Positions 1 through 64,000 of a stretch of DNA of 64,000 nt are shown piece after piece. This stretch comes from Pararhodobacter aggregans. Its GTDB lineage: Bacteria; Pseudomonadota; Alphaproteobacteria; Rhodobacterales; Rhodobacteraceae. Under the pieces are notes generated by a model. It was not told the origin of the DNA and made no database searches. It saw only the letters and a list, made by a program, of their open reading frames with translations. Numbering within the stretch: position 1 is the stretch's first letter; each line of letters starts with the position of its first letter. The stretch spans positions 124,001 to 188,000 of the forward strand of contig NZ_QDDR01000010.1 of the NCBI RefSeq assembly GCF_003075525.1. Reading direction: 5' to 3'. A program made the translations under genes and the position numbers.

Positions 1-227
1 ACGGGATGGGCCTGATGCTGGTCAGTCACGACCTGCATCTGGTCGGCCGCTATTGCGACCGGGTGATGGTGATGAACGCGGGCCGCGTGGTCGAGGTGCT
101 GGACGCGAAGAACCTGCACGCGGCCCAGCACCCCTATACGAAGGGCCTGCTGGCCGCCGTCCCCCGGATGAACGAAACGCGCGCCGAGCTGCCCACGCTC
201 GACCGCTCGCAATGGGCTTCGACATGA
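1..227 (+). CDS. ABC transporter ATP-binding protein, DppD/OppD type (C-terminal fragment)
   Basis: Only the last 74 or so codons are inside the window; the start lies upstream. The visible part begins in the switch region (LVSHDLHLV, the H-loop histidine) and runs through the C-terminal tail characteristic of oligopeptide/dipeptide/nickel ABC ATPases, including HPYTKGLLAAVP, which matches the oligo_HPY extension of that family. It would energise a peptide-type importer together with the next gene, whose ATG overlaps this stop codon (ATGA at 224-227). The permease and binding-protein genes are presumably upstream. Substrate cannot be told from this fragment. Confidence 0.85.
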   Translation, partial: GMGLMLVSHDLHLVGRYCDRVMVMNAGRVVEVLDAKNLHAAQHPYTKGLLAAVPRMNETRAELPTLDRSQWAST

Positions 228-979
228 GCGCCATCCATCTGAAAGACCTCAACATCTTCTACGGTGACACGCAGGTTGTGCATGACGTCACCCTCGACGT
301 GGCAGCCGGGGAAAGCTTCGCGCTGGTCGGCGAATCGGGCTCGGGGAAATCGACGATCCTCAAGGCGATCATGGGCCTCGCGCCAGACTGGACCGGGGCC
401 ATCGAGGTCGACGGCAAGCCCCGCAGCCACGGGCCGGACCGGGCTTTTTCGCGCCAGTGCCAGATGGTGTTTCAGGACCCCTATGGCTCGCTCCATCCGC
501 GCAAGACCATCGACGCCACCTTGGCCGAGCCCTTGCTTATCCACGGGCTGAAGAACCGCGACGCACGGGTGGTGGAGCTGCTGGGCGAAGTCGGCCTCGA
601 CGCGCGCTTCCGCTTCCGCTTCCCGCATCAGCTGTCCGGCGGGCAGCGCCAGCGGGTCGCCATCGCTCGGGCGCTGGCGCTGGAGCCGCGGTTCCTGCTG
701 CTGGACGAACCCACCTCGGCGCTGGATGTCTCGATCCAGGCGGAAATCCTGAACCTCTTGAAACGGCTCAGGAAAGAACGCGGGCTGACCTATCTCATGG
801 TCACCCACAACCTGCCCGTCGTCGCCTTCATGTGCGACCGGCTGGCGGTGATGCGGCACGGCCGGATCGAGGAAATCGCCAGTGCCGAGGCGCTGAAGAC
901 CGGCGCCCTGGCCACCCCCTATGCGCGCGAGCTTTACCGGCTCAGCAATCCCGAAGAAACGGCCGAGGAACAGCCATGA
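224..979 (+). CDS. ABC transporter ATP-binding protein, DppF/OppF type
   Basis: A 251-residue nucleotide-binding subunit of a peptide/nickel-type importer. Walker A GESGSGKST is at about residues 36-44, the Q-loop QMVFQDP near 80-86, the signature LSGGQRQR at 137-144 and Walker B FLLLDEP at 157-163, with H-loop VTHN after it; all catalytic residues are present. It pairs with the preceding DppD-like subunit as the usual heterodimeric ATPase. Start chosen at ATG 224 because it overlaps the previous stop as ATGA; an in-frame ATG at 212 is a less likely alternative. It lacks the long C-terminal oligo_HPY tail of many DppF proteins and ends soon after TPYARELYRLS. The next gene starts inside its stop codon, so it is translationally coupled on both sides. 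Confidence 0.9.
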   Translation: MSAIHLKDLNIFYGDTQVVHDVTLDVAAGESFALVGESGSGKSTILKAIMGLAPDWTGAIEVDGKPRSHGPDRAFSRQCQMVFQDPYGSLHPRKTIDATLAEPLLIHGLKNRDARVVELLGEVGLDARFRFRFPHQLSGGQRQRVAIARALALEPRFLLLDEPTSALDVSIQAEILNLLKRLRKERGLTYLMVTHNLPVVAFMCDRLAVMRHGRIEEIASAEALKTGALATPYARELYRLSNPEETAEEQP

Positions 980-1455
980 CCACCCCGCTTGCCACCTTCA
1001 CCACCGCCCTCGAAACCGCCCGCACCCGGGCCGAGGCCTTCGACGCGCTAGGCGCCTATGTCGCGGCCGAGATCGGCGTGAAGCTCTTCACCGTCTCGAC
1101 CATGAAGCTCGAGGAAAAGATCGCCCGCCGCGCCTGGACCAACATGCCGGACGCCTATCCCGTCTCGGGTGACAAGGCGGTCGAGCGGGACGCCTTCTAC
1201 GAGGAGGTCATCGACCAGGGCCGCTGCTTCATCCGCAACACGATCGAGGAGATCGCGCTGGTCTTCGGCGACCATGAACTCATCAAATCGCTGGGCTGCG
1301 GCTCGGTCCTGAATATCCCGGTGCGGATCAAGGGCCAGTTCACCGGCACGCTCAACCTGTTGGACGCAGACCATTATTTCGACCCGGCGACGGTCGCGCG
1401 CTGCGTCGCGCTCCTGCACGTGCCGGGCATCGCCTGCTTCCTCTTGCCGGAATGA
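976..1455 (+). CDS. GAF domain-containing protein
   Basis: A 159-residue soluble protein made of one GAF-like domain. Features visible are the helix AFDALGAYVAAEIGVKLFTVS, a central conserved stretch FYEEVIDQGRCFIRNTIEEI, and the final strand pair SVLNIPVRIKGQFTGTLNLLDA, typical of the small-molecule-binding GAF fold. No kinase, cyclase or DNA-binding domain is attached. ATG 976 overlaps the stop of the ABC ATPase (ATGA), so it is the last gene of the transporter operon. By context it may sense or handle the imported compound, but the ligand is unknown. Confidence 0.8.
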   Translation: MTTPLATFTTALETARTRAEAFDALGAYVAAEIGVKLFTVSTMKLEEKIARRAWTNMPDAYPVSGDKAVERDAFYEEVIDQGRCFIRNTIEEIALVFGDHELIKSLGCGSVLNIPVRIKGQFTGTLNLLDADHYFDPATVARCVALLHVPGIACFLLPE

Positions 1456-1514
1456 CCCGCGCCGGGGCGGGTCCCTTCCGCCCCCCGCACGCACGCACTG
1501 GTTGAAGCGCTCTG

Positions 1515-1543
1515 TTGACGCCCCCCCGACCCTTGGTCTATGA
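1515..1543 (+). promoter_or_regulatory. Candidate sigma70-type promoter of the thi operon
   Basis: TTGACG at 1515-1520 and CTATGA at 1538-1543 are separated by 17 nt and lie just upstream of the TPP riboswitch. The -35 matches consensus in five of six positions; the -10 is weaker. Transcription would start around 1550, exactly where the riboswitch begins. Confidence 0.5.
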
Positions 1544-1551
1544 CAGCCGGA

Positions 1552-4574
<3,023 letters not shown>

Positions 4575-4585
<11 letters not shown>

Positions 4586-4772
4586 CCTGAACGGCACGCC
4601 CACCGAAATCACCGCCACGACGCTCGCCGAGGCGCTGACCGACCTCGGCTATCAGACCGGCGCCCTCGCCACCGCCCTGAACGGCCGCTTCGTTCCCGCG
4701 GCCGAGCGCGCCGCGACCCCGCTGCGCGAGGGCGACCGGATCGAGGTTCTGGCGCCGATGCAGGGGGGCTGA
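4575..4772 (+). CDS. thiS: Sulfur carrier protein ThiS
   Basis: A 65-residue ubiquitin-like protein ending in Gly-Gly (residues 64-65), whose C-terminus is adenylated by ThiF and then loaded with sulfur as a thiocarboxylate for thiazole formation. It opens with the beta-strand [12 protein letters not shown] and carries the family stretch [16 protein letters not shown]-like (here [11 protein letters not shown]). It lies between thiO (overlapping) and thiG (2 nt away), the standard order. Confidence 0.93.
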
Positions 4773-4773
4773 G

Positions 4774-5559
4774 ATGCGGCTTTACGACATCCAACTCCCC
4801 TCGCGCCTGATGCTGGGCACGGCGCAATACCCCTCGCCCTCGGTGCTGACCGAGGCCATCGCCGCCTCGGGCGCCGCCGTCGTCACCGTCTCGCTGCGGC
4901 GCGAGGCCGCCGGGGCGCCCGGCGCGAACGGCTTCTGGGCGCTGATCCGGCAGACCGGTGCCCGCATCCTGCCCAACACCGCCGGTTGCCATTCGGTCAC
5001 CGAGGCCGTGACCACCGCCCGCATGGCGCGCGAGGTCTTCGGCACCGACTGGATCAAGCTGGAGGTGATCGGCCATGCCGACACGCTGCAACCCGACCCT
5101 TTCGCGCTGGTCGAAGCCGCGCGCATCCTGACCGCCGAGGGCTTCGCCGTCCTGCCCTACACGACCGAGGATCTGATCGTCGGCGAGCGCCTGCTCGAGG
5201 CCGGGTGCCGCGTGCTGATGCCTTGGGGCGCCCCCATCGGCACCGGCCGCGGGTTGCGCCATGCCGAGGCGCTGGCGACGATGCGCCAGCATTTCAAGGA
5301 CGTGCCGCTCATTGTCGATGCCGGCCTCGGCGCCCCCAGTCAGGCGGCGCAGGCGATGGAGATGGGCTTTGACGGCGTACTCCTCAACACCGCCGTGGCC
5401 CGGGCGGGCGATCCGGTGGCGATGGCGCGGGCCTTTGGCCTGGCGGTCGCGGCCGGACGGCTGGCCCATGAGGCCGGGCTGATGCCGCCCCGCGACATGG
5501 CCGCGCCCTCGACCCCGGTGCTGGGGCTGGCCGACCTCGGCCTCGGCGGGCTGCCATGA
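4774..5559 (+). CDS. thiG: Thiazole synthase ThiG
   Basis: TIM-barrel enzyme that joins deoxyxylulose phosphate, dehydroglycine and ThiS-thiocarboxylate into the thiazole phosphate. It has 261 residues. The Schiff-base lysine is in WIKLEVIG (Lys95), after the conserved [12 protein letters not shown] (68-79); phosphate-binding glycines are in [17 protein letters not shown] and [14 protein letters not shown] is two bases after the thiS stop and the gene ends in an ATGA overlap with thiE. Confidence 0.96.
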
Positions 5560-6167
5560 GGTTGCCCCGCGTTTATGCCGTCCTGCCCGATGCGGCGATG
5601 ATCGCCCGGCTGGTGCCGCAGGGCCTGCGGCTGGTGCAACTGCGCTTCAAGGGCGCGGCCGAGGACGTGCCCGCCCAGATTGCCGCCGCCCGGGCGATCT
5701 GCGCCCGCCATGGCGCGCAGCTGGTGGTCAACGATCACTGGCAGGCGGCGCTCGATCAGGGCGTCGATTTCATCCATCTCGGGCAGGAGGATCTGGACAG
5801 CGCCGATACCACCGCCATCGCCCGCGCCGGGGCCCGGCTGGGGATCTCCACCCATGACCGGGCGGAACTCGACCGCGCTCTGGCGCTCGCCCCCGCCTAT
5901 GTCGCGCTGGGGCCGGTCTGGCCGACCCGGCTGAAAAAGATGCGCTGGCAGCCGCAGGGGCTGGAAAAGGTCAGCCGCTGGAAGGCACGGATCGGCGACC
6001 TGCCGCTCGTCGCCATCGGCGGGATCACCGCCGAGCGGCTGCCGGCACTCTTCGCCGCCGGAGCGGATGTCGCCGCGGTGGTCAGCGATCTGGTCACCGC
6101 CCCCGAGCCCGAGGCAAGGACCCGCCACTGGCTGACCGAGGCGGAGGCCGCGCATGACCCGCTATGA
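5556..6167 (+). CDS. thiE: Thiamine-phosphate synthase ThiE
   Basis: Couples hydroxymethylpyrimidine diphosphate with thiazole phosphate to give thiamine phosphate. The 203-residue protein keeps the TIM-barrel motifs LVQLRFKG near residue 28, [24 protein letters not shown] in the middle, [10 protein letters not shown] and [28 protein letters not shown]. The family's usual QLR-K-K is Q-R-K here, with ornithine-like spacing conserved. It overlaps thiG upstream and thiF downstream (14 nt), so the cluster is translationally coupled. Confidence 0.92.
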
Positions 6168-7104
6168 CCGCCAGATCGCCGTGCCCGGCGTCGGACCCGA
6201 AGGGCAGGCCCGGCTGGGCGCGGCGCAGGTGCTGGTGGTCGGCGCCGGGGGCCTGGGCTCGGCCGTGATCCCGGCACTGGCGGCGGCGGGGCTGGGGCAT
6301 CTCACCATCGCCGACCCGGACCGGGTGTCGCTCAGCAACCTGCACCGCCAGACGCTGTACCGCGCGGCCGACATCGGCCAGCCCAAAGCCCCTCTCGCTG
6401 CCGCCCGGGCCGCGGAGATCAACTCTGATTGCCGCACGCGGGGCCTGCCGCTCAGGCTCGACCCGGCCAACGCCCCGGCCCTGATCGCCGAGGCCGATCT
6501 GGTGATCGACGCCGCCGACAGTTTCGCCGTGACCTACACGCTGTCGGACCTCTGCAAGGCGGCGGGGAAACCGCTGGTTTCCGCCTCGGTTCTGGGACGC
6601 GCGGGCTATGCCGGTGCCTTCTGCGGCACCGCCCCCTCCGTCCGCGCGGTCTTTCCCGACCTGCCCGAGCAAGCCGCCAGCTGCGCCAGCGCCGGGGTCC
6701 TCGGCCCCGCCGTCGCCGCGCTGGGGGCAGTGCAGGCGCAGATGGCGCTCACCCTGCTGATCGGGCTCTCGCCCGGCCCGCTGGGACGGCTCGTGACCCT
6801 CGACATGGCGCGCTGGCATTTCGGCGGTTTCGACTTCCGCAACGCGACCGAGGCACCGGGCTTCGGCTTCCTCGCGCCTGCGCAGATCGAACCCGGGGAC
6901 CACCTCATCGACCTGCGTCCGGCGGGCAGCGTCGCGACCCTGCCCGGCGCGCGGGCGCTCGGCCTCGACGACCTCGCCCGCTGGCCGATCCCCCCGGGGC
7001 GCGTGGTGCTCTGCTGTTCGAGCGGCCTGCGCGCCTGGCGGGGCGCCTCGGTGCTGGCCGCGCGCGGGGCGACGCGGCTCGCGCTGCTGGCGGACGGGCA
7101 ATGA
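6154..7104 (+). CDS. thiF: ThiF-type adenylyltransferase with C-terminal rhodanese-like domain
   Basis: E1-like enzyme that adenylates the ThiS C-terminus. The nucleotide-binding GAGGLGS is at residues 30-36, NLHRQTLY at 62-69, DAADSF at 119-124, and SCASAGVLGP (Cys177) sits at the position of the conserved ThiF/MoeB cysteine. The two CxxC zinc pairs of E. coli ThiF and MoeB are missing: VRAVFPD replaces the first and FRNATEAPGF the second. Residues 245-316 form a rhodanese-like tail (DHLIDLRPAG; active-site loop CCSSGLRA with Cys287/288), which could deliver sulfur directly to ThiS. 316 residues in all; its stop overlaps thiD. Confidence 0.85.
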   Translation: MTRYDRQIAVPGVGPEGQARLGAAQVLVVGAGGLGSAVIPALAAAGLGHLTIADPDRVSLSNLHRQTLYRAADIGQPKAPLAAARAAEINSDCRTRGLPLRLDPANAPALIAEADLVIDAADSFAVTYTLSDLCKAAGKPLVSASVLGRAGYAGAFCGTAPSVRAVFPDLPEQAASCASAGVLGPAVAALGAVQAQMALTLLIGLSPGPLGRLVTLDMARWHFGGFDFRNATEAPGFGFLAPAQIEPGDHLIDLRPAGSVATLPGARALGLDDLARWPIPPGRVVLCCSSGLRAWRGASVLAARGATRLALLADGQ

Positions 7105-7799
7105 GCGTGCTGATCGTCGCCGGGCTCGACAGCTCGACCGGCGCCGGGCTGGCCCGGGACCTCGCGGTCATGGCCGAGCTGGGCCTGCAAGCGCGGATCG
7201 CCGCCACCGCCGTGACCGCGCAGGACGCGGCGGGCGGCTGCCTGCGGCATCCGGTGCCGGGCGCGATGGTCGCCGCCCAGATCCGCGCCGCCGGGCCGGT
7301 CCGGGCGGCGAAACTGGGGATGCTGGCCGATGCCGAGGTCGTGGCAGCGGTGGCCGAATCGCTGCCCCCGGTGCCCATCGTGCTGGACCCGGTCCTCGCC
7401 ACCAGCGCCGGTGTGGCGCTGATCGACGCGGCGGGTCTGGCGGCGATGCTCGCCCGCCTCTTCCCCCTCGCCACGCTGATAACCCCCAACCTGCCCGAGG
7501 CCGCGCGGCTGACCGGCCTGCCCGAGGAGACCGCCCCCGACCGGCTGGCCGCGGCCCTCGTCGCGCTGGGCGCGCGGGCGGTCCTGCTGAAAGGCGGTCA
7601 TGGACAGGGGGCGGAGGCGGTCGACTGGCTCTTCCGACCGGATGCCCCCGCCCTGCGCCTCGCTTCGCCGCGCAAGCCCGGCACGACGCGCGGCACCGGC
7701 TGCACCCTGGCCAGCGCCATCGCCGGGCATCTGGCGCTCGGCGCCGATCTGGCTGTGGCCTGCGCAGGGGCCAAGGCCCATCTCGACGGCTGGTTGTGA
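7101..7799 (+). CDS. thiD: Hydroxymethylpyrimidine/phosphomethylpyrimidine kinase ThiD
   Basis: Phosphorylates HMP and HMP-phosphate, supplying the pyrimidine diphosphate to ThiE. It has 232 residues in the ribokinase fold: VAGLDSSTGAGLARDL at the N-terminus (family GSDSSGGAGIQADLK, here with Leu and Thr substitutions), VLDPVLATSAG, LITPNLPEAARL and the anion-hole motif RGTGCTLASAIA near the end. Slightly short for ThiD (usually about 260). ATG overlaps the thiF stop (ATGA). It is the last gene of the thi operon; a tRNA gene on the other strand follows. Confidence 0.9.
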   Translation: MSVLIVAGLDSSTGAGLARDLAVMAELGLQARIAATAVTAQDAAGGCLRHPVPGAMVAAQIRAAGPVRAAKLGMLADAEVVAAVAESLPPVPIVLDPVLATSAGVALIDAAGLAAMLARLFPLATLITPNLPEAARLTGLPEETAPDRLAAALVALGARAVLLKGGHGQGAEAVDWLFRPDAPALRLASPRKPGTTRGTGCTLASAIAGHLALGADLAVACAGAKAHLDGWL

Positions 7800-7866
7800 T
7801 TGCGGCTGAAACCGGGCGTCCGCGGCCCGTTCAGGACGCTTCCGACGGATCAATCAGGGGGAAGGG

Positions 7867-7956
7867 TGGCGGAGAGACAGGGATTCGAACCCTGGGTGGG
7901 CTCTCACCCACAACGGTTTTCGAGACCGCCCCGTTCGACCGCTCCGGCACCTCTCC
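7867..7956 (-). tRNA. tRNA-Ser (anticodon CGA)
   Basis: The minus strand reads GGAGAGGTGCCGGAGCGGTC, an anticodon loop CTCGAAA (anticodon CGA, serine), a long variable arm, the T-loop GGTTCGAATCC and acceptor strand TCTCTCC, followed by discriminator G and an encoded CCA (7867-7869). The class II variable arm fits tRNA-Ser. It decodes UCG, a frequent codon in this GC-rich genome. Confidence 0.96.
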
Positions 7957-7968
7957 GCGCTTCGGTGG

Positions 7969-8433
7969 TCAACGTGGGGCGGATTTAGCGGGGTTCGTGG
8001 GCGGGTGCAAGGGGGTTTCGGCATCACCGGGAATGTCGAAGCCGGGCGGCGCGAGGGTGAAGCCCGCGAAGTCGAAACCGGGCGAGACGAGGCAGGAAAC
8101 CAGCGTGAAATCCCCGGTCGTGCGCGCCGCCTGCCAGTGATGGGGCGGGACGATCACCTGCGGCGTCAGGGGGGCGAGGGCATGGGCGCGGGCGGGGCCG
8201 GCCCCGGTCTCGCTCAGCCGCAGGATCAGGGGGGCGCCGGCGTGGTAGAGCCAGATCTCGGTCTGGTCGATCCGGTGCCAATGCGAGGTCTCGCCGGCCT
8301 TCAGGAGGAACAGGATCGCGGTGCCGGAGGGGCGCCCGCCAGGCTCGGCCGGGGCGCGCCAGGTCTCGCGGTAATGGCCGCCCTCGGGATGGGGGCTGAG
8401 GCCGAGCTGGGCGATGAGCGCGTCGGGGTCCAT
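7969..8433 (-). CDS. Cupin domain-containing protein (DUF985 family)
   Basis: A 154-residue single-domain protein. The pattern LGLSPHPEGGHYRETWRAP at the N-terminus and SHWHRIDQTEIWLYHAG in the middle, then VIVPPHHWQAARTTGDFTLVSCLVSPGFDFAGFTL, is characteristic of DUF985 (cupin_5) proteins, a small jelly-roll family of unknown function. His in SHWH and the Glu of TEIW occupy the usual cupin metal-binding positions. It stands alone just upstream of tRNA-Ser and is read toward it. The biological role is not known. Confidence 0.88.
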   Translation of the reverse strand: MDPDALIAQLGLSPHPEGGHYRETWRAPAEPGGRPSGTAILFLLKAGETSHWHRIDQTEIWLYHAGAPLILRLSETGAGPARAHALAPLTPQVIVPPHHWQAARTTGDFTLVSCLVSPGFDFAGFTLAPPGFDIPGDAETPLHPPTNPAKSAPR

Positions 8434-8472
8434 GGGGGGAGGATGGCCCCGGACGGGGCGGCTGACAAGGGG

Positions 8473-8490
8473 TGTCCCACGCGTGGGACA
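8473..8490. repeat. Perfect 18-bp palindrome TGTCCCACGCGTGGGACA
   Basis: TGTCCCACGCGTGGGACA equals its own reverse complement and lies 40 bp upstream of the DUF985 cupin start, inside a gene-free stretch. A half-site-like CGTCCCACGG recurs at 8547-8556. Length and symmetry resemble a dimeric regulator operator, but no regulator gene is adjacent. Confidence 0.6.
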
Positions 8491-8579
8491 GTTTTCGGGG
8501 CGTGTGATTTCAAGGGGTTGGGGTAGCGTTTAAGGATTTGGCAAGACGTCCCACGGTTCCGCGAGGGCGTCCGGCCCCC

Positions 8580-8602
8580 GTAGGGTGGGTTTTCAACCCA
8601 CC
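8580..8602 (+). repeat. REP-like palindrome R1
   Basis: GTAGGGTGGGTT-TTC-AACCCACC: an 8-bp perfect stem (GGTGGGTT/AACCCACC, 8584-8591 and 8595-8602) with the 5' tetranucleotide-type lead GTAG. It is the first of three related palindromes immediately upstream of the decayed RAYT transposase. Confidence 0.75.
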
Positions 8603-8632
8603 GTCGCGGGCCAGTTTCGAGGGCCCCCCCCT

Positions 8633-8656
8633 GTAGGGTGCGTGCTCGCACGCACC
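8633..8656 (+). repeat. REP-like palindrome R2
   Basis: GTAG lead followed by GGTGCGTGC-TC-GCACGCACC, a perfect 9-bp stem with a 2-nt loop. Same GTAGGGTG head as R1. R2 and R3 are the same sequence in opposite orientation about 50 bp apart, forming a REP doublet (BIME/REPIN-like) arrangement. Confidence 0.85.
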
Positions 8657-8705
8657 GATTGGGGGAACGGCCCGATGGGTGGATGTCGTGGCGGAGGGGC
8701 GGTGC

Positions 8706-8729
8706 GGTGCGTGCCAGCACGCACCCTAC
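8706..8729 (-). repeat. REP-like palindrome R3 (inverse of R2)
   Basis: GGTGCGTGC-CA-GCACGCACC followed by CTAC, i.e. the R2 element on the minus strand. Recognisable RAYT homology begins within a few bases of its right edge, so this REP copy marks the left border of the transposase remnant. Confidence 0.85.
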
Positions 8730-8732
8730 GGC

Positions 8733-9015
8733 CGGCTGCGCAGGCGGGTCGAACGCCCGGTCGGCATCGACGCCTGAGTGGTGTTGCCGGACCATAGGCA
8801 TTGCGTCTGGGCTCTGCCCGAGGGGGACGCCGATTTTGCGACCCGGTGGCGCGTGATCAAGGCCCGGTTCGCGCGCGCGATTCCGCCGGTCGCGCGGCGG
8901 GAAAGCCTCAGGCGGCGGCGCGAGCATGGGGTGTGGCAGCGGCGGCTCCGGGAACACCCCATCCGCGATGAACAGGATTGGGACAATCACATCCAGTATT
9001 GTTGGTTCAATCCGG
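8733..9015 (+). pseudogene. REP-associated tyrosine transposase (RAYT/Y1, IS200-like), decayed fragment
   Basis: Translation gives VERPVGIDA, an in-frame TGA (8775-8777), then VVLPDHRHCVWALPEGDADF, TRWRVIKARFARAI, a basic patch [34 protein letters not shown]. This is the diagnostic RAYT core: the HUH-type His pair in DHRHC and the WQRRxxEHxIRDE block. The TGA replaces the tryptophan usually found before VVLPDH. The N-terminal half is missing (REP copy R3 sits there), and homology stops at the junction with the AT-rich gene at about 9015, removing the C-terminal tyrosine region. It is therefore inactive. RAYTs normally mobilise or maintain the REP palindromes found beside them, which fits R1-R3. 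Confidence 0.85.
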
Positions 9016-10047
9016 CTTGGCAAATAGGTTATAGAGCTTCTTTCTATCATGATCAGGCATCAAACCCAAAGGATCCCTAAGCTCAATCATATAGTCGACC
9101 TGCTCTTGAGAAAAAGCCGGCAGAGATAAAATCCTTGCAACTTCGTCCTCAGTAAAATACCTGCGCAAGTGATCATACGGAAAAACAATTTGCTTCTCTA
9201 TCTGATGTAGCACCAAACGCAGGTTCGCAATGCCTTCAAATGTCTTGCGTGCAGTGTAGCACCTAGAGATCTCGAGAAACCCACCATCGAATATCAAGCC
9301 ACTTCTGGAGAGGTAGCCTCGATGCAGAGCTGCCGCAGCACTATAGTAATTCTTCAGCGCAGGGACAATATCAACGGAATCCGATCTTTTGACGAATTCC
9401 CGTGCCGCAGAGTTCCATTTCATTTCGCGTAGAAGCGCGGCCGAATCAAAGTATATTTTCGAACTGACCCGCCTATGAACGCCGAACCTGACCATGAAAG
9501 CCGACGAAGCCCGCGGAATGTACTGATGACTAATCCCATTCCTCAATCCCTGAACAAACTGAGCCAGCGCCTGATCAGAGAACATCTCAGTTCGGAAAGC
9601 ATCAAAGGCATCCTGAGAAGCCCGTGAGAGCTCACCCCTCAATCCTCTATATGCATCGACGAGAGAATAGGCGGCATAAGAGAACTGAAAGATCGCATTT
9701 AGTGCCTCCCTCTCTATTCTATCATGATTAACAATATCTGAGAACTCAGCCGACGCTTGGAGCTCGCCGTAAATAAGGAGAATTCTATCAAAGGAGTCTG
9801 AGAGAATTCTAAATCCAACCTCGACACAATCAATCTTCTTCCAAGTCGGCCAAAAGGGATGCGCACTAACAATTTCCTCGAAATCCATGACATAATGCCA
9901 TAGATCATTTAACTGGACACGACTTAGGCTGCCGCCCCGCCTCCAAGTCGTCGAAAAATCTTCCTTCACCTGCTCAAGACCAGACTCGCGCTGGCTTTCA
10001 ATGGCCTTCATTATAGCAATGAAGTCCTTAGGGGGTTTGTCGCTCAC
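9007..10047 (-). CDS. AT-rich hypothetical protein with HEPN-like R-x4-H motif
   Basis: A 346-residue protein I do not recognise by name. Base composition is clearly AT-richer than every neighbour and codon use differs (many AAT, ATA, TTT, AGA), a sign of recent transfer. It looks wholly alpha-helical and soluble. The segment [15 protein letters not shown] (about residues 164-178) contains RN-x3-H, the R-x4-6-H motif of HEPN ribonuclease/toxin domains. GTG 10047 overlaps the thyX stop and is preferred; TTG 10053 is the alternative. The reading frame ends at the junction with the RAYT remnant. A 10-bp-stem hairpin (10030-10060) covers its start. A defence or toxin role is inference only. Confidence 0.7.
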
Positions 10048-10060
10048 TCCCAAACCCCCT
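10030..10060 (-). repeat. Inverted repeat spanning the thyX stop and next start
   Basis: AGGGGGTTTG (10030-10039) and CAAACCCCCT (10051-10060) form a perfect 10-bp stem with an 11-nt loop. On the minus strand it covers the last codons of thyX and the start plus ribosome-binding region of the AT-rich gene. There is no U-run, so it is a poor terminator; it could mask translation initiation of the downstream gene. Confidence 0.75.
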
Positions 10061-10949
10061 TAAACTCTCGCCACTCGCCCACACTCATCCCCGAGGACTC
10101 GCGCGTCACCTCTTCACCCTTCAGCATCCGCTTCAACGCGTCAACGGCCTTGCCCGAAAGGTTCACGCCGCCCATCCGGTAATCCTCGAACGCCCCGAAC
10201 GCGAGGGGCACCCAGTCGGCGACCATCTTGGCAATCGCCTCGGCATAGACGCGGATCTCGTATTGGGCGTGGGCATCGGCGCGCAGGCGCAGGAAATGGA
10301 AGAGGTTGTGCAGATCCGTCTTCCAATACCATTGCGTATAGATGTTCATCGGCAGGTTCATCCGCGCCAATTCACGGGCGAGGCCCTGTTGGCCGTCCTG
10401 CGAGAGCATCTCCTCGTAATGGTCGTACATCTGGGCGGCGTCGGATTTCAGCAGCGCCAGCACCCGGGCGGCCTCGGCCCCCTCCAGCACGGCGCCCCGG
10501 CCCTGGTTGTTGACCGTCGATTGGGCGGCCAGTTGGGCGGGTTCGGGGATATAGAACTCGCGGTCCAGAATCGAATAGCGGGCCGAGTATTCGTTGACGT
10601 TGGCGGTGCGGTGGCGGATCCACTGGCGGGCGACGAACACCGGCAGTTTGACGTGGAGTTTCAGCTCGCACATCTCGAAGGGGGTCGAGTGCCAGTGGCG
10701 CATGAGGTAGCGGATCAGCCCCTCGTCGTTGGACACGTGCTTGGTGCCGGCGCCATAGCTGACGCGGGCGGCCTGCACGATGGCCGAATCGTCGCCCATG
10801 TAGTCGATGGCGCGCACGAAGCCGTGGTCCAGCACCGGATGGGCGGTGTAGAGATGCGCCTCCATCCCCGGGGCGACGGCGCGCAGCGTCATCTGGGGCG
10901 TGGCGCGGGCGGCGGCGATCTCGGCCTCTTGCTCGGGGGTGATGGTCAT
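10044..10949 (-). CDS. thyX: FAD-dependent thymidylate synthase ThyX
   Basis: Makes dTMP from dUMP using methylene-tetrahydrofolate, NADPH and FAD, replacing ThyA. The ThyX signature [13 protein letters not shown] is at residues 112-124 (consensus RHRxxSxNExSxR, with Ala at the serine position), preceded by [10 protein letters not shown] and followed by [15 protein letters not shown]; catalytic serine-like and dUMP-binding arginines near [13 protein letters not shown] are present. 301 residues, typical of alphaproteobacterial ThyX. Ribosome-binding GGAGGCCC lies before the ATG. Its stop overlaps the AT-rich gene downstream, an arrangement unlike the usual thyX context. Confidence 0.95.
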
Positions 10950-11036
10950 GGCGGGCCTCCTGGGGGATTCGGGTTGGTCCCTCTATAGCATCCGCGCGGG
11001 GGAGGCACGCAACATGATGGGTGTCGCGGAAAGCCC

Positions 11037-11064
11037 CTGACAAACGCTTGCGGCGGGTTATGTT
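11037..11064 (+). promoter_or_regulatory. Candidate promoter of gloA
   Basis: CTGACA (11037-11042), 16-nt spacer, TATGTT (11059-11064), placed 26 nt before the start codon with GGAGGGG at 11081-11087 between. The match to sigma70 elements is fair. Confidence 0.45.
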
Positions 11065-11090
11065 GGGGGAAAGCAACATCGGAGGGGCGC

Positions 11091-11519
11091 ATGGGCCTGA
11101 CTTATCTGCACACAATGGTCCGGGTGAAGGATCTGGAGGCCTCGATGGCCTTCTACCGGCTGCTGGGTCTCGAGGAGACGCGGCGGATGGACAGCGAGAA
11201 GGGCCGCTTCTCGCTGGTCTTCATGGCCCCGCCCGGCCAGCCGGAATGCCCGGTCGAGCTGACCTATAACTGGGACGGGGACGAGGGGCTGCCCTCGGAC
11301 AGCCGCCACTTCGGGCATCTGGCCTACCGGACGGACGACATCTATGCGCTGTGCCAGCACCTGATGGACAACGGCGTCACCATCAACCGGCCGCCGCGGG
11401 ACGGGCATATGGCCTTCGTGCGCAGCCCCGACAACGTGTCGGTGGAGCTGCTGCAGGCGGGCGATGCGCTGGCCCCGGCCGAGCCCTGGGCCTCGATGCC
11501 CAATACCGGGCATTGGTGA
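11091..11519 (+). CDS. gloA: Lactoylglutathione lyase (glyoxalase I)
   Basis: Isomerises the hemithioacetal of methylglyoxal and glutathione to lactoylglutathione. 142 residues in the VOC fold. The four metal ligands of GlxI can be placed: His in YLHTMVRV (residue 7), Glu in VELTYNW (about 56), His in FGHLAYRTDD (about 72) and Glu in NVSVELLQ (about 121). The C-terminal tail is slightly extended. A good ribosome-binding site GGAGGGG precedes the ATG. A 3'-end repeat core follows 21 nt after the stop. Confidence 0.92.
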   Translation: MGLTYLHTMVRVKDLEASMAFYRLLGLEETRRMDSEKGRFSLVFMAPPGQPECPVELTYNWDGDEGLPSDSRHFGHLAYRTDDIYALCQHLMDNGVTINRPPRDGHMAFVRSPDNVSVELLQAGDALAPAEPWASMPNTGHW

Positions 11520-11522
11520 GGG

Positions 11523-12275
11523 ATGGCCCCGGGCGCAAGGCGTATTTGGGGCAGAATGAAGCGGCGCGCGCGGGGCCTGGGGCCTGGCGCGCGCTTTTTG
11601 CTGGCGGGGGTGCTGGCGGCGGCTCCGGCCGGGGCGCAGGAATGTCGGCTGGCGCTGGTGCTGGCCTTCGACGTCTCGGCCTCGGTCGATCAGCGGGAAT
11701 ACCGGCTGATGATGGAGGGCACGGCGGCGGCGCTCAGGGCGCCCGAGGTGCAGGCGGCGGCGCTCAGCGGGGCGCCGGTGGCGCTGGCGGCCTATGTCTG
11801 GGCCGGGCGGCGCGAACAGGCGATCGCGGCGGATTGGCGGGTGATCCAGAGCGCCACGGATCTGGCGGAGCTGGCGGACCGGCTGGCGGGGTTTCCGCGG
11901 CCCTCGGGCGATCCGCTGGGCATCTGGTCGGGGCGCACCGGGGTCGGTGCGGCGCTGGCAGCGGGCGGGCGGCTGCTGGAGCGGGCGCCGGATTGCGAGG
12001 CGCAGGTCATCGACCTGGCGGGTGACGGGCAGAACAACGACGGGCCGGAAACGGTGCGCTTCGAGGCGGTGACGGTCAACGCGCTGGCGGTGGCCGGCAA
12101 CATGCCGCTCGATTACGACGGGGCGGTGGACGGGCTCGCGCGCTGGTACGCCGAGAACGTCCTGCAGGGGCCGGGCGCCTTCGTGCTGGAGGCGCAGGGC
12201 TACGAGGATTTCGCGCGGGCCATGCGGATCAAGCTGGAGCGCGAGTTTCGGCCGCTGCTGCTGGGGGCGCTGTAG
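11523..12275 (+). CDS. DUF1194 family secreted protein (von Willebrand A-like)
   Basis: A periplasmic protein of up to 250 residues. A signal peptide (MKRR..., hydrophobic FLLAGVLAAAPAGAQ, cleavage after AGAQ) is followed by ALVLAFDVSASVDQREYRLMMEGTAAALR, a DxSxS MIDAS-like motif and the opening of DUF1194, and later VIDLAGDGQNNDG and GAFVLEAQGYEDFARAMRIKLEREF, typical of its end. Two starts are possible: ATG 11523 directly after gloA, or ATG 11556, which gives a better signal peptide but lies inside a dispersed repeat. Function unknown; metal-dependent protein binding is a reasonable guess from the fold. Confidence 0.85.
   Translation: MAPGARRIWGRMKRRARGLGPGARFLLAGVLAAAPAGAQECRLALVLAFDVSASVDQREYRLMMEGTAAALRAPEVQAAALSGAPVALAAYVWAGRREQAIAADWRVIQSATDLAELADRLAGFPRPSGDPLGIWSGRTGVGAALAAGGRLLERAPDCEAQVIDLAGDGQNNDGPETVRFEAVTVNALAVAGNMPLDYDGAVDGLARWYAENVLQGPGAFVLEAQGYEDFARAMRIKLEREFRPLLLGAL
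11541..11561 (+). repeat. 3'-end repeat core, GTATTTGGGGCAGAATGAAG subtype
   Basis: CGTATTTGGGGCAGAATGAA plus G is the exact reverse complement of 46171-46191 and close to 60509-60529. It follows the gloA stop and reads in the same direction. GGCCCC upstream (11525-11530) can pair with GGGGC of the core, putting TATTT in the loop. The ATG at 11556 inside the repeat may serve as start of the next gene. Confidence 0.8.
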
Positions 12276-12281
12276 CGGCGG

Positions 12282-12309
12282 GTAGGATGGGCAATCCTGC
12301 CCATCCTGC
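12282..12309 (+). repeat. REP-like palindrome R4
   Basis: GTAGGATGGGCAATCC then TGCCCATCCTGC: 10-bp stem (12284-12293 with 12298-12307), 4-nt loop. The first 15 bases are identical to R5, exactly 1000 bp away on the other side of the EamA gene. Same GTAGGRTG head as R1-R3. Confidence 0.85.
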
Positions 12310-12317
12310 GCCAGCCC

Positions 12318-13208
12318 TCAGCGGGGCGGACGGCTCATGACATGGGCCATGACGGCGATGGCGCTGCCCGAAACCAGGATCAGCCCCATGCCCGCCAGCG
12401 TCACCGTATCGGGGATATGGCCGAAAAGGCTCCATCCCATCAGCGTGGCCCAGACGAAATGCAGGTAATTGACCGGCGCGATCAGCGAGGTCGGCGCCTC
12501 GCGGTACGCCATGCCGAAGAGGAAATGCCCCAGCGTGAAGATCGCCCCCAGCGCCGCCATCATCAGCGCGTCGGTGAGATCCGGCAGGGGCGCGTCCAGG
12601 GTCGGCAGCGCCGCGACGAGGAAGAAGCTGGCGCCGATCGCATTGACCCAGAAGAGCAGCGCCAGCGGCGTCTCGGTCCGGGTCAGCACCCGGGTCATCA
12701 GGTGAAAGACCGTGTTGCTGGCGGCCAGCAGCAGCGCCAGCCCCACGCCCGCCGGGTTCAGCGCCGATCCCGGCCGCACGATCAGGAGCACTCCGGCAAA
12801 GCCCAGCGCTGCCAGCACCCAGCCGGTGCGGGTGACCGTCTCGCCCAGCAGCGGCACGGCCAGCGCCATCACCGCGAAGGGCGCGAGATACATGATGGCG
12901 ATGGTCTCGCCCACCGGCAGCAGCCTCAGCGTGTAGCCGATGACCAGCGTGGCAAGCGTCAGGATCAGCGCCCGGATCCCCACCAGCACCGGCCGCTTCA
13001 CGGTCCAGAGCAGGCGCCCGGCCCTTGGTGCGACGAAGATCAGCAGGATCAGGAGGCCGACGCCATAGCGCACGGCGGCGATGCGCTCGACCGGGTGGCG
13101 TTCGGTCAGGACCTTGGTCAGCGTGTCGCCGGCGGCGAAGAGGAACACGGCCGAAACCGCAAGGCCGATGCCCAGCAGGAGGCGGGCGGCAGGAGGGGCG
13201 GCGGTCAC
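12318..13208 (-). CDS. EamA/DMT family transporter
   Basis: A 296-residue inner-membrane protein with ten predicted helices in two EamA halves: the first includes LLLGIGLAVSAVFLFAAGDTL and ETIAIMYLAPFAVMALAVPLLGE, the second LLFWVNAIGASFFLVA to AGMGLILVSGSAIAVM. The conserved LAPFxxxxxAxxxLGE motif of drug/metabolite exporters is present. GTG 13208 is chosen as start: the protein begins VTAAPPAARLLLG, with GAGG five bases upstream; the open frame continues upstream without an ATG in a suitable place. It stands between two REP-like palindromes. Substrate unknown. Confidence 0.85.
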   Translation of the reverse strand: MTAAPPAARLLLGIGLAVSAVFLFAAGDTLTKVLTERHPVERIAAVRYGVGLLILLIFVAPRAGRLLWTVKRPVLVGIRALILTLATLVIGYTLRLLPVGETIAIMYLAPFAVMALAVPLLGETVTRTGWVLAALGFAGVLLIVRPGSALNPAGVGLALLLAASNTVFHLMTRVLTRTETPLALLFWVNAIGASFFLVAALPTLDAPLPDLTDALMMAALGAIFTLGHFLFGMAYREAPTSLIAPVNYLHFVWATLMGWSLFGHIPDTVTLAGMGLILVSGSAIAVMAHVMSRPPR

Positions 13209-13281
13209 GGGGGCCTCGGGGCAAGGGATCTTCCTCGCCGGGTTAGGGGGTTCCGCGGCGCTTGTCGAGCGCGGGCGGCCG

Positions 13282-13309
13282 GTAGGATGGGCAATATTGC
13301 CCATCCTAC
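13282..13309. repeat. REP-like palindrome R5 (28-bp perfect)
   Basis: GTAGGATGGGCAAT joined to ATTGCCCATCCTAC, a perfect 28-bp palindrome in the gap between the start of the EamA gene and the end of the DUF2254 gene. Shares its left half with R4. Confidence 0.9.
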
Positions 13310-13321
13310 GGGGGGCGGCGC

Positions 13322-14542
13322 TCAGGCCTCGGGCGGCAGGCGGGCGGTGTCGGCCTCGAGCCTGAGCGCGGCCTCGGCATGGGCGCGGGCGCGGGTCTGC
13401 ATGGCGCGCGCCGCCTCGGCCAGGCGGCCCTCGGGCGCCTGGCCCAGCGCCGTCAGCGCCTCGAGCAGATGGCCCGCGACCTCCAGCATCGGCGCGCCGT
13501 CGCGGGCGATGGCAGCGAAGGCGGCCTCGATCAGTTCCGGCGGGGTCCAGGGGTGGACGAAGACCCCCGGCCCCTCGACCGCGTCGCTTTTCGAGGCCTG
13601 CGCCCAGTCCCAGAGCAGCCGTTCCAGGCGCGAGACGACTTCGATGGCGGTCCCCGGGTCGTTGACCGCGGGCGACAGCGCGCGTGAGGCGATCTCGGAC
13701 AGCACGGTCAGCGCGAAGGCCGGGTCCTGTTCGAAGGTCCGGGTGTCGCCGATGACGAAGCAATCGAGCATCGCCTCGTCGCTGGCCGTATCCCCCTGCC
13801 CTGCCGGCACCTGCAGGAACGGTGCCCCGCGCAGGATCTGCTGGCCGGGCCGTCTGAGCACCCAGACCGGCCCCGGCGCGCAGCGAGCGAGGCCCTGCAC
13901 GTCGATCACCTGCAACACCCCCGAGCGGGGCGCGGCGATGGTGCGGGCATCGTCTGGCAGCACGGTGTCGGGACCGATCGGGCTGGCGCCCAGCGCCGGT
14001 TTGTGGCGGTGGCGTTTCAGGGCGCTGCGGGCCTGATCCTCGGCCCGGGCCAGCGCGTCGCGCAGCGTGCCGAGCGTGGTCAGATGGGCGATCCAGCGCA
14101 ACAGCGCCAGCACCACCGCGCCGGTCACCGCCAGGGTGACGCCCAGGACCAGCGCCGCGCCCGAATCGAAGCCCGCCTGGAACAGGATCAGCGCGGTCAG
14201 CGCATAGACGAAGGCACCGATGAAGATGCCCAGCACGTTATGGGTCAGCCCGTCCTCGAGCATCAGGTCCAGCACCCGGGGCGTCGCGTTCTGCAGCGCC
14301 GACCGGTGGGTCTGCACCATGATCCCCAGCGAGAAGGTCGAGACCGCCAGCATCGAGGAGGCGAGGATCTCCAGCACCGGCAGCACGGCCTCGGCGTCGA
14401 TCCGTTCTTCCAGCCAATCGGGCACCAGCGGCGCCGCGAGATGGGCGGCGATGACCGCGAGGAAAGCGAGGACCGCGAAAAGCGCGACCCTCAGCCAGAG
14501 CGCATGGGCAAGGCGCCTCAGCCAGACGAAGAGTCTGAACAT
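13322..14542 (-). CDS. DUF2254 family membrane protein
   Basis: A 406-residue predicted inner-membrane protein. Two N-terminal helices ([46 protein letters not shown]) and a second pair ([42 protein letters not shown]) are followed by a soluble C-terminal half with the family stretches RSGVLQVID and [24 protein letters not shown], the latter highly characteristic of DUF2254. Function unknown. It lies 35 nt upstream of and parallel to nothing on its 3' side except palindrome R5; the HMA-domain gene precedes it on the same strand by 8 nt and may share its transcript. Confidence 0.9.
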
Positions 14543-14549
14543 TCCGGCG

Positions 14550-14750
14550 TCAGACCGGCTCGGCCGGGAAGCCGATCCGGTCGAGCGCGGCGATCACCGC
14601 CTCGGGCGTGGCCTCGCCGCTCACGGTGACGCGACGCTGGCTCATGTCGAAATCGGCCTTGGCGCCAAGCGGCGTCACCGCCGAATCGATCGAGGCGCGG
14701 CAATGGCCGCAGCTCATGTCGGGGACGGAAAGGGTGAAGTGCCGGGTCAT
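14550..14750 (-). CDS. Heavy-metal-associated (HMA) domain protein, CopZ-like
   Basis: A 66-residue ferredoxin-like metallochaperone. MSCGHC (Cys14 and Cys17) is the MxCxxC copper-binding loop, and the chain ends in the expected [23 protein letters not shown] directly precedes the ATG. Probably carries Cu(I) to an export ATPase, but no such ATPase is in the window; the neighbour downstream is a DUF2254 protein. Confidence 0.9.
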
Positions 14751-14856
14751 GGAAACCTCCTGTGATCGCCTGACGGAACGCCTTGCCCCGGTCCCTGTCA
14801 AGTCTTCCACCCAGTGGAACGCGGCGCGGGGCCGCAGGGTTCCGCCCCCTCCGCCC

Positions 14857-15693
14857 TCAGCCGCCGAAGGCCCGGTCGAGGCAATCCTGCGCCGCATCGG
14901 CCATGGCCTGCGAGGCGGGCCAGGGCAGGCCCGGCAGCAGGGTGACGCCCTCGGGCGGCTCGGCATCCTCGGCCGCGAGGTCGGCCAGCAGCGCGAAGGC
15001 CTCGGCCGCCTCGCTCTCGGCCGCGGCGGGCGGAGGGGCGAGGCCGCTGACGGCAATGCGCTGGCCCTCCAGCACCGGCGCGGCGGCGATGAGGGTGGCG
15101 GACAGCGCCTCCCAGGCCTGGGGATCGGCGTGCAGCGTGCTGACCGGGCAAAGGGCGCGGGCGATGTCCAGATCGAAGGTCACGAGGTAATCGTACAGCG
15201 CCCCGGGCAGGGCCGGATCGACCTGCAGCCACAGACGGATCATCGGGATCGTGGTCTCGGCAATGGTCGCCTCGCGCGTGGTCATCAGCCGCCCGTCCTG
15301 GCGGAACAGGGTCCAGGGCGCGCCGTCGAGCGCCAGCAGCGGCCAGAGCGGCGCCACCTCCTCCCCGGCGAAGGGCGAGGCATTGGCGCCGTCGGGCTCG
15401 ATCCCGATCTCGAAACTGTTGCCGCGGAAGGCGCCCGAGGCGGTGGGGATCGGCAGCACGCAGCCCGGCGCCGCGGGCTGCGCCCCGCAATCGCCGGCCG
15501 GCGCCCGCCAGGTGACCGAGGTCGCGCGGTCACCGGCGATGGTCAGCACCTCGATATGGCCGGGCAGCACGCCCAGCATGTCGCCGATGGCCATCCAGGT
15601 GCCCTCGATCCGGGCGCCCTCGGAGGCGGCAAAGGCAGGGGTCGCGGCGCCGAGAAGCGCGGCGAAGGTCAGGGAAGGGGTGAGTCGCGGCAT
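14857..15693 (-). CDS. Secreted hypothetical protein
   Basis: 278 residues with a clear Sec signal peptide ([22 protein letters not shown], cleavage after AFA). The mature part has four cysteines in two likely disulfide pairs (GDCGAQ/PGCVLP near residues 68-78, and LCPVS/QDCLDRA late) and a beta-rich first half ([28 protein letters not shown]). I do not recognise a named family. It is read away from pyrE, so the two genes are divergent and share the 100-bp gap. Periplasmic location is the only safe statement. Confidence 0.75.
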
Positions 15694-15795
15694 GGGGCCT
15701 CCTGTTCGGGCCGTGATAGCAGCGCGCGCGATTGTCAGCGATGGCGTTTGCCGCTAGGACGCCGGGAATCCCCAAACTGCCGCAGGAGTGACCCG

Positions 15796-16467
15796 ATGAT
15801 CCCGACCTCGCATATCGAACCGGCCGTCATGGCGCGCCTTGCGGCGCGGATGCTCCTGGACATCGGCGCCGTGCATTTCAACGCGCGCGACCCTTTCACC
15901 CATGCCTCGGGCAACAAGGCGCCGACCTATGTCGATTGCCGCAAACTGATCTCGTACCCGCGGATCCGCGCGACGCTGATGGATTTCCTGGTGGCGAAGG
16001 TGATGGGCGCGGCCGGGTTCGAGGCTTTCGACAACATCGCCGGCGGCGAGACGGCGGGCATTCCCTTCGCCGCGCTGGTGGCTGACCGCATGGCGCTGCC
16101 GATGACCTATGTGCGCAAGAAGCCCAAGGGCTACGGGCGCAACGCCCGGATCGAGGGGGTGATGACCGAGGGCCAGCGGGTGCTGCTGGTCGAGGACATG
16201 ACCACCGACGGCGGCTCGAAACTCTCCTTCGTCGATGCGATCCGCGACACCGGGGCGAGCTGCGCGCATACGGCGGTGATCTTCTATTACGACATCTACC
16301 CCGAGACAGTGACCCGGCTGGGCGATCACGGCGTGTCGCTGCATTACCTCTGCACCTGGTGGGACGTGCTGGCCGAAGCCCGCGCCCGCGGCGATTTCGA
16401 CACCGAGACGCTGGATTCGGTCGAGGCCTATCTGCGCGCGCCGAAGAGCTGGACGCCGCCCGCCTGA
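15796..16467 (+). CDS. pyrE: Orotate phosphoribosyltransferase
   Basis: Joins orotate to PRPP to give OMP in pyrimidine synthesis. 223 residues. The PRPP-binding loop [13 protein letters not shown] is at about 132-144; the substrate side includes [22 protein letters not shown] and [19 protein letters not shown], the flexible catalytic loop region. ATG 15796 follows GGAG at 15784-15787. A composite 3'-end element begins four bases after its stop. Confidence 0.95.
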
Positions 16468-16471
16468 GCGG

Positions 16472-16587
16472 TTTCGCCCTCGGCTGCGCCTGCGGGCGAC
16501 CAACGGCGCGGCAGAGCCGCGCCGACAGGGGGGCGCTGCCCCCCTCGGCCTGCGGCCTCACCCCCCGGGATATTTGCAGAACGAAGA
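16472..16587 (+). repeat. Composite 3'-end element behind pyrE
   Basis: Starts four bases after the pyrE stop with TTTCGCCCTCG (16472-16482), then GGGCGACCA, a hairpin GGCGCGGC-aga-GCCGCGCC (16505-16523), a second hairpin AGGGGGGC-gct-GCCCCCCT (16527-16545) and the core CCCCCCGGGATATTTGCAGA...GAAGA (16561-16587). The same parts in the same order follow the amidase gene, and most follow sdaA. Behaves as a terminator-like module. Confidence 0.8.
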
Positions 16588-16734
16588 GGGACGGGGCGGC
16601 GCGGGCGTACACGGCGGGGCGACGATAGGGACGCGCGCCGGAAGAGCTCGAGGCGCGACACACCTCCGGGTCGCGAGGCTCCCTTTCTCAGAGGCGCGCG
16701 GGCGCTGCCCTGCGTTAACGCCTGATTAACCCGC

Positions 16735-16805
16735 ATCTTCGTTCTGCAAATATCCTCGGGGGGTGAATTGGCCCTCGGGCCAAGAGGGGGGCAGAAGGCC
16801 CCCCT
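16735..16805 (-). repeat. Composite 3'-end element, orphan copy upstream of dnaB
   Basis: Core ATCTTCGTTCTGCAAATATCC (first 20 bases 16735-16754) then GGGGGGTGAATTGGCC, hairpins TTGGCC-ctcg-GGCCAA (16768-16783) and AGGGGGGC-agaag-GCCCCCCT (16785-16805). About 60 bases match 62061-62121 almost base for base. It reads leftward, as if ending a minus-strand gene that is not there; it faces the pyrE element, with GTTAACGCCTGATTAACC between them. Confidence 0.8.
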
Positions 16806-16835
16806 TCCCTGACCACCGGCCGGGCGCGACCGGAC

Positions 16836-16844
16836 TTATCCACA
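16836..16844 (+). promoter_or_regulatory. Perfect DnaA box upstream of dnaB
   Basis: TTATCCACA, the consensus DnaA-binding site, lies 184 bp before the dnaB start. Downstream, CCCCCGCTTAT (16852-16862) and ATAAGGGGG (about 16900-16908) form an imperfect long-loop inverted repeat. The rest of 16588-17019 holds no credible gene. Confidence 0.6.
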
Positions 16845-17019
16845 GCACCGTCCCCCGCTTATTTGCCCTGGCCGATTGTCGCGGAGGGTCGCATTTGCGA
16901 TAAGGGGGCACGGTGCCGCCGGACCTCCGCCCCTTCCGGGCCCCGGACCGCCGGGCGCCGTCGCCCTGTTCCGTGCCCGCGCCCCACCGCGTTTGCCGCC
17001 CCCTGCCCCGGACCCGCCC

Positions 17020-18522
17020 ATGACCGAGATCGCCGCCCTTCGCCCCGCCGCCCCGCAAGGCTCCGACACGACGGCGGCCGCCGAGGTCCTGCCGCATAAC
17101 GTCGAGGCCGAGCAGCAGCTTCTGGGCGCGATCCTGACCAACAATGATGTCTATGACCGCATCTCCTCGCTGGTGAAGCCCGACCATTTCTTCGAGCCCG
17201 TGCACCGGCGCATCTTTGAAATCGCCGCGGCGCGGATCCAGAAGAACGCGCTGGCCTCGCCGGTGACGCTCAAGGCCTTCATGGACGACGATGCCGGGCT
17301 GAAGGAGCTGGGGGGCGCGGCCTACCTCGCGCGGATCGCGGGCGCCGCCGTCGCCTCCTATGCCGCGCGCGATTACGCGCAGATGATCTACGACCTGGCC
17401 GTCCGGCGCGAGCTGATCCAGCTGGGCCGCGACATCGCCGCCCGCGCCGCCACCGTCGAGGTCAAGGACGAACCCAAGGAGCAGATCGTCGCCGCCGAGC
17501 AGGCGCTCTACAAGCTGGGCGAGCAGGGCGTGGCGGAGAAGGGTTTCCAATCCTTCCTGCGCGCGGTGACCGAGGCGGTGAATGTCGCCGCCGCCGCCTA
17601 TCAGCGGGACGGCGGGCTGGCGGGCATCTCGACGGGCCTGGTCGATCTGGACAAGAAACTGGGCGGTCTGCACCCTTCGGACCTCATCATCCTTGCCGGA
17701 CGGCCCTCGATGGGCAAGACCTCGCTCGCCACCAACATCGCCTTCAACATCGCCAAGGCCTACAAGCGCGGCATCCGCCATGACGGGCAGGAGGGCGCGG
17801 TGAACGGCGGCGCGGTGGGGTTCTTCAGCCTCGAGATGTCGGCCGACCAGCTGGCGGCGCGGATCCTGTCCGAGGCGGCCGAGGTCCCCTCGGAACAGAT
17901 CCGCCGCGGCGACATGTCCGAGGAGGAATTCCGCCGCTTCGTCGAGGTGGCGAAAACGCTGGAGAATTGCCCGCTCTACATCGACGACACCCCCGCCCTG
18001 CCGATTTCGCAGGTGGCGGCGCGGGCGCGGCGGCTCAAGCGGACGCATGGGCTGGACGTGCTGATGGTCGACTATCTGCAACTGCTGCGGGGCTCGTCCA
18101 AGGAAAGCCGGGTGCAGGAGGTGTCCGAGATCACCCAGGGCCTCAAGGCCATCGCCAAGGAGCTGAACATCCCTGTTATCGCCCTCTCGCAGCTCAGCCG
18201 CGCCGTGGAAAGCCGCGACGACAAGCGGCCGCAGCTGTCGGACCTGCGCGAATCGGGCTCGATCGAGCAGGACGCCGACGTGGTGATGTTCGTGTTCCGC
18301 GAGGAATATTACCGCGAGCGCGAGAAGCCCTCGGACCACGATCTCGACGCCATGGCCAAGTGGCAGGAGATCATGGAGCGCGCCCATGGCAAGGCCGAGG
18401 TGATCATCGGCAAGCAGCGGCACGGGCCGATCGGCACGGTCGAGCTGAGCTTCGAGGGGCGCTTCACCCGCTTCGGCAATCTGGTGCAGAGCTGGCAGCA
18501 GGACAGCGGGCCGGAATACTGA
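17020..18522 (+). CDS. dnaB: Replicative DNA helicase DnaB
   Basis: Hexameric 5'-3' helicase of the replication fork. 500 residues: an N-terminal primase-interacting domain (LPHNVEAEQQLLGAILTNNDVYDRISSL, residues about 24-51) and a RecA-like motor with Walker A GRPSMGKTS near 227-235, Walker B LMVDYLQLL near 348-356, and arginine-finger region KQRHGPIGTVELSFEGRFTRF at the end. ATG 17020 gives the normal N-terminus; the frame stays open further upstream but without family similarity. A strong intrinsic terminator follows 18 bases after the stop, and a DnaA box lies upstream. Confidence 0.96.
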   Translation: MTEIAALRPAAPQGSDTTAAAEVLPHNVEAEQQLLGAILTNNDVYDRISSLVKPDHFFEPVHRRIFEIAAARIQKNALASPVTLKAFMDDDAGLKELGGAAYLARIAGAAVASYAARDYAQMIYDLAVRRELIQLGRDIAARAATVEVKDEPKEQIVAAEQALYKLGEQGVAEKGFQSFLRAVTEAVNVAAAAYQRDGGLAGISTGLVDLDKKLGGLHPSDLIILAGRPSMGKTSLATNIAFNIAKAYKRGIRHDGQEGAVNGGAVGFFSLEMSADQLAARILSEAAEVPSEQIRRGDMSEEEFRRFVEVAKTLENCPLYIDDTPALPISQVAARARRLKRTHGLDVLMVDYLQLLRGSSKESRVQEVSEITQGLKAIAKELNIPVIALSQLSRAVESRDDKRPQLSDLRESGSIEQDADVVMFVFREEYYREREKPSDHDLDAMAKWQEIMERAHGKAEVIIGKQRHGPIGTVELSFEGRFTRFGNLVQSWQQDSGPEY

Positions 18523-18540
18523 CGCCCCCTTCCCCGACGC

Positions 18541-18577
18541 AAAAGGGGCGCAAGCTGGCTGCTTGCGCCCCTTTTCT
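18541..18577 (+). terminator. Rho-independent terminator of dnaB
   Basis: AAAAGGGGCGCAAGC (18541-18555), 5-nt loop, GCTTGCGCCCCTTTT (18561-18575): a perfect 15-bp stem whose end supplies the U-run. The A-run makes it bidirectional in principle. Confidence 0.95.
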
Positions 18578-18599
18578 CATGCCGCGCACCTGTAGCCGG

Positions 18600-18652
18600 A
18601 AGGCGGGGGCCGCAGGCGGGGTGGGCGGGCGGGAGCCTGCGGCCCCCGCCTT
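18600..18652 (-). terminator. Long hairpin behind pyrG
   Basis: AAGGCGGGGGCCGCAGGC (18600-18617) pairs perfectly with 18635-18652, an 18-bp stem with a 17-nt loop, seven bases after the pyrG stop. No U-run follows on the minus strand; it could protect the transcript end or terminate with help. Confidence 0.65.
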
Positions 18653-18658
18653 ACGGCC

Positions 18659-20302
18659 TCAGACCAGCCGCGAAACCTCGACCGCGGCGCGGACGAAATC
18701 GGCGAACAGCGGATGCGGCTTGAAGGGTTTGGATTTCAGCTCGGGGTGGAATTGCACGCCGATGAACCAGGGATGGCCCTTGTGCTCGATGATCTCGGGC
18801 AGGCGGCCATCGGGCGACATGCCCGAGAAATGCATCCCGCAGGCTTCCAGCTTGTCGCGGTAGCGGATGTCGACCTCGTAGCGGTGGCGGTGGCGTTCCT
18901 CGATCTGCGTCGCGCCATAGACCCGCGCCACCAGCGATTCGGGGTCGAGCGCCGCGTTATAGGCGCCCAGCCGCATGGTGCCGCCCTTGTCGTCGCCGAG
19001 CTTGCGCTCGACCACATGGTTGCCCTGCACCCATTCCTTGAGGTGATAGACCACCGGCTCGAATTTCTTGTTGCCGCGCTCGTGGTCGAATTCCTCGGAC
19101 CCCGCGTTCTGGATGCCCGCCAGGTTGCGCGCCGCCTCGATGACGGCCATCTGCATCCCGAGGCAGATGCCCAGATAGGGGATCTTGCGCTCGCGCGCCC
19201 AGGCGGCGGCGCGGATCTTGCCCTCGGTGCCGCGTTCACCGAAGCCGCCGGGCACCAGAATGGCGTGGAAGCCTTCGAGCACCTCGGTCGGATCGCCCTT
19301 CTCGAAGAGTTCGGCGTCGATCCATTCGGCCTTGACCCGCACCCGGTTGGCCATCCCGCCATGGGTCAGCGCCTCGGCGATGGATTTATAGGCGTCTTCC
19401 AGCTGGGTGTATTTGCCGACGATGGCGACGCGGACCTGCCCTTCGGCATGGGTCAGGCGGTCCATCACGTCTTCCCAGCGGCTGAGGTTCGGGCGCGGCG
19501 CCGGGGTGATCCCGAAGGCGTCCAGCACCGCCTGATCCAGCCCCTCGCGGTGATAGGCCAAGGGCGCCTCGTAGATCGTCTTCAGGTCATAGGCCGGGAT
19601 CACCGCATCGGGCCGGACGTTGCAGAACAGCGCGATCTTGGCGCGTTCCTTGGCCGGGATCGGGTGTTCCGAACGGCAGACCAGCACATCGGGCGCAAGG
19701 CCGATGGATTGCAGTTCCTTCACCGAATGCTGGGTCGGCTTGGTCTTCAACTCGCCCGAGGCCGCCAGATAGGGCAGCAGCGTCAGGTGCATCAGGATGC
19801 ACTGGCCGCGCGGGCGTTCGTGGATGAACTGGCGGATCGCCTCGAAGAACGGCAGCCCCTCGATATCGCCGACCGTGCCGCCGATCTCGCAGAGCATGAA
19901 ATCGACCTCATCGTCGCCGATGCGGAGGAAATCCTTGATCTCGTTGGTGACATGCGGAACGACCTGGATGGTCTTGCCCAGGTAATCGCCGCGGCGTTCC
20001 TTCTCCAGCACGTTGGAATAGATCCGCCCGGACGAGATGGAATCGGTCTTGCGGGCCGGAACGCCGGTGAAGCGCTCGTAGTGGCCCAGGTCGAGGTCGG
20101 TTTCGGCCCCGTCGTCGGTGACGAAGACTTCGCCATGCTCAAAGGGCGACATCGTGCCCGGATCGACGTTGAGATAGGGATCGAGCTTGCGCAGGCGGAC
20201 CGTGAAGCCCCTGGCCTGCAACAGCGCACCCAGCGCCGCAGAGGCCAGCCCTTTGCCAAGGCTCGACACCACACCACCGGTGATGAAGACGTAGCGCGCC
20301 AT
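18659..20302 (-). CDS. pyrG: CTP synthase
   Basis: Converts UTP to CTP with glutamine as nitrogen donor. 547 residues: the N-terminal synthase domain opens [22 protein letters not shown] with the P-loop-like GVVSSLGKG, and [20 protein letters not shown] binds UTP; the C-terminal class I glutamine amidotransferase has the nucleophile in [11 protein letters not shown] (near residue 380) and QFHPE near 515. ATG 20302 (MARYVF) is chosen over an upstream ATG at 20332 because it matches the family start. Transcribed toward dnaB; secG lies 135 bp upstream on the same strand. Confidence 0.97.
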
Positions 20303-20437
20303 GCTGGAAACCCCCGTGTTCGTCGCAGCCAAAATGATCGGATCACGGGAGTCGAGCTATACCTCAAACCCCCGGCTTCCGCAATACGGACCCAACATCC
20401 TGCGTTAATTGGGTGCAGGCCCCAAAATCTTGAGAGA

Positions 20438-20809
20438 TCAGTCCTGCCGCGGCGGCAGGACGGGTGCGTCACCGGCCGGCGGCAACTGGATATCGGGCAG
20501 TTGCACGCCCGGCGTGGCGGGTGCCGCGGGGGCCGGAGCCGTCGGCGCATCGACGCCGAAGCGTTCCAACACCGAGGTATCGGCCGAGTTCGAGGCGGCG
20601 ATGACAGTCAGCGCCAGCGAGGTCATGATGAAAGCCCCGGCGAACAGCCAGGTCAGCTTGGCCAGCCCCGTCAGCGGCGGACGACCGGCCTGCGGCCCGA
20701 GCGACGCGCCCCCCATGCCCAGCCCGCCATTCTCGGAACGCTGAAGCAGCACCACCCCCATCAGCGCCAGCGCGAGGAGGAGATGGATGATGAGAACGAC
20801 AGTCTGCAT
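20438..20809 (-). CDS. secG: Preprotein translocase subunit SecG
   Basis: Small integral-membrane partner of SecYE. 123 residues with two helices (VVLIIHLLLALALMGVVLLQ and LTWLFAGAFIMTSLALTVIA) joined by the conserved cytoplasmic loop RSENGGLGMGG. The C-terminal 50 residues are an Ala/Pro-rich periplasmic tail common in Rhodobacteraceae SecG. secG followed by pyrG is the usual alphaproteobacterial order. Confidence 0.93.
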   Translation of the reverse strand: MQTVVLIIHLLLALALMGVVLLQRSENGGLGMGGASLGPQAGRPPLTGLAKLTWLFAGAFIMTSLALTVIAASNSADTSVLERFGVDAPTAPAPAAPATPGVQLPDIQLPPAGDAPVLPPRQD

Positions 20810-20888
20810 GGACGGGCCCTTGTCTCCGGTTCGGGCCTATCTATGCCGCGTGTTCGGGGCGTGCAAGCCCTTTGCCCCTCTGCCGGGC

Positions 20889-21272
20889 TCAGCCGGGCCG
20901 GTCGCAGACCGCCGAGAGCTTGTTGCCGTCGGGGTCGCGCAAGTAGCAGGCGTAGAAATCGGGGCCATAGTCGCGCAGGCCCGGCGCCCCCTCGTCCGTG
21001 CCGCCGTGGCTCAGGCCCGCGGCATGGCAGGCATCGACCGCGGCGCGGCTCGGGGCGATGAAGGCGGGCATCGAGCCGTTGCCGGCGCTGGCCGCGCGCC
21101 CGTCCCAGGGGCGCATCACCCAGAAGACCGCCTGTTCCATCCCCGGCGCGCCGTAGCCAAGGCTCTGCGGTCCGGTCGAGAGGCGCAGGTAGCCCAGCGC
21201 GCCCAGCACCGCGTCATAGAAGCGGGCCGCGCGCGTCAGGTCGTTCGAGCCCACGTCGACGTAGCGGATCAT
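20889..21272 (-). CDS. VOC family protein (glyoxalase/bleomycin-resistance fold)
   Basis: A 127-residue single VOC module: opening [29 protein letters not shown], and closing [22 protein letters not shown] with the usual DPDGN turn. Metal ligands are only partly kept (no His at the first-strand position, where Tyr stands). Likely a small-molecule binding or dioxygenase-related protein of unknown substrate. Its ATG overlaps the stop of the DUF6524 gene by four bases, so the two are co-translated. Confidence 0.85.
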
Positions 21273-21667
21273 TCCTGATCCACATCGTCGACATCCGCCT
21301 GGCCGCTGATTCGGCGCCGGATGATCGACCAGCTCATGCCGATGCCCAGCACCAGCGAGCCGATGAACACCGCCAGCCACTGGTTCAGCGCCGCGTTGCC
21401 GGTGCCGAGCAGGCCGTAATAGACCAGCACCCAGATCACCGCGGCACAGAGCGCCAGCACCAGCCCCACGCCCAAAGGCCCGATCGAGCGGAAGGTCGCG
21501 CGCAGATAGACGACATAGCCCACCAGCAGCACCAGCCCGCCCAGCACGGTGACGGGCAGGTTGTCGGTGCCGTTCGCCCGGACCCAGTTGATGAAGTTCC
21601 ACTGGGTCGGGTTCCAGGTGGCGGCGAGCAGAATGAAGGCGATGAGCCAGCGCAGAAGAAAGGCCAT
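21269..21667 (-). CDS. DUF6524 family membrane protein
   Basis: 132 residues with four predicted helices: [59 protein letters not shown] and [20 protein letters not shown], ending in a short acidic tail [12 protein letters not shown]. The [10 protein letters not shown] block after helix 1 is typical of this Rhodobacteraceae family. Function unknown. It is divergent from purA with a 156-bp gap. Confidence 0.8.
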
Positions 21668-21823
21668 GATGAAAATCCTTGGTGTCCGATCCTCGATTGG
21701 TGCCCAACCTGCGACGCCCTGTCCAGTGCCCCTGCCCGCCCCCCCGATCAAAAGGGTGTTTCGCCCGGGCGCCCGTGTCGCTATAGAACGCACGGCTTCA
21801 GCGAACCGAGGAAGGATTCCGGC

Positions 21824-23122
21824 ATGGCCAACGTGGTTGTCGTAGGCGCCCAATGGGGCGACGAGGGCAAGGGCAAGATCGTCGACTGGCTCAGCGAGCG
21901 CGCGGATGTGATCGCGCGGTTCCAAGGGGGCCATAACGCCGGTCATACCCTGGTCATCGACGGCAAGGTCTACAAGCTGAACGCGCTGCCCTCGGGCGTG
22001 GTGCGGGGCGGCAAGCTGTCTGTCATCGGAAATGGCGTGGTGCTGGATCCCTGGCATCTGGTGGGCGAGATCGCCAAGATCCGCGAGCAGGGGGTGGAAA
22101 TCAGCCCCGAGACGCTGATGGTGGCCGAGAACACGCCGCTCATCATGCCCTATCACGGGGAACTCGACCGCGCGCGCGAGGCTTCGGCCGCGGGCTCGAA
22201 GGCCAAGATCGGCACCACCGGGCGCGGCATCGGTCCGTGCTACGAGGACAAGGTCGGGCGCCGGGTGATCCGGGTCGCCGACCTCGCCGATCCGGCGACG
22301 CTGGAACTGCGGGTCGACCGGGCGCTCTTGCACCACAACCCCTTGCGGGCCGGTCTGGGGCTGGAGCCCATCGACCGCGACGCGCTGATCGCGTCGCTCA
22401 ATGCCATCGCGCCGCAGATCCTGGAATATGCGGCCCCCGTGTGGAAGGTGATGAACGACCTGCGCCGGGCCGGCAAACGCATCCTCTTCGAGGGCGCGCA
22501 GGGCTCGCTTCTGGACATCGACTTCGGCACCTATCCCTATGTCACCTCGTCCAATGTCATCGCGGGTCAAGCCGCGACCGGCGTCGGCATGGGCCCGAAC
22601 GCGATTGATTTCGTGCTGGGGATCGTCAAGGCCTATACCACCCGCGTCGGCGAAGGCCCCTTCCCGACCGAGCTGATGGACGATGACGGCGAGCGTCTGG
22701 GCACGCGCGGCCATGAATTCGGCACCGTGACCGGGCGCAAGCGCCGCTGCGGCTGGTTCGATGCGGCGCTGGTGCGCCAGACCTGCGCCATTTCCGGCAT
22801 CAACGGCATCGCCCTGACCAAGCTGGACGTTCTGGACGGGTTCGAGACGCTGAAGATCTGCGTGGGCTATGAGCTCGACGGCCAGACGCTGGATTACCTG
22901 CCGACGGCCGCCGATCAGCAGGCCCGCTGCACGCCGATCTACGAGGAAATCGAGGGCTGGTCGGAATCGACCGAGGGCGCGCGCTCCTGGGCCGATCTGC
23001 CGGGCGCCGCGATCAAATACGTCCGCCGGGTCGAGGAGTTGATCGGCTGCCCGGTGGCGCTGCTCTCGACCTCGCCCGAGCGCGACGACACCATCCTCGT
23101 CACCGATCCGTTCGAAGACTGA
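21824..23122 (+). CDS. purA: Adenylosuccinate synthase
   Basis: First step from IMP to AMP, using GTP and aspartate. 432 residues. The P-loop GDEGKGK is at 12-18, GHNAGHT near 40-46, [15 protein letters not shown] near 128, the GTP-specific [22 protein letters not shown] near 221, and the aspartate loop [15 protein letters not shown] near 300. GAGGAAGG precedes the ATG. It runs directly into the DUF2842 gene (stop and start overlap). Confidence 0.97.
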
Positions 23123-23346
23123 TGGCGCTGTCCTATCGCACCCGCAAGCGCCTCTCGGTGCTGATCCTTCTGGTCGCGCTGCCGGCCTATATTGTCGTGG
23201 CCATCACGCTGGTGGGCCTGTTCGACCGGCCGCCGTTCCTGCTGGAACTGGCGATTTATGTCGGGCTGGGGGTGATCTGGGCCTTCCCCCTGAAGGCGAT
23301 CTTCAAGGGGGTCGGCCAGCCCGATCCCGACGCCCCGGAAGAGTGA
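23122..23346 (+). CDS. DUF2842 family small membrane protein
   Basis: 74 residues: a basic start (ALSYRTRKRLSVLI), two helices (VLILLVALPAYIVVAITLVGLF and FLLELAIYVGLGVIWAFPLKAIF) and a short acidic tail. This is the DUF2842 pattern, in which the RKR start and WAFPLK are conserved. Its first base is the last base of the purA stop codon, so it is part of the purA transcript. Role unknown. Confidence 0.88.
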   Translation: MALSYRTRKRLSVLILLVALPAYIVVAITLVGLFDRPPFLLELAIYVGLGVIWAFPLKAIFKGVGQPDPDAPEE

Positions 23347-23364
23347 CACGAGTCCTGGAATGAG

Positions 23365-23394
23365 AAAAGGCGCCGGTTTCCCGGCGCCTTTTTC
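23365..23394 (+). terminator. Rho-independent terminator of purA-DUF2842
   Basis: AAAAGGCGCCGG (23365-23376), loop TTTC, CCGGCGCCTTTT (23381-23392) followed by T: a perfect 12-bp stem with U-run. It also faces the convergent coiled-coil gene and, having an A-run, may serve both. Confidence 0.95.
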
Positions 23395-23411
23395 ATGGTC
23401 TTGGCGGCGTC

Positions 23412-26105
23412 TCAGGCCTGGGCGAAGCGCTTGGCCTGTTCGGCGAACTCGGACCCCGGCGCCAGCTCGAACTGGCCACGACGCGAGCGCTGCATGGTGC
23501 CCTGCCGCATCAGGAGGCCAAAGGTCCGCAGCAGATTCTCGCGCGAGCGGGTCATCGGCTGGCCGGTCGAGACGACATGGCGCATGACCTGCGGGCGGCT
23601 GAATTCCTCCAGCCCCTCGACATGGGTGACATAGGCCGCGGCGGCCTCGGTCAGCTCGGCCAGCGTGGTCAGATGCATCGGCCCGACGAAATCGCCGAAG
23701 GCCTTGCCGCGGGGCGCGGGGGTCACCACCGCCTCCTCGTCGAACAATTCCTCCATCGCCAGCGCGCCGGTGTTGATGCGGCGCGGGCGCACCAGCTCGG
23801 TCTCGGCCGGTTTGTCGATGCGCTGCTCGCTGACCAGGACCAGCGGCGGCTGGGCGTTGCGCGGACGTTCGGTGCGATGCACCTGCGGGCGGGCCGGACG
23901 GCGCGGCGCGCCCTCGTCGGCGGGCTCGTCGGCGCCACGGCGGACCGAGCGCTCCAGATCGGCGCGGTAGCGGGCGATCTCGTCGCGTTCCTCCTGTTCG
24001 GCGTCACGGGGGGCACCCGCTTCTTCCTCGGCGCGGGTGGCGACGACGGCGGCCTTGAGATGGCTCAACGTCGACTGGCGGCGCTGCGCCTCGGCGCCCG
24101 ACAGCGCGCTGTCGGCCTGACTGATCAGCCGGTCGACCGAGGCGTCGGCCGCCTCGCCGCGCAGCAAGGCGCGGCGTTCGTTCTCGGCCCGGCGGGCGGT
24201 TTCGGCCTCGCGCTCGACGGCGGCGAGTTCGGCGACCAGCGCGGCTTCCTCTTCGGCGGTGAGGCCGGTCTCGCCCAGCGCTTCCGCCACACGGCGTTGC
24301 AGGGCGTCGTCGTCGGTCAGCGGTTCGTCGTCGTCGATGACCTCGGCGTCGGCCTCGGCCCGATCCGCGGCCTGAGCGGGCGCGGGGGTGTCGTCTTCCT
24401 CGTCATCCTCGTCGGCGAAACCCTCGGTGGCGAAGGCCGAAGCCGTCGATTGCACGGGTGCCGGGGGGGCCGCAGGCGCCGGGGTGGGTTCGCTGGTCAC
24501 CGCCTGCGCGGCCAGCGCCGCGCGGACGGCGGCCGAGACATCGCTGCCGGAGCCTTGCGGCGCCGCGGCGGTTTCCGATTGCGGCGCGGGCTGGGGCGCG
24601 GGCTGGACCGGGGTGCTGCGCACCACGACGACCCGGCGAACCGGACGCTCGGCCGGCGCCGCACCGTCGCGCTTGGCGATCTCGGCGCGGATCTCGTCCT
24701 CCAGCTTGCGGCGCTCGGCGGCCAGGCGCTCGCGCTCGGCATCAGCGGCTTCGGGGGCAGTTGCCTCGGCCTCGGGGGTCTGGGTCTCCGCCGTGCGGCG
24801 CTCCAGCGAAGCCAGAGCCGCCGCCTCGATCGCCGCAAGCTCCGCTGTCGCCCGCGATTCCTGCTCGGCGGTGAGGCGGTCGGCTTCCAGACGAGCCGCT
24901 TCTTCAGCCGCCAGACGTTCAGCCTCCAGACGTGCCTCTTCCTCACCCGCCAGACGCTCAGCCTCCAGACGAGCCGCTTCCTCGGCCGCCAGACGCTCCG
25001 CTTCCAGACGAGCCGCTTCCTCAGCCGCGAGACGCTCAGCCTCCAGACGAGCCGCTTCCTCGGCCGCCAGACGCTCCGCTTCCAGCCGAGCCGCTTCCTC
25101 AGCCGCCAGACGCTCAGCCTCCAGCCGAGCCGCTTCTTCAGCCGCCAGCCGTTCCGCTTCCAGACGAGCCTCTTCCTCCGCAGCGAAACGCTTAGCCTCC
25201 AGACGGGCCTCTTCCTCAGCCGCCAGACGCTCCGCTTCCAGACGGGCCTCTTCCTCAGCCGCCAGACGCTCAGCCTCCAGACGAGCCTCTTCCTCGGCCG
25301 CCAGACGTTCGGCCTCCAGACGTGCCTCTTCCTCAGCCGCCAGACGCTCAGCCTCCAGCCGCGCCGCTTCCTCAGCCGCCAGCCGCTCCGCTTCCAGACG
25401 GGCCTCTTCCTCAGCCGCCAGACGCTCCGCTTCCAGACGGGCCGCTTCGTCGAAAGCCAGACGCTCGGCCTCCAGACGGGCCGCGTCCTCGGCGACCAGA
25501 CGGGCCTCTTCCGCATCCGCCTCGGCCTGCGCCGTCGGCGCCTCGTCCTCCTCCTCGTCGAAGAGCGGCGCCTCGGGGGTCAGGGCGAGCGGCGCGGGCG
25601 CTGCCTCTTCCTCGGTCCCGTCCTCGTAGTCGCGGACCCGGGCCACGGCGGCGCGGATGCGCTGCAGCTTGGCCGAGATGCCGGAAATCGATCCCGCCTC
25701 GTCGCGCTCGGCCAGACCCGCGGCGGCCATCGGCGCCGAGACCATCGACGCGGCGGCGGCCACCGGCGCTGCGGCAGCGGGGCGCTGGTGCATCGTCGCC
25801 CGCGGCATCGGGGCTTCCTCGGCCGCCTCGATCTGCGGACGGAGAATCACGCCATTGTCCTGGATCTTGGCCTCGACCCGGCGCTTGATCTCGCGCTCGG
25901 CGATCTTGTGCAGCATCTCGGCGTCAGGCGTCGGCGGCTCGGCGCCGAAATAGCGATCCTCGGCGGCAAGGTCACGGAAATACTCGGCAATCGCCTTCAT
26001 CGTGTCGAAAGGCTCGTCAAAACCCTCCAGCGTGCACGAGAAGGTGCCATAGGACACCGTCAGAATTTTGCTCGGACCGACCATAGGAATTCGTCCCTTG
26101 TTCAT
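23412..26105 (-). CDS. Large repeat-rich coiled-coil protein
   Basis: About 897 residues from ATG 26105 (a weaker ATG at 26120 exists). Conserved N-terminus ([46 protein letters not shown]), a central run of 16 uninterrupted 13-residue repeats of the type [13 protein letters not shown] (24864-25487), acidic and Ala/Pro-rich linkers, and a conserved C-terminal domain with [41 protein letters not shown] that looks like a small winged-helix-type module. No signal peptide or membrane helix. The repeats predict a long charged single helix or coiled coil. The family is conserved in Rhodobacteraceae; its function is not known to me. Divergent from thiN. Confidence 0.8.
24864..25487 (-). repeat. Sixteen tandem 39-bp repeats inside the coiled-coil gene
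   Basis: Sixteen in-frame units of exactly 39 bp, each encoding 13 residues close to [14 protein letters not shown]. Units differ by scattered silent and a few coding changes (EAKRFAAE in unit 8, ADRLTAE in unit 16). Perfect length conservation shows expansion by unequal exchange or slippage under frame constraint. Confidence 0.95.
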
Positions 26106-26221
26106 ACTCCGGTTCACCATGCCTGCGTCGACGGTACCTCAGTAAGGAGCCCAGAAGGTAATTTCTTGATCGGATTATGGCCATGCTTGCGCTTGGCTGC
26201 CCCAATTGACAAGAACAACGC

Positions 26222-26914
26222 ATGGCGCGCGCATTTGCAAAACCCCTGGGGATCACGCTTGTGGGAGGCGGCGGCACCGATGCCGCAAGCCTGTCGCGGG
26301 CCCTGAGCATCGCCCCCTCGCTGGTGGGCGTCGATGGCGGCACGGATGCGGCGCTGGCCCTGGGCTTCACGCCGGAGCTGGCCCTGGGCGATTTCGATTC
26401 GATCTCCGAGGCGGCGCGGGCGACGCTGGGCCCCGACCGACTGCGCCACGATCCCGATCAGGAGACGACCGATTTCGACAAGGCGCTGGCGCTGACCCGG
26501 GCGCCACTGATCCTGGGCGTGGGCTTCACCGGCGGGCGGCTCGACCATACGCTGGCGGCGATGTCGACGCTGGCGCAGAACCCGGACCGGCGGGTGATCC
26601 TGGATACCGGGCATGATCTGGTGCTGCTCTGCCCGCCGCATCTGGTGCTGGATCTGGCGGCGGGGACGCGCGTCTCGCTCTACCCGCTGGCGCCGGTCCG
26701 CTGCGGATCGAGGGGGCTGCAATGGCCGACCGATCCGCTCTCTTTCGACCCGCTGGGCCGGATCGGCACCTCGAACGCGGCAACGGGCGGGCCAGTGACG
26801 CTGACCCCCTCGGCGCCCCGGATGCTGCTGCTCTTGCCGCCCGGGACGCTGGCGCCCCTCAGCGCCGCGCTGCGCGCCGCGCCGACCTGGCCAGCACCTG
26901 CTCGCGGGCAATGA
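26222..26914 (+). CDS. thiN: Thiamine diphosphokinase
   Basis: Transfers pyrophosphate from ATP to thiamine, giving the cofactor. 230 residues. TPK motifs are VGVDGGTDAALALGFTPELALGDFDSIS (about 37-64), DQETTDFDKALAL (about 79-91) and GFTGGRLDHTLAAMSTL (about 101-117), then the beta-sandwich TPP-binding C-domain (RVSLYPLAP, GLQWPTDPLSF). It complements the thi operon 19 kb upstream but has no riboswitch of its own. Its last 56 bp overlap the convergent EamA gene. Confidence 0.9.
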   Translation: MARAFAKPLGITLVGGGGTDAASLSRALSIAPSLVGVDGGTDAALALGFTPELALGDFDSISEAARATLGPDRLRHDPDQETTDFDKALALTRAPLILGVGFTGGRLDHTLAAMSTLAQNPDRRVILDTGHDLVLLCPPHLVLDLAAGTRVSLYPLAPVRCGSRGLQWPTDPLSFDPLGRIGTSNAATGGPVTLTPSAPRMLLLLPPGTLAPLSAALRAAPTWPAPARGQ

Positions 26915-27794
26915 TATAGAGGCCCGAGGCGACGATGATCGCGATCCCGGCCCAGCTGAGCCGGTTCGGCCAATCGCCGAAGAACAGCCAGCCGAAGAGC
27001 ACGGCATTGACGATCTCCAGATAATGCAGCGGCGCCAGCGTGGCCGAGGGCGCCCAGCGCAGCGCATAGGTCATCGCCATATGCGAGACGCTGGCGGCGA
27101 GCCCCACGCCCATCAGCCAGAACCAGATCTGCGGCGCGGGATTGGTCAGCATCAGCCCTTCCAGCCCCAGCCCGTGGCCCAGCGCCAGCGCCGGCAGCAT
27201 CAGCAGCGTGCCCATCCAGGCGGTATGGAATTGCATCGCCTCGGGCGGGACCTCCTGCGCGACGCGGCGGGTCAGCAGCATGTAGAAGGCGAAGAACAGC
27301 GCCGTCGCCAGGGGATAGAGCGCCACCACCCCGAAAGCCGCGAAATTCGGCTGAATGACCAGCAGCGCCCCCAGAAACCCCACGACCGAGGCCGCGATCC
27401 GCCGCGGGCCGACCTGATCGCCGAACAGAAGCGCCCCCAATGCCAGCAGGATGAACGGCTCGATGAAGACGATGGCCAGCGCATCGGCCAAAGGCATCTC
27501 GCGCACCGCGCCGACGAAAGCCGCGGTCGAGCCGATCAGCATCAGCGAGCGCCAGATGTTGAGCCAGACCAGCCGTCGGCTCAGCCTGAGCGACTGGCCC
27601 AGCACCAGCACGACGGGCGCCATCAGCACGGCCTGAAAGACCATGCGGAAGAAGGTGACCTGGGCGATCGACACCTCCTGCGAGGCGATCTTCGACGAGA
27701 CGTCGATCAGGGGAGCGATGGCGCAGAAGGCCAGCATCATGACGATGCCGAGGGGCACGCGATCGGAAGACAGGGTCGGGGTCAGGCTGCTCAT
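26859..27794 (-). CDS. EamA/DMT family transporter
   Basis: 311 residues, ten predicted helices in two EamA repeats. Motifs include RMVFQAVLMAPVVLVLG, ALAIVFIEPFILLALGALLFGDQVGPRRI (the conserved PFxxxxxxxxxxGE-like segment, with Asp for Glu) and in the second half LHYLEIVNAVLFGWLFFGDWP. Probably exports a small metabolite. It converges with thiN, overlapping it by 56 bp. The 359-bp region upstream (27795-28153) contains no gene, only a pyrimidine-rich stretch and the sdaA 3'-end element. Confidence 0.87.
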   Translation of the reverse strand: MSSLTPTLSSDRVPLGIVMMLAFCAIAPLIDVSSKIASQEVSIAQVTFFRMVFQAVLMAPVVLVLGQSLRLSRRLVWLNIWRSLMLIGSTAAFVGAVREMPLADALAIVFIEPFILLALGALLFGDQVGPRRIAASVVGFLGALLVIQPNFAAFGVVALYPLATALFFAFYMLLTRRVAQEVPPEAMQFHTAWMGTLLMLPALALGHGLGLEGLMLTNPAPQIWFWLMGVGLAASVSHMAMTYALRWAPSATLAPLHYLEIVNAVLFGWLFFGDWPNRLSWAGIAIIVASGLYIIAREQVLARSARRAARR

Positions 27795-28048
27795 GCCACG
27801 GGGCTACGCGCTGGCCGCAATGCCGTCCACTCCGTTTGCGACATGCCGGGCAGGTTCTTGACCCCGGGCGGGATCGGCGAGTGACTGCCGGGGCAGGATG
27901 GCCGCGCAGGGCGGCCGCTCCCTGCCTCTGGCCGCCTGCCGGGCTTCACCTTTTCCAACCTCACCTCGGCCGACTTTCCCGTCCGCCCGCCTCATCCTTC
28001 CACAAATCGAACAAACGTCCCTGCCCCGAAAAACGTCTGACCTTCCGC

Positions 28049-28149
28049 CTTCTTTGTTCGTCAAATATCCTCAGGGGGGTCCGGGGGGCAGAATGCCCCC
28101 CGGCTTCCGGCGCCCGAGGCGCCCGCGTCAGCGGGGAACGAGGGCGAAA
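28049..28149 (-). repeat. Composite 3'-end element behind sdaA
   Basis: Minus-strand order from the sdaA stop: four bases, TTTCGCCCTCG (28139-28149), GCGGGCGCCTCGGGCG, a perfect 10-bp hairpin CCGGGGGGCA-ttc-TGCCCCCCGG (28081-28103), then CCCCCCTGAGGATATTTG and GAACAAAGAAGG. Same parts and order as behind the amidase and pyrE. Confidence 0.8.
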
Positions 28150-28153
28150 TCCC

Positions 28154-29527
28154 TCAGCAGTTCGGCACGTTGACCGCCAGCCCGCCCAGCGCGGTTTCCT
28201 TGTATTTCTCGCTCATGTCGGCGCCGGTCTGGCGCATCGCCTCGATGCAATTGTCGAGCGGCATGAAATGCACCCCATCGCCGCGCAGCGCCAGCGAGGC
28301 CGCCGAGACCGCCTTGATCGCCCCCAGCCCGTTGCGCTCGATGCAGGGCACCTGCACCAGCCCCTTCACCGGGTCGCAGGTCATGCCCAGATGATGCTCC
28401 AGCGCGATCTCGGCCGCATTCTCGACCTGCTCGGGCGTGCCGCCCATCACCGCGCAGAGCCCCGCCGCCGCCATCGCCGCGGCCGAGCCGACCTCGGCCT
28501 GGCAGCCGCATTCGGCGCCGCTGATGCTGGCGTTGTGCTTTATCAGCCCGCCGATGGCCGCCGCGGTCAGCAGGAAATCCTCGATCTTCTCGCGCGACGC
28601 GCCCGGCACGTGGTCGAGGTAATAGCGGATCACCGCCGGCACCACGCCCGCCGCGCCATTGGTCGGCGCCGTCACCACCTGGCCGCCGGCCGCGTTCTCC
28701 TCGTTCACCGCCATGGCATAGACCGACATCCAGTCGTTGATCACATGCGGCGCGGTCAGGTTGAGGCCGCGCTCGGCGATCAGCGCGTCATGGATCCCCT
28801 TGGCGCGGCGGCGCACCTTCAGCCCGCCCGGCAGGATGCCATCGGTGACCAGCCCGCGCTCGATACAGGCGTCCATCACCGCCCAGATCCGGGCGATCCC
28901 CGCCGACAGCGCCGCCGGGTCGCGCCGGGTCAGCTCGTTGGCGCGTTTCATCGTGGCGATGGACAGGCCCGAGTCGCGGGCCATGGCCAGCATCGCCTCG
29001 GCGCTCTCGAAGGGGAAGCGGATGGGCGGGCCCTTGGGGCCGCTGGCCGCGCCGTTCATCTCGGCCTCGGTCACCACGAAGCCGCCGCCGATGGAGAAAT
29101 AGGTCTCTTTCAGGATCACGTCGCCCTGGCCGTCGGTGGCCATCAGGATCATGCCATTGGCATGGCCGGGCAGCGCCGGGCCGTAATCGAAGATCAGATC
29201 GGCCTCGGGGTCGAAGCGCAGGGGCGGCAGGTCGGGGGGGCTGACGGTTTTCGTCGCCCGGATCTCGGCCAGCACCGCCTCGGCCCGCTCGCCGTCGTAG
29301 CTTTCGGGCAAAAACCCGGCCAGGCCGAGGATCACCGCCCGGTCGGTGGCATGGCCCACGCCGGTGAAGGCGAGCGAGCCGTGCAGCGAGGCGCGCAGCC
29401 CCGCCGCCTGGAACGGCGAGCCGCGCAGCCGGTCGAGGAACCGGCCCGCCGCGACCATCGGCCCCATCGTATGCGAGGACGAGGGGCCGACGCCGATCTT
29501 GAAGATGTCGAAGACGGAGAGGAACAT
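28154..29527 (-). CDS. sdaA: L-serine ammonia-lyase, iron-sulfur-dependent
   Basis: Deaminates serine to pyruvate. 457 residues, single-chain type with beta domain first: [24 protein letters not shown] (residues 3-26) and later [42 protein letters not shown] and the terminal NVPNC. The three [4Fe-4S] cysteines of the family map to GCQAEVG, TCDPV and PCIERN; the C-terminal Cys that occupies the active site in SDH structures is also kept. ATG 29527 is the family start; 29566 in the same frame is not supported. Confidence 0.95.
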
Positions 29528-29628
29528 GGGGAAAGGCTCCGCGAGGGTTTCGCGAAGCCTAGCCATCGCGCCCGGAACCGGACGCCCGCCAGCGACCCCT
29601 CGCCCGCCGATTGCGGCTTGAGCGCGGG

Positions 29629-30108
29629 TCAGAAGGCCTCGGGCCGGACCTCGCGCGCCATATGGTCAAGGACGGCGTTGACGAATTTCGATTCCTTGCC
29701 TTCCGGGAAGAAGGCCTGGGCGATCTGCACGAATTCGGTGATGATGACGCGCGGCGGCGTCTCGGTCTCGACCAGTTCGGCCCCGGCGGCGCGAAAGAGG
29801 GCGCGCAGCGTCGGGTCGATACGGGCAATCGGCCATTTGGCGACCAGCGCCCGGTCGGTCAGCTGGTCGATGGTGCCCTGCTGGTCAACGGCCTTGTCCA
29901 CCAGCGTGCGGAACAAGGACACATCGGCCTCGACCCAGGTCTCGTCCTCGCCTTCGGCGCCGATGCGGTAATTCTCGAATTCGGCGCGGATCTTGTCGAC
30001 GGTCTGGCCCGAGCTTTCCATCTGGAAAAGCGCCTGCACGGCGTAGAAACGCGCCGCCGAGCGCAGCGCGCGTTTTTCCTGCGCGCGTTGGTCCTTGGCG
30101 GTGGTCAT
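29629..30108 (-). CDS. nusB: Transcription antitermination protein NusB
   Basis: RNA-binding all-helical factor acting with NusE in rRNA antitermination. 159 residues, with RSAARFYAVQALFQMESSG at the N-terminus, WPIARIDPTLRALFRAAGAEL and PPRVIITEFVQIAQAFFPEGKESKFVNAVLDHMARE at the end, the canonical NusB signature. Start overlaps the ribH stop by four bases; ribB-ribH-nusB is the standard alphaproteobacterial operon. Confidence 0.96.
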   Translation of the reverse strand: MTTAKDQRAQEKRALRSAARFYAVQALFQMESSGQTVDKIRAEFENYRIGAEGEDETWVEADVSLFRTLVDKAVDQQGTIDQLTDRALVAKWPIARIDPTLRALFRAAGAELVETETPPRVIITEFVQIAQAFFPEGKESKFVNAVLDHMAREVRPEAF

Positions 30109-30638
30109 GCCTTGGCTCCCCCGTCGGCCAGCTGGATCGTCTCGCCCAGCGGACGGAAGCCGACCGCGCCTTTCGGTTTGCCCCAGCGCTGTTGCAGCGC
30201 GATGAGATGCAGCGCGGCGGCCGCAGCGCCGCCGCCCTTGTCCTGCTCACCGGCGCGAACCGCAGCCTGTTCGTGGTTCTCCACGGTCAGGATGCCGTTG
30301 CCGAGGCAGCAGCCCTGCAGCGACAGCAGCGTCAGCCCGCGCGAGCTGTCGTTGCAGACGGTGTCGTAATGCGTGGTCTCGCCGCGGATGACGCAGCCCA
30401 GCGCGACGAAGCCGTCGAAATTGGCCATCCGCCAGGCCTGGCTGATGGCCGCCGGAACCTCCAGCGCGCCGGGGACCTCGATCAGGTCCCAGCTGCCGCC
30501 GGCCTCCTCGATGGTCGCCTTGGCCCCGGCGATCAGGTCATCGGCGATGTCGCGGTAATAGGGCGCGACGACGATCAGCAGTTTCACCGGCTTGTCGAAG
30601 CGCGGCAGCGGCAGGGTGTAGTGGCTGGCTCCGGCCAT
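30105..30638 (-). CDS. ribH: 6,7-dimethyl-8-ribityllumazine synthase
   Basis: Condenses the ribityl-aminopyrimidine with dihydroxybutanone phosphate, the penultimate riboflavin step; forms icosahedral or smaller capsids. 177 residues with VPGALEVPAAISQ (about 59-71), GCVIRGETTHYD (catalytic His in THYD, about 82-93) and the closing NGILTVENHEQAAVRA. Four bases after ribB and overlapping nusB. Confidence 0.96.
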   Translation of the reverse strand: MAGASHYTLPLPRFDKPVKLLIVVAPYYRDIADDLIAGAKATIEEAGGSWDLIEVPGALEVPAAISQAWRMANFDGFVALGCVIRGETTHYDTVCNDSSRGLTLLSLQGCCLGNGILTVENHEQAAVRAGEQDKGGGAAAAALHLIALQQRWGKPKGAVGFRPLGETIQLADGGAKA

Positions 30639-30641
30639 GGC

Positions 30642-31760
30642 TCACTCCTTGGGGATGGGGCGGGTGCCCGCGATATGAAGGCCGTAAGCCTCGAGCCCGA
30701 CCACGCGCGGGGTCGGCGAATTGGTGACCAGCGTCAGTTCGTGCAGGCCCAGCGCGGCGAGGATCTGCGCGCCGAGCCCGTATTGGCGCAGGATCTGCGG
30801 CGAGGTGCCCTCGTCCAGCGCCAGTTTCATGGCGGTGTCGCGCAGCAGGACCACGACGCCCCGCCCCTCGGCCGCGATGAGCCGCATGGCGCCGCGCAGA
30901 TCGCCCGCATGGCCGTCGCCGATGCCCAGCACGTCCTCCAGCGGGTTCATGGCATGCATCCGCACCAGCACCGGATCGGCCGTGGTCAGGTCGCCCATCG
31001 ACAGCACGACATGCTCGGCGCCCTGCGTCTGGTCGGTGAAGACCCGCATCAGCCAGTCGCCGCCATGCACCGAGCTCACCGCCCGCTGCGCCGTCTCGCG
31101 CACCAGGTTGTCGTGGCGGCGGCGATAGGCGATCAGGTCGCTGATCGTGCCGATCTTCAGGTTGTGCTTCTGCGCGAAGGCGATCAGGTCCGGCAAACGG
31201 GCCATGTCGCCGTCGTCCTTCATGATCTCGCAGATCACGCCCGAGGGGTTCAGCCCCGCCAGCCGCGAGATATCGACCGCCGCCTCGGTATGCCCGGCGC
31301 GGACCAGCACCCCGCCGTCCCGCGCGCGCAGCGGGAAGATGTGGCCGGGCGTGGCGATATCGGCGCCGGTTTTCGACGGGTCGATGGCCACGGCCACGGT
31401 GCGGGCGCGGTCATAGGCCGAGATGCCGGTTGTCACGCCCTCGCGCGCCTCGATCGAGACGGTGAAGGCGGTCTCGTGCCGCGAGGCGTTGTTGGTGGAC
31501 ATGAGCGGCAGGCCCAGCGCGTCGATCCGGTGGCCCGGCATCGACAGGCAGATCAGGCCGCGGCCATGGGTGGCCATGAAATTGATCGCCTCGGGCGTGG
31601 CCATCTGCGCCGGGATCACCAGATCGCCCTCGTTCTCGCGGTCCTCGTGGTCGACGAGGATGAACATGCGGCCGTTGCGCGCCTCGTCGATGATCTCTTC
31701 GATCGACGAGATGGCGTCGCGCCAGTTTTCCTCGACGGGGCCGGGCTTTTCGTAGTCCAT
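30642..31760 (-). CDS. ribB: 3,4-dihydroxy-2-butanone 4-phosphate synthase with degenerate GTP cyclohydrolase II-like domain
   Basis: 372 residues. The N-terminal half is an intact DHBP synthase: LVDHEDRENEGDLVIPA (36-52), THGRGLICLSM (64-74) and GHIFPLRARDGGVLVRAGHTEAAVDI. The C-terminal half aligns in layout with RibA (VHGGDWLMRVFTD, VLSMGD, RQYGLGAQILAALGL) but the zinc-binding cysteines and the C-x-TGD-x-FGS catalytic block are replaced by HAMNPLEDVLGIGDGHAGDLRG, so it should not hydrolyse GTP. A separate ribA must exist. First gene of ribB-ribH-nusB; no FMN riboswitch is visible upstream. Confidence 0.93.
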   Translation of the reverse strand: MDYEKPGPVEENWRDAISSIEEIIDEARNGRMFILVDHEDRENEGDLVIPAQMATPEAINFMATHGRGLICLSMPGHRIDALGLPLMSTNNASRHETAFTVSIEAREGVTTGISAYDRARTVAVAIDPSKTGADIATPGHIFPLRARDGGVLVRAGHTEAAVDISRLAGLNPSGVICEIMKDDGDMARLPDLIAFAQKHNLKIGTISDLIAYRRRHDNLVRETAQRAVSSVHGGDWLMRVFTDQTQGAEHVVLSMGDLTTADPVLVRMHAMNPLEDVLGIGDGHAGDLRGAMRLIAAEGRGVVVLLRDTAMKLALDEGTSPQILRQYGLGAQILAALGLHELTLVTNSPTPRVVGLEAYGLHIAGTRPIPKE

Positions 31761-31996
31761 CGCGCGCTCCTTGGCTTCAGGGGTGCAGATAACCCAACGA
31801 ATGCCCCTGTGAAAGGGGGAGGCGGCCCTGCAAACGCGCGATGACGCAGCGGTCCCTGCCCCGCGCGACAGACGAAACGGGGACGCCGCGTCAACCGGCA
31901 GGGGAAACGGTGCGGACCCGAACAGCTTGCGGGAGGCGGCGCCAGACGGCAGAGTGCAATCCGTTCAATCTGTTACGGTAATGTTGGAAGACGCGA

Positions 31997-32713
31997 ATGC
32001 AGGGTTACACGATCGCCGCCTATCATCTGGCAACCTATAGCTGGGCGCTGTGCTACATCGCGCTGATCTACCGGGGGTTCAAGGACAAATCCTACGGCAT
32101 GCCGATTGTGGCGCTGTCCCTGAATCTGTCGTGGGAACTGGTCTTTGCCCTCTTCATCCCGCCCTATGGATCGGCCGATGCCGGCCTCATCCCCCATGGC
32201 GGGCTCAAGGCGCAGATCATCTTCCTGATCTGGGCAACGCTGGATCTGGTGATCCTCTATACCTATTTCCGCTACGGCTATCCCTATTTCCAGAAGAGCT
32301 ATGGCATCAGCAAGGCGACATGGCTGGCCTTCACCGCCGGGCTTATGGTGTTTTCCTTCGCGCTGATGCTGACGGGGGGCGATTTCTTCCGCCAGTTCAC
32401 CCTCTATTTCAACAACGACCAGATCGAGGGCGCCAAGCTCATCGCCTTCGGCCAGAACGCGCTGATGTCGATCTCGTTCATCGCCATGTATTACCTGCGC
32501 GGCAACACCGACGGGCAGAGCTTCACCATCGCCTGGACGAAATGGATCGGCACCTCGATGACCGGGGGGATCATCTATATTCTCGACCGCGGCTCGGACG
32601 GGGCCTTCGTCATCACCTTCATCGCCTGCGTCTTCGTCTGCGACGTGTATTACATGCAACTGATCTACCGGGCGTTGAAGCGGCAGGGGATCAACCCCTG
32701 GAAACGCTTCTGA
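31997..32713 (+). CDS. Seven-helix membrane protein resembling Pyr4-type terpene cyclases
   Basis: 238 residues with seven predicted helices and short loops. The segment YRGFKDKSYGMPIVALSLNLSWELVF (about 25-50) has the GMPxxALxxNxxWE pattern of the Pyr4/PaxB integral-membrane family, with Glu47 in helix 2; Asp216 lies in helix 7 (ACVFVCDVYY). Pyr4 uses a Glu in helix 2 and an Asp in helix 7 for protonation of epoxide or olefin, so both counterparts are present. No terpenoid or quinone partner gene is adjacent. The assignment rests on motif memory only and other small membrane families are possible. Confidence 0.55.
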   Translation: MQGYTIAAYHLATYSWALCYIALIYRGFKDKSYGMPIVALSLNLSWELVFALFIPPYGSADAGLIPHGGLKAQIIFLIWATLDLVILYTYFRYGYPYFQKSYGISKATWLAFTAGLMVFSFALMLTGGDFFRQFTLYFNNDQIEGAKLIAFGQNALMSISFIAMYYLRGNTDGQSFTIAWTKWIGTSMTGGIIYILDRGSDGAFVITFIACVFVCDVYYMQLIYRALKRQGINPWKRF

Positions 32714-32714
32714 C

Positions 32715-33596
32715 CTAAAGGCCCAGGCTCGCCGCCAGATGGTCGGCCTGCGCCTTGACGATGCGGTGGCCCTCGTCGATGCATTCGGCGGCGCGGTGGA
32801 ATTCGATCACCGTGACCCCGGGCAGCCGCGCGCCCAGCAGCACCTGCGGCGGATCGCCCGCCAGCCGCGAACGGCGGATCTGGTCGGACATGATGTCGAT
32901 CGTGGCGTTGACCAGCGCCATGTAGGAGGGCGCGGCGGGGGCGGGTTCGCCCGGTGCCTCGCTGCCCAGAAACGCGCGCAACCCCTCGGGCAACAGCGCG
33001 GCGAGGTCGGGCTTCGGCTCGGGCTCGTCATAGAATCCGGCGCTGACGGCGGCATTGGGATTGACCGCGATCACCGATTCCGCGCCCAAGGCCCGCGCGG
33101 CCGAGACCGGCACCGGGTTCACCACGCCGCCGTCGATCAGCCAGCGCCCGTCCAGAAGCTCGGGCTTCAACACGCCGGGGATCGAGACCGAGGCGCGGAT
33201 CGCCGGGATCAGCGGCCCCTGCCTGAGCCAGATCTCGCGCCCGTGGCGCAGGTCGGTGGCGATGGCGACGAAGGGGCGGGCCAATTCCTCGATCGTCTCG
33301 GGCAGGCCGAGGCCGCGCAGCATGGTCAGGATCCCCTGCCCGCCGACCAGCCCGGCCCCGGGAAGGCCGATGTCGATCAGCGGCAGCATGGAACGCATGG
33401 TCAGCCCGCGCGCCCAATCCTCCAGCGCGTCGAGCCGCCCCGCCGCATAGGCCGCGCCGACCAGCGCCCCCATCGAGGAACCGGCGACGACCTCGGCTTT
33501 GAGGCCCATCGCCTCCAGTTCGCGCAACACGCCGATATGGCACCAGCCGCGCGCCCCGCCCGAGCCCAGCGCCAGCCCGATCACCGGTTTCGCCAT
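32715..33596 (-). CDS. Patatin-like phospholipase (RssA-type)
   Basis: 293 residues. Oxyanion loop GLALGSGGARGWCHIG (7-22), nucleophile elbow GSSMG (Ser41) and the catalytic Asp in LIDGGVVNPVPV (about 157-168) form the patatin Ser-Asp dyad. No signal peptide, so cytoplasmic or membrane-peripheral. Convergent with the Pyr4-like gene (1-bp gap). Lipid substrate cannot be inferred. Confidence 0.9.
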   Translation of the reverse strand: MAKPVIGLALGSGGARGWCHIGVLRELEAMGLKAEVVAGSSMGALVGAAYAAGRLDALEDWARGLTMRSMLPLIDIGLPGAGLVGGQGILTMLRGLGLPETIEELARPFVAIATDLRHGREIWLRQGPLIPAIRASVSIPGVLKPELLDGRWLIDGGVVNPVPVSAARALGAESVIAVNPNAAVSAGFYDEPEPKPDLAALLPEGLRAFLGSEAPGEPAPAAPSYMALVNATIDIMSDQIRRSRLAGDPPQVLLGARLPGVTVIEFHRAAECIDEGHRIVKAQADHLAASLGL

Positions 33597-33606
33597 GGTC
33601 TGCTCC

Positions 33607-34035
33607 TCATGCCTGTCCGAAGAGACGTTCCAGCACTTTCAGCCCCTCGTCCAGCTTTTGCCGGTCTTCCGGCGTCAGGGGGGCCAGCAGCGCCTCGGTC
33701 GCCTGCTCCATCTCGGGGCGGATGCGGTTGAAGGCGCGCCTGCCCTTCAGCGTGAGACTGGCATGGGCCACGCGGCGGTCGGCGGCGTCGGTGCGCCGGG
33801 TCAGCCAGCCCTTGGCCTCGAGCGAGGCGAGCGCCCGGCTGACCTTGGTCTTGTGCGCCGGCACCCGCTCACACAACTCCGAGGCGGTCAGGCTCTCCGC
33901 TTCCGCCAGATTGACCAGCACCCGCCATTCCGGCCGCGTCAGATCGTGGCGGCGGCGATAGATGGCTTGGGTGTTTTCCGAGGTCAATTCGGCCAGAAGG
34001 TTCAGCCGATAGGGAAGATACCCCTTCAGAAACAT
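33607..34035 (-). CDS. MarR family transcriptional regulator
   Basis: 142 residues with the MarR winged helix: LTRPEWRVLVNLAEAESLTASELCERVPAHKTKVSRALASLEAKGWLTRRTDAADRRVAHASLTLKG, in which the recognition helix is HKTKVSRALASLE and the wing DAADRRV. It is divergent from the MBL-DinB-FAD monooxygenase operon, and an inverted repeat in the 89-bp gap is a likely operator, so it should repress that operon and itself until a substrate (probably an aromatic acid) binds. Confidence 0.9.
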   Translation of the reverse strand: MFLKGYLPYRLNLLAELTSENTQAIYRRRHDLTRPEWRVLVNLAEAESLTASELCERVPAHKTKVSRALASLEAKGWLTRRTDAADRRVAHASLTLKGRRAFNRIRPEMEQATEALLAPLTPEDRQKLDEGLKVLERLFGQA

Positions 34036-34052
34036 GCGGATAGTCGTTCCCG

Positions 34053-34081
34053 TTGATAGTTACATTCTCAACTAATACCCT
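34053..34081 (+). promoter_or_regulatory. Promoter with overlapping MarR-type operator
   Basis: TTGATA (34053-34058), 17-nt spacer and TACCCT (34076-34081) form a plausible promoter for the MBL operon. TAGTT-N8-AACTA (34057-34074) is an inverted repeat of the size MarR dimers bind and it fills the -35/-10 spacer, so binding would block polymerase. Confidence 0.6.
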
Positions 34082-34124
34082 GTGCAAAGATGATTCGCAT
34101 AGACAAGAAACGGGAGTGTGGCGG

Positions 34125-35075
34125 ATGACCAAGAGCTTTGCCTCGGCCGGCGACATGGCGGAAAAGAAGATTTCGTTTACCGAAGTTGGCGAGGGCCTTT
34201 ACGCCTTCACCGCCGAGGGCGATCCCAACACCGGCGTCATCATCGGCGACGACAGCGTGATGATCGTCGAGGCGCAGGCGACCCCGCGGCTGGCGCGCAA
34301 GGTGATGGAATGCGTGCGTTCCGTGACCGACAAACCGATCAGCCACCTCGTCCTGACCCATTACCACGCGGTTCGCGTGCTGGGCGCCAGCGCCTATGGC
34401 GCCCGGGAAATCATCATGTCGGACGTCGCCCGGTCGATGGTGGTCGAGCGCGGCCAGGAGGACTGGGATTCGGAATTCGGCCGCTTCCCGCGCCTCTTCC
34501 AGGGACACGAGGAAATCCCCGGCCTGACCTGGCCGACCACCACCTTCTCGGATTCCATGACCGTCTATCTCGGCAACCGCCGGGTCGACATTCTGCACCT
34601 CGGCCGCGCCCATACGGCCGGTGACGCCGTGGTCTGGGTCCCGGATCAGGAGGTGATGTTCACCGGCGACATCGTCGAATACCACTCGGCCTGCTATTGC
34701 GGCGACGGGCATTTCAGCGACTGGGAAGACACGCTGATGAACATCGCGGCCTACGAGCCGAAGGCGATCGCGCCGGGCCGTGGCGACGCGCTGGTCGGTG
34801 AAGAGATGGTGGCCAAGGCCCTGGAAAACACCGCCGATTTCGTCCGCTCGACCTATCGCCCGGTGCAGAAAGTGGCGGCCCGGGGCGGCTCGCTGAAGGA
34901 AGCCTGGGACGCGGTGCGCGCCGAATGCGACCCCAAGTTCAAGGAGTATGCGATCTACGAACATTGCCTGCCCTTCAACGTGGCGCGGGCCTATGACGAA
35001 GCCCGCGGCCTCGACACCCCCCGCATCTGGACCGCCGAGCGCGATCAGCAGATGTGGGCCGATCTGCAGGGCTGA
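34125..35075 (+). CDS. MBL-fold protein with altered metal site
   Basis: 316 residues in the metallo-beta-lactamase fold. The usual HxHxDH is HYHAVR (His79, His81, then Val83 and Arg84), so the second-metal ligands are gone; His163 (GRAHTAGD) and Asp182 (FTGDIVEYH) remain, and the late GHG histidine is Arg219 (PGRGD). It may bind one metal or none. It heads the MarR-controlled operon with a DinB protein, an FAD monooxygenase and DUF2783. ATG 34125 is chosen: it follows GGGAGTGTGGCGG and matches the domain start; the frame is open to 34053. Likely acts on a ring-cleavage or thioester intermediate, by context only. Confidence 0.85.
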   Translation: MTKSFASAGDMAEKKISFTEVGEGLYAFTAEGDPNTGVIIGDDSVMIVEAQATPRLARKVMECVRSVTDKPISHLVLTHYHAVRVLGASAYGAREIIMSDVARSMVVERGQEDWDSEFGRFPRLFQGHEEIPGLTWPTTTFSDSMTVYLGNRRVDILHLGRAHTAGDAVVWVPDQEVMFTGDIVEYHSACYCGDGHFSDWEDTLMNIAAYEPKAIAPGRGDALVGEEMVAKALENTADFVRSTYRPVQKVAARGGSLKEAWDAVRAECDPKFKEYAIYEHCLPFNVARAYDEARGLDTPRIWTAERDQQMWADLQG

Positions 35076-35079
35076 GCCG

Positions 35080-35598
35080 ATGCGCGATCCGTTCCTGACC
35101 ATGGCCCTGAACAACGCCTGGGCGAATGCCACGCTGTTCGGGGCCATAACCGGGCTTTCGGAGGCGGCTTTCACGGCGCCGCGGCCGGGGTTCTTCCCCT
35201 CGCTCAAGGCGACGCTCAACCATATCTGGCTGGTCGACCTCTATTACCTCGACGCGCTGGAGGAAGGCGGCCAGGGCTACCGGATCTTCGACGAGACCCC
35301 GGAACAGACCTCGGTCGCAGGCCTCGCCGCCAGACAGGCCGCCGCGGACATGCGGCTGGCCAGGTTCTGCCAGCGGCTCACGCCCGATCTGCTGGACGCG
35401 CCGCGCATCACCCAGCGCCGTGACGGGCCGGTGACGGAACAGGTGGGGCCGCTGCTGCTGCACCTCTTCCAGCACCAGATCCACCACCGCGGACAGGCGC
35501 ATACCATGATCGGCGACGCCGGGATCGCGCCGCCGCAACTCGACGATTTCCACCTGGAATTCGGCCGCGTGCCCAGCGCACAGGCCTATTTCGCCTGA
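35080..35598 (+). CDS. DinB family protein
   Basis: 172 residues, four-helix bundle of the DinB/YfiT type. The three metal-binding histidines can be placed in LNHIWLVD (about residue 47) and HQIHHRGQ (about 128-132, HxxxH spacing). Starts with MALNNAWANATLF, typical of the family, whose members include thiol-dependent transferases and the mycothiol-dependent maleylpyruvate isomerase. Four bases after the MBL gene and 13 before the monooxygenase. A GSH-dependent isomerase or transferase in the same catabolic route is conceivable but unproven. Confidence 0.88.
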   Translation: MRDPFLTMALNNAWANATLFGAITGLSEAAFTAPRPGFFPSLKATLNHIWLVDLYYLDALEEGGQGYRIFDETPEQTSVAGLAARQAAADMRLARFCQRLTPDLLDAPRITQRRDGPVTEQVGPLLLHLFQHQIHHRGQAHTMIGDAGIAPPQLDDFHLEFGRVPSAQAYFA

Positions 35599-35611
35599 CG
35601 GAGGAGGGGCC

Positions 35612-37243
35612 ATGACCGCCCAGACCAAGATTTTCGAGACCCCGCTCTACCCCTATGCCCGCCACCCCGATCAGGACGCGACAACACCCGCGCGCCACAC
35701 GGCGGTGGTGGTCGGCGCGGGGCCGGTGGGGCTGGCGCTGGCCATCGACCTCGCGCAGATGGGCGTCGAGGTGCTGGTCATCGACGACAACGACAAGGTG
35801 AGTTTCGGCTCGCGCGCCATCTGCTTCGCCAAGCGCCCCTTGGAGATCCTCGACCGGCTGGGCTGCGGCGTGGAGATGGTCGACAAGGGCGTGGTCTGGA
35901 ACCTCGGCAAGGTCTTCTTCGACGACCGCCAAGTGTACGAATTCAACCTTCTCCCGGAAAAAGGCCATAAATTCCCGGCCTTCATCAACCTGCAACAGTA
36001 TTATTTCGAAGATTACCTCGTCGCCCGCGCCCGCGAGCTGCAGGCCGAAGGCGCGCCCATTTCCCTGCGCGGCAAGAACAAGCTGACCGCCATCGACCAG
36101 CAATCCGACCATGTGATGCTGGAGATCGACACGCCCGAAGGGCCGTACCGGCTGCGCGCCGACTGGCTGATCGCCTGCGACGGAGCCGGCTCGCCCGTGC
36201 GGCGGATGCTGGGCCTCGACTTCGTCGGCGAAGTGTTCCAGGACAACTTCCTGATCGCCGATGTGGTGATGGAGGCAGATTTCCCGACCGAACGCTGGTT
36301 CTGGTTCGACCCGCCCTTCAACCGCGGCCAATCGGCGCTTCTGCACAAGCAGCCCGACAACGTCTGGCGGATCGACTTCCAGATCGGCTGGGACATCGAC
36401 CGCGAGAAGGAGCTGGACCCCGCCAATATCGACAAGCGGCTGAAGGCGATGCTGGGCGAGGACATCCAATACGAGCTGGAATGGTCCTCGATCTACACCT
36501 TCCAGTGCCGGCGGATGGAGAAATTCCACGACGGACGGGTGATCTTCGCCGGGGATTCGGCGCATCAGGTCTCGCCCTTCGGCGCGCGCGGCGCGAATTC
36601 CGGGCTGCAGGATACCGACAATCTGGCGTGGAAGCTGAAGCTCATTCAGGACGGGACCGCGCCCGAGAGCCTCCTCGACAGCTACGATGCCGAGCGCATC
36701 CATGGCGCGAAGGAGAACATCCTCAACTCCACCCGCTCGACCGATTTCATCACGCCGAAGTCGGAAACCAGCCGGATCTTCCGCGACGCGGTGCTGGACC
36801 TGTCGGAACGCCACGATTTCGCCCGGCCCTTCGTCAATTCCGGGCGGCTGTCGGTGCCCTGCATCTACGACGGCTCGCCGCTGAACACGCCTGACGCGCT
36901 GCCCGAAGGACCCGCCCGCGCCCGCCCCGGCGCCCCCTGCCCCGATCTGCCGCTGGCGGACGGATTCCTGCTGGAACGGCTGGGCGGCCGGACGGCGCCG
37001 CGCTTCCAGCTGCTGGCCATCGGCGTGGATGTTCCCGCCGACCTCGCCGTCCCGGGCCTCGACCTCGAGGTGATCGCGCTCGCCCCCGACGCCACTCCGG
37101 CGCTGACGGAACGCTATCTGGGCGAGGCCCAGACGGCGCTCTACCTGATCCGCCCCGACCAGCATGTCGCCGCTCGCTGGCCCGGCTTCGACCGCGCGCA
37201 GGTCGAGACCGCCCTCGCCCGCGCCCTCGGCAAGGAGGCCTGA
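35612..37243 (+). CDS. FAD-dependent aromatic monooxygenase (PHBH/phenol hydroxylase type)
   Basis: 543 residues. Group A flavoprotein hydroxylase: GAGPVGLA at 35-42, the DG motif in IACDGAGSPVR near 188-198, and the GD motif GDSAHQVSPFGARGANSG near 314-331. A C-terminal thioredoxin-like extension (RFQLLAIGVDVPADLAVPGLDLEVIAL) as in phenol and 3-hydroxyphenylpropionate hydroxylases completes it. It uses NAD(P)H and oxygen to hydroxylate an aromatic ring in the cytoplasm. GGAGGAG precedes the ATG. DUF2783 follows one base after its stop. Gentisate- or homogentisate-forming activity is plausible but ring-cleavage genes are absent here. Confidence 0.9.
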   Translation: MTAQTKIFETPLYPYARHPDQDATTPARHTAVVVGAGPVGLALAIDLAQMGVEVLVIDDNDKVSFGSRAICFAKRPLEILDRLGCGVEMVDKGVVWNLGKVFFDDRQVYEFNLLPEKGHKFPAFINLQQYYFEDYLVARARELQAEGAPISLRGKNKLTAIDQQSDHVMLEIDTPEGPYRLRADWLIACDGAGSPVRRMLGLDFVGEVFQDNFLIADVVMEADFPTERWFWFDPPFNRGQSALLHKQPDNVWRIDFQIGWDIDREKELDPANIDKRLKAMLGEDIQYELEWSSIYTFQCRRMEKFHDGRVIFAGDSAHQVSPFGARGANSGLQDTDNLAWKLKLIQDGTAPESLLDSYDAERIHGAKENILNSTRSTDFITPKSETSRIFRDAVLDLSERHDFARPFVNSGRLSVPCIYDGSPLNTPDALPEGPARARPGAPCPDLPLADGFLLERLGGRTAPRFQLLAIGVDVPADLAVPGLDLEVIALAPDATPALTERYLGEAQTALYLIRPDQHVAARWPGFDRAQVETALARALGKEA

Positions 37244-37244
37244 G

Positions 37245-37430
37245 ATGTCCCTGATCCTGACCCGCAACACCCCCCATGCCGACGACGTCTACCAGCGGCT
37301 GATCGACGCCCATGAGGGCAAGACCAAGGCCGAAAGCGACGCCTTCAACGCGCGGCTGATCCTGATCCTGATGAACCATATCGGCGACGAGACGGTCATC
37401 GCCGAGGCGCTGGCGGCGGCCGAGATCTGA
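37245..37430 (+). CDS. DUF2783 family small protein
   Basis: 61 residues, helical, starting MSLILTRNTPHADDVYQRLIDAHEGKTKAESDAF-like and ending NHIGDETVIAEALAAAEI. DUF2783 proteins are nearly always encoded next to a flavin hydroxylase, as here, suggesting a partner or small subunit of it. GGAGG precedes the ATG. Last gene of the MarR-controlled operon; a 3'-end element follows. Confidence 0.85.
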   Translation: MSLILTRNTPHADDVYQRLIDAHEGKTKAESDAFNARLILILMNHIGDETVIAEALAAAEI

Positions 37431-37450
37431 GCGAGGCGCAGGGGGCACGC

Positions 37451-37498
37451 GCCGGGGGCCAGCCCCCGGACCCCCGGGATATTTGAGGAACAAAGATC
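37451..37498 (+). repeat. 3'-end element behind DUF2783
   Basis: Hairpin CCGGGGGC-ca-GCCCCCGG (37451-37468), then ACCCCCGGGATATTTGAGGA...CAAAGA (37469-37495). Reads with the gene it follows. Faces the copy behind the UbiH gene across the spacer GGTTAACAAAACCTTAACC. Confidence 0.8.
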
Positions 37499-37521
37499 AA
37501 GGTTAACAAAACCTTAACCGC

Positions 37522-37573
37522 CATCTTCGTGCTGCAAATATCCCACGGGGGTCCGGGGGTGTGAAACCCCCGG
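37522..37573 (-). repeat. 3'-end element behind the UbiH-type gene
   Basis: Minus-strand hairpin CCGGGGGT/ACCCCCGG (37553-37573, 8 bp), then ACCCCCGTGGGATATTTGCA and GCACGAAGATGG. Mirror partner of 37451-37498 between two convergent genes. Confidence 0.8.
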
Positions 37574-37600
37574 GGCCCGCCACGGGCGCCCGGCCCCGGC

Positions 37601-38794
37601 TCAGCGCATGCCGATCCCCAACTGCATCAGCCCCTTGCGGACCGGGGCCAGCGAATAGAGCGCGTTCAGCGCCGCGGCACGGGCGTCGCGCAGGGGGCGC
37701 GCTTCGATCATCGAGGCGCGGTTCAGCGCGTCCACCCCGGCCAGCCGAAGCGCCACCTCGGGCCAGCGGCGGCGCTGGTAGGCTTCGAGCGGTGCGGGCT
37801 CGCCCAGCGTGTCGGGGCGAGCGAGGTCGATCAGCGCGGTGAGGTCGCCCAAGCTCATGTTCAGCCCCTGCGCGCCGATCGGCGGCACGACATGGGCGGC
37901 CTCGGCCATCAGTGCCGTGCGCTGGCCGATGAAACGTTCCGCCTGCTGGGTGATGATCGGCCAGACGGTGAGCGCCGAGGCCTGTTCCAGCCAGCCGAAA
38001 AGCCCGCCGCTGCGGATGTTCATGGCGTGCGCGAAATCCTCGCGGCTCAGGGATTTCAGCCGGTCGACCTCGGGCCCCGTCTCCATCCAGACCACGGCCG
38101 AGCAGGGTTTGCCATCATGATCGGGCAGCGGCACCAGGGTGAAGGGGCCGCCCGAGCGGTGGACCTCGGTCGAGACATTGTTGTGCGGATCGGGGTGGGT
38201 GACGGCGAAGGCCAGCGCCTTCTGCCCGTAGCGGGTGGTCTTCACGCCGATCCCCAGCGCCTTGCGCACCGGCGAGTGGCGCCCGTCAGCGGCGACCACC
38301 AGCCTTGCGGTCACGCTGCTGCCGTCCGAAAGCCAGACCAGCGCCTCGCGGTCGCGGGTCAGCAGGCGTTGGGTGGCGACACCGGGGCGGAAATCGACCG
38401 CCGGCAGCTCGTCCAGCCGGGCCACGAACTCGCGCCGCAGCAGCCAGTTGGGCAGGTTCCAGCCGAAGGGCTGGGCCGAGACATCCGAGGCGTCGAAATC
38501 ATGGACCACCCGTGCCACCGGCTCGGCCCCGCCCGCATCGACGATGCGCATGACCTGCAAGGGCATCGCATGGGGTTCGAGCCGTGCCCAGAGTCCCGCC
38601 GCCTGCAGGACCGGGATCGAGGGTTGCAGGAAGGCCGTGGTCCTGAGATCGGCGCCGGGCGCATCGCCCGAGGTCACCGGCGGCGCCGGATCGACGCAGA
38701 TCACCGAATAGCCCGCCGCCCCGAAAGCGGCGGCTGCCGCGAGTCCCGCGACACCGCCGCCCGAAATCAGCACATCCACCGCTGTCTTCTGCAT
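37601..38794 (-). CDS. UbiH/UbiF/COQ6 family FAD-dependent monooxygenase
   Basis: 397 residues. FAD-binding ISGGGVAGLAAAAAFG near 11-26, DG motif VVAADGRHSPVRKALG near 165-180, and the ubiquinone-hydroxylase C-terminal signature VPPIGAQGLNMSLGDLTALIDL. It hydroxylates the ubiquinone ring precursor, with NADPH and O2. Which ring carbon (UbiH, UbiF, UbiI or UbiL role) cannot be read from sequence alone. ATG 38794 is preferred because GGAGG stands five bases before it; ATGs at 38806 and 38821 are in frame. Confidence 0.88.
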   Translation of the reverse strand: MQKTAVDVLISGGGVAGLAAAAAFGAAGYSVICVDPAPPVTSGDAPGADLRTTAFLQPSIPVLQAAGLWARLEPHAMPLQVMRIVDAGGAEPVARVVHDFDASDVSAQPFGWNLPNWLLRREFVARLDELPAVDFRPGVATQRLLTRDREALVWLSDGSSVTARLVVAADGRHSPVRKALGIGVKTTRYGQKALAFAVTHPDPHNNVSTEVHRSGGPFTLVPLPDHDGKPCSAVVWMETGPEVDRLKSLSREDFAHAMNIRSGGLFGWLEQASALTVWPIITQQAERFIGQRTALMAEAAHVVPPIGAQGLNMSLGDLTALIDLARPDTLGEPAPLEAYQRRRWPEVALRLAGVDALNRASMIEARPLRDARAAALNALYSLAPVRKGLMQLGIGMR

Positions 38795-38859
38795 CGCTGC
38801 CTCCATCGTTGCGCCTTCCATAGCGCGTTCCGGCGGCGGGGGCGAGGCGACAGCGCGCC

Positions 38860-39105
38860 TCAGCCGCGGGTGATCAGCACCAGCATGACCACCATCAGGG
38901 GCGCGGCGACCACCGCCGGCAGGTAGAGGGCGGGCAGGCCGAAGAGGGTGATGGCGATGCCCCAGATCGAGACCAGCGCCAGAATGACATAGAGCGGGAA
39001 ATCCGGGTCGCCATCGGTCCATTCGCGGGCCATCGCGCCAAGGATCGGCAGGCGATAGGCAAACGAGCGGCGGGCATTGGGGACGGCGATGTCGGCGCTG
39101 GCCAT
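38860..39105 (-). CDS. Small hypothetical membrane protein
   Basis: 81 residues. A polar N-terminus (MASADIAVPNARRSFAYRLPILGAMAREWTDGDPDFPLY) is followed by two helices, VILALVSIWGIAITLFGL and ALYLPAVVAAPLMVVMLVLI. GAGTTACC precedes the ATG. Conserved-looking in layout but I do not know a family name. It lies 65 bp upstream of the UbiH-type gene on the same strand and may be co-transcribed. The next 208 bp to plsY hold only a hairpin AGGGGGGAG-gc-CCTCCCCCCT-like sequence near 39258-39278. Confidence 0.7.
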   Translation of the reverse strand: MASADIAVPNARRSFAYRLPILGAMAREWTDGDPDFPLYVILALVSIWGIAITLFGLPALYLPAVVAAPLMVVMLVLITRG

Positions 39106-39313
39106 TGGTAACTCCGGGATAAAGGATTTACCGGGATATGGCTTTTGCCGGGCGTTCGGGCCATCGGGCGCGATGCCGCACTGCGGCAACGGGTCGCGCG
39201 CGCGCCGTTGTCGCAACCCGGGCGCTGCGGGCGGGGGGTGAGGCGCGTCAGCGCCGAGGGGGGAGGCCCCTCCCCCCTGCGCGGCCGCGGAACGCGCCGC
39301 GCCCTGCGACCCC

Positions 39314-39922
39314 TCAGCGCTTGCCGACGCGGGGTTCGGTGCCGGCCATCAGCCGGCCGATATTGGCGGCGTGGCGGAACCAGACCAGCGCCGCCAGCAG
39401 CAGCGCCAGCACGATCATGCTGGCCGGTCCCAGAACCCACAGCCAGACCGCCGCCGATGCCGTGGCGATCAGCGCCGAAGCCGAGGAGATGCGCAGCAGC
39501 GCGAAAGCCGCGGCCCAGGTGGCGCAGCAGGCCAGGCCCACCGGCCAGGCCAGCGCCAGCATTGTGCCGAGGAACGTCGCCACCCCCTTGCCGCCCCTGA
39601 AGCCCAGCCAGACCGGGAACAAATGCCCCAGGAACGAGGCCAGCGCCGCCAGCTGCGCCGCATCGGCCCCGGCGACGGCGCGGGCGATCAGCACCGCCAC
39701 GCCCCCCTTGCCCGCGTCCAGCAGCAGCGTTGCCGCCGCCGCGCCCTTGTTGCCGGTCCGCAGCACATTGGTCGCGCCGATATTGCCCGAGCCGATCTTG
39801 CGCACATCGCCCAGCCCCAGCGCCCTTGTGATGACCACGCCGAAGGGGATGGAGCCCAAGAGATAGGCGCCGATGCCGATCAGGGCCAGCGCCAGGGGCG
39901 CGGTGGTGATCTCTGGCAGCAT
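39314..39922 (-). CDS. plsY: Glycerol-3-phosphate acyltransferase PlsY
   Basis: Uses acyl-phosphate to acylate glycerol 3-phosphate at the membrane, the first step of phospholipid synthesis. 202 residues and five to seven helices. The three PlsY motifs are present: YLLGSIPFGVVI (17-28), GSGNIGATNVLR (44-55) and GHLFPVWLGFRGGKGVATFLGT (about 99-120). Start overlaps the stop of pyrC' by one base, a conserved alphaproteobacterial pair. Confidence 0.95.
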   Translation of the reverse strand: MLPEITTAPLALALIGIGAYLLGSIPFGVVITRALGLGDVRKIGSGNIGATNVLRTGNKGAAAATLLLDAGKGGVAVLIARAVAGADAAQLAALASFLGHLFPVWLGFRGGKGVATFLGTMLALAWPVGLACCATWAAAFALLRISSASALIATASAAVWLWVLGPASMIVLALLLAALVWFRHAANIGRLMAGTEPRVGKR

Positions 39923-41199
39923 CAGGCGGCCTCGCGCTGATAGACCGGCGCACCGGCGACATAGGTGGCAAGGACCTTACCCTGCAGCCTCGCGCCGTCA
40001 AAGGGCGAGTTCTTGGATTTCGAGCGCAGCGTGAAACGGTCCAGCACGAAGGGCGCATCCGCGTCGAAGAGCACGAGGTCGGCGGGGGCGCCCGCCCCCA
40101 GCCGCCCGGCGGGCAGGCCCAGCCGTTTCGCCGGGTTGAGGCTGAGCGCGCGCCAGAGCTGCGGCAGCGTCAGGTGGCCGTTGTGGTAAAGCCGCAGCGC
40201 CGCGGGCAGCAGCGTTTCCAGCCCGACGGCGCCGGGCGCGGCCTCTTCATAGGGCAGGCGTTTCGATTCCTCGTCCTGCGGCGTGTGCATGGAGCCGATC
40301 ACGTCGATCAGGCCCGAGGCCACGGCCTCGATCACCGCCAGCCGGTCGTCCTCGGACCTGAGCGGCGGGGTCAGCTTGAAGAAGGTGCGGTAATCGCCGA
40401 CGTCGAAATCGTTCAGCGTCAGGTGGTGGATCGACACGCCCGCCGTCACGTCGAGCCCGTTCTTCTTGGCCCGCTCCAGCGCCGGCAGGGTGCGGGCGCA
40501 GGTGATCTGGTCGGCGTGATAGCGCGCGCCGGTCATCTCGATCAGCGCCATGTCGCGGTCAAAGCCCATCCGTTCGGCCATGGGCGAGACGCCGGGCAGG
40601 CCCCTGAGCGAGGCGAATTTGCCCGAGGTGACGGCGGCCCCGGCGGACAATCCCGGGTCCTGCGGGTGGCCCACGACCAGCGCATTCAGCGACCTTGCAT
40701 AGGTCAGGCAGCGCGACAGCACCTTGGTATCGCGCGTCACCTTTTCGCCATCGGTGAAGGCCACGGCGCCCGCGTCCAGCAGAAAGCCGATCTCGGCCAT
40801 CTCGCGCCCCTCGCGGCCGCGGGTCAGGGCGGCCATGTGGCGGACGTTGACCAGCGCCTCGACCCCGGCGCGGCGGGCAAGGAAATCCAACGCCTCGGGC
40901 GTGTCGGTGACGGGTGTGGTGTCGGGGCGGGTGATGAAGGTGGTGACGCCGCCCGCGGCCGCGGCCAGCCCCGCCGAGCGGTAGCTTTCCTTGTGCCGCG
41001 CGCCGGGTTCGCCGACATGGACGCCCCAGTCGACGATCCCCGGGGCGAGGCATTTGCCGCGCGCATCCAGGCGGGTCGCGCCTGCGGGGGCGGGCTGGTT
41101 CAGGGCGGCGATCTTGCCGTCGATGACGGTGAGACTGCCCTGGGCATCGGTCCCGGCCTCGGGGTCGATCAGCCGTGCGTTGTCAAAGTGAAGGATCAT
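39922..41199 (-). CDS. pyrC: Dihydroorotase homologue lacking canonical metal ligands (PyrC'-type)
   Basis: 425 residues in the class I dihydroorotase/amidohydrolase fold. The usual DxHVHLREPG is DWGVHVGEPG (one His and the substrate Arg lost), and the catalytic TDHAPH is GSMHTPQD. Remaining pieces (SIHHLTLNDFDV, FFKLTPPLRSEDDR, EEAAPGAVGLETLLPAALRL) are well kept. Such changes are known in PyrC' proteins that act as non-catalytic partners of aspartate carbamoyltransferase. So this may be structural or use other chemistry, and an active dihydroorotase is expected elsewhere. It is paired with plsY; pyrB is 22 kb away on the other strand. Confidence 0.85.
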   Translation of the reverse strand: MILHFDNARLIDPEAGTDAQGSLTVIDGKIAALNQPAPAGATRLDARGKCLAPGIVDWGVHVGEPGARHKESYRSAGLAAAAGGVTTFITRPDTTPVTDTPEALDFLARRAGVEALVNVRHMAALTRGREGREMAEIGFLLDAGAVAFTDGEKVTRDTKVLSRCLTYARSLNALVVGHPQDPGLSAGAAVTSGKFASLRGLPGVSPMAERMGFDRDMALIEMTGARYHADQITCARTLPALERAKKNGLDVTAGVSIHHLTLNDFDVGDYRTFFKLTPPLRSEDDRLAVIEAVASGLIDVIGSMHTPQDEESKRLPYEEAAPGAVGLETLLPAALRLYHNGHLTLPQLWRALSLNPAKRLGLPAGRLGAGAPADLVLFDADAPFVLDRFTLRSKSKNSPFDGARLQGKVLATYVAGAPVYQREAA

Positions 41200-41285
41200 G
41201 CGCCCCGCCTCGGTTCCGCCCCGGCACGGGGCCCGGGCGGCTTATAGCGCCGGACGGCGGGCGGCGCTACCGGGGTTGTGCGGCC

Positions 41286-41837
41286 TCAGGGGCTTGGCGG
41301 ACCGGCCCCCTGCCCGGTGCGCCGGGCGACAAGGCCCCGGATCATCCGCGCCGCGCCATGGGCATCCGCCAGCCCGGTCAGCCGCAGCGACTGCATGCCC
41401 TGCCCGTCAAGCCGCAGCCGGGCCGGGGCGACGGCGATGCGCCCGATCTCGGCCAGCGGCAGGCTGGCGCCCAGATCGGTGACGACGCGGCGGTCGGTGA
41501 CGATCCAGCGGCTGCCCGCTGCCTGCGCCAGATGGGCCAGCCAAGCCAGCAGGAACGGCGCGAGGAACAGATAGGCCACCGCGGGCCCGGCGCCGAAGAC
41601 CAGCTGTTCGGCCAGCGCCGCGGCCATGGTCACGGCCAGAAGAAACAGGGCCAGAATGCCCAGCACCCGGGGATCGGGGCGGATCTCGGTGAGGATCCGC
41701 TCCCCGGGGGCGAGGCTCAGCGCCGGTCGTCGGATGAGGAAGGCCTGCCGCACCGGCGCGAGGCCGGGCAGGCGCCACAGCAGCGCCAGCGCCAGCGGGA
41801 CAAGGATCAGGATCTCGGCGGAGACAGAGGCGTTCAT
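41286..41837 (-). CDS. Membrane protein with PH-like domain (paralogue 1)
   Basis: 183 residues: an N-terminal helix (AEILILVPLALALLW), then LSLAPGERILTEIRPDPRVLGILALFLLAVTMAAALAEQLVF, another helical pair and the soluble part SRWIVTDRRVVTDLGASLPLAEIGRIAV. The GERILTEIRPD and W-V-TDRRV blocks match those of the next gene upstream (41912-42361), so the two are tandem paralogues. The pattern suggests a bacterial PH (bPH2) domain at the membrane. Function unknown. Confidence 0.75.
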   Translation of the reverse strand: MNASVSAEILILVPLALALLWRLPGLAPVRQAFLIRRPALSLAPGERILTEIRPDPRVLGILALFLLAVTMAAALAEQLVFGAGPAVAYLFLAPFLLAWLAHLAQAAGSRWIVTDRRVVTDLGASLPLAEIGRIAVAPARLRLDGQGMQSLRLTGLADAHGAARMIRGLVARRTGQGAGPPSP

Positions 41838-41911
41838 CGGACAAACCCTTTGCGTCAGCGCAAAGGGTGGCCCGACTCCCGTTAGCGGCCAGTAAACCGT
41901 TCGTGCGCGGC

Positions 41912-42361
41912 CTAATCTGCGCGGCGTTTCGCCCGCCGCTCGCGCGCCTGCAGGATTTTCGCCACCAGCCCGGCGCCGTCTGCCACATGCTTGAGCAGAT
42001 GCTTGTCGCCCGAGCGGGTGATGAGCTGCACATCGCCCAGCAGCGTGCGGACGGTTTCCAGCTCCAGAAGCGGCACGCTGCGCTGACCCGGCAGGATCAC
42101 CCGCCGGTCGGTCAGCACCCAGCGCAGCCCCAGCGTTTCCGACGAGAGATAGAGGGCGCGCACCCCCACGGCGAGGATCGCGCCCAGCGAGCCGATGGCC
42201 GGATAGGGCGTGCCGGTGGCCCAGAGGACCAGCCCGGCCAGCGCCATCAGCCCCACGGCCATCACCCCATGGTCGCGCCAGTAGCGGCCGCGGTCGGGGC
42301 GGATCTCGGCCAGGATCTTTTCGCCCGGCTCAAGCAGGGGATGGTCGGCGGTGGCGGTCAT
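41912..42361 (-). CDS. Membrane protein with PH-like domain (paralogue 2)
   Basis: 149 residues from ATG 42361: LLEPGEKILAEIRPDRGRYWRDHGVM, two helices (VMAVGLMALAGLVLWATG and IGSLGAILAVGVRALYL), then LRWVLTDRRVILPGQRSVPLLELETVRTLLGDVQLITRSGDKHLLKHVADG, the layout of a bacterial PH domain. Paralogue of the neighbouring 41286-41837 gene. A terminator separates it from hflC upstream, so it is probably transcribed on its own or by read-through. Confidence 0.78.
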   Translation of the reverse strand: MTATADHPLLEPGEKILAEIRPDRGRYWRDHGVMAVGLMALAGLVLWATGTPYPAIGSLGAILAVGVRALYLSSETLGLRWVLTDRRVILPGQRSVPLLELETVRTLLGDVQLITRSGDKHLLKHVADGAGLVAKILQARERRAKRRAD

Positions 42362-42371
42362 GGCAGGGTCC

Positions 42372-42406
42372 CGAAAAGGCCGCGCCCCCGGTGAGGGGGG
42401 CGCGGG
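42372..42406 (-). terminator. Rho-independent terminator of hflK-hflC
   Basis: Minus strand: CCGCGCCCCC, 6-nt loop, GGGGGCGCGG (10-bp perfect stem, plus-strand 42380-42405), then CCTTTT. It starts six bases after the hflC stop. Confidence 0.9.
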
Positions 42407-42410
42407 AAGG

Positions 42411-43427
42411 TCAGTTGCCGGCGGCGGGCGCCGGTTCTTCGGCGGGTGCCTCGGCCGGTGCTTCCGCCGGGGCCGGGGCCGGTTCCGGCTCGGCCGGGGC
42501 CGCAGCGGCGGCATCGGCGCGGGCCTGATCCTCGGCCGCCTGGTCGGCGGCGGCGGTGCCCGACGGGTCGATCTGCCGCAGGAAGCGGAAGAAGTCGCTG
42601 TCCGGGCTCAGCACCATGCTGGTGTTCGCCCCGGTCAGCGCCCGTTCGTAGGAGGTGAGCGAGCGCGAGAAGGCGAAGAACTCGGGATCCTGACCGAAGG
42701 CTTCGGCATAGATCCGGTTGCGCTGCGCATCGGCTTCACCGCGGACGATCTCGCTGTCGCGGCGGGCCGAGGAGACGAGTTCCACCACCGTCCGGTCGGC
42801 CTGGGCACGAACCCGCTGCGCGGCCTCGTTCCCGCGGGCGATCTCGTCCGCGGCCTCGCGTTCCCGTTCCGCGCGCATCCGCGCATAGGTGGCGGCGAGG
42901 TTCTGCTCGGGCAGGTCGGTGCGGGTCAGCCGCACGTCGATGACGTCGACGCCCAGCGAAAGCGCCTCGCGCCGCGACACGTCGCGGATCTGGTTCATCA
43001 GCCCGGTCCGGTCCTCGGAGAGCACGGCGTTCGAGGGCACCGAACCCAGCACCTGACGGATGGCGGCGTTCAGGATCCGCTCGATGCGGACCTGGGCGGC
43101 GCGGACGCCTTCGGTGCCGACGGCCTGCCGGAACTGCTGCACATCCGAGATGCGCCAGCGCAGGAAGGCATCGACCACCAGACGGCGGTCATCGGCCGGG
43201 GTGACTTCCAGAGGCTGCGACTGCAGGCCGAGGATGCGCGAATCGTAGCGCACCACCTGGTCGAAGAAGGGCAGCCGGAAATAGAGACCCGGATCGGTGC
43301 GGATCTGCTCGACCTGGCCGAAGCGCAGGACCAGCACGTTTTCGCGCTCATCAACGATGAACATGGCCGACAGCGCGATGGCGGCGGCGATGATCGCGGC
43401 GGGGATCAGAAGCGTGAGCCGTTTCAT
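42411..43427 (-). CDS. hflC: Protease modulator HflC
   Basis: 338 residues. One N-terminal helix (LTLLIPAAIIAAAIALSAMFIV) anchors a band-7/SPFH domain (VDERENVLVLRFGQVEQIRTDPGLYFRLPF and DVIDVRLTRTDLPEQNLAATYARMRAEREREA) in the periplasm, where with HflK it forms a cage around FtsH. The last 45 residues are an Ala/Pro/Glu-rich low-complexity tail (PAEPEPAPAPAEAPAEAPAEEP), longer than in E. coli. Start overlaps the hflK stop by one base. Confidence 0.95.
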   Translation of the reverse strand: MKRLTLLIPAAIIAAAIALSAMFIVDERENVLVLRFGQVEQIRTDPGLYFRLPFFDQVVRYDSRILGLQSQPLEVTPADDRRLVVDAFLRWRISDVQQFRQAVGTEGVRAAQVRIERILNAAIRQVLGSVPSNAVLSEDRTGLMNQIRDVSRREALSLGVDVIDVRLTRTDLPEQNLAATYARMRAEREREAADEIARGNEAAQRVRAQADRTVVELVSSARRDSEIVRGEADAQRNRIYAEAFGQDPEFFAFSRSLTSYERALTGANTSMVLSPDSDFFRFLRQIDPSGTAAADQAAEDQARADAAAAAPAEPEPAPAPAEAPAEAPAEEPAPAAGN

Positions 43428-44611
43428 CAGTTGCTCCCCTGGCTGGTCTGGCCGCTGCGCGGCGTGCTTCCGGCAGGTTCGCGCCGCAGGCTGTCAAGCG
43501 GCAGATAGGGCACGACGCCCGAGCCGCCCTCGCCCGTCACGTTGTCGAGGATGGTCAGATCCATCCCGCCCAGCACGCGTTCCATGGTTTCGAGATACAT
43601 GCGCTCGCGGGTGACCTCGGGGGCGTTGCGGTATTCGTTCCAGACGGCGAGGAAGCGGCTGGCCTCACCCTCGGCGTTATTCACCACCTCGGCGCGGTAG
43701 GCCTCGGCCTCTTCCAGCACCTGCGCGGCTTCACCGCGGGCCCCGGCGAGAACGCGGTTGGCATAGGCATCGGCCTGGCGTTCCAGACGATCCCGTTCCT
43801 GCCGCGCGGCCTGCACTTCGCGGAAGCTGTCGATCACCTCGCGCGGGGGGTCGGCGCGGTCGAAGTTGATCCGGATGACCTGGATCCCCGAGGCGTAATC
43901 GTCGAGGATCTCCTGCACCGCGGTCCTCAGTTCGGCGGCGATCGCCTCGCGGTCGCGGTTGAGGATGGGCGAGAGTTCCGAGCGCGCGATGATGTCGCGC
44001 ATCGCCGATTCCGCCGCCGCCCGCACCGTGTTGGTGGGATCGGCCAGGTTGAACAGGAAATCGGACGGATTGGTCACGTTCCAGACGACCTGGAATTCGA
44101 TGTCCACCACCGCCTCGTCGCGGGTCAGCATCAGGCCCGAATCCAGCGCCGAGCGGCCGGTGCCGACCTCGGTGATGCGTTCGGTCGTGGTCTGCACGAT
44201 CTCGGCCTGGATGATCGGCCAGGGGGCGAAGTTCAGACCGGGGCTGCCGGTGCTGGATTCCTGCCCGAAGAGCAGCTCGACCGAGCGTTCTTCCGGCCGC
44301 ACCTGATAGACCGAGGCATAGACCCAGAGCGCCCCCAGCGCCAGCAGGCCGAAGATGACGCCCCGCCCGGTGATTCCCGGACCCGAACCGCCACGGCCCG
44401 ATCCGCCGGTGCCACCGCCATTGCCGCGGCCGCCGAAGATCACCTTCAGCTGCTGCTGGCCCTTCTTGACGATATCCTCGATTTCAGGGAGCGGGGGCCG
44501 CTCGGGACCGTTGTTGTTGCCGCCGCCGTTGCCGCCGGGGCGATTGCCGCCCCCACCCGAGTTGCCGCGGTTACCACCGCCGCCCCACGGGCCTCCACTG
44601 TTGCCTGACAT
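43427..44611 (-). CDS. hflK: FtsH protease activity modulator HflK
   Basis: 394 residues. A Gly/Asn-rich N-terminus (SGNSGGPWGGGGNRG) leads to PPLPEIEDIVKKGQQQLKVIFGG, one helix (GVIFGLLALGALWVYASVY) and the SPFH domain with RPEERSVELLFGQ and FDRADPPREVIDSFREVQAARQERDRLERQADAYAN. Forms the HflKC complex that regulates FtsH at the inner membrane. ATG 44611 follows GGAGAGGCC; an upstream in-frame ATG at 44638 is less likely. Confidence 0.95.
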   Translation of the reverse strand: MSGNSGGPWGGGGNRGNSGGGGNRPGGNGGGNNNGPERPPLPEIEDIVKKGQQQLKVIFGGRGNGGGTGGSGRGGSGPGITGRGVIFGLLALGALWVYASVYQVRPEERSVELLFGQESSTGSPGLNFAPWPIIQAEIVQTTTERITEVGTGRSALDSGLMLTRDEAVVDIEFQVVWNVTNPSDFLFNLADPTNTVRAAAESAMRDIIARSELSPILNRDREAIAAELRTAVQEILDDYASGIQVIRINFDRADPPREVIDSFREVQAARQERDRLERQADAYANRVLAGARGEAAQVLEEAEAYRAEVVNNAEGEASRFLAVWNEYRNAPEVTRERMYLETMERVLGGMDLTILDNVTGEGGSGVVPYLPLDSLRREPAGSTPRSGQTSQGSN

Positions 44612-44740
44612 GGCCTCTCCTTGGTTCAGGTCTGTCATCTCTCGCGTATCATGCCCTCAATTGGGCACGTTCGGCGGGGATTCAAGCCAAATCCGCCGCC
44701 GCCCTGCCCGTCTGACGGGCATTTTAACCGAAGCGCGCCC

Positions 44741-46099
44741 TCAGCGGGTGGGCTTCTTCATCAGCACCAGTTCCTCGCTCATCGTCGGATGCACCGCGAT
44801 CGTGGCGTCGAAATCGTCCTTGGTGGCGCCCATCTTCACCGCGACCCCGGCGATCTGGATCAATTCGCCCGCCCCGGGTGCGACGATATGACAGCCCAGC
44901 ACGCGACGGCTGTCACGGTCCACGACCAGCTTGAACAGCGCCTTGGTCTCGGCGCCGATGAACGAGGTCTGCATCGGGCGGAAGCTGGCGATATAGACCT
45001 CGACCGCGTGATCCTTGCGCGCCTCTGCCTCGGTCAGGCCGACGCTGCCGGCCTCGGGCCGGGTGAAGACCGCCGAGGGGACGTTGCTGTGATCGACCTT
45101 GACCGGCTTGCCGCCGAAGACGGTATCGGCAAAGGCATGCCCCTCGCGGATCGCCACCGGGGTCAGCTGGATACGGTTCGTGACATCGCCCACGGCAAAG
45201 ATCGAGGGGACATTGGTCTGGCTGTAATCATCGACGATCACCTCGCCGCCCTCGCCCAGCGCCACGCCCGCCGTCTCCAGCCCCAGCCCGGCGGTGTTGG
45301 GCGTGCGGCCGGTGGCGAAGAGCACCGCCTCGAACTCGCGGGTCCGGCCCTGGGTGTCGGTGGCGCGGAACCGGCCGTCCTCCAGCCGCTCCAGCGCGGT
45401 GAGGTCGGTGTTGACCTCCAGCCCGATGCCCTGCCCGACCAGAGCCGCCGCCACATGCTCCTGCAGATCCTCGTCGAAGCCGCGCAGCACCTGGCGGCCG
45501 CGGTACATCAGCGTGACCTGCGATCCCAGCCCCTGGAAGATCCCCGCCATCTCGCAGGCGATGAAGCCGCCGCCCAGCACCAGGATGGAGGCGGGCAGCC
45601 GGTCCGACAGGAACACCTCGTTCGAGGTCCAGGCGCCCGCGTCGCGGAAGGCCTCGGGCACGAAGGGCGTGCCGCCGGTGGCAATGAGAATATGCTTCAC
45701 CGCCAGTGTGCGGCCATCGGCCAGCGTCACCTCATGCGCGCCCGACACCGTGGCGCGCTGGTGGAAGATCGTCACCCCGGCGCTTTCGGCGTTGCGGGTA
45801 TAGATGGATTCGAGCCGGTTCAGTTCCGCATCCAGCCGGTGGCGGAAGGCCATCCAGTCGAAACGCCCCTTCTCGACCTGCCAGCCATAGGCCGCGCCCT
45901 CGTCCATCGCGGCACCGTGGCCGGCGGCAAAGACCATCAGCTTCTTCGGCACGCAGCCGCGGATCACGCAGGTGCCGCCCATGCGGTATTCCTCGGCCAT
46001 GGCGACCTTGGCGCCGTAGTCGCTGGAGGCGATCCGCGCCGCGCGCACCCCGCCCGAGCCGCCACCGATGACAAAGAGGTCGTAGTCGAAATCGGGCAT
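44741..46099 (-). CDS. gor: Glutathione-disulfide reductase
   Basis: NADPH-dependent flavoprotein that regenerates GSH. About 452 residues. FAD-binding VIGGGSGGVRAAR near 10-22, redox-active CVIRGCVPKK (Cys44 and Cys49), NADPH-binding VLGGGFIACEMAGIFQGLGSQVT, ATGRTPNTAGLGLE, and the interface motif HPTMSEELVLM with the catalytic His near the end. Two ATGs in tandem (46102, 46099); the second has better spacing from GGAG. Ends 44 kb-scale operonless; rpiA lies upstream on the same strand, separated by a 3'-end repeat. Confidence 0.95.
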   Translation of the reverse strand: MPDFDYDLFVIGGGSGGVRAARIASSDYGAKVAMAEEYRMGGTCVIRGCVPKKLMVFAAGHGAAMDEGAAYGWQVEKGRFDWMAFRHRLDAELNRLESIYTRNAESAGVTIFHQRATVSGAHEVTLADGRTLAVKHILIATGGTPFVPEAFRDAGAWTSNEVFLSDRLPASILVLGGGFIACEMAGIFQGLGSQVTLMYRGRQVLRGFDEDLQEHVAAALVGQGIGLEVNTDLTALERLEDGRFRATDTQGRTREFEAVLFATGRTPNTAGLGLETAGVALGEGGEVIVDDYSQTNVPSIFAVGDVTNRIQLTPVAIREGHAFADTVFGGKPVKVDHSNVPSAVFTRPEAGSVGLTEAEARKDHAVEVYIASFRPMQTSFIGAETKALFKLVVDRDSRRVLGCHIVAPGAGELIQIAGVAVKMGATKDDFDATIAVHPTMSEELVLMKKPTR

Positions 46100-46170
46100 C
46101 ATTCTCTCCAGGCGGCCGTGTCCCGTCTAGGTAATCGGCCACCCGGCCGAGGACAAGCGCCGCCTGCCTG

Positions 46171-46205
46171 CTTCATTCTGCCCCAAATACGCCCTTCTGG
46201 GGCAA
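46171..46205 (-). repeat. 3'-end repeat behind rpiA
   Basis: On the minus strand: TGCCCC-agaagggcgtattt-GGGGCA followed by GAATGAAG. The core is the exact reverse complement of 11541-11561. It lies 14 bases after the rpiA stop and reads with rpiA. The stem puts TATTT in the loop. Confidence 0.8.
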
Positions 46206-46218
46206 GGCCGCAGCCGGC

Positions 46219-47001
46219 TCAGAGGTCCTTGAAGATGTTGTCCGGCTCCTCGAAGACGATCCGCTCATGCTCGACCGTGCCCGAGGCGATGTCGCGCATC
46301 TCGACCCGTCCGTCGCCGTAACCGATCACCACCGCGTCGCAGATGTCGATGAAGAGCCCGTTCTCGACCACGCCCGGCACCTGGTTCAGCGCCAGCGACA
46401 ATTGCCGCGGGTTGCCGATCCGGCCCAGCGCCAGATCGAGGATATGGTTGCCCTGATCGGTGACGAAGGGCCGCTCGCCGTTCATCCTGAGCCGGGCCGA
46501 GGTGCCCATCACGTCCATGGCGTTGAGCAATTCCTCGATCAGCATGCGGCTGGCCTGCCAGCCGAAGGGGATCACCTCGACCGGCAGCGGGAAATGGCCC
46601 AGCGTCTTCACCTCTTTCGAGGCATCGGTGATGACCACCATCCTGTCGCTGGCCGTGGCCACGATCTTTTCCATCAGATGCGCGCCGCCGCCGCCCTTGA
46701 TCAGTGTGAGATCGGCGTCGAATTCATCGGTGCCGTCGATGGTCAGGTCCAGCCAGCCCGCCTCTTCCAGCGAGACGATCTTCAGCCCGAGTTCCCGCCC
46801 CAGATCGCCGGTCCTGACCGAGGTCGGCACGCAGGTCAGCCTGAGCCCCTCGTCCCGGACCCGTTCGGCCAGCGCGCGGACCATCCAGGCGGCGGTCGAT
46901 CCGGTGCCGAGGCCCACTTTCATGCCGTCCTCGACAAGATCGACGGCACGGCGGGCGGCGGCGTATTTGGCGCGGTCGATGGGGGTGAGTTGCACGGGCA
47001 T
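46219..47001 (-). CDS. rpiA: Ribose-5-phosphate isomerase A
   Basis: Interconverts ribose 5-phosphate and ribulose 5-phosphate in the pentose phosphate pathway. 260 residues. Phosphate-binding GLGTGSTAAWMVRAL near 31-45, catalytic loop DGTDEFDADLTLIKGGGGAHLMEKIVA near 90-116 and KEVKTLGHFPLPVEVIPFG near 129-147 are intact. GGAGCCCGCC precedes the ATG. A 3'-end repeat follows the stop. Confidence 0.96.
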   Translation of the reverse strand: MPVQLTPIDRAKYAAARRAVDLVEDGMKVGLGTGSTAAWMVRALAERVRDEGLRLTCVPTSVRTGDLGRELGLKIVSLEEAGWLDLTIDGTDEFDADLTLIKGGGGAHLMEKIVATASDRMVVITDASKEVKTLGHFPLPVEVIPFGWQASRMLIEELLNAMDVMGTSARLRMNGERPFVTDQGNHILDLALGRIGNPRQLSLALNQVPGVVENGLFIDICDAVVIGYGDGRVEMRDIASGTVEHERIVFEEPDNIFKDL

Positions 47002-47101
47002 GGCGGGCTCCTGGGCTGGATGGCCGCGTTATAGCATCCCCTCGGCCGGGGCACAGGGGGAAAGCCGCCCCTGCCCCGTCCGGTGCCTGCGTCGCCCCTG
47101 C

Positions 47102-48730
47102 TCAGGAGCGCGTCGGCAGCGAGAAGCGGTAGGTCATGCCCAGGCCGATCGAGGTGTTGCGCCAGGAATTGGTCATCGAGGCATTCATGTAGCGCCCCAG
47201 CGAGATCGTCGCGCCAAGCTGGCCGTAGATCGAGACGCGCTCGTTCAGATAGTAGTTCACGCCGATGGAGGGATAGAGCAGCGCGCCCACTTCGCGGGCC
47301 GGATCGACGCCCACGTCATTGAGGCCGTAGAGCACCTGCGCATAGCCCTGAAGGCGGCCGCCGGCGAAGGGACGGGTCTGCCAGCCGGCGCCGAAGAAGC
47401 CCTCGGCATAGCCCGCGAAGCCGCGGAAGGCATTGGTGGCGGCGGCGATCTGCCCGGCCAGATACCAGCGGTCGTTCAGCATGTAATCCGCCTGGAGCGC
47501 GACCATGGTCAGCCCCTCGGATTCGCGCCCGTTGTAGAAGATGGGCGAGGTGACGCGGCCGAACGTATGCAGCCGGATGCCGCGCAGCGTGTATTCGGCC
47601 CCCGCCAGCACCCCGCCGCCCCGGCGTTCGGGATGCGACAGGTGGTAATTGAGGCCGACGCCCACCGTCCAGTTCCGCGAGGTGCCGAAGGGCGCGTAGA
47701 AATAGCCCGCCGACAGGGTGGTCCCCACCCCGTTGCCCCAGAGGTATTCCAGCGTCACCTTGGGATAGATGATGAAGCCGGGGCCGGTGTCGATGGTATC
47801 CGTCACCCAGCCGCCGCTGCCGATGCCAAGCTGCGCATAGAGGTTGACGTTGCGGCCCAGCGCCACCCGTCCGCCGATCCCGCCATGGGCCTGATTATAC
47901 CACAGAAGGCCGGTCGCGCCGATGTCGACGCCGAAATAGGAATAGACGTTCGGCGTGTGGAAATGCGTGAACTGGGTCGAGGCAAAGCCGATGGTGCCCT
48001 GGTAGAGCCCGGTCGGGTTGATCTGCTGCACATGGTTGAATTGCAGCGAGATGATGTTCTGGTGCTGCGGTGCGCGGAATTCGTCGGAGGTCAGCACCTG
48101 TCCCGCGTCCCCGAAGCGGCCCACCGCGAAGGAGAACGGCACCTGGACGAAGAAATTCAGCGTGGAATCGTTCAGCTCGGACCCGGCGATGGCCACGCGC
48201 GCATAGTTCACGCCAGCGCTGAAGCGCCGGAAGTGATAGCCGATCCCGGCATAGGCCCGGGTATAGAAACCCTCGCCCGACAGGCGGCGGATGCCGTTGA
48301 CGCTGGCCCCGCCCGCCCCGGCGCCCACCGCGAGGCCCGCGTTGACAAAGAAGTTCCGGCCGATGTCGCGCTGCGCGTGCAGCGTCACGTCGGCGGCGAA
48401 GAAGCCGCCGTAATTGCCCCCGGCAATGGGGGCGCTGGCGCCGACGCCGAAGGCGAGCCAATCGTTGATGTTCTGCAGGTAATGCACGCCCAGCAGATCG
48501 AAATCGCCGCCGCTGGTCAGCGTGAAGGCGCTGTAATCGATCATGATGCGGCCGCCGACATCATGGAAGGCGGGCCGCCCCCCGGGCGCGTCCTGGCCCT
48601 GTGCGGCCCCGGGCGCCATCGACAGCCCCAAGCCGCAGAGCGTCAGGGCGGCACCGCGCAGAAGGCGGCGGGCCGCTTCCTTCCTTGCCCGCAAAAGGGG
48701 GAGCGGGCGGCTGCGGTTCGGCATGTGCAT
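47102..48730 (-). CDS. Outer-membrane beta-barrel protein (hypothetical)
   Basis: 542 residues (or 540 from the second Met). Signal peptide RRLLRGAALTLCGLGLSMAPGAAQGQ, then a long series of amphipathic strands with Gly/aromatic alternation (NFFVNAGLAVGAGAGG, FSAGVNYARVAIAG, VTLEYLWGNGVGTTLSAGYFYAPFG, VSIYGQLGATISLGRYM, TSIGLGMTYRFSL). The penultimate strand ends in Tyr-Arg-Phe, though followed by five residues rather than a terminal Phe. No known family is recognised; a large barrel of roughly 20 strands is likely. No partner genes nearby suggest a cargo. Confidence 0.75.
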   Translation of the reverse strand: MHMPNRSRPLPLLRARKEAARRLLRGAALTLCGLGLSMAPGAAQGQDAPGGRPAFHDVGGRIMIDYSAFTLTSGGDFDLLGVHYLQNINDWLAFGVGASAPIAGGNYGGFFAADVTLHAQRDIGRNFFVNAGLAVGAGAGGASVNGIRRLSGEGFYTRAYAGIGYHFRRFSAGVNYARVAIAGSELNDSTLNFFVQVPFSFAVGRFGDAGQVLTSDEFRAPQHQNIISLQFNHVQQINPTGLYQGTIGFASTQFTHFHTPNVYSYFGVDIGATGLLWYNQAHGGIGGRVALGRNVNLYAQLGIGSGGWVTDTIDTGPGFIIYPKVTLEYLWGNGVGTTLSAGYFYAPFGTSRNWTVGVGLNYHLSHPERRGGGVLAGAEYTLRGIRLHTFGRVTSPIFYNGRESEGLTMVALQADYMLNDRWYLAGQIAAATNAFRGFAGYAEGFFGAGWQTRPFAGGRLQGYAQVLYGLNDVGVDPAREVGALLYPSIGVNYYLNERVSIYGQLGATISLGRYMNASMTNSWRNTSIGLGMTYRFSLPTRS

Positions 48731-48959
48731 CAGGGAACTGCCTCTCTGGATTTTCCGGTCGCCCGTTCAGGGCTGAAATTTGATGTCGCGGACGGTACTA
48801 TGCCTGCCGCATGGAGGCGACGAGAAATCAAGGCCCTCGTGCATCTTGCGCGCGTCCGTGGCGCCTCTGCCGCGGTTTGCCCGTTGTCGCCCGGGCTTCG
48901 GGGTCTTGCCCCCGGCGCGCAGGCGCGTTTCACTCGCCGCGGCCGAGGGAGGGCCGCCG

Positions 48960-49643
48960 ATGACCTATGTGCTGCATTACGCCCCCGACAATGCCTCGCT
49001 GATCGTGCGGCTGGCGCTTCTGGAACTGGGCCAGCCGTTTCGCACGCTGCTGGTCGACCGCCGCGCCCGCCAGCAGGACAGCGCCGCCTATCGGCGGCTG
49101 AACCCCGCCGGGCTGATCCCGGTGCTGGAGACGCCCGACGGCCCGGTCAGCGAGACGGCGGCGGTGCTGCTCTGGCTGGTGGACCGGCACGGCGCGCTGG
49201 GGCCGGGGGTCGGAGAGCACGAGCGCGCGGCGTTCCTGAAATGGCTGTTCTTTGCCTCGAACACGCTGCATGCCGATCTCAGGATGGTGTTCTATCCCGG
49301 CCAATACGCCCCCGGAGCGGAGGACGCGCTGCATGCGGGCGTCACGGCGCGGATGCGGCGGCATTACGGGCTGCTGGATGCGCTGTGCGGCAGCGTGCCC
49401 TGGTTCGGGGGCAGCACGCTGTCGGTGCTCGACCTCTATGTCGCAACGACGCTGCGGTGGGCCGCGCTTTACGCGCCGGGCGGCGCCTGGTTCCGGCTGG
49501 CGGATTTTCCGGCGCTCGAGGCGCTGGCCGCCCGGGTCGAGGCCCGCCCCTCGATGGTGCAGGCCATCGCCGCCGAGGGTCTCGGCCCCCTGCCCCTGAC
49601 CGCGCCCCGGCCCTGCATGCCCCCCGAGGGCAGCGCGCTGTAG
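48960..49643 (+). CDS. Glutathione S-transferase family protein
   Basis: 227 residues. Thioredoxin-like N-domain (MTYVLHYAPDNASLIVRLALLELGQPFRTLLVD) with the cis-Pro and GSH-binding NPAGLIPVLETPDGPVSETAAVLLWL (about 47-72), then an all-helical C-domain (FLKWLFFASNTLHADLRMVFYPGQYAPG; WFGGSTLSVLDLYVATTLRW). The catalytic Ser/Tyr near the first helix seems to be Ser13 in DNASLIVR. Substrate unknown. The 229 bp upstream hold no other gene. Confidence 0.88.
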   Translation: MTYVLHYAPDNASLIVRLALLELGQPFRTLLVDRRARQQDSAAYRRLNPAGLIPVLETPDGPVSETAAVLLWLVDRHGALGPGVGEHERAAFLKWLFFASNTLHADLRMVFYPGQYAPGAEDALHAGVTARMRRHYGLLDALCGSVPWFGGSTLSVLDLYVATTLRWAALYAPGGAWFRLADFPALEALAARVEARPSMVQAIAAEGLGPLPLTAPRPCMPPEGSAL

Positions 49644-49879
49644 CCCCGGGTAGGGATGACGCTCGCTCCGAGGGCCCGGGCCTCCGGTCCGTGAGGCAGC
49701 CGCCGCCTGACACGACACACCGCCTCCCCGGTCGGCCCGGGGTTCGCGCGACGGCTGACGGGTCTGTGTCGCTGGCGACGGATCTGGCCTTGCCATGTCG
49801 GTCCGATCCGGCCCGGGCAGGGGCGGAACACCCCGGGCCGGGCTTCACGGCAGGGGTGACAAGCCCGCCCCCATCTGCT

Positions 49880-49908
49880 TCTCTGGCGGCAGACGTCTCT
49901 GGCGGCAG
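49880..49908 (+). repeat. 13-bp direct repeat before the ureohydrolase gene
   Basis: TCTCTGGCGGCAG occurs at 49880-49892 and again at 49896-49908, 16 nt from start to start, ending 13 bases before the ATG. The rest of 49644-49921 (278 bp) shows no gene, terminator or clear promoter. Confidence 0.8.
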
Positions 49909-49921
49909 TTTGGGGTCCAGA

Positions 49922-50887
49922 ATGACCGACTTTCAGCCCGTCTCGGGCTTCGTCCTGCCGCGCTTTGCCGGCATTGCCACCTTCATGCGCCTGCCGCATG
50001 TGCCGCTTGACGATCCGCGCCTTTCCGAGGTGCAGATCGGCCTGATCGGCGCGCCCTGGGATGGCGGCACCACCAACCGGCCCGGCCCCCGCCACGGCCC
50101 GCGCCAGCTGCGCGACGCCTCGACCATGATCCGCGCCCAGCACGGCATCAGCGGCATCCGCCCCTTCGAGGCCGCGCGCTGCGCCGATCTGGGCGACGTG
50201 GCGCCGAACCCCGCCGATGTCCAGGACAGTCTGCGCCGCATGACCCAGTTCTACGCCCGGGTCCGCGCCGCCGGGATCATTCCGCTGACCGCGGGGGGCG
50301 ATCACCTCTGCACCCTGCCGATCCTGCGGGCGCTGTCCCATGACCGCCCGCTCGGCATGATCCATTTCGACAGTCACACCGACCTTTTCCATTCCTATTT
50401 CGGCGGCCAGATGTACACGCATGGCACCCCCTTCCGCCGCGCCGTGGAAGAGGGGCTGCTGGACCCGCATCGCGTCTGCATGATCGGCATCCGCGGCACC
50501 GCCTATGACAGCGAGGACCGCGATTTCGCCAGGGCCGAGGGGATCCGCGTCATCCCGATCGAGGAATTCCACCGCCGCAGCGTCGAGGATGTCATGGCCG
50601 AGGCCCGCGCCATCGCCGGGGATGGCGAGACCTATGTCAGCTACGACATCGATTTCGTCGACCCCGCCTTCGCGCCCGGCACCGGCACGCCCGAGGTCGG
50701 CGGCCCGACCAGCTGGCAGGCGCTGGAATGCGCCCGCGGCCTGAGCGGGGTCCGCATCGTCGGCGCCGATCTGGTCGAGGTCTCGCCCCCCTTCGACCCC
50801 TCGGGCGGCACCGCCTTCCTCGGCGCGTCGCTCATGTTCGAGATGCTCTGCGCCATCGTGGCCGGGCAAGCCCAGGAGAACCCATGA
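49922..50887 (+). CDS. speB: Agmatinase-like ureohydrolase
   Basis: 321 residues of the arginase/agmatinase superfamily, releasing urea from agmatine or a related guanidino compound. Binuclear manganese ligands are all seen: GGDH (about 122), HFDSHTD (about 143-149) and SYDIDFVDPAFAPGTGTPEVGG (about 240-261), plus GADLVEVSPPFD near the end. Subfamily members act on agmatine, guanidinobutyrate, guanidinopropionate or other guanidino acids, so the symbol is provisional. A short-chain dehydrogenase overlaps its stop by four bases, hinting at a catabolic pair. Confidence 0.85.
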   Translation: MTDFQPVSGFVLPRFAGIATFMRLPHVPLDDPRLSEVQIGLIGAPWDGGTTNRPGPRHGPRQLRDASTMIRAQHGISGIRPFEAARCADLGDVAPNPADVQDSLRRMTQFYARVRAAGIIPLTAGGDHLCTLPILRALSHDRPLGMIHFDSHTDLFHSYFGGQMYTHGTPFRRAVEEGLLDPHRVCMIGIRGTAYDSEDRDFARAEGIRVIPIEEFHRRSVEDVMAEARAIAGDGETYVSYDIDFVDPAFAPGTGTPEVGGPTSWQALECARGLSGVRIVGADLVEVSPPFDPSGGTAFLGASLMFEMLCAIVAGQAQENP

Positions 50888-51633
50888 ACAAAGTCGCCCT
50901 CGTCACCGGCGCCGCCCGCGGCATCGGCCTGGCCACGACCGAGCTGTTTCTCGCCGCGGGCTGGCAGGTCGCCATGATCGACCGCGATGTCCCGGCGCTC
51001 GACAGCGCCGCGGCCCCGCTGGAGGGCGCACACGCCTTTTATTGCGACGTCTCGGACCCGGGCGAGGTCGCCCAGATGGTCGCCCAGGTCACGGCGCATT
51101 TCGGCCGGATCGACGCGCTGGTCAACAACGCGGGCGTCGCCGATTTCGGCCCGATCGAAGAGACCGATTTCCAGCGCTGGCGGACGGTGATGGCGACCAA
51201 TCTCGACGGCCCGTTCCTGGTCACCCAGGCCTGCACGCCCGCGCTCAGGGCCACCAAGGGCGCCATCGTCAACATCGCCTCGATCAGCGGGCTCCGGGCC
51301 TCGACCCTGCGGGTCGCCTATGGCACCTCGAAAGCCGCCGTCATCCAGCTGACCAAGCAGCAGGCGGCGGAGCTGGGCGAATATGGCATCCGCGCCAATT
51401 GCGTCTGCCCCGGCCCGGTGCGTACCAAGCTGGCGATGGCCGTCCACACGCAGGAGATCATCGACGCCTATCACGACGCCATCCCGCTGAACCGCTACGG
51501 CTCGGAACGCGAGATCGCCGAGGTTATCGTCTTCCTCTGCTCGGAAAAGGCGAGCTATGTCACCGGCCAGGTGGTCGCCGCCGACGGCGGGTTCGACAGC
51601 ACCGGCGTCGGCCTGCCGGCGCTGCGCCGCTAA
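50884..51633 (+). CDS. Short-chain dehydrogenase/reductase
   Basis: 249 residues, classical SDR: cofactor loop TGAARGIG (8-15), CDVSDPGE, NNAG (about 85-88), catalytic Ser in IASISG and YGTSK (about 147-151), then the CPGPV turn. An Asp after the second strand (MIDRD) points to NAD. It is coupled to the upstream ureohydrolase (ATGA overlap) and probably oxidises the same compound or its product, but the substrate cannot be named. Confidence 0.9.
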   Translation: MNKVALVTGAARGIGLATTELFLAAGWQVAMIDRDVPALDSAAAPLEGAHAFYCDVSDPGEVAQMVAQVTAHFGRIDALVNNAGVADFGPIEETDFQRWRTVMATNLDGPFLVTQACTPALRATKGAIVNIASISGLRASTLRVAYGTSKAAVIQLTKQQAAELGEYGIRANCVCPGPVRTKLAMAVHTQEIIDAYHDAIPLNRYGSEREIAEVIVFLCSEKASYVTGQVVAADGGFDSTGVGLPALRR

Positions 51634-51659
51634 CCCGCGTCACACCGCACTTATCCGCA

Positions 51660-51680
51660 AGGGGGGCAAACGGCCCCCCT
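51660..51680 (+). terminator. GC hairpin behind the SDR gene
   Basis: AGGGGGGC-aaacg-GCCCCCCT, an 8-bp perfect stem 26 bases after the stop. It is the same hairpin type as in the composite 3'-end elements, but the TATTTG core is absent here. Confidence 0.5.
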
Positions 51681-51889
51681 GCCCGGCCTCGGCCCGGCGC
51701 AGGGTCCGAAAAACCCGCGGCCTTTCGGCAAGTTGATGCCCCGCCCCCCCGGAAGCCCGCGCCATCAGGCTTTCCATGGCCGCCGCTTGGCGCTATCCTG
51801 CCGGGAAAAATCCACGCCCGCCGGTCGGGCGGCAAGGAGGCGCGGGCACGGGGCTGAACCCCGGTCACGCACCGGGGCACGAGGGCAGA

Positions 51890-53071
51890 ATGGGTCGAGA
51901 CTTCACCAAAGCTATCCCGCGGCCGGCGGCGACCTCGGTCGTGGCGCTGTCGCTCGTGCTGGCGCTGGGCGCCTGCCAGATGTCGCAGACCACGGCCGAG
52001 GGCGCGCCGGTGACCGCGTCGGCCCCCGCCGCCTCGGGGCCCGGCCAGCGGGTGATCGAACGCGATGTCGAAGCGCCCGAGGTCTTCGAAATGCAGGAAC
52101 CGGGCCTGTGGGACGGGCGGCCCTCGCTCGGCGGGGTCTGGGTGGCGCATCCGACCGCCCGCGACCCCGAACGGGTGATGATCCGCAACACCCGCACCGG
52201 CGCCACCGTCATCGGCGCCCTGTTCCGGCGTGAACGCGAGAATCCGGGGCCGCGGTTCCAGGTCTCGTCCGAGGCGGCGAATGCGCTGGGGATTCTGGCG
52301 GGCGCGCCCACCGAGATCCAGGTGACGGCCCTGCGCCTGCAGCGCGTCGAGATGGAGATCGACCCCGAACCCGCCACCGCCGCCACGGAAACGCTGGCCC
52401 TCGCCCCGGTCGAGGCCCCCACGGCGACGGCAACCGTTGCCGCGCCGATGGCCCCGCCACAAGGTCAGGTGGCCATCATCGACGAACCCCAGCCGCGCCG
52501 CCGCCTGCGCGACCTCTTCCGCAGCGACGACACTCCGCCCGCGACGACCCCCATCGCCCAGACGGCGCTGGCCCCCGCGGCAGGCGCCGCAACCGCCGCC
52601 CCGGCGGCCGTGGCGGCCGCGGTGCCACCCGCGAGCGCGCCGGCGATCATCCCGACCGAACCGCCGCGCCGCACGCTGCGCGACCTCTTCCGCCGTCGCC
52701 AGCCCGCGCCCGATACCACGCTGATCCCGCTGCCCGATGCCTCGTCCGGCCCCGCCGCCGCGACGCAGCCGCTGCAGGCGACCGGCACGCAGCCGCTGCC
52801 CGCCACGGCGACCGCGCCCGCCGCGCCGACCCCGCGCATCGACCGGCCCTTCGTGCAGATCGGCATCTTCAGCGTCGAACAGAACGCCGCGAACGCCCGC
52901 GCCCAGATGATCGCCGCGGGCCTCGGCGCCGAGATCCGGCGCGGCCGCGTCGGCGAGAACGACTTCTGGCGCGTGGTCGTCGGCCCCGCCACCTCGACCG
53001 CCGAGCGCGGCCAGTTCCTGCAGCGCGTCCGGGGGCTGGGTTTTGCCGATGCCTATGCGGTCCAGCGCTGA
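51890..53071 (+). CDS. SPOR-domain lipoprotein
   Basis: 393 residues. Lipoprotein signal VVALSLVLALGAC (lipobox LGAC, lipidated Cys about residue 29), a conserved domain (GLWDGRPSLGGVWVAHPTARDPERVMIRNTRTGATVIGALFRRE) resembling RlpA-associated regions, a long Ala/Pro-rich linker with two copies of the block RRxLRDLFRxxxxxP (about 203-215 and 262-274), and a C-terminal SPOR domain (FVQIGIFSVEQNAANARAQMIAAG...VVVGPATST) that binds denuded peptidoglycan. ATG 51890 follows GAGG. Upstream of dacA, consistent with a septal wall role; RlpA-like function is a guess. Confidence 0.82.
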   Translation: MGRDFTKAIPRPAATSVVALSLVLALGACQMSQTTAEGAPVTASAPAASGPGQRVIERDVEAPEVFEMQEPGLWDGRPSLGGVWVAHPTARDPERVMIRNTRTGATVIGALFRRERENPGPRFQVSSEAANALGILAGAPTEIQVTALRLQRVEMEIDPEPATAATETLALAPVEAPTATATVAAPMAPPQGQVAIIDEPQPRRRLRDLFRSDDTPPATTPIAQTALAPAAGAATAAPAAVAAAVPPASAPAIIPTEPPRRTLRDLFRRRQPAPDTTLIPLPDASSGPAAATQPLQATGTQPLPATATAPAAPTPRIDRPFVQIGIFSVEQNAANARAQMIAAGLGAEIRRGRVGENDFWRVVVGPATSTAERGQFLQRVRGLGFADAYAVQR

Positions 53072-53174
53072 GGTGATTTGAAACCCCTTGCCGAATGCGG
53101 CTAAGGTGGCGCAGCCCGCGCCCGGCCGCGCCACGCGTGCCGGGATGCGGCACGCTTGCCCGAAGGAGAACACG

Positions 53175-54326
53175 ATGCCCTTGATGCGCCTGCTGATCGC
53201 CACGGCCCTGCTGCTGGCCGGCACCGTCGCCGGCTTCGCCCAGTCGCCCTATGGCGGCCGCGCGCCGAATTACTTCATCCTCGACGTGGCCTCGGGTCAG
53301 ATTCTGGCGCAGCAGAATGCCGATATCCCGCTGCCGCCCGCCTCGATGTCGAAGCTGATGACGCTGGCCATGCTGCTGGACGCGCTGGACCAAGGCCGGA
53401 TCACGCTGGAAACGACCTGGAGCGTGTCGGAACGCGCCCATGCCATGGGCGGCTCGTCGATGTTCCTCGAAACCCGCGACCGGCCGACGACCGAGGACCT
53501 GATTCGCGGCCTGGCGGTGGTGTCGGGCAATGACGCCGCCGTGGTCATCGCCGAGGGGCTGGGCGGGACCGAGGATTCCTTCGCGCAGATGGCCCAGGCC
53601 CGCGCCGCGCAGATCGGCATGACCCAGACCACGATCGCCAATTCCTCGGGCTGGCCCGACCCGCGCCACCGCATGAGCCTGCACGATCTGGGCATGCTGG
53701 GGCGCTATCTGATGGTCGATCACGCCGAATACTACCATTACCTGGCCGAGACCGAATTCACCTGGAACGACATCACCCAGCCGAACCGGCTGCCGCTGCT
53801 GTCGGCGGGGATCGGCATGGACGGGTTGAAGACCGGCCATACCGAAGAGGCCGGGTATTCCATGGTGGGCTCGGCCCATCAGGGCAACCGGCGGATCATC
53901 TTCGTGTTTTCCGGCCTGAACTCGACGGGCGAACGCGCCGAAGAGGCCGAGCGCATCGTCAACTGGGCCTTCCGCCAGTTCGTCGAGCGTGAGGTGCTGG
54001 AAAGCGGCCAGTCGATTGCCGAGGCCGAGGTCTGGCTCGGCACCGCGCCCACCGTGCCGCTGGTCGCCTCGCAAAGCCTGACGGTGCTGATGCCCGCCAT
54101 CGAACAGGGCCCGGTCAGCGCGAGGGTCGAATATGACGGCCCCCTCGCCGCGCCGGTGCAAGAGGGTGCCGAAGTGGCGCGGCTGATCGTCGAGGTGCCG
54201 GGCCTGCCCGACGCCTATACGATGCCGCTGGTGGCCGGGGCCTCGGTGCCCGAGGGCGGGATCGTGCCGCGCATGCGGACCGCCGCCATGGTGCTGGGCA
54301 ACCAATTGGGCCTGACCGCACCGTGA
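53175..54326 (+). CDS. dacA: D-alanyl-D-alanine carboxypeptidase
   Basis: 383 residues, penicillin-binding protein 5/6 type. Signal peptide MPLMRLLIATALLLAGTVAGFAQ, SxxK motif SMSK (Ser57-Lys60), SGN (117-119) and KTG in DGLKTGHT (about 218-220), then the beta-rich PBP5_C domain (EVWLGTAPTVPLVASQSLTVLMPA). It trims pentapeptides in the periplasm. The C-terminal amphipathic anchor is short. ATG 53175 follows AAGGAG. tmk begins within its stop codon, giving the conserved SPOR-dacA-tmk-holB-tatD order. Confidence 0.94.
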   Translation: MPLMRLLIATALLLAGTVAGFAQSPYGGRAPNYFILDVASGQILAQQNADIPLPPASMSKLMTLAMLLDALDQGRITLETTWSVSERAHAMGGSSMFLETRDRPTTEDLIRGLAVVSGNDAAVVIAEGLGGTEDSFAQMAQARAAQIGMTQTTIANSSGWPDPRHRMSLHDLGMLGRYLMVDHAEYYHYLAETEFTWNDITQPNRLPLLSAGIGMDGLKTGHTEEAGYSMVGSAHQGNRRIIFVFSGLNSTGERAEEAERIVNWAFRQFVEREVLESGQSIAEAEVWLGTAPTVPLVASQSLTVLMPAIEQGPVSARVEYDGPLAAPVQEGAEVARLIVEVPGLPDAYTMPLVAGASVPEGGIVPRMRTAAMVLGNQLGLTAP

Positions 54327-54949
54327 CCGCCGGAAGGGGCGCCTTCGTCACCTTCGAGGGGATCGACGGATCGGGCAAGTCAACCCAGGCGCGGCTCCTG
54401 GCCGAGGCGCTGCGCGGTTCGGGCCGCGAGGTCGTGCTGACCCGCGAGCCCGGCGGCTCGCCCGGGGCCGAGGAGATCCGCCGTCTGGTGCTCGAGGGCG
54501 ACCCCGAGCGTTGGTCGGCCGAAACCGAGATCCTGCTCTTCACCGCCGCCCGCCGCGACCATCTGGAACGCACCATCGAGCCCGCGCTGGCCGCGGGCCG
54601 CACCGTGATCTGCGACCGATTCGCCGATTCGACGCGGATGTATCAGGGCCTGTCGCGCGGCGATCTCAGGGCGCTGGTCGACCAGTTGCATGCGCTGATG
54701 ATCGGCCGCGAGCCGGATCTGACCGTGCTGATCGACATGGACCCCGAGGTCGGGCTCGCCCGCGCCAAGGGCCGCCGCGGCACCGAGGAACGGTTCGAGG
54801 ATTTCGGGCCCGACTTGCAACGCCGGATGCGCGCCGGGTTCCTGGCGCTGGCCGGGGAATTCCCGGCCCGTTTCCGGGTGATCGACGGCGCCCGCCCGGT
54901 CGAGGCGGTGGCGGCCGATGTGCTGGCGACCGTCCGGGCCGCGCTATGA
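54323..54949 (+). CDS. tmk: Thymidylate kinase
   Basis: Phosphorylates dTMP to dTDP. 208 residues. P-loop FEGIDGSGKSTQ (11-22), the DR(Y/F) motif CDRFADSTRMYQG near 94-106 and a LID region AKGRRGTEERFEDF. Overlaps dacA by four bases and holB by four bases. The frame starts MTAGRGAFVTFEG from an ATG-like GTG at 54323 in the sequence GTGACCGCC. Confidence 0.95.
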   Translation: MTAGRGAFVTFEGIDGSGKSTQARLLAEALRGSGREVVLTREPGGSPGAEEIRRLVLEGDPERWSAETEILLFTAARRDHLERTIEPALAAGRTVICDRFADSTRMYQGLSRGDLRALVDQLHALMIGREPDLTVLIDMDPEVGLARAKGRRGTEERFEDFGPDLQRRMRAGFLALAGEFPARFRVIDGARPVEAVAADVLATVRAAL

Positions 54950-56049
54950 GCGAGGCGCCCGAGGCCGACCGCATCGCCGGGGCGCCGCATCCCCGCGACA
55001 CGCGCCGTCTCTATGGACAGGCGGCGGCGGAGCGGCGGTTCCTCGATTCCCTCGCCCAGGGACGGCTGCACCACGGCTGGCTGATCACCGGCCCGCGCGG
55101 CATCGGCAAGGCGACGCTGGCCTGGCGGCTGGCCCGGTTCCTGCTGGCCGAAGAGCCGGGCGGCGGCCTGTTCGGTCCGCCCGAGACGCTGGACGTGGAC
55201 CCCGTCCACCCGGTGTCCCACCGCATTGCCGCGGGGTCTGAACCCGGGCTGCTGCCGATCCGCCGCGCCGCGGACGACAAGACCGGGCGGCTGAAAAGCC
55301 AGATCACGGTGGATGAGGTCCGCAAGCTGCGCGATTTCTTCGGCATGTCCTCGGCCGAGGGCGGGCGGCGCGTGGTGATCGTCGACAGCGCCGACGAGAT
55401 GAACCCGAGCGCCGCCAACGCGCTGCTGAAACTGCTGGAGGAACCGCCCGCCGGGGCGATGCTGCTCTTGGTCTCGCACCAGCCCTCGCGCCTGTTGCCG
55501 ACGATCCGCTCGCGCTGCCGGGAGCTGCGCTTGCAGCCGCTGGGTCCCGAGGACATGGCACGGGCGCTGGAACAGGCGATGGGCCTGGCCGAGGAATCCG
55601 AGGCGCTGACCGCGCTGTCGGGCGGCTCGGTCGGCGAGGCGATCCGCGTCGCCTCGGGCGGCGGATTGGAGCTCTATGCAGAAATAGTGGCAATTCTGGC
55701 CGAATACCCCCTGATGGACCGCGCCAGAATATTGAAATTGTGCAACTCGCTGGGCGGTCGCGAGGCCGAGCCGCGCTTCGATCTGACCGTGCGGCTGCTG
55801 GATCTGGCGCTGGCCCGGCTGGCCCGTGCGGGCGCCACCGGCCAGCCCCTGCCCGAGGCCGCACCCGGCGAATCCCGCCTGCATGACCGGCTCGCCCCGG
55901 ATGCCCGCGCCGCCCGGCACTGGGCGGAAATGGCCGCCGATCTGGGGGCACGGGCGCGCGGCGGACGGGCGGTCAACCTTGACCCCGGCGCGCTGGTGCT
56001 GGATATGTTCCTGCGACTGGAATCCGCGGCGCGCACGGCGAGTGGATAA
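54946..56049 (+). CDS. holB: DNA polymerase III subunit delta'
   Basis: 367 residues, AAA+ clamp-loader subunit. Walker A-like GPRGIGKATLAWRLARFLL (about 46-64), Walker B region RRVVIVDSADEMNPSAANALLKLLEEPP and sensor 1 LLLVSHQPSRLLPTIRSRCRELRL with the SRC motif. The zinc module is reduced. It works with holA and dnaX products at the replication fork. Coupled to tmk by an ATGA overlap, and followed 14 bp later by tatD. Confidence 0.92.
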   Translation: MSEAPEADRIAGAPHPRDTRRLYGQAAAERRFLDSLAQGRLHHGWLITGPRGIGKATLAWRLARFLLAEEPGGGLFGPPETLDVDPVHPVSHRIAAGSEPGLLPIRRAADDKTGRLKSQITVDEVRKLRDFFGMSSAEGGRRVVIVDSADEMNPSAANALLKLLEEPPAGAMLLLVSHQPSRLLPTIRSRCRELRLQPLGPEDMARALEQAMGLAEESEALTALSGGSVGEAIRVASGGGLELYAEIVAILAEYPLMDRARILKLCNSLGGREAEPRFDLTVRLLDLALARLARAGATGQPLPEAAPGESRLHDRLAPDARAARHWAEMAADLGARARGGRAVNLDPGALVLDMFLRLESAARTASG

Positions 56050-56063
56050 ATGCCGGACCCCCG

Positions 56064-56852
56064 ATGACGCCCCTTCTTGTTGACAGCCACACCCATCTCG
56101 ACTTCCCCGATTTCGACGGCGAGCATGACGCGATCCTGGAGCGCGCCCGCGCCGCCGGGGTCACGCGCATGGTCAGTATCTGCACGCGGCTGGACCGTGA
56201 GCCGATCGTGCGGGCGCTGGCGGAAAAATACCCGGAAGTCTATTACGCCGCCGGCATCCACCCGATGCGGGCGGGCGAAGAGCCGCTGGTCGCGCTGGAG
56301 GATCTGACGGCTCTGGCCGCGCATGCCAAATTCGTCGGCATCGGCGAGACCGGGCTCGATTACCATTACACCCCCGAAAGCGCCCCGATCCAGCAGGAGA
56401 GCCTGCGCGTGCATATCGAGGCCGCGCGCCAGACCGGCCTGCCGCTCATCATCCACGCCCGCGACGCAGACGAGGATATGGCCCGCATCCTGACCGAGGA
56501 ACACCGCGCCGGCGCCTATACTTGCGTCATGCATTGCTTCTCGTCGGGGCCGGAACTGGCGGCGGCGGCGCTGGATCTGGGGTTTTACCTCTCCGCCTCG
56601 GGCATCGCCGCCTTCCCGAAATCGACCGCCCTGCGCGAGATCTTCGCCAGCGCGCCGGTGGACCGGATCCTGGTCGAGACGGACGCGCCCTATCTGGCCC
56701 CGCCCCCCTATCGCGGCAAGCGCAACGAGCCCGCCTATACCGCCCATACCGCCCGCAAGATGGCCGAGGTCTGGGGCCTTTCCTTCGAGGATTTCGCCCG
56801 CCAGACGACCGAGAATTTCGACCGTCTCTTCACCAAGGCACGCCCGGCATGA
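56064..56852 (+). CDS. tatD: TatD family metal-dependent deoxyribonuclease
   Basis: 262 residues, TIM-barrel hydrolase of the YcfH/TatD group. Metal ligands are in LLVDSHTHLDFP (His8 and His10 region), GIGETGLDYHY (Glu about 93), LIIHARDAD, CVMHCFSSG and the final VETDAPYLAPPPYRGKRNEPAY. Probably 3'-5' DNA exonuclease activity. Start ATG 56064, in GGACCCCCG context. MBL gene starts in its stop codon. The tmk-holB-tatD-MBL order is common in this class. Confidence 0.92.
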   Translation: MTPLLVDSHTHLDFPDFDGEHDAILERARAAGVTRMVSICTRLDREPIVRALAEKYPEVYYAAGIHPMRAGEEPLVALEDLTALAAHAKFVGIGETGLDYHYTPESAPIQQESLRVHIEAARQTGLPLIIHARDADEDMARILTEEHRAGAYTCVMHCFSSGPELAAAALDLGFYLSASGIAAFPKSTALREIFASAPVDRILVETDAPYLAPPPYRGKRNEPAYTAHTARKMAEVWGLSFEDFARQTTENFDRLFTKARPA

Positions 56853-57649
56853 GCGACATCCTCCGCGCCACGATCCTCGGTTGCGGCTCGTCGGGCGGGG
56901 TGCCGCGGCTGGGCGGCGATTGGGGCGCCTGCGATCCCACCAACCCGCGCAACCGCCGCAGCCGCTGCTCGCTGCTGCTCGAACGCATCGGCCGGAACGG
57001 CACCACGCGGGTGCTGGTCGACACCTCGCCCGACATGCGCCAGCAACTGCTGGACGCGGGCGTCGGCACGCTGGATGCGGTGGTATTCACCCATGCCCAT
57101 GCCGATCATGTGCACGGGATCGACGACCTCAGGATGATCGTCTTCAACACCCGCCGCCGCCTGCCGGTCTGGGCCGATCCCTCGACCCAGGACGCGCTGC
57201 TCAGCCGCTTCGGCTATGCTTTCGTCCAGCCAGAGGGCTCGCCCTATCCGCCGATTTGCGACCTGCACACGATCCGCGGCGACGTGACCATCGAGGGCGC
57301 GGGCGGCCCCCTGACGCTCACGCCCTTCGAGGTGGACCACGGCAGCATCGACGCCCTGGGCTTCCGCATCGGCGGGCTGGCCTATCTGCCCGATGTGGTG
57401 CGCATCCCCGATCCGGTCTGGCCGGTGCTCGACGGCCTCGACTGCTGGATCCTCGACGCGCTGCGCTACAAGCCGCATCCGACCCATGCCCATGTGGCGC
57501 TGGCGCTGGAATGGATCGCGCGCGCCGCACCGCGCCGGGCGGTCCTGACCAACATGCATGTCGACATCGACCACAGCGTGATCGAGGCCGAAACCCCGGA
57601 CCACATCTCTGCCGCCTATGACGGCATGACCATCGAGCTGGCGCTGTAG
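56849..57649 (+). CDS. MBL-fold metallo-hydrolase (PhnP/RNase Z-like)
   Basis: 266 residues. The opening ATILGCGSSGGVPRLGGDWGACDP and metal motif HAHADH (His82, His84, Asp86, His87) with later VDHGS and TNMHVDIDH place it in the PhnP/RNase Z branch of the MBL superfamily; phosphodiesterase activity is likely. The same gene after tatD is a standard alphaproteobacterial arrangement. Coupled to tatD by an ATGA overlap. Confidence 0.9.
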   Translation: MSDILRATILGCGSSGGVPRLGGDWGACDPTNPRNRRSRCSLLLERIGRNGTTRVLVDTSPDMRQQLLDAGVGTLDAVVFTHAHADHVHGIDDLRMIVFNTRRRLPVWADPSTQDALLSRFGYAFVQPEGSPYPPICDLHTIRGDVTIEGAGGPLTLTPFEVDHGSIDALGFRIGGLAYLPDVVRIPDPVWPVLDGLDCWILDALRYKPHPTHAHVALALEWIARAAPRRAVLTNMHVDIDHSVIEAETPDHISAAYDGMTIELAL

Positions 57650-57667
57650 GCCCGCAGAAAGGCGGCC

Positions 57668-58597
57668 ATGCAGGCGCTTGTCCAGGTCATTCTTCCCGTC
57701 TTCCTTGTGGTGGGCGCGGGCTATCTGGCCGCCTGGCGCGGCTGGATGACGCCCGGCGGCGTCGACGGGCTGATGAAATTCGCGCAAGGGATCGCCATCC
57801 CGATGCTGCTGTTCCTGGCGATGATGCGGCTCGATCTGGCGCATGTCTTCGACTGGCGGCTGCTGGTCAGCTTCTACGGCGGCGCCATCTCGGGCTTCGT
57901 CGCGGGTCTGCTGGGCGCACGGTTCCTGTTCGGGCGCGAGTGGGAGGATGCGGTGGCGGTGGGCTTCATCTGCCTCTTCTCGAACTCGATGCTGCTGGGC
58001 GTGCCGATCACCGAACGCGCCTATGGCGCCGCGGCGCTGGCCCCCAATTACATCATCGTCGCCTTCCACGCGCCGCTTTGCTACCTGATCGGCATCACGG
58101 CGATGGAGGGGGTGAAGGCCCGGGGCGCCGGTCTGGGGCGGACGGCGATGAAGGCGCTGAACGGGCTCTGGCACAATCCGCTGGTTATCGGCATCGCGCT
58201 GGGGGCGGCGGTGAACCTGAGCGGGCTGACCCTGCCCGTCGTCGTCGTCGATGCGGTCGAGCTGATCTCGCGCGCGGGGCTGCCCGCGGCGCTGTTCGGG
58301 CTGGGCGGCGTGCTCTTCCGCTACCGGCCCGAGGGCGATCTGCGCCTCATCGCCTATGTCGTGGTGATCTCGCTGGCGCTGCATCCGACCATCACCTGGG
58401 GGCTGGGCCGGTTCCTCGCGCTGGACCACGGGCCGTTCCGCTCGGCGGTGCTGACCGCGGGGATGGCGCCCGGGGTCAACGCCTATCTCTTCGCCGACAT
58501 GTACGGACGCGCCAAACGCATCGCCGCCTCCAGCGTGCTGATCGCGACCGCGCTGTGCATCCTGACCGCCTGGGGCTGGATGACGCTGCTGGGGTAG
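57668..58597 (+). CDS. AEC (auxin efflux carrier) family transporter
   Basis: 309 residues with ten predicted helices in two halves. The family features are the opening VILPVFLVVGAGYLAAWRGWM, the broken-helix region FSNSMLLGVPITERAYG with its conserved Asn/Pro, a central loop, and late GMAPGVNAYLFADMYGRAKRIAASSVLIATAL. Probably moves an organic anion such as malate. Last gene of the dacA cluster, 18 bp after the MBL gene. The 182 bp to nadE contain a hairpin only. Confidence 0.9.
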   Translation: MQALVQVILPVFLVVGAGYLAAWRGWMTPGGVDGLMKFAQGIAIPMLLFLAMMRLDLAHVFDWRLLVSFYGGAISGFVAGLLGARFLFGREWEDAVAVGFICLFSNSMLLGVPITERAYGAAALAPNYIIVAFHAPLCYLIGITAMEGVKARGAGLGRTAMKALNGLWHNPLVIGIALGAAVNLSGLTLPVVVVDAVELISRAGLPAALFGLGGVLFRYRPEGDLRLIAYVVVISLALHPTITWGLGRFLALDHGPFRSAVLTAGMAPGVNAYLFADMYGRAKRIAASSVLIATALCILTAWGWMTLLG

Positions 58598-58704
58598 CGC
58601 CGCCGCGCGCAGCCCGTCCACCGGGTGGGCGCAGGGACGATTGACCTGCGCGCTTAATGGCGTCAACTCCGGATGACTTTGTTCTTGCAGACCAGCGGTG
58701 CAAG

Positions 58705-58734
58705 GGCGCCCGCCCGAGGGGGCGGACGGGCGCC
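58705..58734 (-). terminator. GC hairpin behind nadE
   Basis: GGCGCCCG (58705-58712) and CGGGCGCC (58727-58734) pair with a 14-nt loop, 46 bases after the nadE stop. No U-run is seen. Confidence 0.4.
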
Positions 58735-58779
58735 GGCCCGGCGCGCTGCGCGCTTGATTCCGGGCCAGGAAGCGCTGGC

Positions 58780-60438
58780 TCAGCTCGGGTCGCGCCAGCG
58801 GTTCACCATCGGATAGCGCCGGTCCAGCCAGAAGGCCCGCGTGGTCAACCTTGTGCCCGGCGCCGACTGGAAGCGTTTCCATTCGCTGATGTAAAGGAGG
58901 TGCTCGACCTTCTTCACCGTCTCGCGCGCGAAGCCCTCGGCCACCAGCTCCTCGACCGACAACTCGCGCTCGACCAGCCCGTCGAGGATCGCGTCCAGCA
59001 CCGGATAGGGCGGCAGGCTGTCCTCGTCCTTCTGATCCTCGCGCAGCTCGGCCGAGGGCGGCTTGTCAATGACCCGCGGCGGGATCACCTCGCCCGCAGG
59101 CGCCAGCATCCACGGCCGGTGGTTCAGGTTGCGCCAGCGGCAGGTCTCGAAGACGCGGGTCTTGTAGAGGTCCTTGATCGGGTTGTAGCCGCCGTTCATG
59201 TCGCCATAGATCGTGGCATAGCCCACCGCGACCTCGGATTTGTTGCCGGTGGTCAAGAGCATGGCACCGGTCTTGTTCGAGATCGCCATCAACAAGAGGC
59301 CGCGCAGACGCGACTGGATATTCTCCTCCGTCACATCGGGGGCGAGACCGGCAAAGAGCGGCCCCAAGGCCTCGGTCACCGCGGCCCGGGGCCCGCTGAT
59401 CGGCACGGTATCGAGCTTTGTGCCCAACGCCCGCGCCACCGCCTCGGCATCCTCCAGCGAATGGGCCGAGGTGTATTCCGAGGGCAGCATCAGGCAATGC
59501 ACATTCTCGGGCCCCAGCGCATCGGCGGCGATCGCCGCCACCAGCGCCGAATCGATCCCGCCCGAGAGACCCAGCAGCACCCGCCTGAAGCCCGATTTGT
59601 GCAGGTAATCGCGGGTGCCCACCACCATGGCGTGATAATCCCGCTCCCAGTCGTCGGGCAGCGGGGCCTTCTCGCCCGACAGCGCCCGCCAGCCCTCGGC
59701 CGTCTCCTCGAAATCGACATGCACCAGCGCCTCGGTGAAGCCGGGCATGAGATGGGTCAGATGCCCGCCCGGGTTCAGCACGAAGGAGGTCCCGTCAAAG
59801 ACCTGATCGTCCTGCCCGCCCACCATGTTCAGATAGACCATCGGCAGACCGGTCTCGATGACCCGGCTGACCATCAGCCCCATGCGGGTGTCGAAACGGC
59901 CCCGCGAATAGGGCGAGCCATTGGGGACCAGCAGGATCTCGGCGCCGGATTCCGCCTGCGCCTCGGCCACATCCTCGTGCCAGGCATCCTCGCAGATCGG
60001 CGTGCCGATCCGCAGCGGGCCGACCCGGTAGGGGCCGGAAATGTCGGCAGGGGTGAAAAGCCGCTTCTCGTCGAAGACCAGATCATTCGGCAGATGATGC
60101 TTCTTCACCACCGCCGCGATGCGCCCGCCCGCCAGAATGTAATAGACGTTGTAAAGCCGCCCGCCCTCGATCAGCGGGCCCCCGATGCCCATCGCCGGGC
60201 CCTCGGCGCAGGCTGCCGCCAGCGCCTCGACCTCGGCCATGGCGGCGCGGGCGAAGGCCGGTTTCATCACCAGATCCTGGGTCTGGTAGCCGGTCACGAA
60301 CATCTCGGGGAAGGCGATCATGTCCGCCCCCGCGGCTTTGGCCTCGGCCCAGGCATCGCGGGCCTGCGCGGCATTGGCGGCAAGCGCCCCCACGACGGGG
60401 TTCAGCTGGGCCAGGGTCAGGCGGAAGGTCTGGGTCAT
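58780..60438 (-). CDS. nadE: Glutamine-dependent NAD+ synthetase
   Basis: 552 residues, two domains. The N-terminal nitrilase-like glutaminase has the Glu-Lys-Cys triad in FPEMFVTGY, VKKHHLPN and GTPICEDAWHEDV (Cys about 151); the C-terminal ATP-dependent amidase has the P-loop LLGLSGGIDSALVAAIA near 288-304 and the ammonia-accepting region TTGNKSEVAVGYATIYGDMNGGYNPIKDLYKT. Converts NaAD to NAD+. Monocistronic by position, transcribed away from the cupin gene's 3' end. Confidence 0.96.
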   Translation of the reverse strand: MTQTFRLTLAQLNPVVGALAANAAQARDAWAEAKAAGADMIAFPEMFVTGYQTQDLVMKPAFARAAMAEVEALAAACAEGPAMGIGGPLIEGGRLYNVYYILAGGRIAAVVKKHHLPNDLVFDEKRLFTPADISGPYRVGPLRIGTPICEDAWHEDVAEAQAESGAEILLVPNGSPYSRGRFDTRMGLMVSRVIETGLPMVYLNMVGGQDDQVFDGTSFVLNPGGHLTHLMPGFTEALVHVDFEETAEGWRALSGEKAPLPDDWERDYHAMVVGTRDYLHKSGFRRVLLGLSGGIDSALVAAIAADALGPENVHCLMLPSEYTSAHSLEDAEAVARALGTKLDTVPISGPRAAVTEALGPLFAGLAPDVTEENIQSRLRGLLLMAISNKTGAMLLTTGNKSEVAVGYATIYGDMNGGYNPIKDLYKTRVFETCRWRNLNHRPWMLAPAGEVIPPRVIDKPPSAELREDQKDEDSLPPYPVLDAILDGLVERELSVEELVAEGFARETVKKVEHLLYISEWKRFQSAPGTRLTTRAFWLDRRYPMVNRWRDPS

Positions 60439-60508
60439 CGCGGGTCAATCCTCTGCACCCGAGCTACATAGCAGGCTCACCGCCAAGGAAAAGCACCCCC
60501 TGCCCGTT

Positions 60509-60540
60509 CATTCTGCCACAAATACGCAGGGGTGGGCGCA
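60509..60540 (-). repeat. 3'-end repeat behind the cupin gene
   Basis: Minus strand: CCCACCCCTGCGTATTTGTG then GCAGAATGAAC. CCAC pairs with GTGG around CCCTGCGTATTT, where the 46171 copy has CCCC with GGGG: an apparent compensatory change. Between this core and the cupin stop lie hairpin-prone runs (GGGAGGGGC/GCCCCTCCC near 60558-60579; GGGGGGC/GCCCCCC near 60592-60608). Confidence 0.7.
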
Positions 60541-60620
60541 GGGAGGGGGTGGGCGCCGGGAGGGGCTCGCCCCTCCCGGCCGGGGGGCGCGGGGGGCTGG
60601 CCCCCCGCCTCCTCGCGCCG

Positions 60621-60965
60621 TCACAGCCGGATCACGTAATCCTTGAGCATCGTCTCGAAGACCTCCCAGACGCCCGAGAGCCCCGGCCGGATCACCACGC
60701 TGTCCCCCGCCTTCAGCTCCATCACCGTCCCGTCGTCGCAGGTCAGCACCGCCCGCCCCTCGTGCACGCGGATGTATTCCCATTCCTCGTAATGGAACCG
60801 CCAGGCCCCGGGCGTCGATTGCCAGAGCCCGGCGTAAAGCCCGTCCCGTTCCTCGAAATCCCAGCTGGTATGCACGGGGTCGCCCCTCACCAGCGTCTCG
60901 GGATCGGGGCGGCTTTCGACGGCGGCGACCCCGTCCTTGGCCATGCGGAAGATCAGCGCGCTCAT
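60621..60965 (-). CDS. Cupin domain protein (DUF861/ethanolamine-utilisation EutQ-like)
   Basis: 114 residues. The cupin_3 pattern is visible: [59 protein letters not shown], with the conserved W-E-Y and the G-D-x-V-x-I-PxGxxG turn. ATG 60965 is followed by a well-formed barrel; the frame extends upstream to 61019. Function unknown, perhaps binding a small organic acid. Divergent from the crotonase gene. Confidence 0.85.
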
Positions 60966-61086
60966 GGGACACTCCGGTTGTTCGGCCCGCAGCATGCCCG
61001 GCCCCCGCCCCACCGGCAAGACGCAGCGTCTCGTCTGGACTTCGCCTCAGCCCCGGCCCACCTTGCCCGCCAAACCGGAGGACATC

Positions 61087-61887
61087 ATGAAATCTCTCGA
61101 CGCGCTCGACCTCACCTTCACCACGCTCTCGGTCGACGGGGACGGCATCGCCACGCTCAGCCTCAACCGCCCCGACAAGCGCAACGCGCTGAACGAGGCC
61201 ACCGTGGACGAGCTGATCGACATCTTCACCGTCATCCCCCGCGCCGGGGTCCGCGCCGTGGTGCTGCGCGCCGAGGGCACGCATTTCTGCGCCGGGCTCG
61301 ATCTGGTGGAACACCATCAGGAAGACCGCCGGCCCGAGGATTTCATGCATGTCTGCCTGCGCTGGCACGAGGCCTTCAACAAGATGGAATACGGCGGCGT
61401 GCCGGTCATCGCCGCGCTGAAGGGCGCGGTGGTCGGCGGCGGGCTGGAACTGGCCTCCTCCGCCCATGTCCGGGTGGCCGATGCCACGACCTATTTCGCC
61501 CTGCCCGAAGGCCAGCGCGGCCTCTTCACCGGCGGCGGGGCGACGATCCGGGTGGCCGATCTGGTCGGCAAGGCGCGGATGATCGACATGATGCTGACCG
61601 GCCGGGTCTATCAGGGCGACGAGGCGATTTCCGTGGGCCTCGCGCAATATCTGGTCGAGGACAGCGAGGCCAAGGCCTATGCCCTGGCCCGCGCCGCCGC
61701 CTCGAACCCGCCCCTGTCGAATTTCGCCATCTGCTCGGCCATCAGCCATATGCAGAACATGTCGGCCCTCGACGCCGCCTATGCCGAATCGGTGGTGGCG
61801 GGGATCGTCAACACCCAACCCGCCAGCCGCGCCCGCCTCGCCGCCTTCGCCGACAAGACCGCCGCCCGGGTCCGTCCGAACGCATGA
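61087..61887 (+). CDS. Crotonase/enoyl-CoA hydratase family protein
   Basis: 266 residues. Crotonase fold with oxyanion-hole motifs [17 protein letters not shown] (about 56-72) and [22 protein letters not shown] (about 112-133). Of the two catalytic glutamates of ECH, the second position here falls in [14 protein letters not shown], where the Glu (PEGQ) is kept. Substrate unknown. A GGAGG site precedes ATG 61087. Confidence 0.9.
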
Positions 61888-61937
61888 TCGCCCCTCGTCT
61901 CCCGCAGCAGGGGCGCGGGCAGCGAGGTGGCAAGGAT

Positions 61938-62017
61938 GCGGGGGGCCAGCCCCCCGCGCCCCCCGCCAAAGGGGACCCTCGGGCCCCCTTTGGAAACCCC
62001 CGAGGATATTTAGAGAA
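61938..62017 (+). repeat. 3'-end element behind the crotonase gene
   Basis: Hairpin GCGGGGGGC-ca-GCCCCCCGC (61938-61957), second hairpin CCAAAGGGG/CCCCTTTGG (61966-61993), then CCCCCGAGGATATTTAGAGA and ACAAAGATG. Reads with the crotonase gene and faces 62049-62193 across GTTAAGAGGGCGTTAAGCCGCC. Confidence 0.8.
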
Positions 62018-62048
62018 CAAAGATGAAAGTTAAGAGGGCGTTAAGCCG

Positions 62049-62193
62049 CCTTCTTTGCGCTCCAAATATCCTCGGGGGGTGAATTGGCCCTTGGGCCAAG
62101 AGGGGGGCAGAAAGCCCCCCTCCCTGCGGCGCGGCGGCACGCCGCGCCGCTGGTCGCCCGAGGCGCCCGCGGCAGCGGGCAACGAGGGCGAAA
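62049..62193 (-). repeat. Composite 3'-end element behind the amidase gene
   Basis: Minus-strand order from the amidase stop: TTTCGCCCTCG (62183-62193), GCGGGCGCCTCGGGCGACCA, perfect 11-bp hairpin GCGGCGCGGCG/CGCCGCGCCGC (62126-62150), AGGGGGGC/GCCCCCCT (62101-62121), TTGGCC/GGCCAA (62084-62099), then CACCCCCCGAGGATATTTGG and GCGCAAAGAAGG. The most complete copy of the family. Together with 61938-62017 it fills the 318-bp gap, which holds no gene. Confidence 0.85.
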
Positions 62194-62205
62194 CCCCTCC
62201 TCCGC

Positions 62206-63633
62206 TCAGTCCCGCTCCATCCGTGTCCAAAGCCGGGGCGCCATCGGGCCGACCGCGGCCTCGATCGCCACCATCGCCTCGACCACCAGATCCTCGCGCC
62301 AGCGGCGCCCGACGATCTGCACCCCGATCGGCTGCGTCCCCGCCTCCAGCGCCGCCAGCCCGGCCGGCACATTCCCCGCCGGCAGACCGAGGAAGTTCAT
62401 CGAGGTCGACCAGATCGCCGATCCCATCACCTCGGCCACGCCTTCGGGCCCCTCCGCATCGCGGCCGGCGGCGAAGAAGGGTTGCGGCAGGAACGGCGTC
62501 AGGACCAGCGGATAGTCCTCGAGCAGCAGCGACCATTGCCGGGCAAAGCCGGTGCGCGCGGCGATGGCGCGCAGGTAGTCGTCCGGCTCATAGGGCGGGA
62601 AGGCCGCGAAATATTCGGCGAAGATGCCCTTGATCGTCTCGGACCCCAGCCGCTGGATATCCGCGCCCATCATCGCCTGCGTCTCGGTCATCAGCGCGCG
62701 CAGCGCCGTCCCGGCCAGCGCCCGCAGGTCGGGCGGGGTGATCTCCTCGACCGCATAGCCCGCTTCCTCGAGCGCGGCGCGGGCCTGGTCGAGTGCCGCC
62801 GAGACCTCGGGATGCAGCGGGAAATCCAGCGTCTCGCGGGTGAAACCAACCTTGACCGGCCCCTCGATCGCCGCCCCTTTCCAGGGCAGAGGCACGTGAA
62901 ACGGGTCGCGCGGATCGGGGCGGATCATCACCGGCATGGCCAGCGCCAGGTCGCGCGCGGAGCGCGTGATCAACCCCTGCACCGACATCGCCTGCGCCAG
63001 CATCCCGCGCTCGGCCTTTTGCGAGGGGTTCCAGGCCGGCACCCGCCCCAGCCCCGGCTTCACCGTCACCGCCCCGTTGGCCGAGGCCGGATAGCGCAGG
63101 GATCCGGCGATGTCGTTGCCCTGCGCCAGCGCCCCCATCCCCGCCATCACTGCGGACCCGGCCCCACCTGACGAGCCCCCGGCCGAGACATGCCGCCCCC
63201 AGGGGTTCCAGGTCCGGCCAAAGAGCGGGTTGTCGGTATCGACGCGGAACGAGAATTCCGGGGCGTTGGTGCGCCCGATCACCACCGCGCCGGCCTCGAG
63301 CAGATTGCGCACCAAGGGCGCATCCTCGGGCGCGAGGTAGTCCTTCAGCCCGGGCAGACCGTTCGAGGTGGCATGCCCCTTCTGGTCGATGTTGATCTTG
63401 ATCGTCACCGGCACGCCATGGAGCGGGCCCCTGGGCCCCTCGGCAGCGTCGAGCGCCCGGGCCCGGGTCAGGGCGGCGGCGGACAGATCCTCGACCACGG
63501 CATTCAGCGCGGGATTGGTCGCCTGCATCCGCCCGACGGCAGCGGCGACCGCGTCTTCGGCCGAAACCTCGCCCGCCCGGGTCAGGGCCGAGAGTTCGGT
63601 GGCGGTCAATTGCCAGAGGGGGGTGTCGGCCAT
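62206..63633 (-). CDS. Amidase (amidase signature family)
   Basis: 475 residues. Ser-cisSer-Lys triad: Lys in HGVPVTIKINIDQKG (about 80), Ser in SAGGSSGGAGSAVMAG (about 155-160) and Ser in GNDIAGSLRYPASANG (about 179-185). Family motif GRTNAPEFSFRVDTDNPLFGRTWNPW is typical of AS-family amidases rather than GatA, which lacks the FRxDTDNPLFG form. Hydrolyses an amide or an aryl/acyl derivative in the cytoplasm; substrate unknown. Divergent from pyrB, 145 bp apart. Confidence 0.9.
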   Translation of the reverse strand: MADTPLWQLTATELSALTRAGEVSAEDAVAAAVGRMQATNPALNAVVEDLSAAALTRARALDAAEGPRGPLHGVPVTIKINIDQKGHATSNGLPGLKDYLAPEDAPLVRNLLEAGAVVIGRTNAPEFSFRVDTDNPLFGRTWNPWGRHVSAGGSSGGAGSAVMAGMGALAQGNDIAGSLRYPASANGAVTVKPGLGRVPAWNPSQKAERGMLAQAMSVQGLITRSARDLALAMPVMIRPDPRDPFHVPLPWKGAAIEGPVKVGFTRETLDFPLHPEVSAALDQARAALEEAGYAVEEITPPDLRALAGTALRALMTETQAMMGADIQRLGSETIKGIFAEYFAAFPPYEPDDYLRAIAARTGFARQWSLLLEDYPLVLTPFLPQPFFAAGRDAEGPEGVAEVMGSAIWSTSMNFLGLPAGNVPAGLAALEAGTQPIGVQIVGRRWREDLVVEAMVAIEAAVGPMAPRLWTRMERD

Positions 63634-63778
63634 CGTCGCTCCAGGGTTGTGACGGCGCGAGACTAGGCCGGAGGCGGCGCCCGGCGCAATGGCCTAGGCC
63701 CGAGGCGGGCCACCGGGGGCTTGCCGCGGCGGGTCGGGCTTTCTATACCCGCCCAAAGCCGCGCGCGAGAGGCCGCCC

Positions 63779-64000
63779 ATGACCTTCACCCACCGCCATC
63801 TCCTCGGGATCGAGCCGCTGCACCCGGCCGAGATCACCGCGATCCTCGACCTCGCCGACGATTACGTGGCGCTGAACCGCTCGGGCGACAAGCATTCGGA
63901 CGCGTTGAAGGGGCTGACCCAGATCAACATGTTCTTCGAGAATTCGACCCGGACCCAGGCCTCGTTCGAATTGGCCGGCAAGCGACTCGGCGCCGATGTG
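63779..64000 (+). CDS. pyrB: Aspartate carbamoyltransferase catalytic subunit (N-terminal part)
   Basis: The first 74 codons of ATCase, cut by the window end. [19 protein letters not shown] opens the protein, and [20 protein letters not shown] carries the carbamoyl-phosphate-binding STRTR-type motif (here STRTQ, as is common in ATCases of this class). ATG 63779. It catalyses the first committed step of pyrimidine synthesis; pyrC' and pyrE lie elsewhere in the window. Confidence 0.95.

Follow-up and report, generated by a model that had tools for sequence, protein, structure and literature searches.

Results

The window, the whole 64-kb stretch of DNA analysed here, carries ten copies of a short core beside genes whose products Pfam identifies as a PRTase (for pyrE), glyoxalase, serine dehydratase, DUF2783, FAD_binding_3, RpiA, cupin, enoyl-CoA hydratase and amidase, in agreement with the gene names given in an earlier note on this DNA. 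All ten cores listed there are present, at coordinates accurate to about a dozen bases, and nine of them do lie 3´ of a same-strand stop codon; the exception is 16755-, which is flanked on the corresponding side by dnaB, a gene of the opposite strand. No Rfam family covers the element at the gathering score: a search of the window gives only a tRNA, and searches with two composites gave only one and seven microRNA-model matches, far below gathering (best E 0.00015, 32.4/197 bits). The parts of each copy are listed in Table 1.

Table 1. Parts of the element copies in the window, by position.
Feature	Position	Strand	Remark
Second core GTATTTGGGGCAGAATGAAG	11542-11561	+	22 nt past glyoxalase (gloA-like) stop at 11519
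pyrE arm H1 hairpin: G-strand, loop CGCTG, C1	16527-16545	+	pyrE stop at 16467
pyrE arm H2 hairpin	16547-16557	+	
pyrE arm C2 run, flank GGG, core GGATATTTGCAGAACGAAGA	16559-16587	+	
TTAA-N7-TTAA adjoining 16755- core	16715-16729	.	
16755- arm C2, flank GAGG, core	16736-16765	-	sole window copy without preceding same-strand gene
16755- arm H2	16768-16783	-	
16755- arm H1	16785-16805	-	loop CCTTCTG complementary to flank GAGG
sdaA arm C2, flank TGAGG, core	28051-28080	-	sdaA at 28154-29527, - strand
sdaA arm H1: G6, loop CATTCTG, C6	28081-28103	-	
DUF2783 arm H1: G5, loop CCAG, C5	37452-37469	+	
DUF2783 arm C2 (C5), flank GGG, core	37470-37496	+	
TTAA-N7-TTAA, composite centre	37503-37517	.	between DUF2783 and FAD_binding_3 genes
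Facing arm (FAD_binding_3 side) C2 (C5), flank GTGGG, core	37524-37552	-	
Facing arm (FAD_binding_3 side) H1: G5, loop TTTCACA, C5	37553-37573	-	loop CAC complements flank GTG
Second core type 3´ of rpiA	46171-46190	-	
Second core type 3´ of cupin gene	60506-60525	-	2 mismatches
L-type arm 3´ of crotonase gene	61938-62023	+	hairpins 61938-61957 and 61966-61993; C2, flank GAGG and core 61994-62023
TTAA-N7-TTAA, centre of crotonase/amidase composite	62030-62044	.	
R-type arm 3´ of amidase gene	62052-62121	-	H1 62101-62121; H2 62084-62099; C2, flank GAGG and core 62052-62081
GAGGGGTTTCGCCCTCG box, R arm outer edge	62183-62199	-	near amidase stop

The word GGATATTTG occurs six times in the window (16568+, 16747-, 28062-, 37477+, 37535- and 62063-), where shuffles predict 0.09, and a seventh core, the variant GGATATTTA, is found at 62004+. 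The second core type, GTATTTGGGGCAGAATGAAG, is an exact match at two of its three sites. Across the genome GGATATTTG totals 191 copies (92 and 99 by strand), with four (3 and 1) for the reversed control word, and GGATATTTGNNGNNCNAAGA occurs 86 and 93 times by strand compared to zero for its control. When k-mers from the whole 464 kb were ranked, codon effects dominated, yet GGATATTT and AACAAAGA were also near the top. The core carries a conserved tail composed of N3, letters specific to the genome, and AAAGA, and the number of copies per genome ranges from 0 to 179 across 18 genomes of the genus. The strict core has a frequency of about 1 per 27 kb, too sparse for a DNA uptake signal, which we dropped as the main reading.

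Placement relative to genes is strongly biased. Across 464 kb there are 36 cores, and 31 of them sit 3´ of the stop of a same-strand gene, at a median distance of 127 nt, although the 36 are not independent, as facing cores have one junction in common. Five do not agree with the gene called upstream of them (c1 18876, 248425, 282434 and 374577, and window 16755), and none of the cores in the 464 kb falls inside a called gene. Among gaps of at least 100 bp, a core is present in 13 of 27 convergent, 13 of 88 co-directional, and 0 of 57 divergent gaps. Genes were called by a fifth-order model, which placed all ten Pfam-checked genes of the window on the right strand. At convergent junctions two arms frequently face each other, forming one composite that often has TTAA-N7-TTAA at its centre, and by eye many composites extend to a few bases from the stops.

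The position is shared between species. A GTATTT core is found at the 3´ end of rpiA in 8 of the 17 genus genomes with an rpiA match, this genome included, and the element is at the orthologous sdaA 3´ end in 5 of 15 genomes. At this sdaA site, genome G000 and its close relative G016 differ in hairpin type, and the flank changes along with the loop: loop CATTCTG is accompanied by flank TGAGG, a pairing that requires counting the leading T with C2, while loop CACG is accompanied by flank GTGG.

Reading toward the core from its 5´ side, the order is a G-strand, a loop, a C-arm (C1), a linker, a second C-run (C2) and a short flank, with either about 3 nt or a hairpin (H2) at the junction of C1 and C2. 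The earlier note had taken the CCCCCC before the core for a hairpin arm; it behaves instead as a third strand. C2 mirrors C1 where the G-strand holds an A, and thus complements the G-strand in parallel. For 46 strings from 17 genera, 35 were parallel, 0 antiparallel and 11 tied, with a margin that is often a single letter. The absence of antiparallel strings rules out both a plain extra GC hairpin and the alternative in which C2 directly repeats C1, so that two C-strands compete for one G-strand. A count by level is cleaner: opposite G, C2 has C in 247 of 255 cases; opposite A, it has T in 32, A in 10 and C in 3 (n=45). T or A appears at most twice in 45 at one or two levels off from the A and 21 times in 45 at three levels off, the latter ascribed to the linker A. 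A wider set has A 47 times and T 13 times opposite A, much of this at the stem base. Local copies lacking H2 give a blurred profile (T or A at level in 22/29, one step off in 15/29 and 12/27), since the linker A falls at the base of the stem, while local copies with H2, mostly one repeated motif, give a sharp one (38/41 at level versus 1 and 2 of 41 off). C1 and C2 are equal in length in 64 of 69 cases without an insert between them (shuffle mean 34.3) and in 47 of 58 with one (shuffle mean 22.4).

Mismatches in the stems gave no sign of sense-RNA wobble (5 G.U versus 14 A.C, a trend in the opposite direction), and most such stems look like chance. As for scope, 195 of 293 local core-like sites failed to parse as H1 plus C2, type II sites and unrelated words in other phyla being among these 195. 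Type II loci (G169 and Marinosulfonomonas), with TGCCTCCGGCGGGGATATTT as their upstream half, show no C2 code by eye and lie outside the fold tests.

The loop of H1 and the flank of C2 also show complementarity in excess of chance. Over all loci there are 96 Watson-Crick pairs versus 60.2+/-5.5 expected, a total reached by 0 of 5000 shuffles, and the fetched loci alone have 55 versus 38.9+/-4.3, with 1 of 5000 shuffles reaching 55. Local subsets are weaker (45/5000 shuffles without H2, 15/5000 with H2), and including G.U pairs (143 versus 116.5+/-8.4) makes the signal no stronger. In the registers used, 14 of 61 loop and flank combinations have no Watson-Crick pair.

With short loops, a purine block with its pyrimidine complement, and a third block that obeys the triad rules, the element qualifies by sequence as an intrastrand triplex motif (Hoyne/Holder classes), the pyrimidine motif fitting T only (32/45). 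On the evidence of the letters, its anatomy is that of an intrastrand triplex. The two core types also look like one family, judged from sequence, because the rpiA 3´ ends of G003, G004 and G007 join a G-run hairpin, H2 and C2 to a GTATTT core whose tail is of the GATGAAG or AATGAAA type. The parallel third strand, loop-flank match, genome-specific tail, TTAA-N7-TTAA composite and kinship to triplex motifs do not feature in the earlier note.

TTAA-N7-TTAA occurs 11 times in 464 kb, while all other spacings from 0 to 20 together occur three times, and 10 of the 11 adjoin cores or stand between two. By eye, the sequence returns in other species with an unrelated N7, and one TTAA is missing from some composites. 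The spacing fits the full site of CtrA, the motif of which we take to be TTAA-N7-TTAA.

Discussion

We suggest, at a probability of about one half, that this is a gene 3´-end element of the Rhodobacteraceae, a terminator or 3´ barrier with a three-stranded pseudoknotted fold just upstream of the AU-rich ATATTT. In the nascent transcript, C2 would run alongside the G:C1 stem, with the flank closing on the H1 loop. The result would be an H-type pseudoknot in which the third strand touches the stem. This compact knot would abut AUAUUU, where RNA polymerase would release the RNA, and could protect the new 3´ end against exonucleases. Convergent genes would have two arms, one per transcript, while the conserved tail and the TTAA-N7-TTAA centre would lie past the RNA end and function at the DNA level, in protein binding or as a roadblock.

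A more specific version, that an RNA triple helix ends many transcripts, the pseudoknot third strand reading the terminator stem base by base, driving release at AUAUUU and capping the mRNA 3´ end, can be put forward only tentatively. Several points speak against the 3´-end reading as a whole. AUAUUU is a poor U-tract, and E. coli triplex motifs are reported to lack terminator activity (PMC4666352). The presence of A beside T opposite A is more in keeping with the purine-motif rule for antisense DNA than with the pyrimidine motif, the one open to RNA. C+.G-C triples require protonation. If the RNA triple helix is real, the 35-to-0 parallel covariation would be evidence from natural selection for a triplex working in living cells. 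Similar H-type topology is found in the SAM-V and preQ1 riboswitches, and SAM-V has a major-groove triple helix; unlike these, the element has no ligand or 5´ UTR role, and has many copies at gene 3´ ends.

The same letters could be read as DNA. Once transcription or negative supercoiling opens it, the G-rich template strand, with C2´, linker, C1´, loop and pyrimidine arm in this order, would fold into an intrastrand triplex of class I, purine motif. The triplex would stall polymerase or serve as an insulator between convergent genes, with the RNA hairpin as secondary. The antisense strand has G at G-C levels and A or T at A-T levels (42/45), which are the R-motif triads GGC and A(T)AT named in the main text of PMC4666352, where purine-motif triplexes are described as impossible in RNA but within reach of single DNA strands under physiological conditions; the 3-nt linker may also suit a reverse-Hoogsteen hairpin. 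We nevertheless think this unlikely, as it needs strand opening, requires neither the loop-flank complementarity nor the gene orientation, and footprinting in living cells did not reveal a stable triplex at the E. coli motif (PMC4666352, main text).

By the classes in that text, the sense strand is class III and the antisense strand class I. Like the BoxC/PIT elements (TM_ECO) described there, the element places three G/C-rich blocks of similar length on a single strand, the second linker being 3 nt, and has dispersed intergenic copies, sometimes as facing pairs. It departs from the TM_ECO/BoxC consensus CCCTCNCCC N3-6 GGGNGAGGG N3 GGGNGAGGG (C-G-G), being G-C-C on the sense strand and G-G-C on the other. 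TM_ECO is reported without strand bias; in contrast, our element is bound to gene ends and their orientation, and has a linear ATATTT core with a genome-specific tail, loop-flank complementarity and compensatory change across genera. Counts of intrastrand triplex motifs cover thousands of bacterial genomes, yet no functional class is reported in the main text of PMC4666352, from which the words Rhodobacter, Roseobacter and Ruegeria are absent. A literature search, judged by titles and with most subscription journals outside its coverage, found no Rhodobacteraceae 3´-end triplex. Here compensatory change is seen triad by triad across 17 genera while the gene context stays fixed, which makes triplex formation and action in cells directly testable by a few point mutations.

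The earlier note proposed a role at transcript ends rather than a mobile parasite. The first part is supported in so far as it fits the strand concordance, the orthologous 3´ ends and the lack of copies in genes and divergent gaps, but "not mobile" is too simple, as the wide range in copy number and the near-identical composites suggest a measure of copying, or of gene conversion, from site to site. These two features, together with the different hairpin types of close relatives at one site, could even indicate a dispersed BIME/REP- or MITE-like repeat, propagated by copying, that persists only at harmless sites, chiefly those between convergent genes, and whose structure reflects its mode of copying. 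Enterobacterial REP/BIME sequences, as generally understood, are likewise dispersed 3´-end palindromes frequent between convergent genes, typically with a GTAG-headed hairpin that the element lacks. PF01797 (Y1_Tnp/RAYT) is unmatched in G000, G016 and G009, having matches in 2 of 18 genus genomes, G006 (weak) and G011. As copying would account neither for the gene-concordant orientation, the reach of many composites to the stops and the placement common to several species, nor for third-strand compensation in 17 genera, we consider this quite improbable.

Less probable still is a primarily DNA-binding site, in which the core tail and TTAA-N7-TTAA would bind protein, a CtrA-type response regulator at the centre, for chromosome organisation or control of read-through between convergent genes. 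The strict TTAA spacing at cores and its recurrence with unrelated N7 would fit, but many single arms have no TTAA-N7-TTAA, one of the two TTAA words is gone from some composites, and the triple code would be left unexplained.

Returning to the 3´-end element we favour, Rho-independent terminators, as commonly described, also follow stops, combine a GC hairpin with an A/U tract and act bidirectionally between convergent genes. The element differs in its ATATTT tract, in having H1 about 10 nt or more upstream with a third strand filling the gap, and in its long conserved DNA tail; linker, C2 and flank separate H1 from ATATTT, so the hairpin is not directly followed by a U-tract. This suggests that these GC-rich bacteria end transcripts in a non-canonical manner, which predictors built on a hairpin plus U-tract would be expected to miss. 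Mutual exclusion between the element and U-tract terminators seemed clear by eye, though formal tests were not significant. In G000, 29 of 35 element-bearing 3´ flanks are without a U-tract hairpin, and five of the other six, as we read them, are accounted for by the loop of the element itself or by a run of T past the core.

Architecture of the element

Comparison of the copies establishes, at the level of sequence, the anatomy of the element and the covariation within it. Upstream of ATATTT an arm reads, 5´ to 3´, G-strand, loop and C1 (together hairpin H1), a linker or a whole second hairpin (H2), C2, and a flank (variants include GGG, AGG, GAGG, GTGGG, GCAGG and GGAGG). The linker is GGA in 47 of 69 pure-C cases, and C1 and C2 match in length in 64 of 69 insert-free elements (shuffle mean 34.3, maximum 48) and, where an H2-type insert separates them, in 47 of 58 (shuffle mean 22.4, maximum 34).

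For the test of C2, 198 genomes of the family were searched for stems with an internal A, C2 being left free; the searches gave matches in 21 and 11 genomes, 23 different genomes overall. Among 46 distinct genome/sequence strings, parallel fit to the G-strand was better in 35 (17 genera), many by only one letter, and antiparallel fit in none; the other 11 were ties, most with a run that is its own mirror image. When levels were numbered from the loop end over 45 distinct sequences, C2 had C opposite G at 247 of 255 levels, and opposite A it had T in 32, A in 10 and C in 3. One or two levels off the A, T or A was found in at most 2 of 45; three levels off, it was found in 21 of 45, a signal that we ascribe to the linker A. 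Because of this parallel fit, level by level, the sequences indicate that C2 mirrors C1, which is what a third strand lying on the G:C1 stem would require. No Watson-Crick pairing able to produce a mirror C2 was found.

The flank tends to complement the H1 loop (see the table). Watson-Crick pairs were counted over distinct loop/flank combinations and set against 5000 shuffles: fetched DNA alone gave 55 pairs against 38.9 +/- 4.3 (reached by one shuffle), and fetched DNA with typed strings gave 96 against 60.2 +/- 5.5 (reached by none). The signal is weaker in local subsets (45 of 5000 shuffles without H2, 15 of 5000 with H2), and 14 of 61 combinations, such as CATTCTG with TGAGG, have no pair in the registers used. 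Where L-arms, one of two arm types, carry loop TTTTCCA and flank GAGG, they pair only when two loop bases stay free.

Features of the element and of neighboring repeats (L numbers, fetched loci; c1, contig of the window's genome; G numbers, comparison genomes)
Feature	Sequence	Location
H1 loop; flank	TTTTGCA; GCAGG	
H1 loop; flank	TTTCACA; GTGGG	
H1 loop; flank	CACG; GTGG	
H1 loop; flank	TTT; AGG	
H1 loop; flank	TCT; GGG	
H1 loop; flank	CTTCGCG; GCGGG	
Tail letters	mostly GAAC or GCGC	window's genome
Tail letters	ACCC	G133
Tail letters	CCC	G169
Tail letters	AAAC	G186
Tail letters	AGCC	G140
Tail letters	GCCC	G106
Pair between facing arms (examples)	TTAA-N7-TTAA	window 37503-37517, 62030-62044; also among L006-L025
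REP-like hairpins	GTAGGGTGGGATTTCATCCCACC, GTAGGGTGCGTGCTCGCACGCACC	L006-L025; c1 184353, 192212, 203540, 244631
Palindrome element	with TTAACCGCAATGAAA	L114-L123 (G011)
Second upstream-half kind	TGCCTCCGGCGGGGATATTT	L126-L143 (G169); Marinosulfonomonas loci
Arms with similar DNA downstream	CGGTACAGGCGGGGACG-like	L027, L045, L046, L067, L068, L075, L101

Abundance and placement

The core words picked out in the earlier note are indeed present far above chance (GGATATTTG six times in 64 kb, 0.09 expected), its second core type was found at three places in the window, and Pfam bore out the genes it had named. The window's genome (5.08 Mb in 32 contigs) has 191 copies of GGATATTTG and 4 of its reversed control; the longer GGATATTTGNNGNNCNAAGA occurs 179 times, its control never. 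The exact core lies in at least 83 stretches of named contigs, including Pararhodobacter marinus, Rhodobacter sp. NTK016B, Alterinioella, Marinosulfonomonas, Rhodovulum, Roseovarius, Sulfitobacter and Sedimentitalea, names that suggest Rhodobacteraceae as the family concerned; some matches listed fall in other phyla, without the element's surroundings. Beyond the family, a loose triple-block pattern was run on 240 genomes from the class, nearly all of them belonging to other families. It matched somewhere in 125, mostly at reversed-control level; among the matches listed, the full build was clear by eye only in G048 and G360 (both of family f14) and once in G362. Sixteen chosen genomes of the element's own family and genus gave 2 to 214 matches each, a range in which overlapping starts in G-runs are counted repeatedly, so that true element numbers are lower.

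Placement was scored in 400 kb of one contig plus the window, with genes called by a home-made fifth-order model. There, 31 of 36 cores follow a gene on their own strand, 46 to 215 nt past its stop codon (median 127 nt; two-sided binomial 1.3e-5, facing cores being paired and hence not independent), and no called gene contains a core. Among gaps of at least 100 bp, the element is present in 13 of the 27 between convergent genes, in 13 of the 88 between co-directional genes and in none of the 57 between divergent genes (convergent and co-directional versus divergent, p 1.7e-5).

Convergent junctions often hold two arms in facing orientation, and many such composites extend, by eye, to within a few bases of both stops. 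The core-to-core span is mostly 65-68 bp in the window's genome (exceptions, 160 and 188); the facing sites listed for G133 and G169 span about 58-63. Between facing arms sits TTAA-N7-TTAA, which occurs 11 times in 464 kb, 10 of them beside or between cores; the remaining spacings between 0 and 20 together give 3. The N7 spacing is that of CtrA sites.

Known relatives and the folding strand

Comparison with Rfam gave no match at gathering score except a tRNA. Membership of REP/RAYT is unlikely, because PF01797 has no match in the window's genome, G016 or G009. Among known kinds, the intrastrand triplex motif (BoxC, PIT, TM_ECO) comes closest. It has the element's three-block build and 3-nt second linker, but the two differ in the order of the blocks, in how they are oriented on the strand, in gene context, and in the linear core and the loop-flank pairing; PMC4666352 reports neither strand bias nor terminator activity for the E. 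coli motif.

In the classes outlined there, the element's sense strand falls in class III, a pyrimidine motif reported in RNA, and its antisense strand in class I, a purine motif not in RNA, with triads A(T)AT and GGC. Orientation after stops, together with loop-flank complementarity, argues for the transcript as the folding strand, whereas the acceptance in C2 of A as well as T opposite A favors the antisense DNA rule. This second argument may not hold if the third strand occupies the shallow groove of a stem in a pseudoknot, where another rule may apply. A wobble test of stems gave no help in telling RNA from DNA. On balance, the sequence evidence leads us to favor RNA over DNA by about two to one. 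The RNA knot would form co-transcriptionally, abutting AUAUUU, and could there end or protect the transcript.

Dialects and neighboring repeats

The pattern GGATATTTNNNNNNCNAAGA matches 33 of 149 family genomes, and tail letters are genome-specific wherever copies are numerous; our guess is that gene conversion keeps many copies alike within one genome. GTATTT followed by a GAATGAAG-like tail, the second core, appears to be of one family with the first: a GTATTT core stands at the rpiA 3´ end, in some genomes with the G-run build. Eight of 17 genomes of the genus carry such a core there: three (G003, G004, G007) with a preceding G-run hairpin, H2 and C2, and five (the window's genome, G006, G009, G015, G016) without the G-run build. 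Of 15 genomes compared at the sdaA 3´ end, five have an arm there, with differing hairpins and in one case ATAATTT; G011 and G014 have a quite different element instead, and the remaining eight have neither, one showing a bare GTATTT.

The G011/G014 element is of a type found in many convergent gaps of G011, a member of the same genus: a short perfect palindrome, about 40 A/T-richer bases, then TTAACCGCAATGAAA. The self-complementary center varies (GTCC-ACGCGT-GGAC, GTCC-AAATTT-GGAC, CTCA-AGCT-TGAG). REP-like hairpins occur in convergent gaps of the window's genome despite its lack of a PF01797 match. At loci with the TGCCTCCGGCGGGGATATTT upstream half, which in G169 mostly follows a CGCGC hairpin, core and tail are as in the main element and the C2 code is absent to the eye. 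In several genera (Roseovarius, Sulfitobacter, Sedimentitalea, Rhodovulum and Allosediminivita) similar arms have CGGTACAGGCGGGGACG-like DNA downstream, perhaps as one conserved locus.
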